The notes below the pieces were generated by a model that did not search any database, was not told where the DNA came from, and saw nothing but the letters and a program-made list of their open reading frames with translations. A stretch of 35,254 bases of DNA from Aquidulcibacter sp. (lineage in GTDB: Bacteria > Pseudomonadota > Alphaproteobacteria > Caulobacterales > Aquidulcibacteraceae): NCBI RefSeq assembly GCF_020253525.1, contig NZ_JADCBK010000056.1:1-35254 (forward strand), in the 5' to 3' direction. This document shows, in pieces, positions 1 through 35,254 of the stretch. Position numbers and translations under genes: made by a program. Position 1 is the stretch's first letter; each line of letters opens with the position of its first letter.

Positions 1-60
1 AAAAGAACCTCCACCGTTGGCTTGCCCATGGTGCATTCCATAAATGGAATGCACCCTACA
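1..60. repeat. REPIN-like repeat, partial copy A (right end)
   Basis: This is the right end of a repeat also present at 108-350 and 1641-1868. It carries the palindrome GGTGCATTCCA-TAAA-TGGAATGCACC followed by CTAC, the inverse of GTAG. The left part lies outside the window. Bases 61-90 after it also resemble 351-382 after copy B, so copies A and B sit in a roughly 90-base direct duplication that reaches the stop codon of the SDR gene. Confidence 0.75.
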
Positions 61-107
61 GCTCGAACGGCGTAAGGAAGACTAGGGCAATAGCAATACG
101 CTTCACG

Positions 108-350
108 CCGTAGGGTGCATTCCGACAGGAATGCACCACATATACAGCGCTGTTTTTAAATTATATTTCGCTTCGAAACGCCTTTGCCGCAGGCTCTGCC
201 TTCGCAAAGGCTTCGATCGAGTTTGTGCGCGCAAGACTTATTGAACGGCTTCAAGGCAAGCAAAGCGACGCATTGAACCGTTCCAAGTCAAAAGAACCTC
301 CACCGTTGGCTTGCCCATGGTGCATTCCATAAATGGAATGCACCCTACGG
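108..350. repeat. REPIN-like repeat, complete copy B
   Basis: A 243-base element with 16-base terminal inverted repeats (CCGTAGGGTGCATTCC at 108-123; its complement at 335-350). Each end is itself a hairpin: GGTGCATTCC-GACA-GGAATGCACC on the left, GGTGCATTCCA-TAAA-TGGAATGCACC on the right. Both hairpins are flanked outside by GTAG (CTAC on the right). A GTAG/GTGG tetranucleotide next to a palindrome is the signature of REP sequences, and two REPs in inverted orientation form a REPIN, mobilised in trans by a RAYT (Y1 transposase). The internal part has further stems and no convincing ORF. No RAYT gene is in the window. Confidence 0.75.
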
Positions 351-376
351 CTCGAGCGGCGTGACGGAGACTAGGG

Positions 377-1141
377 CTATAGTTTTGTGCCGCCCGACGC
401 GTTCACGATTGTGCCGGTAAGCCAAGCACCATCAGGCCCGGCAAGGAAGGCAATCACACTGGCGATGTCTTCTGGTTGACCGGTGCGCTTCAGGGCTTGC
501 ATGTCATTGGCTGTCGCCTTGCCCTCGTCAGAGCCTAGCCATGCGCTCATGTCGGTATGGATCGCGCCGGGCGCAACACCGGAAACACGAATGCCCTTCG
601 GGCCCAGTTCCGCAGCCAGATGCAAGATCAATGTATCTACCGCGCCCTTGCTGGCCGCATAGGCAGGGATTCCCGCAAAATAGGTTTTTGACACGACAGA
701 CGTGACAAACACGACGCGGCCACCATCGGGGATCACCTCAACCAAGTTTTGGGTCAAGAGGAAGGGCGCAACAACATTGACCGCGAAGGTTTCCGTCAAG
801 GTCGCGACAGCTGTCTCAGCAAAGCCACTGAAATGTGCAATCCCGGCATTATTGACCAGGATGTCGAGCGTAGCATTCCCCTTGGCGGCTTGAAGAATTT
901 CCTTGGTGCGGGCGGCAAGCTTGATGACCTCATCTGCTTGAGCAAGGTCGGCTTGTACTAAAGCGCCTTCCCCGCCCGCATGACGAATCTCCGCCAAAAC
1001 CGCCTCTGCCGCGGCGGCATTCTTGCCATAATGGAGCACAACAAAGGCCCCATCTTGCGCCAAGCGTTTAGCGGCTTCTGCACCAATGCCGCGCGAAGCA
1101 CCTGTTACCAATGCTGTTTTTCCATTCAATTTCTGTGTCAT
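377..1141 (-). CDS. SDR family NAD(P)-dependent oxidoreductase
   Basis: A classical short-chain dehydrogenase of 254 residues, the normal family length. It has the cofactor motif TGASRGIG at residues 13-20, NNAG at 97-100 and the catalytic Ser148, Tyr161 and Lys165 (YAASK). The Arg17 context suggests NADP(H) preference. The substrate cannot be predicted; FabG-like 3-oxoacyl reductases and many alcohol or sugar dehydrogenases share this architecture. It is transcribed away from the ArsR-type regulator at 1303, with a shared intergenic region containing a long inverted repeat, so that regulator probably controls it. Its stop codon lies at the edge of the duplicated repeat flank. Confidence 0.9.
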   Translation of the reverse strand: MTQKLNGKTALVTGASRGIGAEAAKRLAQDGAFVVLHYGKNAAAAEAVLAEIRHAGGEGALVQADLAQADEVIKLAARTKEILQAAKGNATLDILVNNAGIAHFSGFAETAVATLTETFAVNVVAPFLLTQNLVEVIPDGGRVVFVTSVVSKTYFAGIPAYAASKGAVDTLILHLAAELGPKGIRVSGVAPGAIHTDMSAWLGSDEGKATANDMQALKRTGQPEDIASVIAFLAGPDGAWLTGTIVNASGGTKL

Positions 1142-1203
1142 GTCATGGTCACTCCAGACGGTCCATCCGTCCTATGGCTCACAGGTAACAAGTGTAGTTC
1201 GTT

Positions 1204-1230
1204 ATTTCAATAAATCCGAACTATTGAAAT
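1204..1230. promoter_or_regulatory. Inverted-repeat operator between SDR and ArsR-type genes
   Basis: ATTTCAATA and TATTGAAAT form perfect 9-base arms separated by 9 bases. An additional outer pair (TAGTTCG and CGAACTA) overlaps them. The site lies in the divergent promoter region of 377-1141 and 1303-1626. The position and symmetry suggest the binding site of the ArsR-type regulator. Confidence 0.55.
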
Positions 1231-1302
1231 TCTGAACTCTGGACATAGAAATTTTAAAGTCATTGGTTGCGCTCCCCCACGGAATTTGCGCTATAAGGAG
1301 CT

Positions 1303-1626
1303 ATGCAAAGCTTTATCCACCCCGACATGAGAGATGTGACCCTTGATGCTGTCCTCTATGCGCTGGCAGACCCGGCGCGGCGTGCCATCGTGCGTGCGCT
1401 GGCGGCGGATCGGGCGTGTGAGGGCAAGGGCCTATCCTGCAACGCGGCGGCGCCCCCGGACCTACCTAAGGCCACCATGTCGCAGCACTATGCCAAATTG
1501 AGAGCAGCTGGCGTGGTGCGCGCCACCCGCAAGGGCGTCTCGGTCATTCATACGCTTCGGTGTGACGAGATTAATGCCAAGTTCCCGGGTCTTTTGCCGG
1601 CAATTCTAGAGGCGGTTGAAGTCTAG
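1303..1626 (+). CDS. ArsR-type winged-helix transcriptional regulator
   Basis: A 107-residue single-domain regulator. The N-terminus (DAVLYALADPARRAIVRAL) is the typical first helices of ArsR/SmtB proteins, and the recognition region reads ATMSQHYAKLRAAGVV, followed by a beta-wing (RKGVSVIHTL). There is no CxC metal motif, although two cysteines sit in an unusual insertion around residues 39-46. It may therefore sense something other than metal, like many ArsR proteins that control a divergent SDR gene. The start is preceded by AAGGAG (1293-1298). It is followed directly by REPIN-like copy C. Confidence 0.85.
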   Translation: MQSFIHPDMRDVTLDAVLYALADPARRAIVRALAADRACEGKGLSCNAAAPPDLPKATMSQHYAKLRAAGVVRATRKGVSVIHTLRCDEINAKFPGLLPAILEAVEV

Positions 1627-1640
1627 CCAAAGCCTTCCCG

Positions 1641-1868
1641 CCGTAGGGTGCATTCCGACAGGAATGCACCATGTGTGCAACGCTGTTTTTAAATTATATT
1701 TTGTTTCGGAACGCCTTTAAGGCAAAGGCGTTGAGCGAGTTTGGGCGCGCAAGACTTGTTGAACGGCTTCAAGGCAAGCAAAGCGAGGCATTGAAGCGTT
1801 CCAAGTCAAAAAAACCTCCACCGTTGGCTTGCCCATGGTGCATTCCATAAATGGAATGCACCCTACGG
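1641..1868. repeat. REPIN-like repeat, complete copy C
   Basis: A 228-base copy with the same 16-base inverted ends as copy B (1641-1656 and 1853-1868) and the same end hairpins. The body is similar but has an internal deletion and substitutions relative to copy B. On the right the identity continues as GGCGCGAAGC, the complement of the sequence left of the half-site at 3725, so the inverted ends extend to about 24 bases. It sits just after the ArsR-type gene. Confidence 0.75.
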
Positions 1869-1895
1869 CGCGAAGCCCGTTGTTAGGATGCAATT

Positions 1896-2342
1896 TCATG
1901 TCCAAGAGGTCGACACCTCTTGCGCGGACTTGACCATGGCCACGGTCGCCTGAGCATAACGCATGACCTGCAACATATTGCCAGTCACCTTTAATTGTCG
2001 CGTAGCCAAAGCCGTCGTCGGATGCAATGTGCCCTCGCACAGGCGTCGCCATACAGCTGTCCGCGCGCGAAACACGAAAGGAGCGTCGCGAGTTGCAGGA
2101 TCGCCGGTTGACGTCCAAGCAGCCACATCGCGGCATTTTCCCTCATAGATATCAAGCCAGAGGAATCGGCAGGTTTCGGTATCTTGGAATAGGACTGCCC
2201 CCTGCCAAGTCGCTGCAAGGCGAGCATAGGCCGTGTTGAGATTGAGACGTTCCATCAGAGCTTTACCCCATTCAAGACTGGCAAATGGGACCGATGCGAT
2301 CGTGTTTCGGCGATAGGCCATCCGCAATAAACTCCCGATCAC
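1896..2342 (-). CDS. SCP2 sterol-binding-like domain protein
   Basis: A 148-residue protein resembling the SCP2 sterol-transfer fold. The middle has FLWLDIYEGKCRDV, followed by FVFRARTAVWRRLCEGTLHPTTALATRQLKVTGN split over residues 88-122, which corresponds to the SCP2 'W-x-L-x-x-G-x-L-x-P-x-x-A' and 'G-K-L-K-x-x-G' blocks. Family members bind lipids or act as small accessory domains; the ligand here is unknown. The GTG start overlaps the stop of the upstream NTF2-like gene (GTGA), so the two are probably translationally coupled. Both diverge from the XRE/MmyB regulator. The match is inferred from remembered family patterns. Confidence 0.65.
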   Translation of the reverse strand: MIGSLLRMAYRRNTIASVPFASLEWGKALMERLNLNTAYARLAATWQGAVLFQDTETCRFLWLDIYEGKCRDVAAWTSTGDPATRDAPFVFRARTAVWRRLCEGTLHPTTALATRQLKVTGNMLQVMRYAQATVAMVKSAQEVSTSWT

Positions 2343-2794
2343 GTGTAAGAAGCATCTAGATTGAGATCTGCTCCATAAGATTCTAGCCAGTCGAGCGTGT
2401 CAGCGGCGTCAGCTAGACCGAGGTCATAAAGGTCCGTCATCAGGAAAATATGGTCGTCGCGAAAGAACCAATGGCAATCGACCCCAAAACGCAGCGGCGG
2501 GCGACCATCTTTCTCATAGGTACTCATAACAACGGCTGAGACAGCATTCGGCTCATGCAAGCGAACCTTACCTGCCCGCCATTCACGGCGATCAAATTTC
2601 TGATCGAAACCGGCAAAGGAGCTCTTAAACCCGTCGATCACGGCGGTGCGGCCTTTAACCTCGCACGCATAGGGCCCGCCTGCCACGACATACATGCAAT
2701 CCTCGCTTAAATGTTTGACCGCATCAGACCAATCACCCGTCTGAACTGCGGCTTCAAATGCATCGATCCACGCTTTCCAACTTTCATAGAGCAT
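2339..2794 (-). CDS. NTF2-like (SnoaL-type) family protein
   Basis: A 151-residue protein with the layout of the NTF2-like cone fold. The N-terminal helix (WIDAFEAAVQTGDWSDAVKHLSED) is followed by CMYVVAGGPYACEVKGRTAVIDGFKSS split across residues 33-59, then strands ending in HWFFRDDHIFLMTDLYDLG. Members are small-molecule isomerases, dehydratases or ligand-binding proteins, and the residues visible do not fix a substrate. It is the first gene of a two-gene unit with the SCP2-like protein. Its promoter region is shared with the divergent XRE/MmyB regulator and contains a palindrome at 2836-2854. Confidence 0.75.
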   Translation of the reverse strand: MLYESWKAWIDAFEAAVQTGDWSDAVKHLSEDCMYVVAGGPYACEVKGRTAVIDGFKSSFAGFDQKFDRREWRAGKVRLHEPNAVSAVVMSTYEKDGRPPLRFGVDCHWFFRDDHIFLMTDLYDLGLADAADTLDWLESYGADLNLDASYT

Positions 2795-2835
2795 AAACGA
2801 CCTCCTTGCTTGTGCTCACCTATGCATCACGCTAA

Positions 2836-2854
2836 AGTAATCAATTCAATTACT
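2836..2854. promoter_or_regulatory. Palindromic operator candidate
   Basis: AGTAATCAATTCAATTACT is a 19-base near-perfect palindrome lying 18 bases before the regulator's ATG at 2873 and 41 bases before the divergent gene. It is the best candidate site for autoregulation by the XRE/MmyB protein and control of the 2339-2794/1896-2342 pair. Confidence 0.55.
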
Positions 2855-2872
2855 AGAAGGTCATAATCGAGT

Positions 2873-3691
2873 ATGGAGTTCAGAAGCTGTCTTGCCGCAC
2901 TGCGTCGCCGCGCGCGCATGTCCCAGCTTGAGCTCGCGCACGCCTCAACGGTCTCGCAGCGTCATATCAGCTTTTTAGAAAGCGGACGCGCCAGCCCAGG
3001 TCCAGGCGTGGTAGGGAAGTTGAGCAAAGCCCTACAACTGACGTTTCAAGACACAAATCGCCTGTATGAATCGGCGGGACTTAAAGCTCCAAGCAAAGCA
3101 TTTGTCTGGGACGATCAGGAATTCTCAGTATCGCGCGCCACAATTGAAGCCTTGATGACCAAGCATGCCCCGTTTCCTGCGCTTGCGACGCGTCGTTGTG
3201 GAAACATCCTTATGTCCAATCAGGTCTATCAGACCCTCATCGACTGGGCATTCATGCAACCAGGTGCCGTGCGCCCCCAGGCCCATGTCTTTACCAATCT
3301 GTTCGATCTTACCCTGCATCCAAATGGGCTTATTCAATTCATGGATAACCCAGATGAAATCATTCCCCATTCGTTGAGACGCCTGCGGTCAGCGGCTGCC
3401 TCTAGCACCGCCGCCGCCGCTGTTTTGGCAGAAATTGACCGATACAAGCACCTCCAGCCCTTCGCAGAAATCCAAGACAAAGGCGAAAGTCTTCATGCCA
3501 GCGTCCTGGTTGAGCGCTACCACCTTGGGCAGGCCAAGGTCAGTCTCGTTTCGATGGTGGCGAGTTTCGGCAGTCCAGAAGATGTGACAACTCAAGAAAT
3601 TCAAGTCGAACTCTTCTTCCCTGCTGATGACGAGACGCGAACCTTCTTCGACAAACTCAACACGCCGAACATGCACACTGGATCGGACTAG
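2873..3691 (+). CDS. XRE-family regulator with MmyB-like ligand domain
   Basis: A 272-residue regulator. Residues 1-60 form a Cro/C1-type helix-turn-helix (RRRARMSQLELAHASTVSQR, then HISFLESGRASPG). The remainder resembles the MmyB-like ligand-binding domain, with FPALATRRCGNILMSNQVYQ followed by NLFDLTLHPNGLIQFMDN in the middle. Proteins of this type normally sit beside one or two metabolic genes they regulate, as here with the divergent NTF2-like/SCP2-like pair. The ligand is unknown; some relatives bind fatty-acid-like molecules. It converges on the NmrA-like gene. Confidence 0.85.
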   Translation: MEFRSCLAALRRRARMSQLELAHASTVSQRHISFLESGRASPGPGVVGKLSKALQLTFQDTNRLYESAGLKAPSKAFVWDDQEFSVSRATIEALMTKHAPFPALATRRCGNILMSNQVYQTLIDWAFMQPGAVRPQAHVFTNLFDLTLHPNGLIQFMDNPDEIIPHSLRRLRSAAASSTAAAAVLAEIDRYKHLQPFAEIQDKGESLHASVLVERYHLGQAKVSLVSMVASFGSPEDVTTQEIQVELFFPADDETRTFFDKLNTPNMHTGSD

Positions 3692-3724
3692 GCAGCGGAC
3701 ACTGTGATAGAAATGCGCTTCGCG

Positions 3725-3740
3725 CCGTAGGGTGCATTCC
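3725..3740. repeat. Solitary REP half-site
   Basis: CCGTAGGGTGCATTCC is identical to the terminal 16 bases of REPIN-like copies B and C, and the bases on its left also match the complement of the right flank of copy C. The second palindrome arm is absent: the sequence breaks into the stop codon of the NmrA-like gene, whose stop begins at the last base of the half-site. Confidence 0.65.
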
Positions 3741-4582
3741 TAAACCACCCAAGCGTCTTTGAAATCTTGCGCGTACGCGGCAAAGGCTCGGGGCTTGGTG
3801 CCCGTGATGGTCTCGACCGCCGGGGTAATGGCTTCTGAATAGCCGGCCTTGAAGAAGCCCAGGATGGTGATCAGAAAATGGGCATAATCTGTGGGCAGGC
3901 CCGTGGCGAGAAGTTGGGCCAGCATGGCCTCGTCCGAAATCTCTTCATAAACGATGGTCCGGCCCGTCGCGTTTGACAGAAGGGCAGCGACTTCGTCGTG
4001 ATCCAGCGCCTCTCCGCCGGTTAAATCGAAGTCCTGATTATCGCGGTCACGCTGGGTCAAAAGGACTGAAACCACGGCGGCAATATCCCGCGCATCGATA
4101 AAGCTGCCCTTGGCCTTGCCGACCGGAAGAAGCACTTTGCCCTGCTCCAAAATGCCTTGAATCCAGAAAGTGTGGAAGTTCTGCATGAACCAATTGGGGC
4201 GGATGATGTTATAGGCGAGGCCAGATTGCTCCAGATGCCGCTCGACCTTACGGAATGGTGCTGCTTCATCGGCATTGGCCCCCATAGCGGTCATCAAAAC
4301 CAACTTTTGAACGCCGCTGGCTACCGCTTGATCGATCACCGGATTGAGCAGCTCGTTTTGGTTGGTATAGCCCGGGGGCGACAGGAGAAAAGCCGCGTCT
4401 ATGCCTGCAAAGACGGTCGCAAGGCCCTCGCCCGTTATAAGATTGAGGTGCGCTTCTTGGGCAGAGGTCGGGGCGCGGCTGGTGGCGCGCACCACATCAT
4501 GGCCTTGATCCGACAAAAGCCGCACGAGTTCGGTCCCGACAGTTCCATTCGCGCCGATCACAAGTATCTTAGACATCATCAT
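3740..4582 (-). CDS. NmrA-like NAD(P)-binding reductase
   Basis: A 280-residue atypical SDR of the NmrA/QOR2 type. The Rossmann motif GANGTVG is at residues 10-16, followed by the substrate-side motifs FLLSPPG and GVQKLVLMTAMGAN. IIRPNWFMQNF in the centre is typical of the NmrA family, which binds NAD(P) and reduces quinones or senses redox state. Three consecutive ATG codons begin the gene; the third (4576) has the best spacing from the GAAGGG ribosome site. It diverges from the AraC-type regulator at 4681, a common pairing. The stop codon abuts a solitary REP half-site. Confidence 0.85.
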   Translation of the reverse strand: MMMSKILVIGANGTVGTELVRLLSDQGHDVVRATSRAPTSAQEAHLNLITGEGLATVFAGIDAAFLLSPPGYTNQNELLNPVIDQAVASGVQKLVLMTAMGANADEAAPFRKVERHLEQSGLAYNIIRPNWFMQNFHTFWIQGILEQGKVLLPVGKAKGSFIDARDIAAVVSVLLTQRDRDNQDFDLTGGEALDHDEVAALLSNATGRTIVYEEISDEAMLAQLLATGLPTDYAHFLITILGFFKAGYSEAITPAVETITGTKPRAFAAYAQDFKDAWVV

Positions 4583-4680
4583 TTCCCTTCATGAGTTGGT
4601 GGCTTGCATTTAATCGCTTAAAATGGGATGATAAATGGCAAAAATGATAGATTACATGTCAATTCGTCCAGCCTTGGGCG

Positions 4681-5673
4681 ATGGTTTCAGATGATTGGAC
4701 AAGGCGCATGGACCTTCTAACCGACATTTTGCAGGAGGCTGGCCTGAAGCGGCGCTTGCTGGACCTTCGCAGTTTGGACGCGCAATCCCCGCTACAATTT
4801 CCCTGTGAGAAGAGTATGGGCCTGCATGTCGTCACACGCGGGCGGGCCTATATTCACGCCCCCAGCTTGAAGGAGCCTATCGCTATCGAGGCAGGCAGCG
4901 TTGTGCTGATGGCGCGGGGCTGCACCCATATACTCAGCACCTCTGCAAGCTATGACCCCGCCCAAGTCCGCGCCATCACAAGCGATTTGGCTGCAGCACC
5001 TTCGGCCTATAATCCCTCGCCCAGTTCCAGCACGCTAATCAGCGGCGCCTATCAATTCTGGCACGAGCCCGTGCACGCCCTATTTCGTGAAATTCCAGAC
5101 TGGTTTGTGCTGGACAATCAAAGCCTAGCCAAATTCCATCCTTTGGTTTTGACGATTGGCCTGTTGGACGAAGAATTGAACAAACCCTCCATGGGTGGGC
5201 AGACGATCATTTATGGCTTGTTAGACGTCATCTTCACCTATCTCGTGCGCGAAATGGTGGACCAGCTGGGCCATGCCCGCGCAGGCTGGAGCCAAGGGGT
5301 TGCCGATCTGCACATACGCAAGGCGGTGACCGCTATGCATGAAGACCCGGCGCATGGATGGACCTTGGAAGAGCTCGCCAAGCAGGCGGGCCTATCACGC
5401 ACCCTATTGGCCGATCGGTTTCGCCGCACGATGGGCGACACGCCTTTGAGCTATCTCCGGGCTTTGCGCGTGCAAAAGGCGATGACCCTCTTGTCCGAGA
5501 CCGACCCAACACTGGAACAGGTTGCACGCGCAGTGGGGTTCAGCGACCCCTTCAGCTTCTCCAAAGTCTTCAAAAAACTTGTCGGCCAATCCCCTAGCGA
5601 TTTCCGCCGTCAGGCCAAGCTGGATCAGGCCTCGCCTTGGAAACTAAGAGCGGGAAAAAGTGAACTTCAGTGA
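4681..5673 (+). CDS. AraC-family regulator with N-terminal cupin domain
   Basis: A 330-residue regulator. Residues 10-200 form an AraC-type cupin domain (LHVVTRGRAYIHAPS, then GSVVLMARGCTHIL). Residues about 212-315 hold the two AraC helix-turn-helix motifs: LEELAKQAGLSRTLLADRFR, then EQVARAVGFSDPFSFSKVFK. Position 4708 (MDLLTDILQEAGL) is an alternative start that matches how this subfamily usually begins and has AAGG upstream. It is divergent from the NmrA-like reductase, which is its likely target. The inducer is unknown. Confidence 0.85.
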   Translation: MVSDDWTRRMDLLTDILQEAGLKRRLLDLRSLDAQSPLQFPCEKSMGLHVVTRGRAYIHAPSLKEPIAIEAGSVVLMARGCTHILSTSASYDPAQVRAITSDLAAAPSAYNPSPSSSTLISGAYQFWHEPVHALFREIPDWFVLDNQSLAKFHPLVLTIGLLDEELNKPSMGGQTIIYGLLDVIFTYLVREMVDQLGHARAGWSQGVADLHIRKAVTAMHEDPAHGWTLEELAKQAGLSRTLLADRFRRTMGDTPLSYLRALRVQKAMTLLSETDPTLEQVARAVGFSDPFSFSKVFKKLVGQSPSDFRRQAKLDQASPWKLRAGKSELQ

Positions 5674-5991
5674 AGTTTGGGTAGAGGGGCCGTTCAAAGA
5701 AACCAGCGCTAAATCGCTCGACCCCCCAAATGAACAGGCGAGAAAGCCGAAGCCTTCCCGCTCGGTTTACACCAAAAGCCGCTTGAGTTTAGAAATCTAT
5801 CTTATACTAGTATAGCCAAAACCACCATACTTGGCCTTCCACTTGTAAGTCGTATCATTGCTCACGATGCGCTCGGCGCACATCACGTTGCGGTACACCC
5901 CGCTCTAACTTAGCCAACATAAGATCATCGTGCCTTTCACTAAATCTGCTGCCTCTCATGTCCATCTCCACTTGATGGGATCCCCTTTCAA
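5674..5991. other. Gene-free scar region
   Basis: No intact gene is visible. The stretch contains a short decayed IS3-type OrfA remnant on the minus strand (5797-5901) and otherwise low-information sequence. It separates the AraC regulator from a DUF4926 fragment and the arsenic operon, and looks like a rearrangement joint. Confidence 0.5.
5797..5901 (-). mobile_element. IS3-family transposase OrfA remnant
   Basis: Read on the minus strand, this gives about 34 codons containing TTYKWKAKYGG before a stop. YxWKAKYGG is the conserved end of the helix-turn-helix region of IS3-family OrfA proteins (usually 'ISxxTFYxWKxKYGG'). The sequence before it is degraded but still in the position of the recognition helix, and nothing after it matches the leucine-zipper part of OrfA. 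It is a relic, not a functional element. Confidence 0.6.
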
Positions 5992-6189
5992 ATGACGGAC
6001 CAATCGGGGCTCAGGTCACTCGGATTAGTTCAGGGGCAAGTGGGCACCGTGGTGGAATTGCTGGACGATGGCAACGCCTTGGTGGAATTCTGTGATCGAA
6101 ATGGAGCGACATTTGCTCTGCTAAGTCTGCCGCTCACTTCGCTTCTTCGCCTGGCATATGACCGAGTAGGTGCTGACCTTCGGCATTGA
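5992..6189 (+). pseudogene. DUF4926 family small protein, probably truncated at both ends
   Basis: The 65-residue product contains GQVGTVVELLDDGNALVEF and then [17 protein letters not shown], which matches the beta-barrel core of DUF4926 proteins (typically about 70 residues). The first residues do not fit the usual family N-terminus. After the natural end near LLRL the frame runs 11 residues further into the 3' end of arsH on the opposite strand, overlapping it by 56 bases. This suggests that recombination removed both ends of the original gene. DUF4926 function is unknown; members often sit beside other small proteins in accessory DNA. It could still be expressed. Confidence 0.5.
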
Positions 6190-6889
6190 CCCGCGCCATG
6201 AGCGCGTCGGCGCTTTCTTTGCGCTCACTATAGCGGTCGACAAGATAGGGTGCTTGGTCGCGTGTTAAGAGGGTGAACTTGATCAATTCCTCCATCACAT
6301 CGACGATGCGGTCATAATAGGGGGACGGTTTCATACGGCCTTGCCCGTCAAATTCCATAAAGGCTTTAGCGACCGAGGATTGGTTGGGAATTGTGATCAT
6401 CCGCATCCACCGACCCAAAATGCGCATTTGATTGACGGCGTTGAAACTCTGGCTGCCACCACAAACCTGCATAACGGCTAGAGTCTTACCCTGCGTCGGG
6501 CGAACGGCACCAATAGACAATGGGATTCAGTCAATTTGTGCCTTCATAATGCCTGTCATCGCGCCATGGCGTTCGGGCGACGTCCAAACCATGCCTTCAC
6601 ACCAAGCGCTCAATTCACGCAATTCTTGGACCTTAGGATGATCAGGTTCAGCATCATCGGGCAAAGGTAAGCCTGACGGGTTAAAGGTACGCGTTTCTGC
6701 TCCAAGCGCGGTAAGAATACGGGCCGCCTCTTCGCTGGCTAAACGTGAATAGGACGTCATGCGAACCGAGCCATAGAGCATTAGGATTCGGGGCGGATGG
6801 GTGCTCCGTGTGGGTTGTAGCAAAGCGCTGGGGTCAATTGACTTGAAACTGTTTGAATCCAGCTGAGGTAATTCTGAAAGATCAATCAA
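6134..6889 (-). pseudogene. arsH: ArsH, interrupted by an in-frame TGA
   Basis: Together the two reading frames encode the full ArsH flavoprotein (251 codons plus stop), an NADPH-dependent FMN reductase/organoarsenical oxidase in arsenic operons. The N-terminal part ends [17 protein letters not shown]; the same frame resumes with [20 protein letters not shown]. ArsH proteins normally have Trp between these (QIDWIPL), so a single TGG to TGA change at 6527-6529 creates the stop. There is no frameshift. TGA is used as a normal stop by neighbouring genes, so readthrough as Trp is not expected. The start appears to be TTG, overlapping the arsC stop by 8 bases. A sequencing error is possible. Confidence 0.85.
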
Positions 6890-7316
6890 GCCGCGCTTTT
6901 CTCTCGTCTATCAAGAGTTCACCATCCTCTTTGTAAAAGGGGCCCTTGGGTGCCTTGTCCAGTAGGTCCAAAACCGTTTCGCTTGGCCGACACAGGCGGG
7001 TACCTTTTGGGGTGGCGACAAAGGGCCGATTTACCAGAATTGGATGGGTCAGCATGGCGCTTAGGATTGCTTGCCCGCTTACCCCTTCTTCTAGGAGGCC
7101 CAACTCTTTGGCCGGAGATTTGGTTTCGCGCAGGGCTTGCCTTGGGGTCAAACCAGCAGCGGCAAAAAGCGCCAGAAGCTGGCCATGGGTCCAACCCGCT
7201 TGGCAATACTCAATGACTTCTGGCTGATAACCCGTCGCTTCAATGATCGCCAAGACATTGCGCGAGGTTCCACAATCAGGATTGTGAAACATCACAATGG
7301 GAAAGAAGTCACTCAT
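6882..7316 (-). CDS. arsC: Glutaredoxin-coupled arsenate reductase ArsC
   Basis: A 144-residue ArsC of the thioredoxin-fold, glutathione/glutaredoxin-dependent class, which reduces cytoplasmic arsenate to arsenite. The catalytic Cys15 lies in [12 protein letters not shown]. The second conserved block reads [20 protein letters not shown], holding the arginines that bind the oxyanion. Length is standard. Its ATG overlaps the acr3 stop (ATGA), and its own stop overlaps the start of arsH, so it is cotranscribed with both. The arsenite made is exported by the neighbouring Acr3. Confidence 0.95.
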
Positions 7317-8371
7317 GAGTTGTTTGCCTTCAGTCTTGCTTGCACAGCTCTGCCGTCTTCATACCAATCCCGGCTTCGGTTCACGATCGCCACGACCGCC
7401 AACATCACCGGGACTTCAATTAAGACCCCCACAACTGTGGCGAGCGCCGCACCACTTGTGACCCCAAAGAGCGAGATGGCCGCCGCAACAGCAAGTTCAA
7501 AGAAGTTACTGGCTCCGATCAAAGCAGAAGGCCCCGCCACGCAGTGAGCCTCGCCACTGGCGCGATTAAGCAGATAAGCCAGTCCTGATGTGAAGAAGAC
7601 TTGAATCAGGATTGGCACCGCCAGAAGCGCGATCACCAAGGGCTGGGCCAATATCTGTTCGCCTTGGAAGCCAAACAGCAGAACCAATGTCGCTAATAGG
7701 GCCGTCATCGACACAGGGCCCAGAAATTTCAGGGCACTCTCGAGACGGGAAGGACCACCGGATTGAAGCATAGCCCAACGGATGGCTTGGGCGATCACGA
7801 CTGGTACGACAATGTAAAGGCCAACGGAAAGAACGAGTGTTTCCCAAGGCACTGTAATGGCTGATAGACCCAATAGAAGGGCGACGATGGGTGCAAAAGC
7901 GACAATCATAATGGCGTCATTCAGCGCCACTTGGCTCAATGTAAAATGGGGTTCGCCCTTGGTGAGATTGCTCCACACAAACACCATCGCGGTGCAGGGG
8001 GCGGCAGCCAATAGGATAAGGCCTGCGATATAGCTTTCGATCTGGTCCGCAGGCAGCAGCGGGCGAAACAGCCACCCGATAAACATGGCGCCCAAGGCGG
8101 CCATCGAAAATGGCTTAACCGCCCAATTGATGAAAAGCGTGATGCCGATCCCGCGCCAATGGGCGGCAACACCCCCTAATGCCCGAAAGTCGATCCGCAA
8201 CAACATCGGAATAATCATCGCCCAAACGAGGACGGCTACCGGTAGATTGACCTTAGCAATTTCAAGTGCTGCGATCGCTTGAAAGCCTGCTGGGAAGGCC
8301 TGCCCTAAGCCGATGCCGACAAGGATCGCAAGGCCAACCCAGAGCGTCAGATAACGTTCAAACAGGTTCAT
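7313..8371 (-). CDS. acr3: Arsenite efflux transporter Acr3
   Basis: A 352-residue integral membrane protein of the Acr3 (BASS superfamily) type with about ten hydrophobic segments. Diagnostic stretches are FINWAVKPFSMAALGAMF and then GLILLAAAPCTAMVFVWSNL, which contains the conserved Cys needed for arsenite transport. Later come ALNDAIMI and GASNFFELAVAAAISLFG. I place the start at 8371 (MNLFERYLTLWVGL), which matches the family N-terminus. A longer frame from 8455 would add 28 residues inside arsR. The start overlaps the 3' end of arsR by 14 bases. Confidence 0.93.
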   Translation of the reverse strand: MNLFERYLTLWVGLAILVGIGLGQAFPAGFQAIAALEIAKVNLPVAVLVWAMIIPMLLRIDFRALGGVAAHWRGIGITLFINWAVKPFSMAALGAMFIGWLFRPLLPADQIESYIAGLILLAAAPCTAMVFVWSNLTKGEPHFTLSQVALNDAIMIVAFAPIVALLLGLSAITVPWETLVLSVGLYIVVPVVIAQAIRWAMLQSGGPSRLESALKFLGPVSMTALLATLVLLFGFQGEQILAQPLVIALLAVPILIQVFFTSGLAYLLNRASGEAHCVAGPSALIGASNFFELAVAAAISLFGVTSGAALATVVGVLIEVPVMLAVVAIVNRSRDWYEDGRAVQARLKANNS

Positions 8372-8732
8372 ACGTGGCCACTTGATTGGGTTCGGGTGGG
8401 CAGCAAGCGATATCAGCGGCATCAAAGGCTGGCTGACATAAATCTGGCCGCCCACCGCAACAATCAGCCATTAGAAAGGCAAAGAGACTACGTGTCCCCT
8501 CAATGTTCAAAGCATAATAAACGGTGCGACTCTCCCGCTTTGGGCCAATCAATGCGGCGCGGCTCAATATCCCCAGATGGGTCGACATTGTCGTTACAGG
8601 CACCCCCAATTGACGAGCAATTCCACCGGCGGGCACGCCAGCTGCACCAGCTTCTACCAACAGCTTAAACACCCTCAGCCGTGTGGGGTGTGCCAAAGCG
8701 GATAAAGCCTCTATCGCATCCTGATCTCTCAT
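8358..8732 (-). CDS. arsR: Arsenic-responsive repressor ArsR
   Basis: A 124-residue ArsR/SmtB winged-helix protein heading the arsenic operon. The DNA-binding region is GGIARQLGVPVTTMSTHLGI (residues 37-55), and the wing is GPKRESRTVYYAL. The C-terminal region has cysteines at 91, 92, 99, 110 and 111. This differs from the CxCxxC site in the recognition helix of the E. coli-type protein. It resembles ArsR proteins that bind arsenite near the C-terminus, so I infer an As(III) sensor of that alternative type. It should repress its own operon until arsenite is present. Confidence 0.9.
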   Translation of the reverse strand: MRDQDAIEALSALAHPTRLRVFKLLVEAGAAGVPAGGIARQLGVPVTTMSTHLGILSRAALIGPKRESRTVYYALNIEGTRSLFAFLMADCCGGRPDLCQPAFDAADIACCPPEPNQVATYEPV

Positions 8733-8751
8733 ATTCCGAGAATTCCAGAAT
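8733..8751. promoter_or_regulatory. Possible ArsR operator
   Basis: Directly before the arsR start codon the sequence has imperfect dyad symmetry around GAATTC (ATTCCGAGAATTCCAGAAT). Its position suggests autorepression by ArsR. The symmetry is only moderate. Confidence 0.3.
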
Positions 8752-8870
8752 TATTGAGACCAGTCAAGGAGCGAGCCAGGTAGGAACTGTCTAACCGCGG
8801 CCAATTAAGGTGGCGAACAAGAAAAATTTGAACGCGAGATATAGCCCGTACCTTTATCTTAGCCTTTCGA

Positions 8871-9926
8871 CTAACGCCTAGCAGGAGCTTTAAAGGCAAA
8901 GGCCCAAAGACCATAGAAACCAAGAAGGGCAAGTCCGAGACCGGTCAGGCTCGTGACCCAGTCGATTGTTCGTGTTGTGATAGGGCTATCGCCTAACTTG
9001 GCAGCATGGATGGGCCAAATGGCATTCCAGAATCTGTCCCCACCTCCCAAGGCGAGCGCATCCACTTGGCCGACGGCCTGTGAGGTCTCAGGATCTATCC
9101 AAACTATCGTTCGCCCATTTGTGTGCCACTCACCAACTTGGCGAAGCCGGATGGCAGCAGGCTTGCCAGGCGCGGACGGCCAAATCGCGATACGAATAGT
9201 GGCCGTTGGAAATTGCCTTTGAGCTTCAGACATCGCCCGCGACCAATCGATAATACCAACGCCTGTTTTCGGCGGTTTAGGGATAGTTGCACCTGGAGCA
9301 AATGCTTGCAAAGCTGGTCTGGCAAAATCGTCAAACACCAACATAGCGCCCGTTACAGTCGCCAGCATAAGCGGTGCCGCAATGATTAGCCCAAGATCAC
9401 GATGCGCGATGATCAATTCGCGGCGCTTGCCACTGCTTGGCCAAACTCTTCCGCTGAAAAGCCGCAACGCCGGCAAGGCAATAACAAGACCCGTCAAAGT
9501 GAGACCTAAGGCCGCAAGCCCTGATGCACCAGCCACGATCTTCCCGGTCTCACCCGCCAGAAGATAATGGTGTAGATCAAACAACAAAATCTCGAAGCGT
9601 TCAGCCCCTGACCAACTGAGGCGTATCCCGCCATCGCGGGAAAGATAAGCACCAGCCTCGTTCGGCAAATTGACGGTATGAAGTCCCAGTTGATTAGTCG
9701 CGAATGTGATTGAGCTCGGAGGACCGGCAAATAGCCTATCTTGGGCTTGTTGGGCCACCAAGGCGAAGGTATCGAGGTCGAGGCTCCCAGTTTGACGTGC
9801 TTCTGGAATGGTTGCACGCAAGTAGTCGTCCTTCCACACCAATAATGAGCCGGATAAACCCAGGCCAATCAACACAAGCGAAAGCGTCGCGCCCGCCCAA
9901 GCATGAACCAGCCGGATCAGGCGCAT
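8871..9926 (-). CDS. PepSY-associated transmembrane protein
   Basis: A 351-residue inner-membrane protein of the PepSY_TM family. Transmembrane segments are at about 5-28 (LVHAWAGATLSLVLIGLGLSG), 135-155 (AALGLTLTGLVIALP), 178-198 (LIIAAPLMLATVTGAMLVF) and 320-345 (VTSLTGLGLALLGFYGLWAF). Two periplasmic PepSY-like regions lie between them. Such proteins accompany siderophore receptors and are thought to reduce or process ferric chelates in the periplasm. The start overlaps the receptor's stop codon (TAATG), so the pair is translationally coupled. It ends in APARR. Confidence 0.85.
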   Translation of the reverse strand: MRLIRLVHAWAGATLSLVLIGLGLSGSLLVWKDDYLRATIPEARQTGSLDLDTFALVAQQAQDRLFAGPPSSITFATNQLGLHTVNLPNEAGAYLSRDGGIRLSWSGAERFEILLFDLHHYLLAGETGKIVAGASGLAALGLTLTGLVIALPALRLFSGRVWPSSGKRRELIIAHRDLGLIIAAPLMLATVTGAMLVFDDFARPALQAFAPGATIPKPPKTGVGIIDWSRAMSEAQRQFPTATIRIAIWPSAPGKPAAIRLRQVGEWHTNGRTIVWIDPETSQAVGQVDALALGGGDRFWNAIWPIHAAKLGDSPITTRTIDWVTSLTGLGLALLGFYGLWAFAFKAPARR

Positions 9927-12103
9927 TAAAACTGCCGCTCAAATGCCAGACTGATCACCCGGCCTCGCCCGGCAAAGAAACGCGCATTGTCGGTCGGCCT
10001 TTCGGTATCCGAAATATAGGAAATATATTGCTCGTCGAGAAGATTGGACGCCGATAGAGCCAACGACCACTTACCAAAAGCTCGGCGCACAAAGGCATCG
10101 GTCAGGGCGTAGCCATCAAAATCGTTACGCGGATCAAGGCCTAGGCCGGTAAATGATCGGCTCGAATAGATTTGATGTTGGACGCGTACAGACCAAGGTC
10201 CACCTGCCCAGTCCGCAGCCAGCATAACACGGTCAGGAGCGATATTAGGACCCGTCATATCGGTATCGACGGCGCCGTCGCTATTAGTGTCGGTTTTCCC
10301 CAGAAGCGCAGAGGCTGCAAGCTGCAGGCTCAAACCTTCAACGGGGGTGCGGGCTCGAAGATTCAGGTCAAAGCCACTAATCTCAGTCCGCTGGCGCTGG
10401 ACTTCATAAATGTCGCCCGCACGCAGCACCAAGAGTGCACCCTTGTCGGAATTGGACCAAAAATGGGCAAAGCTCGCTCGGATTGGGCCTGCATCCATCT
10501 CCAGCCCGATTTCAATATTATTCGAGATTACGGGCGAGATGTCGAGGAAAGTGTCGATATCTTGGCCCGGCCGGTTTACCGCGCGCGTGATGCGACCAAT
10601 GTCCGCCATTGTGAAACCTTCGGTATAAGAGACGTACGCCTTGAAGCCATCGACAATTTCAAATGTGGCCCCCGCATTGACGAGCGACTCTTCAAACGCT
10701 GGCTTGCCCCCGTCAACAAGCTGGGGACCATAGAAATACAAGGTGTTATAGGTTGGGATATCGACTGTCGCATTTTCGTGCCGGACTCCAAGCGAAAGGT
10801 TCATACGCCCATCGAGAAGAGATTGGTTCACCTGCACAAAATGTGATAGCGACTTATAAGTTGTAGGCGGCACCCAAGCGCGTCCGGTCACGATCAGTTC
10901 TTGCATGCTCTCGTCACGAAGGCCATCCAAGCCAGCGGTTAAACGCAATCCCGGAAAAAGGGGCAAAAGTCCGGACCAATCCAGCTTAAAGCCTTGCTTA
11001 TCTGATAAGTTTGAAGACTGATCAAAAAGGCTCCGGCTTGGATCGATGCGCGGATCTTGAAAGTCAGCAAAGATACCCCCGCCGAAGACGCTCTCAAAGT
11101 CGGTAAAGAAAGTCTGGGCCGTAAACGTTCCCCCAAAGACATTGGTGTCGCGATAGTCTAACGATCCAGTCCAAGCATAGTTTACAGGCGCTAACCCCTG
11201 CTGTGCCCCGCGAACAGATGAAGTTGGTAGGCCAGTTGTCCGATCGCCCAGCACGACGACATAAGAATTATCACCAGCAAGCTCGAAGTAGTTCACCATG
11301 GCTTTGATCTGGCGCGTGTCGCTCAGTGCAAAGCCTGCCCTTGCGAACAAAGACCAAGAACTGGAGTCCTGAAGTTCGCCTTGGGTGCCATCGACCCCAA
11401 TACGTCGGCCATCACCATCAAAGAAGGCGCCTCGTTTCTCATAAGTGCCACCCACCATCAAATCGAACACGCCAAAGTCGCGGCCAAGTCGCGCAGCAAG
11501 CTTACTGCCAGTGCCCTCCCCCTTGAAATCACCTGCAAAACTGGCCTGCGCGAGCGCAGCACCAGTCCAACCTTCGTCTGTGCGTGCATGGCTGGCAGTG
11601 ACATAATTGATCACGCCCCCTGCTGCTCCAACGCCCTGAATTGCGTTTGATCCGAAAATGACTTCGACACGGTCAATAAAAAAAGGATCAATTGTAAATC
11701 CATCACGGCTGCCATCACGTAGCGGTGTCGATTGGGGTACACCATCAATCAAGAATAGGGGCGAACGACCACGCAACGTCTCACCAGCCCCGCTCATTTT
11801 CTGACGCGTTGGCGAAAAAGACGGAACGAGGGCCGACACAGCGTCAATCGCGCTCCCACCAATTTGAGCTTGGATGCGGGTCTCCTCTGGGGCGATGATT
11901 TGTACTGCAGAAGGCAAGGCGCTCCGCGGCACTCCCACTCTAGCGGCTGTTACGATGATAGTCTCAACTGCATCAGCTGAAGTGGGCACTTGGCTGTTGG
12001 ACTGTGCAATGGCAGGCCCCGCCAACATTACCCCAGCGAACACCACCAAAAACTTCAAATTGTCGACCTCGCGACACCCACCCATAAGATTTTTGCGCCG
12101 CAT
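9926..12103 (-). CDS. TonB-dependent outer-membrane receptor
   Basis: About 725 residues. A signal peptide (NLKFLVVFAGVMLAGPAIAQ) is followed by a TonB box (ETIIVTA). The plug domain contains ETLRGRSPLFLIDGVPQSTP and VEVIFGSNAIQGVGAAGGVINYVT (split), and a 22-strand-type barrel ends in a C-terminal Phe. I place the start at 12103, which has GGAGGGG just upstream; the ATG at 12142 lies between the two Fur-like sites and has no such signal. The partner PepSY protein and Fur-like sites point to ferric-siderophore uptake, but the ligand cannot be read from the sequence. Confidence 0.92.
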   Translation of the reverse strand: MRRKNLMGGCREVDNLKFLVVFAGVMLAGPAIAQSNSQVPTSADAVETIIVTAARVGVPRSALPSAVQIIAPEETRIQAQIGGSAIDAVSALVPSFSPTRQKMSGAGETLRGRSPLFLIDGVPQSTPLRDGSRDGFTIDPFFIDRVEVIFGSNAIQGVGAAGGVINYVTASHARTDEGWTGAALAQASFAGDFKGEGTGSKLAARLGRDFGVFDLMVGGTYEKRGAFFDGDGRRIGVDGTQGELQDSSSWSLFARAGFALSDTRQIKAMVNYFELAGDNSYVVVLGDRTTGLPTSSVRGAQQGLAPVNYAWTGSLDYRDTNVFGGTFTAQTFFTDFESVFGGGIFADFQDPRIDPSRSLFDQSSNLSDKQGFKLDWSGLLPLFPGLRLTAGLDGLRDESMQELIVTGRAWVPPTTYKSLSHFVQVNQSLLDGRMNLSLGVRHENATVDIPTYNTLYFYGPQLVDGGKPAFEESLVNAGATFEIVDGFKAYVSYTEGFTMADIGRITRAVNRPGQDIDTFLDISPVISNNIEIGLEMDAGPIRASFAHFWSNSDKGALLVLRAGDIYEVQRQRTEISGFDLNLRARTPVEGLSLQLAASALLGKTDTNSDGAVDTDMTGPNIAPDRVMLAADWAGGPWSVRVQHQIYSSRSFTGLGLDPRNDFDGYALTDAFVRRAFGKWSLALSASNLLDEQYISYISDTERPTDNARFFAGRGRVISLAFERQF

Positions 12104-12116
12104 CGGCCCCTCCAGT

Positions 12117-12161
12117 TGCAAATCATTCGCAACTAAGGACATAAATGCAAATGACTCGCAA
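12117..12161 (-). promoter_or_regulatory. Two tandem Fur-like sites before the TonB receptor
   Basis: On the minus strand TGCGAAT-G-ATTTGCA (12117-12131) and TGCGAGT-C-ATTTGCA (12147-12161) both fit the Fur 7-1-7 pattern TGnnAAT-n-ATTnnCA, the second with one mismatch. Their centres are 30 bases apart, about three helical turns. They are part of an 18-base direct repeat beginning AGTTGCGA. Iron repression of the receptor/PepSY operon is inferred. Confidence 0.6.
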
Positions 12162-12478
12162 CTGCAAAATACATCAGCAGAGCTGAATGAGGGCTGCTTC
12201 CGCTGGGTGTCGGCTTTCTAACAAGGACCTCGCCGCCGAGACGCAGTGCACTTCACGACAAACGAATGAGCAGGTCGCGAGTTCAACAGCGTCTTTGACA
12301 CTGGCCCACTTTGGCTTCGGTTAGGGCACTGCTGGGTCTAGCCGATAATTCTCCATATCGAGGGACATCAATTACCTGCGCGCATCAGTAGGGCGAAGAT
12401 AATCTTTTGAAGAAGCAATTCTAGTTGGCGACCAGCGCCTCAGTGCCCGAAATGGGCACTGAGGTTGGCCACTTAGAC
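12162..12478. other. Intergenic region with no recognisable gene
   Basis: Between the receptor promoter and the 3' end of the fasciclin gene I find no supported coding sequence on either strand. It should contain the receptor's minus-strand promoter near 12165-12190, and it ends with a strong hairpin at 12438-12464. Confidence 0.45.
12438..12464 (-). terminator. Hairpin after the fasciclin gene
   Basis: CCTCAGTGCCC-GAAAT-GGGCACTGAGG is a perfect 11-base stem with a 5-base loop, 15 bases past the stop of the minus-strand fasciclin gene. There is no T-run, so it is either a weak or factor-assisted terminator or an mRNA-stabilising 3' structure. Confidence 0.5.
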
Positions 12479-13063
12479 TTAGCGGATATAAGGCAAATCT
12501 GCTGGCATGAGCACGGTATCAATGGCATGGATCAGGCCGTTGCTCGCAGGAATATCAGCCTGAACCACCGTCGCATTATTGACGCGAACACCATTGCGAC
12601 CATCGATCGCGATCGAATGACCTTCCAAAGTTGGGCTCGTCATGGTTAGGCCCATTAGGCCGGAGGACGGTACCCGCCCACTGACGATGTGGTAGGAGAC
12701 AATACGACGCAAGGCCGCGCGATTTTCAACCTTCAGCAATTTTTCCAGCGTTCCCGCTGGCAGATTGGCAAAGGCTTGGTCTGTCGGGGCAAAAACAGTG
12801 ATCGGACCCGACATCGTCAAGCGATCATAGAGACCTGCAGCATTGGCCGCGGCCAACAACGTATTGAACTGGCCATAGCCAGCAGCAACAGTTGCAACAT
12901 CACCTGGACCAACCGCAGGCACAGTCATCACCACCGGATCCGCGGTCACGACGGTTACGGCCTGTGGCTTCGGCGCTTCAATCGTCGTGGTGGAACAAGC
13001 GCCCAAAGTCAGCGCGAGGATCGGCAAGATGGCAAAGGTTTTTTGAAACTTAAAAATCGTCAT
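12479..13063 (-). CDS. Fasciclin-domain lipoprotein
   Basis: A 194-residue lipoprotein. The signal peptide ends in the lipobox LGAC with the lipidated Cys at residue 23. A linker rich in Val, Ala and Pro follows, then one fasciclin (FAS1) domain from about residue 60. It contains FNTLLAAANAAGLYDRL and GPITVFAPTDQAFANLP (the H1-like motif), then IVSYHIVSGRV (the YHxV block) and ASNGLIHAIDTVLMP at the end. FAS1 domains mediate adhesion or envelope interactions. It is monocistronic. An exact GGAAC-N16-CGTT promoter precedes it, so it is a predicted EcfG target induced by general stress. Confidence 0.92.
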   Translation of the reverse strand: MTIFKFQKTFAILPILALTLGACSTTTIEAPKPQAVTVVTADPVVMTVPAVGPGDVATVAAGYGQFNTLLAAANAAGLYDRLTMSGPITVFAPTDQAFANLPAGTLEKLLKVENRAALRRIVSYHIVSGRVPSSGLMGLTMTSPTLEGHSIAIDGRNGVRVNNATVVQADIPASNGLIHAIDTVLMPADLPYIR

Positions 13064-13107
13064 GGGAATATCCTTTAATGGCGGGCAGTCAAAGCTGTCC
13101 GCAAGGC

Positions 13108-13132
13108 AACGTCTGAACTGGCAGCAAGTTCC
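13108..13132 (-). promoter_or_regulatory. EcfG-type promoter of the fasciclin gene
   Basis: On the minus strand GGAAC and CGTT are separated by exactly 16 bases, the consensus of EcfG (general stress sigma factor) promoters. The -10 element ends 45 bases before the ATG at 13063. Exact match. Confidence 0.75.
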
Positions 13133-13144
13133 CCCGATTGTCGG

Positions 13145-14422
13145 TTAGCGAAGCTTTTGCAGCAATTCAGGAATATCGATCAGAGCAAAAGCCACTGAAG
13201 AATCAGCCACGCCGTAGGGTAAGAGTATCTTGCTACTATTACGCAGTGCGCCGCAGGCATAGACCACATTGGGAACATAGCCATTGCGGCCTCGATCGCT
13301 GGGGGCCAAGATGGGCTCTGCCGTACGACCCAATACGATGCGCGGATCTTTCTTGTCGAGCAACAGGGCCCCCATTGCATATTTTCGCATCGCGCCCACG
13401 CCATGGGTAAGCACCAAAAACCCCTCGTCCAACTCAATCGGAGAGCCGCAATTGCCAGTCTGGACAAGGTCCCAGAGAAATTTTGGGCTCGCAATCATCT
13501 CGCCCTTATCCCAATGCAAGAGCGTGTCAGACTGCATGAAGAAATGACTCTCGCCATCATAACGGCCCAGCATGGCATAGGCCCCATCAAGCCGACGGGG
13601 AAATAGCGCCATGCCTTTGCCGTCTACGGCCGTCCCCGTCATCGGCTGAAGCTTGAAATCCGTGAAGTTCGAAGTCGTCATCAGCTCTGACCGCACTTCG
13701 AAGCCTGAATAAGCGGTATAGGTACCGTGGTATGTAGAAGGCTGCCCGTCCTCCTCAAACCGAACCATGCGCAGGTCTTCAAGCCCGTTGCGCTGAGCAT
13801 TTGTAACCGGAAAGATGACCGCAGCCGAAATGGGCACTGTGGGCGGTCGCTGAACCGTCACAACACCGTCGCCATCAGGTCCACTAGAATTGGCCGCAAG
13901 CGTTGGGCTGGTTTGAGGCCAAATCTGTAAGGTATCGTCATGGGTCAGAATACCCTCGCGAAATGAGATTGAGGAAATATGCCCTTCCCCCACGTTGCGG
14001 AGTGAAAGAATAAAGCGCAGATCGCCCGGCCGCATGCCAGACTGGTCGGGATGCGCCACGATGGACGGGTTCGTTACCGCTGCTGCGCAATAAGCATATT
14101 CCAGACAGAAAAAAGCGCCGATCAATTCTAAATGAGCGGGACTTAAGGTGTCGCAATCGCCTGCCACTGCCTCACAAATCTTGAGACTGCGCTCGAGGAA
14201 TAGCCCGCGAGTCTCCCAGTGTCGTCCTTTAAAATCTGCGTTCACATAGTCCAAAGCCTGCAGGCAAATGGCTTGGTCGAGGGTCGCCACTGTATGAAAG
14301 ATCCGCCGCGCGCGAGCCAATTGGGTTGGGTGTAGATCGCGTGGCTCTGGTGCGATGTGAAATGGACGGATCACAACCAAAGACGGATCAGGTAAAAGAA
14401 CGCCCTCTAGAAATTGGATCAC
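13145..14422 (-). CDS. GH130-family glycoside phosphorylase/hydrolase
   Basis: A 425-residue protein resembling glycoside hydrolase family 130, the five-bladed beta-propeller phosphorylases and hydrolases acting on beta-linked mannosides. The blocks NPSIVAHPDQ, RFILSLRNVGEGHISSISFR and NGLEDLRMVRFEEDG (the acidic 'ED-R' catalytic motif), then YHGTYTAYSG and GYVPNVVYACG, are what I rely on. Whether it phosphorolyses or hydrolyses is not visible. The GTG start overlaps the GT4 stop (GTGA), so it is coupled to that gene and shares its EcfG-type promoter at 16801. There is no signal peptide, so it is cytoplasmic. Confidence 0.82.
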   Translation of the reverse strand: MIQFLEGVLLPDPSLVVIRPFHIAPEPRDLHPTQLARARRIFHTVATLDQAICLQALDYVNADFKGRHWETRGLFLERSLKICEAVAGDCDTLSPAHLELIGAFFCLEYAYCAAAVTNPSIVAHPDQSGMRPGDLRFILSLRNVGEGHISSISFREGILTHDDTLQIWPQTSPTLAANSSGPDGDGVVTVQRPPTVPISAAVIFPVTNAQRNGLEDLRMVRFEEDGQPSTYHGTYTAYSGFEVRSELMTTSNFTDFKLQPMTGTAVDGKGMALFPRRLDGAYAMLGRYDGESHFFMQSDTLLHWDKGEMIASPKFLWDLVQTGNCGSPIELDEGFLVLTHGVGAMRKYAMGALLLDKKDPRIVLGRTAEPILAPSDRGRNGYVPNVVYACGALRNSSKILLPYGVADSSVAFALIDIPELLQKLR

Positions 14423-16755
14423 ATGGAAAGCCCAATTGGACTGGTGGGCGGGCTAAGTCCGACACCTGTTACAAGCGCCATCGCGCAATTGGCCATCTGG
14501 AGCGCCAATATCGACTCAGCACCTTGATTTCGGTTCACGCCTGTCTCCGTCAAACCATCAAAGCAACCGCCTCGCTGGTCACTCAAGGGCAGACCATTAT
14601 CATTTTCGCCAAAGAACCACGCGTGGGCCGTCTGGGCCATGATCAGCCATTTACTTTGTTTGGTTGCGGCATAAGCAGCGAGGGCCGCGTCAATGGTGGC
14701 ACAGGCCTCAATCGGTTGTTGGTCGAGCAGCCGTGGCGGCGCGAAAGCGACCCCTGGGGTCGAACTTCCCACGGCGCGGAAAAAGCCGTTGGGCGCTTTC
14801 TGAATGGTGTCGAGCCAAGCCAAGGATTTAAGGCCGATGGCCAGCATATCGGGCCGCCCCAGATTGACACCTGCTTCAATCAAAGCCTGCGGTAGGCGGG
14901 CATTGTCATAGGACAAATTGGGCTCCAGCCACTGCCAAGTAGATGCGCTGTGGGTCTCAAATCGCGTCATCAGACCCTCGGCAAACCCGACCAGCATGTC
15001 ATAGACAGCCAGATTATGTGGCTCGACTTGAAGTAACCGGACTGCCCCAAGGATCGTAAAGCACTGGGCTCTCAGAGACCCTAATGTGGCCACCGATGGC
15101 GCGACTTCTTTTGCCAAAGCAATAGCCCACAAGCGAACTTGCTCCTGCTCTGCATTGCAGGCCGTCTCGCCCAGCGCCCAGAAGGTACGACCATTGCTGT
15201 CCGCTGAACCCTTGGCCTCGAGCCAAGTCCGATCATAGCCCATAAAATTGCGGAATGCGTGTGTGCTGGGGTTCCACGCGTGCTGAACAAAGGCCGCATA
15301 GGTGCGCTCTAGATGGTCTAAAGTAGGGTCCTTATGGCCCAATTGTCGAAATCGCTGGATGAGGATGAGCGCGCGTACCGCGTCATCAATACAATAGCCA
15401 TGCGCCCGATTGTCTATGCCATAAGACGCATGCTGCATGATCCCGCAAGCATCTGTCACACGTTGCACGGCCAAGAGTGACGGGAGACTTTGCTCATCCA
15501 GACGCGGAGCCGCCACATGGGCTTCTTGACGACGCGCCATTGCGGTTTGAAAGGCTGCAGCATAGGCCTCAGCAGACCGCTCCCATATTGTGGTGCGCCC
15601 TTTGGTATAAGCCGATTGCCCCGCCGCCAAAAGCTGGTCGGGGTCGCGGAGTAGACGCGTGATGACGCGCGCAAACCCAGCTGAATCGCCAAAATCGACC
15701 AAGGCACCACAGGTCTCATCCACCCATTCGGTTGCGTGCCAAAAAGGCGTAGATATCACCGGTTTGCCCAGCGCAATCGCATAAGCCAACGTCCCGGATG
15801 TGACTTGGGCTTGGTTTAGATAAGGCGTCACATAAATGTCTGCCGCGCTCAGATAGGTCAGCAACAGTGCTTCATCCACAAAGGCATCCACAAAGCGGAT
15901 GTGCTCGGCAACGCCCAAATCTTCCGCTAGCCCAATCAAACCATCGCGGTAAGCCTCCCCGTCCACCCGTTTGAGGTTGGGATGGGTCGCGCCCAAGACG
16001 ACATATAGGGCGTCTGGGTGCGCAGCCACAATTTCAGGCATCGCCGCAATCAATGTCTCGAGTCCTTTGCCGGGCGACAACAAGCCAAAGGTCAATAAAA
16101 CTTTATAGGGGCTGAGGCCCAAGCTTGCTTTAAAGGAATCCGGGCGCGCGAACGGCCGGTCTGGCGTGCCATGCGGACAAATGGTGATCTTCGCCGGGTC
16201 AGCCCCATAAATCTCACCCAACAGGTCGGCACCCTTCTTGGCCATGACAATGACTTGGTCGGCGCGCCGCAAAAGGGCTGCGACCACATGGCGCTGCCCT
16301 TGGGTTGGTGTTTCGATCACAGTATGCATGGTGATGACCACTGGGGCGGTCAGGCGGTCGATCAGATCAAGAATATAGGCGCCGTCAATTCCGCCAAAAA
16401 TCCCAAACTCATGCTGGATCGATATGACGTCGATTCCGAGATGATTGAGGCGGTCAGCAGCCTTACGATAGTCGGATTGTACATGCTGACGGATAAGACA
16501 CAGCGAAGGTTCCTTTGTTAGAGCGTCGTCATCATCCAAAATACGTACAAGCTCACAGGCCCAGCCGTCCAAAAGGTTCAAAGAGCGCTGAACATCAGCT
16601 GTGAAGGTGGCGATCCCACATCGTCTTGGGGGGAAGGTTCCGACAATCGCGACCCGTCTATCTGTTATCGCCGCCGTCTGGGGCAGGAAGCGCAATAGCC
16701 CTTCAAGGCTAGGAAGAAGTGTCGTACGCGGGGCATCAGGGGGAGCGGGCTGCAT
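14419..16755 (-). CDS. GT4 glycosyltransferase fused to an alpha-helical barrel-like domain
   Basis: A 778-residue two-domain protein. Residues about 30-400 are a GT-B retaining glycosyltransferase of family 4: VAIVGTFPPRRCGIATFTAD at the start, LLTFGLLSPGKGLETLIAAM, then TSGTLAYAIALGKPVISTPF near the nucleotide-sugar site. The rest (about 420-770) is helical and resembles six-hairpin glycosidase-like domains (IDDAVRALILIQRF, GRTFWALGETA). I start it at 16755 (MQPAPPDAPR) rather than 16917, because the EcfG-type promoter at 16801-16825 and AAGGA fit only the shorter form. It is coupled to GH130, suggesting synthesis and turnover of a stress-induced, possibly mannose-containing, glycan. Confidence 0.85.
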   Translation of the reverse strand: MQPAPPDAPRTTLLPSLEGLLRFLPQTAAITDRRVAIVGTFPPRRCGIATFTADVQRSLNLLDGWACELVRILDDDDALTKEPSLCLIRQHVQSDYRKAADRLNHLGIDVISIQHEFGIFGGIDGAYILDLIDRLTAPVVITMHTVIETPTQGQRHVVAALLRRADQVIVMAKKGADLLGEIYGADPAKITICPHGTPDRPFARPDSFKASLGLSPYKVLLTFGLLSPGKGLETLIAAMPEIVAAHPDALYVVLGATHPNLKRVDGEAYRDGLIGLAEDLGVAEHIRFVDAFVDEALLLTYLSAADIYVTPYLNQAQVTSGTLAYAIALGKPVISTPFWHATEWVDETCGALVDFGDSAGFARVITRLLRDPDQLLAAGQSAYTKGRTTIWERSAEAYAAAFQTAMARRQEAHVAAPRLDEQSLPSLLAVQRVTDACGIMQHASYGIDNRAHGYCIDDAVRALILIQRFRQLGHKDPTLDHLERTYAAFVQHAWNPSTHAFRNFMGYDRTWLEAKGSADSNGRTFWALGETACNAEQEQVRLWAIALAKEVAPSVATLGSLRAQCFTILGAVRLLQVEPHNLAVYDMLVGFAEGLMTRFETHSASTWQWLEPNLSYDNARLPQALIEAGVNLGRPDMLAIGLKSLAWLDTIQKAPNGFFRAVGSSTPGVAFAPPRLLDQQPIEACATIDAALAAYAATKQSKWLIMAQTAHAWFFGENDNGLPLSDQRGGCFDGLTETGVNRNQGAESILALQMANCAMALVTGVGLSPPTSPIGLSM

Positions 16756-16800
16756 GGACTTGATCCTTATAGCGCCAGCAAAGGCCAGCATGAGTCCATC

Positions 16801-16825
16801 AACGCCAACACGAAAAAACGGTTCC
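16801..16825 (-). promoter_or_regulatory. EcfG-type promoter of GT4-GH130
   Basis: An exact minus-strand GGAAC-N16-CGTT. The expected transcript start leaves a leader of about 40 bases to the ATG at 16755. It lies inside the longer GT4 reading frame, which supports the shorter gene model. Confidence 0.75.
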
Positions 16826-16853
16826 TTGATAAAGCACCTGCGTAAACTGTTTT

Positions 16854-16878
16854 GGAACTTCACACGGGCGGAGGCGTA
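16854..16878 (+). promoter_or_regulatory. EcfG-like promoter of the small ORF-SOD unit
   Basis: GGAAC-N16-CGTA, one base off the consensus at the last position. It ends 22 bases before the ATG at 16901, and is divergent from and 29 bases away from the exact site for GT4-GH130. Confidence 0.5.
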
Positions 16879-16900
16879 ACCCTCCCACAAGGAGACCAAA

Positions 16901-17083
16901 ATGCCCCGCACACCCAAAGTTACTCAAACCAACCCCGCTGAACCGCAGGCAAGTCCCGACAAAAGCAGTATCCTACAGCTCTACGCGCAGGACTTCGACA
17001 GCTGGGAATTTACCGAAGCACAACCGCGCGTGTCCCTCTTTTACGACAGCTTCCCGACCCTCGGAGGTCCCGATGTCACTTGA
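16901..17083 (+). CDS. Small hypothetical protein upstream of SOD
   Basis: A 60-residue protein, not recognised. It is preceded by AAGGAGA at good spacing and by an EcfG-like promoter. The first half is Pro/Gln/Ser-rich and polar (KVTQTNPAEPQASPDKSS), the second half acidic and aromatic (LYAQDFDSWEF, then VSLFYDSFPTLGG). No signal peptide or membrane segment is visible. It overlaps the SOD start by 11 bases, so translation of the two may be coupled. It may be a small stress protein or act mainly as a leader for SOD translation. Confidence 0.55.
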   Translation: MPRTPKVTQTNPAEPQASPDKSSILQLYAQDFDSWEFTEAQPRVSLFYDSFPTLGGPDVT

Positions 17084-17762
17084 AGGACATAGGCTTTCAC
17101 CCGATGAGTCTTTCGGAGTATTCAATCGGTCGAATGGCAGTTTTGTTCTACCAAGTTTGCCCTTTGAACTCTCTGCCCTTGTTCCCGTCACTGGCGTTGA
17201 AACCTTGAGCGTGCACCTCGGCAAGCACCATCAGGCCTATGTCGACGGGGCAAACCGATTGATGGCACCCATGGCCAAAAAGTTTGAAACGGCAGTTGAG
17301 GTCATCCGCTTTGCCCGCAGTATTCAAGCTATTGGGCTCTTAGAACAAGCGGGCCAAACCCTTAACCATGGATTCTTCTGGACGTGCCATCAAGCTGCCG
17401 GCCTCACCCGTCCGGAGGGTAGTCTCGAGATTGCAATTAATGGCAAGTTTGGTGACTTCGCGGGCTTTACCGACGCGGCCATTGCCTTGGGCAAGACTAG
17501 GGTTGGATCTGGCTGGATTTGGCTGGTAGCGGACCAGGAAGGTGCGGTACGCTTGGAGCTGACCCACGATGCCGAGACACTTCTAGACGACCCAAACCTC
17601 GTCGCATTGTTGGTTTGCGACATTTGGGAGCATGCCTATTATCTCGACCGCGATTCCGACCGAGCCGGCTGGATTGATGGTTTCTTCGCACAATTGGCCG
17701 ACTGGTCAATGGCCAAGTCGCGTTATGAATTTGGACTCAGCCGGGAACCAGATGCCGCCTAG
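17073..17762 (+). CDS. sodB: Fe/Mn superoxide dismutase
   Basis: A 229-residue cytoplasmic superoxide dismutase that converts superoxide to peroxide and oxygen. The metal ligands are in the expected places: His in LGKHHQAYVDG, His in NHGFFWTCHQ, and Asp and His in VCDIWEHAYYLD. About 25 extra residues precede the usual start of the domain (FVLPSLPFELSAL). The ATG at 17073 is chosen because GGAGG lies just before it. The Fe-type is suggested by overall similarity, but metal choice is uncertain. A promoter for csbD lies inside its last codons. Confidence 0.92.
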   Translation: MSLEGHRLSPDESFGVFNRSNGSFVLPSLPFELSALVPVTGVETLSVHLGKHHQAYVDGANRLMAPMAKKFETAVEVIRFARSIQAIGLLEQAGQTLNHGFFWTCHQAAGLTRPEGSLEIAINGKFGDFAGFTDAAIALGKTRVGSGWIWLVADQEGAVRLELTHDAETLLDDPNLVALLVCDIWEHAYYLDRDSDRAGWIDGFFAQLADWSMAKSRYEFGLSREPDAA

Positions 17763-17768
17763 CGCGTT
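17744..17768 (+). promoter_or_regulatory. EcfG-type promoter of csbD inside the SOD 3' end
   Basis: An exact GGAAC-N16-CGTT. The -35 lies within the last SOD codons and the -10 just after the stop, 32 bases before the csbD ATG at 17801. Confidence 0.75.
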
Positions 17769-17800
17769 TCATCTTCACCTCCCAACCAAAGGCGAAGATT

Positions 17801-18028
17801 ATGAATAACGACACCATCAAAGGCCAATTCGATCAATTCATCGGCGCTGCCAAGTCCCAATGGGGCAAGTTGACCGATGATGACTTTATGCGCGTCAGCG
17901 GCGATCTGCAAAAGCTTAAAGGTGCGGTCCAAGAGCGTTATGGCATCACCAAAGAAGAGGCTGAACAGCAAGTCAGCAAATGGGAATCCAGTCGTCCCCG
18001 CGACATGACGGATCGTTCTGGACACTAA
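17801..18028 (+). CDS. CsbD-family stress protein
   Basis: A 75-residue hydrophilic protein of the CsbD family, small four-helix proteins strongly induced by general stress in many bacteria. The signature is visible: DTIKGQFDQFIGAAKSQWGKL, split, followed by GDLQKLKGAVQERYGITKEE. The molecular function is unknown for the family. It has its own exact EcfG-type promoter, overlapping the end of SOD, and is followed by a hairpin with a T-run. CsbD genes are regular members of EcfG regulons, which supports the promoter prediction. Confidence 0.93.
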   Translation: MNNDTIKGQFDQFIGAAKSQWGKLTDDDFMRVSGDLQKLKGAVQERYGITKEEAEQQVSKWESSRPRDMTDRSGH

Positions 18029-18144
18029 CCGATCACGCCCACCGGCATCCGACATGGTCCTCTAGCTGGATGCCGCATAGGGCCTGAACCACGTATCAAA
18101 CACCACGGTCCCCACCGTGATCCCCCTGTTTGCTACTTGGTCTT

Positions 18145-18183
18145 GGCCGTTGCACTCGACCCCGAGTGTAGCGGCCAATTTTT
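18145..18183 (+). terminator. Intrinsic terminator after csbD
   Basis: A 14-base imperfect stem (GGCCGTTGCACTCG against CGAGTGTAGCGGCC) with a 4-base loop is followed by AATTTTT. An 8-base stem (CGGCATCC/GGATGCCG, 18043-18075) lies closer to the gene. Confidence 0.55.
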
Positions 18184-18219
18184 GGGGCGCGTCGACCGCA
18201 GAAAAAGCCAAAGCGGCCC

Positions 18220-18310
18220 AACTCCCTCACCTTGGTGGGGGAGTTGTCTGTTTGACAAATGACAATTTGAATAAGGGAGAGAATGCCCCCTCCCAATTGG
18301 GAAGGGGCAT
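18220..18310. repeat. Pair of GC-rich hairpins between convergent genes
   Basis: Two stem-loops lie between csbD and the convergent lipoprotein gene: AACTCCC/GGGAGTT-type at 18220-18245, and ATGCCCC-CTCCC-AATT-GGGAAGGGGCAT at 18283-18310. The second begins 8 bases after the lipoprotein stop and may end its transcript. Confidence 0.45.
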
Positions 18311-18317
18311 GATTGGT

Positions 18318-18671
18318 CTACAAACCGCGTGGGGATTGATCGCGCGCCCAGCAGGTACGATTGCTGTTGGGGATAACGTAGTAATAGGCACCATTACGAT
18401 CCCGGTAGGTCGGACCGCGACGAGCGGTCGCGCATTCATCCCGCCTTTGGTCCAAGCTATAACCACGTACAGCGCCTGCCGTGCCGCCGATGACGGCACC
18501 AACAACTGCGCCATTGCCCGCGTCGCCACTGCCCGTGTTATTGCCAATGACCGCACCGGCGAGCGCACCAATTGCGGCACCGGCCCCTGCATTACGTTCC
18601 ATATTGCCGGTCGTAGTGCAGGCACCCAAGATACTGGCGAGGGCGACTAGTCCAAATGTGAGAGTCTTCAT
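18318..18671 (-). CDS. Glycine-zipper lipoprotein
   Basis: A 117-residue lipoprotein (start at 18671; a longer form from 18683 adds four residues). The lipobox is LGAC, with Cys at residue 18. A glycine zipper follows: AGAGAAIGALAGAVIGNNTG, then NGAVVGAVIGGTAGAVRGY, the pattern of the 17 kDa antigen/SlyB-like 2TM domain that inserts in or lies against the outer membrane. The tail is basic with two Cys (ECATARRG, NRTCWARDQ). It lies 48 bases downstream of the DUF1328 gene and is probably cotranscribed from that gene's EcfG-type promoter, making it a likely envelope-stress output. Confidence 0.85.
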   Translation of the reverse strand: MKTLTFGLVALASILGACTTTGNMERNAGAGAAIGALAGAVIGNNTGSGDAGNGAVVGAVIGGTAGAVRGYSLDQRRDECATARRGPTYRDRNGAYYYVIPNSNRTCWARDQSPRGL

Positions 18672-18718
18672 GTTGATTTCCATTTCGATGTGAGGGGGAG
18701 GTAGGATGTGATTTTGGA

Positions 18719-18892
18719 CTAGCTCGGCAGTCTGCCTCGTAGGGCAGCGGCAATGGCACTAATGAGAAACAGGACCGCAAAGACGAAGAAGAGGATCTTG
18801 GCGATGTCGACTGAAGCGCTAGCGATGCCACCAAAACCCAGCACCCCTGCAATCAACGCCAAAATCAAGAAACTTATTGACCAACGTAACAT
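18719..18892 (-). CDS. DUF1328 small membrane protein
   Basis: A 57-residue protein with two membrane segments: [20 protein letters not shown], then [21 protein letters not shown]. The GFGGIA turn between them is the hallmark of DUF1328 (YtjA family). Length is typical. Function is unknown, but the family recurs in stress regulons. An exact EcfG-type promoter lies 55 bases upstream. It is the first gene of a probable unit with the glycine-zipper lipoprotein. Confidence 0.88.
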
Positions 18893-18946
18893 GTCGGTTT
18901 TCCTTTCCGTGAAGGTGGGTCCACATGGCCCACGCCATGCAGATCA

Positions 18947-18971
18947 AACGCTGGCTCGGCACATACGTTCC
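18947..18971 (-). promoter_or_regulatory. EcfG-type promoter of DUF1328
   Basis: An exact minus-strand GGAAC-N16-CGTT, between the kinase stop (18995) and the DUF1328 ATG (18892). Its position allows a leader of about 45 bases. Confidence 0.75.
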
Positions 18972-18994
18972 CTCCACGCCTTGGCCGTCTCAGC

Positions 18995-20665
18995 TCAAGG
19001 GTTCACCAGAAGGAAGCTCACCCCGACACACGACCCGCCACCATCAAAAGGAGACAGTGTCAGCCTACTGCCCAATTGACGTCCAAAGGCCGTCAACAAA
19101 CTATGACCCGTGCCAAGCTTGGACGCCGTCTCAGCCCAGCCAATCCCGGTGTCACAAATTTGTAGACACACCAGTCCGTGCGCATCGACCCGCAAGGAAA
19201 CATGAACCTGCCCGGTCGCTTCACCCGGGAAAGCGTGGATGATGGCGTTGGTCAGCGCTTCGACCACAAACATAGAGATCGGCACCGCCAAGTCGGTTGC
19301 AATCGGCAAGGGGTCGCAATCCCATTCTATTTTGATCCGCTGCATCTGGACCGGGTAGCTGCGTCGGATTTGCGCACACAGATCGGCCAGCAAAAGCTGC
19401 ACATCAATGGTCGAGGCATGCGCCAAATCATCACTTTCAACGATCAAACGCTGCACCAAGGCCAAGGCCGTCACCCGCGCTTGCACTTGTTCTAAAGGCG
19501 CACGCAGCTCTGGCGTCTCGAGTTGACGGGCCTGCAAGCTCAATAAGCTCAAGACAACTTGGATGTTGTTTTTGACCCGATGATGCAGCTCGCGAACCAA
19601 AGCATCTTTTTGCTTGGCGATTTGAATAAGATGGCGATCGCGCAGATCGACACGGGCTGCCATGGCAACCATTTCCTCATGAAGCTCAAGCAATTCTTGG
19701 GGTTCAAACGCGTCACCTAAATGATCTGCGGGTACAAGGCCTGCGCCATAATGCTTAGCAATCGCGCGAAGTCGCTCAATCGGGCGGATGGCCCAATATT
19801 CCATCGCGAACCAAGTGGCTGCACCAGCAAACAACAAAGCGATCAGCGGCAGCGCAATGTCGGTTGCCATATGAAAGAAGGTGGAGGAGTACAACACCTC
19901 GTCGGGCATTGCGTAACGCACCGAAAGATGACCCGGAACGAGGAGGTAGGAAGAAGTTGACCACGTCTTGCCTTGATTATCACGTGTGACCTCAATCGGG
20001 TCACGCGCGCGCGCCTGCGGTGTCGCGTGCTGCGCATCAACCAAAGTCAAACTTGCGCGTCTGTCCAGCATGCGACGATTTAGATCTTGCTCGAGACGGT
20101 TCAGATCCAAACCGAATACGATATGGCCATCAGGATTGGCTTGGGGATCGACAAGCCCTAGCGCGACGATGAGGCTTGGTTGGCCCGTCGCGCGATCAAT
20201 TACTGGGCCGGCGGCAGACAGTTCTTGGCCAGGGGATAATTCACGCCACCAGATTCGGTCACTGACATTGCTTGTCACCGAGATTGGGTGGGCGGCGCAA
20301 AGAATTTTGCCTTTTGAGTCGATCCTTGCGAGGTTGGAAACAAAGGGCATGCCGACCAGCGCAATGGCTAGGGTTTCACGGCATGTTACAGAACCTTTTC
20401 GAACGTCATCGCGGCTGCTTAAGCGCACCAAGGCTTGCTGGCCCGTTTCAATGACATGCATGCCCTGCTCGCCAGCGATTGAGACCTGATCTGTGAGACT
20501 AGACTGAACGACTTGGCGATCATGCGATAGACGGGCAAAGGCTTGTGCAAAACTGATCAAAAAGACCGGGACCATAGCTCCGCCCACGGCAACCAAGAGC
20601 AATCCCCGTAAGGACTGGCTTTGAATCCATGTCCGCCAAAAGGTAGAGATACGCGCGGGCAACAT
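18995..20665 (-). CDS. Membrane sensor histidine kinase (HisKA_2/HWE type), GSR partner
   Basis: A 556-residue sensor kinase. Transmembrane segments at about 21-42 and 266-290 flank a 220-residue periplasmic sensor region of Cache type. A HAMP-like linker follows. The phosphoacceptor block is RELHHRVKNNIQVVLSLLSL (His362), typical of HisKA_2 kinases. The ATPase domain shows EALTNAIIHAF (N box), CDTGIGW (G1) and GTGHSLL (G2). It overlaps the ecfG stop (TAATG) and belongs to the nepR-ecfG transcript. By position it is the cognate PhyK-like kinase that phosphorylates PhyR. The signal is unknown; Cys95 and Cys123 in the sensor region are possible redox residues. Confidence 0.9.
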   Translation of the reverse strand: MLPARISTFWRTWIQSQSLRGLLLVAVGGAMVPVFLISFAQAFARLSHDRQVVQSSLTDQVSIAGEQGMHVIETGQQALVRLSSRDDVRKGSVTCRETLAIALVGMPFVSNLARIDSKGKILCAAHPISVTSNVSDRIWWRELSPGQELSAAGPVIDRATGQPSLIVALGLVDPQANPDGHIVFGLDLNRLEQDLNRRMLDRRASLTLVDAQHATPQARARDPIEVTRDNQGKTWSTSSYLLVPGHLSVRYAMPDEVLYSSTFFHMATDIALPLIALLFAGAATWFAMEYWAIRPIERLRAIAKHYGAGLVPADHLGDAFEPQELLELHEEMVAMAARVDLRDRHLIQIAKQKDALVRELHHRVKNNIQVVLSLLSLQARQLETPELRAPLEQVQARVTALALVQRLIVESDDLAHASTIDVQLLLADLCAQIRRSYPVQMQRIKIEWDCDPLPIATDLAVPISMFVVEALTNAIIHAFPGEATGQVHVSLRVDAHGLVCLQICDTGIGWAETASKLGTGHSLLTAFGRQLGSRLTLSPFDGGGSCVGVSFLLVNP

Positions 20666-21327
20666 TAGCTACGGTTGGGGTCAAGTCGGCGGAGTTCGCC
20701 CAAGATGGCCTCGCTAGCCTGTGCACTGGTGGGTCTGACCTGACCAAGGTCACGTTGTCGATTATCAACATAGTCGCGCAAAAAGGCTCTGCCGCGCGCA
20801 ACCCGGCTTTTAACCGTGCCAGTGGCGCAGCCAATAATTTGTGCTGCCTCTTCATAGGCAAAGCCGCCAGCACCAACCAAGATCAGCGCTTCACGCTGTT
20901 GTGCCGGCAAAGCTTGGAGGCCTGCGGCCAATTCGGCCAAAGCCATATGGCCTTGTTGGGCGGGTTCACAGACCAAGAGCTTCTCAGCGGCATCTGGGTC
21001 CCAAGGGGCCACGCGCCGTTGCTTGCGACACCAAGAATAATAGTGGTTGCGCAGGATGGTAAAAATCCAAGCCTTAAAGTTGGTGTTGGGCAAATAGCTC
21101 GCACGCGCCGCCCAAGCTTTTGCCAAAGCCTCTTGTGCCAAATCATCGGCCAGATCAGCCCGCCCACACAGACCGCGGGCGAACGCGCGTAGCGGTGGGA
21201 TAACCAAGACTAGCTTTGAGGCGAATTCAGCCGCCAGCGTGCGCGCCAACTCGACGTCGACTTCCGGCAGTTTAATCGGCTGAATTGCGACACCGCGACG
21301 GGCAAAATACAAACGTTCTCCGGTCAT
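20665..21327 (-). CDS. ecfG: EcfG general stress sigma factor
   Basis: A 220-residue ECF sigma factor of the EcfG group. Sigma region 2 includes LADDLAQEALAKAWAARASY and FKAWIFTILRNHYYSWCRKQ. Region 4 includes LPAQQREALILVGAGGFAYE and AQIIGCATGTVKSRVARGRA. It directs RNA polymerase to GGAAC-N16-CGTT promoters and is held inactive by NepR until PhyR is phosphorylated. The ATG overlaps the nepR stop (ATGA), and its stop overlaps the kinase start. There are about 30 extra residues at the N-terminus compared with the shortest homologues. Confidence 0.95.
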   Translation of the reverse strand: MTGERLYFARRGVAIQPIKLPEVDVELARTLAAEFASKLVLVIPPLRAFARGLCGRADLADDLAQEALAKAWAARASYLPNTNFKAWIFTILRNHYYSWCRKQRRVAPWDPDAAEKLLVCEPAQQGHMALAELAAGLQALPAQQREALILVGAGGFAYEEAAQIIGCATGTVKSRVARGRAFLRDYVDNRQRDLGQVRPTSAQASEAILGELRRLDPNRS

Positions 21328-21530
21328 GAGCTTGGTTCGATTTCTGCGGCATCTGGTGCAGCCTCTAGAGCAGCATCAATCTGGGCGAGAAGATCGCTGA
21401 AATCATCGGGCACAGGTTCGAGTAGGACTTCGCGGTATAGGGTGCGAAGGCCCGCCACAATCGGGTCATCATTCAGGTCAGGGGTAACATCATGTGGTGT
21501 ATCGATTGGCGGAAGTGGCGACTGAGGCAC
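21324..21530 (-). CDS. nepR: NepR anti-sigma factor
   Basis: A 68-residue acidic protein with the NepR core PIVAGLRTLYREVLLEPVPD, then FSDLLAQIDAAL (residues 23-54). The two helices around the EPVPD hinge clamp EcfG. Phosphorylated PhyR offers a sigma-like decoy that removes NepR. It is the first gene of nepR-ecfG-kinase, behind an exact EcfG-type promoter, so the locus is positively autoregulated and also makes its own inhibitor. The tails are short and disordered, as usual. Confidence 0.93.
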   Translation of the reverse strand: MPQSPLPPIDTPHDVTPDLNDDPIVAGLRTLYREVLLEPVPDDFSDLLAQIDAALEAAPDAAEIEPSS

Positions 21531-21642
21531 TCAGCGAGTCCGTTCTGTGATAAGGCGCGTCTCGATCCCGCTGGATCAAGGTGGCGCGAGCAAGTCTTCA
21601 GCAGGGTCGGGATAGGTTTCAGGCCACCCCAGATGGGGTTTT

Positions 21643-21667
21643 AACGCGGCCGCTTCCAAATCGTTCC
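21643..21667 (-). promoter_or_regulatory. EcfG-type promoter of nepR-ecfG-kinase
   Basis: An exact minus-strand GGAAC-N16-CGTT. The -35 is back to back with the plus-strand phyR promoter, only 8 bases apart. The leader to nepR is about 105 bases. Confidence 0.8.
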
Positions 21668-21675
21668 ACAGGACG

Positions 21676-21700
21676 GGAACTTATTTCCAAGATGGGCGTT
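21676..21700 (+). promoter_or_regulatory. EcfG-type promoter of phyR
   Basis: An exact GGAAC-N16-CGTT ending 29 bases before the phyR ATG. The gene has AGGAGA as ribosome site just before its start. Confidence 0.8.
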
Positions 21701-21729
21701 GTCGCGGTGCAAGCCTTGAGGAGAATTCC

Positions 21730-22488
21730 ATGTCAACAGTAGCCAATTTCGGCCCACACCTTCCCATCCTGCGCCGTTATGCGCGCGCGATGACCGGTTC
21801 GCAAGTCAGCGGGGATGCCTGTGTTCGAGCGGCATTAGAGGCCATTCTGGCAGCACCCACCCAAATCTCGACGGCCTATCCGCCGAAAGTAGAATTGTTC
21901 CGATTATTCCACGCGGTTTGGACCTCAGTCGCCCCAGCGCTGGACCCAAAATTGCGACCCGAGCGAAGTGCCCTTCTCCTCACGGCAGTTGAAGGCTTTA
22001 GTCATGATGAAGCTGGGATTGTCCTTGGCAAATCGGCTTTGGTTGTCGGGGAAGAAATTCAGCAGGCGCGCGCTGCCATCCAATCGGAATCGATTGGTCA
22101 AGTCCTCATCATCGAAGATGAATCGATCATTGCCATGCACTTGCAAGCGCTGGTGGAAGACCTTGGCCACCGCGTGATCGGTGTTGCCACAACGCGGCGT
22201 GAGGCCGTCCACCTTGTTGAGCAAACCCAACCCGATCTGGTCCTCGCCGATATACGCTTGGCTGACGGTTCATCTGGGATTGATGCGGTGGCAGACATTC
22301 TGACCCTTTGTGATGTGCCAGCGATTTTCATCACAGCTTTTCCCGAGCGTCTGCTGAGCGGGGAGACATTAGAACCGACCTATTTGATCACCAAGCCTTT
22401 CCTGCCTGAAACGGTGACGGCAACGATCAGCCAGGCCATGTTCTTCCATCGCGAAACCCAGCGGGAGCTGTCGGCAAACCGCGCCTAA
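21730..22488 (+). CDS. phyR: PhyR, sigma-factor-mimic response regulator
   Basis: A 252-residue protein with the PhyR architecture. Residues 1-118 form a degenerate EcfG-like sigma domain (RYARAMTGSQVSGDACVRAA; LLTAVEGFSHDEAGIVLG) that binds NepR rather than DNA. Residues about 124-242 are a receiver with acidic Glu129/Asp130, phosphoacceptor Asp174 in DLVLADIRL, Thr202 in FITAFPERL and Lys222. The ITAFPE block is the PhyR-specific form of this region. Phosphorylation frees the sigma-like domain to capture NepR. It is divergent from nepR-ecfG and autoregulated by an EcfG-type promoter. Confidence 0.96.
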   Translation: MSTVANFGPHLPILRRYARAMTGSQVSGDACVRAALEAILAAPTQISTAYPPKVELFRLFHAVWTSVAPALDPKLRPERSALLLTAVEGFSHDEAGIVLGKSALVVGEEIQQARAAIQSESIGQVLIIEDESIIAMHLQALVEDLGHRVIGVATTRREAVHLVEQTQPDLVLADIRLADGSSGIDAVADILTLCDVPAIFITAFPERLLSGETLEPTYLITKPFLPETVTATISQAMFFHRETQRELSANRA

Positions 22489-22518
22489 GTTTTCTCTTTC
22501 CACCATCGTCGAAATGCC

Positions 22519-22553
22519 AAGGCCCGACCAATTCATTGGCCGGGCCTTTGTCT
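22519..22553. terminator. Bidirectional terminator between phyR and RcnB-like gene
   Basis: AAGGCCCG-A-CCAAT-TC-ATTGG-C-CGGGCCTT forms a 13-pair stem followed by TGTCTT, 31 bases after phyR. The opposite strand can serve the convergent RcnB-like gene. Confidence 0.7.
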
Positions 22554-22579
22554 TAATACCAGAAGCGCAAAGCTTGCGC

Positions 22580-23161
22580 TTAACGTGGACTATTGATGAT
22601 TACTTGCGCGATGAGGCCACCAACAATGGCCGCCAATAGATAATCACCTCGATCATCCTCGACCCAGCGATAGCCGCGAGGCGGAGCGCGCAGATTGTGG
22701 CCACGGTAATCAAGTTCGACGAAGCGTTGGTTGTAACCGCCCAGGCTTTGCCCGCGCGTCCAAGGACGATAGCCCATTGAGAAGCCGCGCTGACGCATTT
22801 GCCATTGGGACGGCTGGCCGTAGCGCCATTGGTTGCGATTATTGTAGTAACCATTGTGGACGCCTTGATCCCAAGTCGCACCCCGGCGGCTATCACGCCA
22901 AGACTTGCGGTCGCGATTTAGATCTTGGCGATCCTGTCGAACGGCGGCCTCGCGCTGATCAAGGCGATCATCGCGGCGTTCCATCGTGCGATCTTGAGCG
23001 TCAGAGCGCTCGCGACGACTAGGCTGGCCATTTTGATCGACCCAACCACCCCCTGCCCGGCCGAACTCAATGCGAGCAGGCTGAGCCGTAGCGGCAGGAA
23101 CAAAAAAGGCAGGCGAAAGCACAGCCGCCGCCAAGAGATAGGCGCATATTTGACGTTTCAT
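22580..23161 (-). CDS. RcnB-like periplasmic protein
   Basis: A 193-residue exported protein with an Arg/Asp-rich central region (DRTMERRDDRLDQREAAVRQ) likely to form a coiled coil. The C-terminal block reads LRAPPRGYRWVEDDRGDYLL, then AAIVGGLIAQVI, as in RcnB/DUF-type periplasmic proteins linked to metal homeostasis in E. coli. Many alphaproteobacterial relatives have no known metal role. The start at 23161 (MKRQICAYLLAAAVL) gives a clean signal peptide and has AAGGA upstream; the longer frame from 23188 does not. It lies 33 bases after the entericidin-like gene and is probably cotranscribed from the same EcfG-type promoter. Confidence 0.78.
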   Translation of the reverse strand: MKRQICAYLLAAAVLSPAFFVPAATAQPARIEFGRAGGGWVDQNGQPSRRERSDAQDRTMERRDDRLDQREAAVRQDRQDLNRDRKSWRDSRRGATWDQGVHNGYYNNRNQWRYGQPSQWQMRQRGFSMGYRPWTRGQSLGGYNQRFVELDYRGHNLRAPPRGYRWVEDDRGDYLLAAIVGGLIAQVIINSPR

Positions 23162-23194
23162 AGGATTTGTCCTTTTGGACGCGAGCACGTGGCT

Positions 23195-23422
23195 CTAGTT
23201 TGAGTAAGGCTTGGCGCGCGCAGCTGCCTTGCGATCAGCTTCGTCTTTCGCGTCTTGCTTAGCTTTGGAAGTCGCGATGTCGGATTGAACTTTGCCAGCT
23301 GCATCGCTGACCACTTCGCCACCAGCGCTCACGTCTCGGCCGGCACCACGAATGGTGTTACAGGCTGCAAACGAGGTGACGCTCAACAATGTCAAACACA
23401 AGATCAGGATTTTCGGTTTCAT
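23195..23422 (-). CDS. Entericidin-like lipoprotein with extended tail
   Basis: A 75-residue lipoprotein. The signal peptide ends in SFAAC (Cys21), followed directly by CNTIRGAGRDVSAGGEVV, the entericidin A/B family motif (CNTxxGxGxDxxxxG). Classical entericidins end about there; this one adds some 30 charged residues (KAKQDAKDEADRKAAARAK). In enterobacteria these small lipoproteins are stationary-phase membrane-active factors; the role here is unknown. It has an exact EcfG-type promoter and is followed by the RcnB-like gene. Confidence 0.87.
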   Translation of the reverse strand: MKPKILILCLTLLSVTSFAACNTIRGAGRDVSAGGEVVSDAAGKVQSDIATSKAKQDAKDEADRKAAARAKPYSN

Positions 23423-23471
23423 GGTTTTAGTCCTTAGGCCGCTGGCAAGATTGCTCAGCCTATGGAAGAGA

Positions 23472-23496
23472 AACGCTTCAATGCGGCCTTGGTTCC
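23472..23496 (-). promoter_or_regulatory. EcfG-type promoter of the entericidin-like gene
   Basis: An exact minus-strand GGAAC-N16-CGTT, 49 bases before the ATG at 23422 and 14 bases after the end of the phytochrome gene. Confidence 0.75.
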
Positions 23497-23509
23497 AAAC
23501 CCGACCGGA

Positions 23510-26092
23510 TTAGCTGGCGATAAAGGGCTCAATGCCCCCCAAAGCTTTGGCAATCGAATCCTTTGTATAGGGCTTCGTGATAAATGGCCGCGCGTTTTGG
23601 TCCGAAGGATAATTAATGCCACTGCCATAGCCAGTCGCAAAGATGAACGGCACCTCCATCTCAAACAGACGATCGGCAATCGGGAAGCTGTTTTGGCTGC
23701 CCAAGTTAACGTCCAACAAGGCAAAACGCGGCATTTCGCGATCTAGTATAGCCAGTGCATCCCGCACATTGCTGGCAACCGACACGCGCTCTGCGCCGAG
23801 ACTCAGCAACATGGCTTCGGCGTCGAGGGCGATGATAAGATTATCTTCAACCAGCAAAACATGGCCCGTCAATCGGCCCACCTGAGGCGCATCGGCCGTC
23901 GTCATGGCGGGATTAATCGGTTTTTCCTCCATGACGATGAAGTGCGCTGGTACAGAAAAGCTTACCCGCACGCCAGTAGCCAAAAAGGCAATCGCCGACT
24001 CCCCGCCTAACTCGTGGGGGATAGAGGCTTCAATAATGGTCGAGCCAAAACCTCGATGGGTTGGGACCGTGACGGGTGGGCCACCGATTTCTACCCAACG
24101 GGCGATTAAGTCCCCTTGAGGGCCGATCTGCCAAGAGATATCGACATGGCCCCCTTCCCCACAAAAAGCACCATATTTAGCCGCATTGGTAATGAGCTCA
24201 TGGATAACCAAGGCAACGGTCGAGAAGGCTTGGGGGATCAAAAGCACTGGCGGGCCCGACATGTGGATGGTATTCCACGCCGGCCCCAAATAGGCTTCAG
24301 CTTCGGTTGCAATCAAGGTTTCAAAGGAACCAGGGCCCCAATTCTTGGCAGTAATCTGATCATGGGCGCGCGCTAGAGCATGGACACGATCGCCCAGAAC
24401 ATCGGCAAACGTATTGATGTCTTTAGCATTAACGCGACTTTGTGAGATCAGACCGCGGATCAGGCCCAAGATGTTCCGCACCCGGTGGTTAAGCTCGGCA
24501 ATCAGAAGGTCTTGCGTCTGGCTGGCCGCCATTCGCTCTGCTTCGGTTGCACTTATCAAGCGCAATACCACCTCCAATACCGTGACCTGAAGGGCTTCGG
24601 CGGCTCGCAACTCCGCATCTGTCCATTGCGTACTCTTGCCGTGCAATGTTTCTTGCCAGGCTTTAAAGCTCTTGCGCGGGCTGATGCGGACTTCGCCTTG
24701 GCCAAGCTCTTCAACGGCTTTGGTCGGATCACCCGCCCATTTCACCGTCGATGCCGTCTCTTTACGAAAGAAGACAAGATAGTCGCGGGGGATGGTGGAA
24801 ATCGGGATCGCCAACATACCCGCGGCACGATCCTTAAAGCTATTCGCAGACGGGCAAACGCTTTCAATCTCATTGCTGCTATAAACGCGGCTCGCAGAGA
24901 CACCATCCAGAAACTTCCGTAGCACCTCAAACTCTTCCAAGGTAGGCGTAGAGCCCTTGAGCGTGACACTCCCATCTATACAAAAGGCTGTTCCATCGCA
25001 GGGGACGATATTCACTAATTGATTGGCCAATTGTGCGACGTCCTTGGTTGCAACCCCCGCTAGAGCAACAGAGGCCAAAAGGTCAGCTGTGATCTTGCGC
25101 GTCGAGGCCTCAAACGTGATCAGTTCTTCCCGCTCACATCGATCAATCAAAAGGGCCAAGATTTGGCCGAAAACTTCAGCAGTTGTGCGCCGCTCATAGC
25201 CGATGGTGCGCGCAGTCATATGGTGACATGCAATCAAGCCCCAAAGCGCCCCATTTTTCAAAAGCGAAACCGTCATGGTAGCCGCAACGCCCATATTGCG
25301 GAGATATTCAAGATGGATGGGCGAGTGCGAACGGAGGCTGCTCATGGACAGATCGATAGGCGTGTCGACTAAAGTCTTCGTGCTGACGATCGGGGACGGC
25401 GGACTATCGATATCTAGCAGGGTGCGGATTGGGTTGCGGACCAAAAGCGCCCGAGCTTGCTGGGGAATGTCGGTTGCTGGATAGCGCAGACCCAGAAACG
25501 ATTCCATGGATGGACGACATCGTTCTGCAATCACTTCGCCCGAGCCATCAGGATGGAATTGATAAATCATAACCCGATCATAGCCAGTCAGAGCCTGCAC
25601 CAGTCGGACCGCTTCATGTGTCAGATCGCTCACATGGTGCTGATGCTGCACATGGTCGATCATCGACCGGACCATCGAGCCCGCGTTAAGCTCCCCCGAT
25701 TCCTCGCTGAGCTCTGCCTCCAGCAGAATCAAATCTCCGCTGGTATGAACAGCCAAGTCATAGGCAGGGCCACCCTCTTGCAACACAGTGGCAAACAAGC
25801 GCTCGATCACATCCTGCCGATAAAGGGACGACAGGCGATTGCGGATCGCATGCAAAGCTTCGGGCATGATCAAGGCCGTGAGATTTGCCCCCAAAATCTC
25901 TTCCAACGGCTGGCTCAGAAAGTCCCCGCAATTGGCCGAGGCCTGCTCAATAATCCAGTCTGGCGTTAGCACGAGTAGAAAGCCGCCGTTTTGGATCGAA
26001 TTGATCTCATGGATCCGCTCCTTGTCGCAATTGGTCAGGGTTGGCGGTTCGGGGGGAAGGGTTGATGAGGCAAAGGTCTGGGGCATAGGCAT
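23510..26092 (-). CDS. bphP: Bacteriophytochrome HWE histidine kinase with receiver domain
   Basis: About 860 residues. A PAS domain (GGFLLVLTPDWIIEQAS) is preceded by NCDKERIH, whose Cys is placed like the biliverdin-binding Cys of bacteriophytochromes. The GAF domain has PATDIPQQARALLVRNPIR and HLEYLRNMGVAATMTVSL. A PHY domain follows (WTDAELRAAEAL at its end). The kinase is HWE/HisKA_2 type with ELNHRVRNILGLIRGL and HELITNAAKYGAF. A C-terminal receiver (HVLLVEDNLIIALDAEAM, then FALLDVNLG with the acceptor Asp) ends in FITKPYTKDS. It follows the heme oxygenase gene. ATG 26092 has GAGG upstream; ATG 26086 and TTG 26104 are alternatives. Confidence 0.92.
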   Translation of the reverse strand: MPMPQTFASSTLPPEPPTLTNCDKERIHEINSIQNGGFLLVLTPDWIIEQASANCGDFLSQPLEEILGANLTALIMPEALHAIRNRLSSLYRQDVIERLFATVLQEGGPAYDLAVHTSGDLILLEAELSEESGELNAGSMVRSMIDHVQHQHHVSDLTHEAVRLVQALTGYDRVMIYQFHPDGSGEVIAERCRPSMESFLGLRYPATDIPQQARALLVRNPIRTLLDIDSPPSPIVSTKTLVDTPIDLSMSSLRSHSPIHLEYLRNMGVAATMTVSLLKNGALWGLIACHHMTARTIGYERRTTAEVFGQILALLIDRCEREELITFEASTRKITADLLASVALAGVATKDVAQLANQLVNIVPCDGTAFCIDGSVTLKGSTPTLEEFEVLRKFLDGVSASRVYSSNEIESVCPSANSFKDRAAGMLAIPISTIPRDYLVFFRKETASTVKWAGDPTKAVEELGQGEVRISPRKSFKAWQETLHGKSTQWTDAELRAAEALQVTVLEVVLRLISATEAERMAASQTQDLLIAELNHRVRNILGLIRGLISQSRVNAKDINTFADVLGDRVHALARAHDQITAKNWGPGSFETLIATEAEAYLGPAWNTIHMSGPPVLLIPQAFSTVALVIHELITNAAKYGAFCGEGGHVDISWQIGPQGDLIARWVEIGGPPVTVPTHRGFGSTIIEASIPHELGGESAIAFLATGVRVSFSVPAHFIVMEEKPINPAMTTADAPQVGRLTGHVLLVEDNLIIALDAEAMLLSLGAERVSVASNVRDALAILDREMPRFALLDVNLGSQNSFPIADRLFEMEVPFIFATGYGSGINYPSDQNARPFITKPYTKDSIAKALGGIEPFIAS

Positions 26093-26094
26093 TA

Positions 26095-26119
26095 AACGCC
26101 TCAAGGGTTGATTGGTTCC
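26095..26119 (-). promoter_or_regulatory. EcfG-type promoter of the phytochrome gene, inside the heme oxygenase 3' end
   Basis: An exact minus-strand GGAAC-N16-CGTT. The -10 ends just 2 bases before the ATG at 26092, so a transcript starting 8-9 bases further on would begin at or near the next in-frame ATG (26086). Function is therefore less certain than for the other sites. Confidence 0.5.
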
Positions 26120-26727
26120 CTAGGGCGCAGGGCACGCTGAACCAGAATTGGCCTCGCAACGGCTTTTGGCATCATCCACGTATCAAATAGCTGAAAACTG
26201 GTCAGAGCCGCTTGAAGCGCTTGGTCTTGGGCTTCAGGTTCATTGAGGCCATCCAACGCACGACACAGCCTTTGCCAAGATGCGCCATCGCCACTGCCGC
26301 CTTGAAAAAAGCTGCGCCCGCTCGCTTGGTCGCTGCACAAATGATCAAGCTTGGCAGCTAGAGCCCGCCCACCCATCATCGAGCCTTCGCGCACATAAAG
26401 CACACCCAAATAAGCCCCGTAGGACTTAATATCGGTATGCGCGACATTTTCAGTATGGCCTAAGCCACTTGACCCTAAATCCTCCATGTCTTTCAAGAGA
26501 CGTTGGCTGCGATAATCGACTTTTGGTGCCTGCGCTCGCTCCGGGAAGACGGCGGAATCCAAGGCCTGCTCAAGGCCAGAATGATACCCGTGCAGACGGC
26601 CAAGCAATAAAAGATAGGCGGGAAGAGCTATCGTCTCGTCCATCAATTCCTGAAAGCTTGTATGGTGGTGAAGTTGCTCGTGAATAGCCCGAGTGCCCTG
26701 CCGGAGATGGTCGCGCGTCGTGCCCAA
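26101..26727 (-). CDS. bphO: Biliverdin-producing heme oxygenase
   Basis: A 208-residue heme oxygenase, which opens heme to biliverdin, CO and iron. RAIHEQLHHHTSFQELM carries the proximal heme-ligand His, and YLGVLYVREGSMMGGRALAA is the distal helix with its flexible glycines. The gene sits directly before the phytochrome, so its biliverdin is the likely chromophore supply (BphO-BphP pair). The start is a TTG with GGAG seven bases upstream; no in-frame ATG fits. It stops 8 bases before the phytochrome ATG at 26092. I see no EcfG-type site before this gene, so it should have a separate promoter at about 26740-26790. Confidence 0.9.
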   Translation of the reverse strand: MGTTRDHLRQGTRAIHEQLHHHTSFQELMDETIALPAYLLLLGRLHGYHSGLEQALDSAVFPERAQAPKVDYRSQRLLKDMEDLGSSGLGHTENVAHTDIKSYGAYLGVLYVREGSMMGGRALAAKLDHLCSDQASGRSFFQGGSGDGASWQRLCRALDGLNEPEAQDQALQAALTSFQLFDTWMMPKAVARPILVQRALRPREPINP

Positions 26728-26798
26728 AGTCCAACTCCGCTTTTAATAGGGTCGATGACGCGCCCATCGAACAACAAAGTCAATCGAAAACTGATCGT

Positions 26799-27272
26799 TC
26801 AACGCCGGGTTAGGACAATGATGCCACCAATTGGCCCCTTGGGAAAGCGAATATCGGGCGTGAGGGCAGGTTCTGTTTCAAAACTTCCCTCCGAAAGCCC
26901 ACGCCCCAACAAAGTTGAGCGGACACGATAGAGACGTTGCTTCTCCACATTGGCAAAGGCAGGTACGCCATCGTCACCTGAAACCACCAACAACAAGATT
27001 TTGCGGCGTGGACAACGCAAAAGGCTATTGCCCAAGAGCGACAATACTTGCGCCGCGCTAGGACTTAGAACATCGTCTTGATTGGCGAAATAGATTTGGG
27101 TTGCCTCGCCTCGACAGATGCGATTCCCCATCACCAGGTCTTTGTCTGGCTTGGTTGCAGGCATAGGGGACGCGCACGCCCCCAAACCCAGGGCAATAAG
27201 TGCCAAGCCCCAGAGCAGAGGCTTGGCAGACCTTAGGGCCGATGTGTGATGATTATGCCGATGGTGCGACAT
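26799..27272 (-). CDS. OmpA-like domain lipoprotein
   Basis: About 157 residues from 27272. The N-terminus is His-rich (MSHHRHNHHT), followed by a signal peptide ending in LGLGAC (Cys33). The rest resembles a diverged OmpA-C peptidoglycan-binding domain: TQIYFANQDDVLSPSAAQVL corresponds to the 'F-x-x-x-x-x-L-x-x-x-A' strand-helix, and EKQRLYRVRSTLLGRGL to the Arg-containing helix. The usual binding Asp/Arg pair is only partly preserved. A longer frame to 27509 would lie inside dps and is not credible. The start overlaps the dps 3' end by 20 bases, so it is probably cotranscribed with dps. Confidence 0.6.
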   Translation of the reverse strand: MSHHRHNHHTSALRSAKPLLWGLALIALGLGACASPMPATKPDKDLVMGNRICRGEATQIYFANQDDVLSPSAAQVLSLLGNSLLRCPRRKILLLVVSGDDGVPAFANVEKQRLYRVRSTLLGRGLSEGSFETEPALTPDIRFPKGPIGGIIVLTRR

Positions 27273-27735
27273 GGGATTCAACGAACCAGAGTTGCTGATC
27301 AATCCCACGCGACATCTCTGTAAATAGGTCAGACGTGTCGGCATCGCCAAACTTCGCGGCTGTGGCGCTCGCTTCGCGCACCGATTGGCCAAAGGCGGCG
27401 AGGCTACCCGCGACAGCAAACACATGCTTGTTTTCATCGGCAAGGCCGAGATCATAGGGGACCAGAAATGAGTTCTTTGTGGCGACTTGGACCGTACCTT
27501 GCGCCACACCGCCTAAACCACCGGCGCGTTCGGCCAACATGTCGGAATAGGTCTCAACTTGTTCTGACACGCGATCAAACAGCTCATGAATGGCGATAAA
27601 GTTTGGGCCGCGCACATTCCAATGGGCTTGCTTGGTTTGGGCATGCAGATCAATGGCCGCGGCCAAATGCTTGTTAAGCAATTCCACCGATTGGGCACGA
27701 ATGGTTTCGTGCAGCGTGTTACGTGTCTTGCTCAT
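27253..27735 (-). CDS. dps: Dps-type DNA-binding ferritin
   Basis: A 160-residue Dps family protein, which forms a 12-subunit shell, oxidises iron with peroxide and protects DNA. The ferroxidase residues are in QAHWNVRGPNFIAIHELFDR (His, His, Asp) with the following Glu in SEQVETYSDMLAER. The C-terminus ends FVESHVAPSA without a Lys-rich DNA-binding tail; the N-terminus has a few basic residues instead. It belongs functionally with SOD in peroxide and superoxide defence. No exact EcfG-type site is visible upstream, so its control may differ from that of the island's other genes. Confidence 0.93.
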   Translation of the reverse strand: MSKTRNTLHETIRAQSVELLNKHLAAAIDLHAQTKQAHWNVRGPNFIAIHELFDRVSEQVETYSDMLAERAGGLGGVAQGTVQVATKNSFLVPYDLGLADENKHVFAVAGSLAAFGQSVREASATAAKFGDADTSDLFTEMSRGIDQQLWFVESHVAPSA

Positions 27736-27857
27736 GTGATGACTCCTAAAGCCCGCCTAGAGGGGTTTCCTCTTCTGTTTCGCAGGGATGCGACGCCCTA
27801 GAATTGACCTGTATCAACTATTCACAGCCAAGGACGCTGGAACAAGGTCAATTGTTC

Positions 27858-27882
27858 GGAACCGCTTGCAGCCAGAAAGGTT
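27858..27882 (+). promoter_or_regulatory. Weak EcfG-like promoter before the Crp/Fnr gene
   Basis: GGAAC-N16-GGTT, one mismatch in the -10 element, 66 bases before the ATG at 27949. Less certain than the exact sites. Confidence 0.35.
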
Positions 27883-27948
27883 GAACCAAAGCTGTGGCAG
27901 CCGCGCGTCTCACCGGAGCACTCAGCAGATTTGATGGAGGCTCAGGAC

Positions 27949-28677
27949 ATGGCCAACCCCCTTTTACAGACAAGCGATATGGACCTCTTCATGAGCCGAC
28001 CGAGGAACCGCCCTTTCTTCAACGAGGGTGACCCGAGCGGCGCGATCTATCAAGTGGAAAGCGGGTGCGTTCGACTTCAGAAGATGACCGAGGGCGGGCG
28101 GCGCTGTGTATTATCCTTTTGCTATCCAGGTGACGTGTTCGGCTTAGGGACGCATGGGCCAGAACAGGTTGATGCCGAAGCAGCCTGCGCTTCGCGTGTC
28201 GCGCGCTTGGGACACTTAGGTCTGCAACGCATGCTGCAATCAGAGCCCACGCGTGCCATGAAGGTGATTGACGCCGCCTATGGCGGACAAGAGCCAGGTA
28301 GCGAACATGTTGTAATGATCAGCTTCGCCCCTGCAGAACAAAAACTCGCTTGGTTTTTGGCCGGTTTGGGTCAACGTTTGGGCCAATCGGTTGCTGGCGA
28401 ACTCCTCGTCGATTTACCAATGATGCGGGCTGACATTGCAGACTACCTAGGCATGACTTTCGAGACGGTCAGCAGAGAGATGACAAAGCTGCGTGATCTC
28501 CAGATCATTGATCTTTTGGGCCTGCGAAAGTTCAAAATCCAACGCGCCGCAGCCTTACAGTCTCTCGCGCTGAGGGGCAGCATTTGGCCGTCCAAGTATA
28601 AGACCCAACGCGGAGCTTTCGCATTTGCACCACCTAGAAGGTTGAACTGCGCCCATCAGGCAGATGGCTTAGCATAG
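27949..28677 (+). CDS. Crp/Fnr-family transcriptional regulator
   Basis: A 242-residue regulator. Residues 5-115 form a cyclic-nucleotide-binding-type fold (FFNEGDPSGAIYQVESGCVR, then LSFCYPGDVFGLG). A dimerisation helix follows, then a winged helix: MMRADIADYLGMTFETVSRE, then MTKLRDLQIIDL, typical of FixK/Fnr proteins. The N-terminal cysteine cluster of true Fnr is absent, so it is not an Fe-S oxygen sensor of that type. About 40 additional basic residues extend the C-terminus. The ATG at 27949 has GGAGG eight bases before it and is preferred to 27934. A weak EcfG-like site precedes it. Confidence 0.85.
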   Translation: MANPLLQTSDMDLFMSRPRNRPFFNEGDPSGAIYQVESGCVRLQKMTEGGRRCVLSFCYPGDVFGLGTHGPEQVDAEAACASRVARLGHLGLQRMLQSEPTRAMKVIDAAYGGQEPGSEHVVMISFAPAEQKLAWFLAGLGQRLGQSVAGELLVDLPMMRADIADYLGMTFETVSREMTKLRDLQIIDLLGLRKFKIQRAAALQSLALRGSIWPSKYKTQRGAFAFAPPRRLNCAHQADGLA

Positions 28678-28685
28678 TCTATCTT

Positions 28686-28920
28686 ATGAGTGCTGGGCCA
28701 AAAGACCTAAGCCAAGCAGAAGCCAGCCAAAGGCTGCAAGAATTTGGGCCAAATCGTTCGTCTGTCTTCAAGGATCGTTCAGTCCTGCGCATTATCGTAG
28801 GGATACCCAAAGAGCCGATGTTTTTCTTCATGCTATCGGCACCGCACTCTATCTCTTGTTTTACGACCGAGCGGGCGCTCCACTCTCTGCACAACCTGAC
28901 CTCATCCAAGCTGGTCCTTG
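28686..28920 (+). pseudogene. Truncated, frameshifted P-type ATPase fragment
   Basis: The first 48 codons give KDLSQAEASQRLQEFGPN and then RIIVGIPKEPMFFFMLS, the cytoplasmic N-terminus and first membrane helix of cation-transporting P-type ATPases ('GLSxxEAxxRLxxxGPN', 'REPMFxLL'). After MLS the frame is lost, but the neighbouring frame continues the family pattern with AIGTALYLLFYDRAGA before stopping. A frameshift near 28833 and truncation of everything after the first helices are therefore visible. The remaining more than 800 residues are missing from the window. It marks the left border of the accessory segment. Confidence 0.7.
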
Positions 28921-29203
28921 ATCTCCATTGAATGGTCTGACTTGCCCGTCTGACCTTGTTGCACGTCTCGGGAGACGCGTTGACGTGGCTTGAAAACTGC
29001 CTCCGGCGGCGTGTCCCACCATTCTTCGAATTCAAGGGCCCGTGTTGTCGCTTCGCTCCTGCCCGCGCCAAGCCCTTGTGTGCCACCAGGTCGGTTTCCT
29101 CCCCTCGCCTTGTTCCGGATGCTGTTACGCCCCGTCGCCACCGCGACCCCCGGACCGGGACACCAACGGACGGGACAGCTTCAGACCAAACGGAGAAACC
29201 ATC
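28921..29203. other. Intergenic stretch before ssb
   Basis: Open frames exist on both strands, but none matches a family I recognise. A minus-strand frame (28902-29141) encodes FEEWWDTPPEAVF and a Gly/Arg-rich part, and could be a remnant. The GC content and sequence style change here relative to the ATPase fragment, so the junction of the mobile segment probably lies in this interval. Confidence 0.35.
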
Positions 29204-29599
29204 ATGGATAAGGCCAATTTCGAAATCGTCGGAAACGTCGGCAAAATCGAGATCAAGACTTTCGGCAAGACCGGCAAACTCGCAACCCTCAGCGTCGCCA
29301 CCTCAGAGCGCTGGAAGACCGAAGACGGCACGCAAAAAGACCGCACTTACTGGCACCGCGTTACCGTCTTCGCCCCCGCCATCATCGCCCGCATCGAGAC
29401 AATGGTCCAGAAGGGCACCCGGGTTCGCCTCCTCGGTCGCATCCGCCCCAGCTCCTACGACGACGATCAAGGCCGCACCCGCTACGTCATCGAGTTTGTC
29501 CTAGGCCCCTTCAGCGAACTTGAAGTCCTCGCTCGCGGTAAAGCCAAGACGGACGCTACCAGCACCGAAACAGGCCTGCCGATAGAAGAAGCCGCCTAG
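29204..29599 (+). CDS. ssb: Single-stranded DNA-binding protein (mobile-element type)
   Basis: A 131-residue OB-fold protein: VGNVGKIEIKTFGKTGKLAT, VATSERWKTEDGTQKDRTYW, HRVTVFAPAIIARIETMVQK, GTRVRLLGRIR. It matches the SSB/PriB fold but lacks the Gly/Pro-rich tail and the acidic DDDIPF-type tip of chromosomal SSB, ending instead in LPIEEAA. That, and the relaxase nearby, suggests an SSB carried by an integrative or conjugative element. The start at 29204 has GGAG upstream; a longer frame from 29042 is not homologous. A clear terminator follows. Confidence 0.88.
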   Translation: MDKANFEIVGNVGKIEIKTFGKTGKLATLSVATSERWKTEDGTQKDRTYWHRVTVFAPAIIARIETMVQKGTRVRLLGRIRPSSYDDDQGRTRYVIEFVLGPFSELEVLARGKAKTDATSTETGLPIEEAA

Positions 29600-29626
29600 C
29601 TACATCATTCTAGCAAATTAGCCCAA

Positions 29627-29655
29627 GGGCGGAGCCTAACAGCTCCGCCCTCTTT
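29627..29655 (+). terminator. Intrinsic terminator after ssb
   Basis: GGGCGGAGC-CTAACA-GCTCCGCCC is a perfect 9-base stem followed by TCTTT, 28 bases after the ssb stop. Confidence 0.75.
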
Positions 29656-29665
29656 GCGTGCTTAT

Positions 29666-29686
29666 GCCAAGTCCATTCGACTTGGC
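29666..29686 (-). terminator. Hairpin after the nucleotidyltransferase-fold gene
   Basis: GCCAAGTC-CATTC-GACTTGGC is a perfect 8-base stem, 33 bases past the stop of the minus-strand gene at 29719-30744. There is no T-run. Confidence 0.4.
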
Positions 29687-29718
29687 CTCACCCCGCTGTC
29701 ATGCAAGTTTGATCGGAG

Positions 29719-30744
29719 CTATTTGAAAACTGCACGCACCTCATTTCCAACCATCGCCAGCGATGCGCCGATGGCTTCCCGCCATTTCTGGCCTTGCGCC
29801 ATTGCAGTCTCATAGGCCTGATTCAACTCTGCAGGCCTGTCTTCAGCCAGTGACACTATGAGAGCACGGGCTTGGCCCAAGTCCTTTCGGCGTTTCGCAA
29901 GCCCGGCTCCGGTGCGCTGTTGCGCAACGATAAGCTTATGAATGGCGAAACGCTCAGGCCGGGGAATGCGGACAAGAACGCCTTGGCGGTAAAGGCCAAC
30001 CGCAGGAATGGGGTCGGCCAATAGAAAGTTGAGATAGTGCAAGGCTTGCGCCCACACTCCCAAAGCTTCAAGCCAGACAAGATCTTGGCCCTCTTCAAAT
30101 GAAGGGGCCAGAAAATCAAGCACTGGCTCGCCTGTCTTGCGTCGCCATCGTCCACTGCGACCTTTAGGGTCAATGGATGGCGTAACTTCTAGACCGAACT
30201 TAGTGAGAGCCGTTGGCAAATCCTTCGAGCTTCTCACGGCGTCATCGGCTAGCGCGATCGATAAGTTCTGATAGCTCGCAATGTCGATGTCTTGTGTCAG
30301 CGCGGGCTCGATACGTGTGAGGCGCCTTCCAAGTTCAGCATCATAAAGCCGAAAAGCCATGGTGCCGACCAAAGTGCCTCCCAAATCAAAAACGCCTTGC
30401 GCCGAAAGGCTAGCCAGCAAACTGCCACTGGCGGCGTCCAGCGTAGGCAGTCGAGCTGCGCGCAATTGGGCGACCATATCGCCGCAACGCGTCTCGAAGG
30501 CTTCTGTCGCCTCGCGACGTGCCTCAATCTCGTCAAGGCGTGCTCTGGTCTCCTCATTGTCTGGGCCAATGTAGCGCTGAACCACATGGCTGCCCGTCCG
30601 ATCACTGGCATACCAATAGACCTTGCCCCGCACGGTTCTTTTAAAAGGCGCGCCAGTTGGGCTAGCGCTTGGGGTACGCGATAAATGCATATCGACGAGC
30701 TCTTGGTAGAGTGTCATCAATTGGAGGGGAAGAACTTCAGCCAT
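29719..30744 (-). CDS. GSU2403-type nucleotidyltransferase-fold protein
   Basis: A 341-residue protein resembling the GSU2403/NTP_transf_8 family. The core has FDLGGTLVGTMAFRLYDAEL, and about 20 residues later TQDIDIASY. The G-G-T-x-A and DxD motifs are those of a polymerase-beta-type nucleotidyltransferase site. A long charged segment (DEIEARREATEAFETR) precedes it, and the helical C-terminus includes FAIHKLIVAQQR. Members are often in mobile or defence DNA; substrate and role are unknown. An 11-base inverted repeat lies immediately before the start and no ribosome site is visible, hinting at autoregulation. It lies between ssb and the relaxase. Confidence 0.7.
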   Translation of the reverse strand: MAEVLPLQLMTLYQELVDMHLSRTPSASPTGAPFKRTVRGKVYWYASDRTGSHVVQRYIGPDNEETRARLDEIEARREATEAFETRCGDMVAQLRAARLPTLDAASGSLLASLSAQGVFDLGGTLVGTMAFRLYDAELGRRLTRIEPALTQDIDIASYQNLSIALADDAVRSSKDLPTALTKFGLEVTPSIDPKGRSGRWRRKTGEPVLDFLAPSFEEGQDLVWLEALGVWAQALHYLNFLLADPIPAVGLYRQGVLVRIPRPERFAIHKLIVAQQRTGAGLAKRRKDLGQARALIVSLAEDRPAELNQAYETAMAQGQKWREAIGASLAMVGNEVRAVFK

Positions 30745-30747
30745 GGT

Positions 30748-30780
30748 GTTACACTACAAATTTTTTTTATGTAGTGCAAC
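30748..30780. promoter_or_regulatory. Inverted repeat at the start of the nucleotidyltransferase-fold gene
   Basis: GTTACACTACA and TGTAGTGCAAC (one mismatch) flank an 11-base AT-rich loop, 4 bases from the start codon at 30744. It could be an operator or an RNA hairpin that hides the start region. Confidence 0.5.
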
Positions 30781-30908
30781 ATACATGAGGAACGGCAACG
30801 CTCAGCTTGTTTTCATCGCACAGAGTGTTTTGCGTTTCTAATAGTTTCTTTGTGTTTCTAAGTGGGCTCATAAGGGGAACAGAGGAGATATGACAGAGGG
30901 ATAGGCAA

Positions 30909-30936
30909 GATAAAGGGAAGATTCTCTTGCTTTATC
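30909..30936. other. Hairpin upstream of the relaxase, possible oriT element
   Basis: GATAAAG and CTTTATC enclose a second small stem (AAGA-TTC-TCTT). The hairpin lies 70 bases before the relaxase start in an AT-rich region (30781-31005) that holds no gene. Transfer origins often sit here, but no nick-site motif can be assigned. Confidence 0.3.
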
Positions 30937-31005
30937 CTACTGATATTATTCGCAAAATAGGTGAATCTGGTTGCCACTCATGAATTGCCATGAATTACTG
31001 CGGCA

Positions 31006-32661
31006 ATGGCAGGTTTGAGGGGTGTCTCGCACCGCCATCTTGGAGTTGCGACCATGGCTTATGGCAGTCAGGATCAGGGTGTTCGCAGTAGTAGATCAGA
31101 GCAGGTTTTCACGCTTCAAGAACGCCTGAGCCTGCGCCTCGCAAGCCATGGGGCCGAAGCGCAGGCTCGCTTGCCAAGCCGTCTCAAAGGCGATGGCGGC
31201 TCGGTACGGGCATCCCTTGCCCGCAAGCTTGCCCATGCAAAGCTCTTTGGTCGTGGCAGTGGTGCGACGGCTGGTGGCGGTTCATTAAGAAGGAGCGCTG
31301 GTGTTGGATCTATCAGCGTGCGGGCTTCCCAGCGCGTTGTGGTGAAGGCTTTTGTGGCTCGTCACAAAGGACCTCGCGCTGTCGCCAATCCCGGTAAGGC
31401 CATTGTCCAACATGTGAAGTATCTGGCCCGCGAGGGTGTGGGCTTTGATGGATCAGAAGCTCACTTCTACGGACCAGCTGGGGAGCTTGCCCCAGAGGCC
31501 GTGAAAGAAGCTACACGAGCATGGGGAGATGATCGTCACCACTTTCGGCTTATCATCAGTCCAGAGCAAGCCGACAAGATGGAAGATCTTCAAGGCTATA
31601 TCCGCGATGTGATGGGAGATGTGAGTCGCGATCTCAAAGAGCCTGCCCTCACCTGGGTCGCCGTCAATCATCACGATACCGATCAGCCCCATGCCCATGT
31701 GCTGATCCGGGGTATCAGAGCCAATGGCTCGACCTTGGTCATCCCTCGCGAGATGATCAGCCAAGGCATCCGCCAGCGGGCAGAAAGCCACGCGCAGCGC
31801 CTTCTTGGCAATAAGACACGTACAGAGGCCGAACAACAACTCTTTGGGCGGACACGGGCAAACTATTGGACTGACATTGACCATAAGCTCACCAAGCTTG
31901 CTGAAGCCAATGGCGGGCTACTTGCCGCCGACGAACTAACCCGCACCGATACGTTTGGAGCGGTTGCACGGGGGCGGGTAAATCATCTCGAGCGCATGGG
32001 GCTGGTTACGCGCTCCAAGACCGGTGTCGGCTTTGCGTCAGATATGAAACAGCGCCTTGATGCGCTCCAGCGCAGCAAGGACGAGATCCGCTCCTATTGG
32101 GACCGGGAGCGCTCTGCGGCCTTTGGCCAACGCCAAACCAAAGCTCAGACCGAACTGAAAGCACCTAGCAAAAACAAACCATCTCGAACGGTTCAGCCAG
32201 AGATCAGCACTCAACAAAGTGTAGAGACCAAGCGGCGCTTTGATCCAACCACCGACCGCCTCACCCCGCATGATGTCATTCTTGCGCGTCGGGCGAACGG
32301 CAGAGACACGCCAGAGCCTGTCTCAGAGGCCATGGAGGCAGAACTTCGCGCGCGGGCAGAGCATCTGATCAAGGCTGGTCATGGCACCGCACAGGGCCGT
32401 GGCGTCGGGTTCAAGGCTGAAAGCTGGTATGCCCTGCGTGATAAGGACTTCCGTGCTGCCGCACGCGAGCAGTTGGGTCTTGAGCGCGGCTCTATCGGCG
32501 TCCAGCCCAGCGCCTCTGAGGGTACCGTCCTCGGCCATATCGATACCGCGCTGGGCCGTCACGCAATCGTTGATCGGGGGGTAAACATCATCGCCGTGCG
32601 CGAAATACCCGGCGCGGAGCTGGCTCTCGGCCAGGTTCTCGGTGCGGGGATCGGGCGGTAA
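31006..32661 (+). CDS. MOBP/VirD2-like relaxase (DUF3363-type)
   Basis: A 551-residue relaxase that would nick a transfer origin. The N-terminal 110 residues are basic and low-complexity. KAIVQHVKYLAREGVGFDG contains the likely catalytic Tyr139, HHFRLIISPE follows, and NHHDTDQPHAHVLIRG (about 221-236) is the metal-binding histidine motif III. A helical DUF3363-like region with TRTDTFGAVARGRVNHLERM follows, and the C-terminus is somewhat shorter than relatives of 600-670 residues. No type IV secretion or coupling-protein genes are in the window, so it is either part of a mobilizable element or a relic. The ATG at 31054 is an alternative start. Confidence 0.83.
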   Translation: MAGLRGVSHRHLGVATMAYGSQDQGVRSSRSEQVFTLQERLSLRLASHGAEAQARLPSRLKGDGGSVRASLARKLAHAKLFGRGSGATAGGGSLRRSAGVGSISVRASQRVVVKAFVARHKGPRAVANPGKAIVQHVKYLAREGVGFDGSEAHFYGPAGELAPEAVKEATRAWGDDRHHFRLIISPEQADKMEDLQGYIRDVMGDVSRDLKEPALTWVAVNHHDTDQPHAHVLIRGIRANGSTLVIPREMISQGIRQRAESHAQRLLGNKTRTEAEQQLFGRTRANYWTDIDHKLTKLAEANGGLLAADELTRTDTFGAVARGRVNHLERMGLVTRSKTGVGFASDMKQRLDALQRSKDEIRSYWDRERSAAFGQRQTKAQTELKAPSKNKPSRTVQPEISTQQSVETKRRFDPTTDRLTPHDVILARRANGRDTPEPVSEAMEAELRARAEHLIKAGHGTAQGRGVGFKAESWYALRDKDFRAAAREQLGLERGSIGVQPSASEGTVLGHIDTALGRHAIVDRGVNIIAVREIPGAELALGQVLGAGIGR

Positions 32662-32881
32662 CATTTGTTTTTTGGACTAATGTCAAAACTGCGACTAGGA
32701 TCAACTTAGCGATCCCTGCTGGACTTTCGCTAGCGCATGAAACACTTCGAAACGGATCGACGAAACCGCCCTCAAAGCGGCCCCAACTGCAATTTGTTTG
32801 AAAATAAAATGTGGGTACCGGTGTGGGTACAGAGGGGTCCGATTTTTAAGTTATTGAAAAATAAGAGAAAATCGGTCGAAC
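32662..32881. other. Region between relaxase and tRNA-Ser 3' end
   Basis: No supported gene. It holds a short direct repeat (GTGGGTAC at 32811-32818 and 32823-32830) and an 8-base stem (CCGATTTT/AAAATCGG, about 32839-32877) next to the tRNA 3' end. The latter may terminate the tRNA transcript. A frame across this region and the tRNA (32737-32991) is not credible. Confidence 0.4.
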
Positions 32882-32971
32882 TGGCGGACAGAGAGGGATT
32901 CGAACCCTCGATGGGCTTTCACCCATACACGCGTTCCAGGCGTGCGCCTTCAACCACTCGGCCACCTGCCC
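32882..32971 (-). tRNA. tRNA-Ser(GGA)
   Basis: On the minus strand a 90-base type II tRNA with an encoded CCA. The 7-pair acceptor stem starts GGGCAGG. The D-arm has GGCCGAGTGG. The anticodon is GGA (CTGGAAC context), followed by a long variable arm (TATGGGTGAAAGCCCAT), GGTTCGAATCC in the T-arm and discriminator G. The 3' end faces the relaxase-containing segment. Confidence 0.95.
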
Positions 32972-33057
32972 GTTCGAAGGCGCGGGTATAAACATCGTGG
33001 CAGACTAAGCAAGCCATCAATGCACACAAGAGTGTAGTTGACCGCGCTTTCGGCGCT

Positions 33058-33987
33058 TCAAGCCAGAAGTGGATCGACGAAAGCGTCAAAATGGGCCCAG
33101 AATTCAGCCCGGATGGCGTCGACTTCGTGTAAAAGCTCGTGCTTAGAGCCGGCCACAACGCGCAAGTGCCCATGGGGTACTTGACCACAAATGCGCACAT
33201 GGGCCGCATTGTCGACAATCGTTTCGCCTTCCGCACTTACCACCAAAATCGGCACATTGATTTGACCCAAGCGGGCGGGGGTAAAGGCGGCCATCGTCTT
33301 GATAGCTTCGACTAACCAGCCATTGGTTGGCCCAGCGATCTGCAAGGCGGGCTGCTCCAGCATCAAAGCATTATTGCGGGCAAAGCGCTTGGGATCATGG
33401 GTAACTTGATTGGCCTCAAAGGCTTCTGGCTGCCACATGCTTGGCAAGGATGGCGCAACATCTTTGCTTTTACCGGCTGCGACCAAGGATTTAGCCAGAA
33501 GGCCCATGCCGGGTGGGCCCAGAATACCCCACATGGGTGCCGAAAAAGCCGCACCAACCACGTTTGGGATCGCACCTGTCAACAAAGCTTCCAAACAGAT
33601 CGTGCCGCCCATGGAATGGCTCAACAAGATCCGCTTCCCGGTCAATCTATCCGAGACGGCCGCGACAGCGCGCGCCATGTGATCGGTTGCTTTGGCAAAA
33701 CTATCGAGATGACCAGCATGGGCGGTCGCACCCAATCGATCCGACCAACCCTGCCCACGGTGATCTACGGTCAGAACATTAAAACCGCGCGCGAGAAGAT
33801 CTGAAATCGTCTCGGCATATTTTTCGATATATTCCGTGCGGCCGGGCGCTAAAATCACAGACCCGCGCGGCTTATCCCCCGTATAGGGAACAAAGGCCGC
33901 GCGGATTGTTTTGTCGTCAGGCCCAAGGACGCGAAAGGTCTCAAGACCGGGGATCGCGTCTACTAAAGGGTCCTGAACCAGTTGCAT
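33058..33987 (-). CDS. Alpha/beta hydrolase (serine aminopeptidase S33/lysophospholipase type)
   Basis: A 309-residue alpha/beta hydrolase. VLTVDHRGQGWSDR is the strand-loop typical of the S33/monoglyceride-lipase group, and the nucleophile elbow is SHSMGGT. A later Asp and the His in VAGSKHELLHE (near residue 285) complete a plausible triad. There is no signal peptide. It probably cleaves small acyl esters or lysophospholipids in the cytoplasm. It starts 7 bases after the end of the SCP2-type gene and is cotranscribed with it, which fits a lipid-related role. Confidence 0.88.
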   Translation of the reverse strand: MQLVQDPLVDAIPGLETFRVLGPDDKTIRAAFVPYTGDKPRGSVILAPGRTEYIEKYAETISDLLARGFNVLTVDHRGQGWSDRLGATAHAGHLDSFAKATDHMARAVAAVSDRLTGKRILLSHSMGGTICLEALLTGAIPNVVGAAFSAPMWGILGPPGMGLLAKSLVAAGKSKDVAPSLPSMWQPEAFEANQVTHDPKRFARNNALMLEQPALQIAGPTNGWLVEAIKTMAAFTPARLGQINVPILVVSAEGETIVDNAAHVRICGQVPHGHLRVVAGSKHELLHEVDAIRAEFWAHFDAFVDPLLA

Positions 33988-33994
33988 CAGACGA

Positions 33995-34291
33995 TTAGCC
34001 GATGATCGATTGCAGCTTCATGGCGATCGACATGTCGCCGTCTACCTTCAGCTTGCCGCTCATGAAAGCGTTCATGCCGTTCAAACGGCCTTCGACCATG
34101 TCAACGAAATCGCCGAGAGCGATTTTCAAGGTGCAGTCGGCTGGACCATCGTCATTGGTCACGGCATTGCCGTTCTTGCCGTCGATGTGGATTTTGCCGG
34201 CATCGCCGAAATCAAACTTCACGGTGTTGCCGAAAGCTGGCTTGGCTTCGACACGTTCTTTCATACCAGCAGTAATTGTCGCGAGATCCAT
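33995..34291 (-). CDS. SCP2 sterol-binding family protein
   Basis: A 98-residue stand-alone SCP2 domain: VKFDFGDAGKIHIDGKNG, DCTLKIALGDFVDMVEGRLN, then GMNAFMSGKLKVDGDMSIAM and KLQSIIG. This is the classic form, with the 'SGKLKVxGDMxxAMKLQ' C-terminus, which binds fatty acyl chains or other lipids. GGGAGGAA lies just before the ATG. It is the first gene of a pair with the alpha/beta hydrolase. It is a clearer family member than the SCP2-like protein at 1896-2342. Confidence 0.93.
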   Translation of the reverse strand: MDLATITAGMKERVEAKPAFGNTVKFDFGDAGKIHIDGKNGNAVTNDDGPADCTLKIALGDFVDMVEGRLNGMNAFMSGKLKVDGDMSIAMKLQSIIG

Positions 34292-34442
34292 TTATTCCTC
34301 CCTGAGCGCATCCCGGAACTAGCTTGGGACGGCGCGGTGACTCCTTACTAGACCGGGACGAAGCCGAGGGGAAGCGGTACGTAACGTCAATTGATGCGGC
34401 TATTTCCTTGCAAATGCAGATAACGCATGGCAACTCACGACA

Positions 34443-35254
34443 ATGTCAAACGAAGTCAGTCCTTTCGGCACCTTTTCCCCGTCGGCTTTTCAAAGTCGCG
34501 TCATCACCATGGCCCGAAGTTTTGACCCGGGACCTTTGAGCAAATTTGCCGCTTCAGTCGGAAAAAGGCTGATCTTTCCTGCGCTTACCGGGCCGCTGGA
34601 TTTGGTAACCTGGGGCGTGAAAACCCGGATCGACCCGCGGCGAAACGTCACCGAAAAACGACTCATGTTTTCCCCTTCGCGGTTTGAACTTGAAGAGCGG
34701 GAATTGCTGCGCCGAGAGCTTAAGGCTGGCGATGTCTTTGTCGATGTGGGGGCCAATGTCGGGGCCTATTCCCTCTGGGTCGGCCCTTTGATTGGGCCAA
34801 GTGGCAAAATTGTAGCGATAGAGCCCCAACCAAGCGTCCTAGCGCGGTTGCGGGCAAACTTCGCCCTCAATCCTGAGTTTAACGCCCATGTCTTTGGCTG
34901 CGGTGCGGGCGAGACCAATGGTTTTATGACGCTCTCGGTCGGCAGCAGCAACGAAGGCGGCGCGTCGCTTGCCACAGTTAGCGGTGGTGCGGATCAAGTT
35001 GAAGTAGCCGTCCGTCCACTGATCAGCATGATTGAGGAAGCACGCCTAGAGCGGATTGATGCGCTTAAGATCGATATTGAGGGCTATGAGGACCGAGCCC
35101 TCCTGCCCTTTTTTAACCAAGCACCCAAGAGCCTTTGGCCACGACTTTTAATCCTAGAGCGCAGCGAAAAGGATTGGGCGAGCGACCTGATGGGCGCACT
35201 TAGATCCTATGGCTACAGCCTGTCGTTTGCGACCAAGCGCAATTATGTGATGCA
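34443..35254 (+). CDS. FkbM-family SAM-dependent methyltransferase (partial)
   Basis: The gene runs off the window end; about 270 codons are present. The SAM-binding motif I is DVFVDVGANVGAYSLWVGP, followed by GKIVAIEPQPSVLARLRANF. The FkbM-typical later block is RIDALKIDIEGYEDRALL, and LLILERSEKDW comes near the end. FkbM enzymes methylate sugars or small molecules, often for surface glycans. The in-frame ATG at 34509 is an alternative start; neither has a strong ribosome site. It diverges from the SCP2/hydrolase pair. Confidence 0.87.
   Translation, partial: MSNEVSPFGTFSPSAFQSRVITMARSFDPGPLSKFAASVGKRLIFPALTGPLDLVTWGVKTRIDPRRNVTEKRLMFSPSRFELEERELLRRELKAGDVFVDVGANVGAYSLWVGPLIGPSGKIVAIEPQPSVLARLRANFALNPEFNAHVFGCGAGETNGFMTLSVGSSNEGGASLATVSGGADQVEVAVRPLISMIEEARLERIDALKIDIEGYEDRALLPFFNQAPKSLWPRLLILERSEKDWASDLMGALRSYGYSLSFATKRNYVM

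Follow-up and report, generated by a model that had tools for sequence, protein, structure and literature searches.

What keeps the master switch of a general stress response (GSR) and its apparent target genes together in a single block of roughly 16 kb in a freshwater bacterium? The question is raised by a 35,254-nucleotide stretch of an Aquidulcibacter sp. assembly (hereafter the window; contig C120 of genome G000, 3.49 Mb), in which an earlier note, made from the letters alone, had read the exact EcfG-type promoters around phyR-nepR-ecfG as a clustered regulon. Our analysis supports that reading. It points to a self-contained EcfG/NepR/PhyR regulon with its outputs, which quite probably spreads horizontally and would be carried here as cargo of a tRNA-Ser island.

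The motif GGAAC-N16-CGTT has nine exact matches in the window, eight in the block and a ninth outside it at 1708. All eight block sites of the earlier note were recovered (13108, 16801, 17744, 18947, 21643, 21676, 23472 and 26095), their strands facing the genes named for them, and Pfam returns the same identities for those genes (fasciclin, GT4 then GH130, CsbD, DUF1328, NepR, PhyR, Entericidin and phytochrome). The proposed chance expectation of about 0.3 also holds, as shuffled windows average 0.26 matches with a maximum of 2, and 0 of 100 reach nine. The site at 1708 is palindromic and recurs, unchanged, at G000:C72:120-144. The whole genome contains 21 exact sites, 13 of them outside the block, and the presence of the other eight within 13.0 kb has a binomial P of 7e-15.

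Read from the left (+ and - denote strands), the block opens with a fasciclin-domain protein (12479..13063, -; PF02469), whose exact promoter (13108..13132, -) is conserved in its core and diverged in its spacer across four genomes. A GH130 glycoside phosphorylase (13145..14422, -; PF04041) and a GT4 glycosyltransferase (14419..16755, -; PF13692/PF00534; with the ATG at 16755 as its start) lie behind an exact promoter with a conserved core (16801..16825, -). Divergent from the latter is a near-match, GGAAC-N16-CGTA (16854..16878, +), which precedes the superoxide dismutase (SOD) operon and constitutes a ninth block promoter beyond the eight first noted; its core is identical in 4/4 aligned genomes. 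Behind it stand a 60-aa ORF (16901..17083, +), which has no Pfam match and a 47-80% identical counterpart in all three congeners searched, and the Fe/Mn SOD itself (17073..17762, +; PF00081/PF02777). The SOD stop codon is overlapped by the exact, core-conserved promoter of csbD (17744..17768, +), which encodes a CsbD-like stress protein (17801..18028, +; PF05532). Genes for a glycine-zipper protein (18318..18683, -; PF13488) and a DUF1328 small protein (18719..18892, -; PF07043) are preceded by an exact promoter (18947..18971, -) that is likewise exact in G007 and G004 and reads AGTT in G008.

The switch follows, with a PhyK-like HisKA_2/HWE histidine kinase bearing an HRVKN motif (18995..20665, -; PF07568/PF07536), an EcfG-type ECF sigma factor (20665..21327, -), the adjoining NepR anti-sigma factor (21324..21530, -; PF18557, E 2.7e-10, above cut-off) and the anti-anti-sigma response regulator PhyR, a sigma-like domain plus a receiver (21730..22488, +; PF22029, PF22233, PF00072; NF006623 at 304 bits, cut-off 240). 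Exact promoters with conserved cores precede both nepR-ecfG-kinase (21643..21667, -) and phyR (21676..21700, +). The sigma factor contains Pfam ECF regions 2 and 4; in an NCBIfam set without an ECF15-specific model it passes only the ECF superfamily model, the subfamily and equivalog models scoring below their cut-offs. Its sequence is 91-97% identical in four block-bearing congeners, and its gene is homologous and syntenic to the one beside phyR in 10/10 loci compared.

Beyond phyR, an entericidin-like lipoprotein (23195..23422, -; PF08085) and, downstream of it, an RcnB-domain protein (22580..23188, -; PF11776) stand behind an exact, core-conserved promoter (23472..23496, -), and a bacteriophytochrome with an HWE kinase and a receiver (23510..26092, -; PF08446, GAF, PHY, HWE_HK, REC; start at 26092 or 26086) stands behind another (26095..26119, -). 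Heme oxygenase (26101..26727, -; PF01126) and Dps (27253..27735, -; NF006975 at 181 bits, cut-off 114) have no recognisable EcfG promoter in the block. The distance from CGTT (or CGTA) to the start codon is 22-54 nt for seven of the nine block promoters, the exceptions being the nepR promoter (112 nt) and that of the phytochrome, whose -10 element lies just 2 or 8 nt from the start.

How might such a locus work? We propose that two block-encoded kinases, the PhyK-like HisKA_2 protein and the red-light-type phytochrome HWE kinase, would phosphorylate PhyR, that phosphorylated PhyR would capture NepR, and that the freed EcfG would fire nine promoters, all in the block. These promoters would drive the switch genes, the phytochrome (a sensor feeding the switch) and a set of outputs: fasciclin, GT4-GH130, SOD, CsbD, DUF1328/glycine-zipper and entericidin/RcnB. 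Regulation of the block genes by EcfG is a prediction from gene and promoter content, as is the light input suggested by the presence of phytochrome and heme oxygenase in the block. Since the recognisable promoters are local, a single DNA event could lose, move or acquire the response.

Is the regulon confined to the block? Background density was taken from the same half-sites at spacers of 18-28, which gives 11.0 per spacer in G000; the 13 exact sites in the ~3.48 Mb outside the block are at this background, and the concentration claimed in the earlier note survives the genome-wide comparison. G000 thus lacks clear exact-site enrichment outside the block, in a count that is blind to degenerate EcfG promoters there. 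Besides the palindrome at 1708, the 13 comprise 12 sites on other contigs, whose positions were compared with those of ORFs. One of the 12 is the C72 palindrome, five lie inside ORFs longer than 400 aa (L002, L007, L122, L123, L124) and three in ORFs of 120-217 aa (L001, L006, L125; the two ORFs at L001 have no Pfam match). The remaining three precede genes: the L004 site is within a MarR ORF and upstream of NlpC/P60, the L005 site ~165 bp upstream of COX1, and the L121 site 66 bp upstream of a GFO/IDH/MocA oxidoreductase. The last of these was considered as an EcfG target and is taken as chance, because an exact match is lacking at that place in the sister genome G008 and in G007, G004, G002 and G005. 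Summed over the five block-bearing genomes, with eight block sites counted for G004, outside-block exact sites number 78 against 59.3 expected (P = 0.011), so that a few EcfG targets per genome are likely to lie beyond the block.

Another possibility is that the eight sites are chance matches, or targets of a different ECF sigma factor, and that their clustering is unrelated to EcfG. Further ECF sigma genes are indeed present in the genome. Against this, the cores are kept while the spacers drift: across four aligned genus genomes 80/81 core columns are invariant, compared with 90/144 in spacers and 339/540 in flanks, a pattern that marks the cores as under selective conservation. G013, a member of another genus, has seven exact sites before seven of the same genes (locus L042), its phytochrome being inverted and without an exact site. 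The motif is also in excess where the switch is present, with 1138 matches against 673 expected in 38 phyR-positive genomes and 360 against 339 in 23 phyR-negative ones, the split being made at E 1e-10 with G048 (8e-30) counted as positive, and with G010 and G012 counted as negative yet holding ECF proteins (E 6e-24 and 1e-25). This association holds for the groups; individual exceptions are the phyR-negative G046, which is in excess (27 vs 15.7), and the phyR-positive G009, G026, G054 and G055, which are not. The motif moreover agrees with the EcfG consensus given in excerpts of PMC6599016 and PMC8103513. We attach hardly any credence to an origin by chance or through another sigma factor.

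The block itself is thus real, as the earlier note held, but its contrast with stress genes that are usually scattered does not stand in full, partial clustering being normal in the class. Among family and order relatives, 20 loci around phyR, each of 20 kb (L091-L110), contain 1-7 exact sites apiece, and the share of excess sites found near phyR is in some of these genomes (G037 7/11.5, G041 6/9.8, G014 6/9.5, G056 5/6.3) nearly as high as in G000 (8/10.0).

Is the block then a fixture of the genus? It is found in five of the nine genus genomes and missing from four. The synteny comparison suggested in the earlier note finds it collinear in G001 (over three contigs), G004, G007 and G008, whereas G002, G003, G005 and G006 yielded no PhyR- or EcfG-grade match and retain nothing of the block beyond short fasciclin-like matches. 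In three of the four block-less genomes one can make out where it was lost: in G003 and, with a longer deletion, in G002 and G005. G005 retains a fasciclin 3' stump, and at least one loss must therefore have occurred. G004, G007 and G008 share a native position; in G000 this site (on C100) is empty and the block lies elsewhere, on C120.

The G000 block is flanked on both sides by cut ends of its native neighbour genes. The left scar (12408..12424, +) consists of 17 bp, the last codons and stop of the native left-neighbour gene (792-aa product, no Pfam match), that travelled with the block; in G004, G007, G008 and G000:C100 the native neighbour has this same ending, and congener homology begins at 12408. 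Between this neighbour and fasciclin lies a hairpin (12438..12464), presumed from its sequence to be a terminator, with a similar copy at the empty native site (89% over 63 bp, G000:C100:34597-34659). On the right, a Crp/Fnr-type regulator (27931..28677, +; PF13545) moved with the block; crp adjoins the block in G008 and is 7-12 kb distant in G007 and G004. It is followed by the right scar (28686..28872, +), a 5' fragment of a gene for a P-type ATPase (PF00690; homology 28701-28872); in G004 the native locus carries the counterpart of this gene past crp, as an 827-aa ORF in which the ATPase domains are complete. Gene content, promoter conservation, absence of the unit from congeners, the empty native site and the scars are legible in the DNA itself, and the comparison of these genomes points to a block that was relocated, exchanged and deleted as a whole.

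The new surroundings of the block are those of a putative genomic island. The block lies ~4 kb from a tRNA-Ser(GGA) gene (32882..32971, -), beside SSB and relaxase-like genes: an SSB-containing sequence (28897..29662, +) that is 93% identical to the tRNA-Ser locus of the sister species, and a putative RlxS-like relaxase (31006..32661, +; NF041267 at E 8e-51 and 173 bits vs a cut-off of 850, Pfam Relaxase below its cut-off). The tRNA 3' end faces accessory DNA, and variable DNA begins there, at 32882. G002, G006 and G007 are homologous only up to 32869-32882, where G007 meets a contig end; on the accessory side, 0.1-2 kb or more is common to G001, G003, G005 and G008, and G004 has no match at the tRNA-Ser locus. 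A 26-bp exact copy of the tRNA end occurs at G000:C63:29733-29758, ~190 bp from a tyrosine-integrase gene, on a contig separate from the window; as a candidate for the other island end, C63 matched none of the loci compared. A search for an integrase beside the tRNA-Ser of G005 found a DUF6236 gene there, and no target-site duplication was seen at the block ends, 12301-12480 and 28541-28940 having no 9-mer in common. A plasmid reading of C120 was rejected because the contig has no terminal overlap and most congeners share its right end.

The history might be simpler: a vertically inherited GSR locus with unusually many local targets, lost in particular lineages, of which G000 merely rearranged its own copy. 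The native position common to G004, G007 and G008, the loss recorded in G005 and the target clustering in other alphaproteobacteria are all compatible with this account, and so is the 63-bp hairpin stretch, which by eye is closer to the G000 native copy than to G007, G004 or G008. The phylogeny of the block, however, conflicts with that of the native flanks. Identity between G000 and G008 is 93% in the left flank and 79% in the block. AU tests were run among four trees for two native flanks and four block segments; the flanks group G000 with A. paucihalophilus, and all four block segments reject that grouping. The flanks reject (G000,G007) with p of 4e-67 and 0.006, and the block segments reject (G000,G008) with p of 1e-5, 8e-4, 4e-30 and 1e-89; by the weaker SH test, the tree that AU rejects is not excluded for the right flank (0.27) and block segment 17050-20500 (0.29). 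With the G000 block grouping with G007 rather than with the sister G008 in 4/4 segments tested, vertical descent is disfavoured and appears unlikely to us. The G008 block also shows exchange with the G004 lineage. We infer a transfer into the tRNA-Ser island from a G007-related lineage.

An empty native site within the same assembly, a draft of 167 contigs, could also mean that the block contig is chimeric or was binned in from a second Aquidulcibacter species present in the sample. Set against the sister, the left part of C120 forms a patchwork that falls on three sister contigs, with the piece 3739-5654 only 81% identical. Yet the other pieces match G008 at species level (88 and 91% on the left, 87-93% on the right), the segment past the tRNA-Ser has no second copy longer than ~100 bp in G000, and native genes are cut at both block ends. 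The junction areas searched hold no linking direct or inverted exact repeat of at least 9 bp, and assembly completeness is 99.96% with 0.26% contamination. Such an artefact is, in our judgement, very unlikely.

The GSR here has the look of a compact module that some species of the genus possess and others lack, and that is exchanged between them. A bolder reading of the horizontal history, to which we give barely better than even chances, is that the complete GSR (two sensors, a switch and a regulon with local recognisable promoters) is a transferable Aquidulcibacter cassette, its native block lost and exchanged by species and here cargo in a tRNA-Ser integrative island; the clustering would then reflect selection for co-transfer, as in a selfish regulon, and not co-regulation. 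The locus offers a naturally minimal GSR, in which the direct regulon is open to reading and to deletion in one piece. Block-less sister species provide a natural GSR-null comparison, and the system is a test case for the acquisition of a global regulon as a whole.

How does the block compare with known systems? Its partner-switch genes are like those of the alphaproteobacterial PhyR-NepR-EcfG GSR of Caulobacter (SigT), Methylobacterium and Sphingomonas melonis Fr1. An HWE/HisKA_2 kinase lies at the locus and GGAAC-N16/17-CGTT promoters precede phyR and nepR-ecfG, both among the features by which a GSR is recognised. According to excerpts of the respective papers, the divergent phyR and nepR-ecfG with autoregulatory promoters (PMC8103513) and the GGAAC...GTT consensus (PMC6599016) are common to known systems and the block, and the EcfG-regulated genes of S. 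melonis include a glycosyltransferase and a glycosidase (PMC6599016). The same sources give 166 likely direct EcfG targets in S. melonis (PMC6599016) and a GSR regulon of 490 genes in M. extorquens (PMC8103513). Unlike these large regulons, exact promoters are here concentrated in one block and near background elsewhere, and, unlike known GSR systems, the block is missing from some congeners.

A light-responsive photoreceptor kinase of the HWE/HisKA2 type is tied to the GSR in Erythrobacter. Light-responsive HWE/LOV kinases feed PhyR in Brucella (LOVHK) and Rubellimicrobium (RT-HK), as excerpted from PMC4438053 and PMC12148442. The block resembles all three in combining a photoreceptor kinase of HWE/HisKA2 type with a GSR; it differs from them in that the photoreceptor is a bacteriophytochrome beside heme oxygenase, under an EcfG-type promoter in the block, with a presumptive link to PhyR. 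A literature search for phytochrome together with HWE, PhyR and the general stress response returned no papers. Aquidulcibacter has been found with bloom-forming cyanobacteria (excerpts of PMC5712168 and PMC10653850), and neither 'general stress' nor PhyR occurs in the main text of PMC12700997 or PMC10653850.

Titles and abstract openings among the matches listed describe no mobile or island-borne PhyR/EcfG regulon, which is weak evidence of absence. A parallel is Rhizobium etli EcfG2, a plasmid-borne sigma paralogue whose identified NepR is chromosomal (excerpt of PMC8103513). Both place a GSR sigma factor on accessory DNA; in R. etli this is the sigma paralogue only, without switch, sensors and regulon. 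As in tRNA-integrated islands and integrative mobilizable elements, the accessory DNA of G000 is located at the 3' end of a tRNA-Ser gene and includes SSB and candidate relaxase-like genes. Unlike known tRNA islands, its two putative ends are on separate contigs and it would carry an entire stress regulon as cargo.

The block carries both a stress switch and its outputs. The switch comprises phyR, nepR, ecfG and a PhyK-like kinase; a bacteriophytochrome that has an HWE kinase and a receiver domain, next to a heme oxygenase, is the second sensor; the outputs are fasciclin, GT4-GH130, SOD, CsbD, DUF1328, glycine-zipper, entericidin and RcnB, followed by Dps and then a Crp/Fnr regulator. By what we take to be the family hallmarks, PhyR has its receiver aspartate, an HRVKN box is present in the PhyK-like kinase, and the phytochrome has its chromophore-cysteine region and DIP and PRxSF motifs. 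The phyR gene of the type strain of the sister species, Aquidulcibacter paucihalophilus TH1-2 (G008:C160:18654-19404; L045), is split by a frameshifting 2-base gap, so that it is either a genuine pseudogene or the result of faulty sequencing.

The earlier note described a regulon gathered around this switch, and its clustering claim proves correct. A motif search of the window recovered all eight exact GGAAC-N16-CGTT sites at the positions it reported (13108, 16801, 17744, 18947, 21643, 21676, 23472 and 26095), each pointing toward the gene named for it (fasciclin, GT4-GH130, csbD, DUF1328, nepR, phyR, entericidin-like and phytochrome). The window is a complete contig (C120, 35,254 bases) of a 3.49-Mb draft genome (G000) that holds 21 exact sites, 8 of them inside the block. 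The same half-sites with spacers of 18-28 give 121 matches, or 11.0 per spacer; taking this as the control, the 13 sites outside the block are near background, so the density is not the same everywhere. The window has one more exact match, at 1708, which is palindromic and recurs identically on another contig (C72). It adjoins one of the intergenic repeats (92-358 and 1750-1885) that occur in many copies genus-wide; window 1-12500 has 80 matches within G000 in all.

Pooling the five block-bearing Aquidulcibacter genomes places 39 of 117 exact sites within the block, while the 78 outside it, against 59.3 expected (P = 0.011), leave room for a few outside targets per genome. Among 61 genomes, the 38 with phyR contain 1138 N16 sites versus 673 expected, and the 23 lacking it 360 versus 339. 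At group level, motif excess accompanies the switch, with exceptions: G046 shows an excess without phyR, and G009, G026, G054 and G055, among others, have phyR and no excess. Twenty 20-kb loci around phyR from family and order relatives (L091-L110) hold 1-7 exact sites each, and further phyR loci (L043, L044, L046-L058), some of them shorter stretches, 0-5. If, as a rough measure of clustering, the sites near phyR are set against the excess in the whole genome, G000 scores 8 of 10.0, approached by G037 (7 of 11.5), G041 (6 of 9.8), G014 (6 of 9.5) and G056 (5 of 6.3); dispersed relatives include G028 (4 of 23.3), G053 (5 of 22.9), G058 (5 of 19.9) and G049 (3 of 18.9). The cluster thus stands at the upper end of a range and is not unique.

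The promoter cores are conserved well beyond their surroundings. When the block was aligned among G000, G007, G004 and G008, 69% of G000 positions were identical in all four, and the cores of nine promoter sites were invariant in 80 of 81 columns, as against 90 of 144 in their spacers and 339 of 540 in the 30 bases flanking each side. Only the DUF1328 promoter of G008, in its -10, departs from this. One site beyond the eight of the earlier note, at 16854 (+), reads CGTA in all four genomes and lies upstream of a small ORF and SOD. At the start of the phytochrome gene (26084-26098), 2 or 8 nt separate the promoter's -10 box from a start codon in each of the four, so that the mRNA is predicted to have no leader or almost none. 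G013, which belongs to a different genus within the family, has seven exact sites, before fasciclin, GT4, csbD, DUF1328, nepR, phyR and entericidin; the phytochrome gene there lies in inverted orientation and lacks an exact site. In G013 the 3' end of crp adjoins fasciclin (L042:1-1000), so that, compared with Aquidulcibacter, the block shows a circular permutation of its gene order, which may have come about through a circular intermediate or through some older rearrangement.

Synteny, which the earlier note had proposed to compare, was examined with a 19.2-kb query (window 11500-30700). G007 and G008 carry the stretch from 12408 to ~27747 collinearly and with unchanged edges; G004 has it in two pieces and G001 on three contigs. 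In G002, G003, G005 and G006, which are 99-100% complete, this query found nothing of the block except short fasciclin-like pieces. Searches of these four gave best matches of E 6e-8 or weaker for PhyR, the two listed, both in G003, covering the receiver domain alone, and of 1.7e-15 or weaker for EcfG, against 2.3e-132 or better in carriers. At the native position (G004, G007, G008) a long gene without Pfam match stands on the left, with crp and an alpha/beta hydrolase farther right. In G003 the left gene joins the hydrolase directly; in G005 and G002 a longer deletion has also taken the left gene. What persists at the G005 junction is the hairpin with roughly 35 codons from the 3' end of fasciclin, a deletion stump. 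The block is a unit of gain and loss.

The genes beside the native site were checked on the G000 copy. That native site is empty: on contig C100 the left gene, the hairpin and the hydrolase follow within ~120 bp. The block of the window bears scars of that site at both ends, on one side the last 17 bp of the native left gene (12408-12424), on the other, past crp, a P-type ATPase gene of which the 5' end remains, cut at about 28,872; this gene follows crp intact at the G004 native locus. The two scars indicate that a native segment of ~16.5 kb was transplanted.

Its source was probably not G000 itself. Identity between G000 and G008 is 93% over the native left flank and 79% in the block. The two genomes come out as sisters, with support of 97, in a tree built on the concatenation of five segments from the flanks and the tRNA side, in which two inner nodes are weak (58 and 63). 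AU and SH tests were run among four candidate trees. By AU, all four block segments reject (G000,G008) (p 1e-5, 8e-4, 4e-30, 1e-89); three favour (G000,G007),G008,(G004,G001), which in the fourth ties with another tree also pairing G000 with G007. The native flanks reject (G000,G007) (left p 4e-67, right 0.006). SH excludes nothing in segment 17050-20500 (0.29) or in the right flank (0.27) and otherwise concurs. A single transfer from a G007-like lineage to G000 would explain the discordance. Counting against donor origin, the hairpin stretch of the window looks closer to G000's native copy than to those of other species, though its 63 bp are too short to decide. Stretches of 87-95% identity between G008 and G004 at about 14.9-16.9 and 23.9-27.7 kb, with the flank at ~80%, suggest further exchange.

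What could have received the block? To the right of the scar the contig continues with SSB-bearing sequence that shares 93% identity with G008:C79, followed by a relaxase-like gene and by tRNA-Ser(GGA) (32882-32971), whose 3' end points toward the accessory DNA. Homology ends at that 3' end in G002, G006 and G007, the accessory side is common in part or whole, up to the relaxase, in G001, G003, G005 and G008, and G004 has no match at this locus. In the same slot left of the SSB gene, G008 carries ArdC, a PD-(D/E)XK nuclease and a UvrD-type helicase in place of the block. The SSB and relaxase-like sequence (28897-32881; G008:C79) recurs near tRNA-Ser(GGA) or (GCT) genus-wide: near the former also in G005 (C69), near the latter in G008:C72 and, ~11 kb off, in G004 (C1:2219908-2233634); an SSB fragment persists in G003. 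A second GH130 gene (L154:1963-3132) lies near tRNA-Ser(GGA) on G007:C4. On contig C63 of G000, a 26-bp sequence that matches the tRNA-Ser 3' end exactly lies ~190 bp from a tyrosine (phage-type) integrase gene (28341-29543) adjoined by TonB receptors and a PhoD phosphatase, and is a candidate far att site; because C63 and the window's contig are not joined, the island is one that we infer.

As a check for an assembly artefact, the window's contig was compared with G008: left pieces are 88 and 91% identical, with one more at 81%, and right pieces 87-93%. G000 contains no second long copy of the segment past tRNA-Ser, and the junction areas searched on the contig have no exact 9-mer in common. 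An arsenic-type group left of the block (6527-8732; ArsR-like HTH, SBF-family transporter, ArsC, FMN reductase) sits within sequence that shares 91% identity with G008:C117.

The comparison of sequences thus points to a larger outcome than clustering, a regulon block that behaves as a transferable and dispensable general stress response. The type of system, PhyR-NepR-EcfG, is already known; what remains new, as read from the genomes, is its apparent packaging and mobility.
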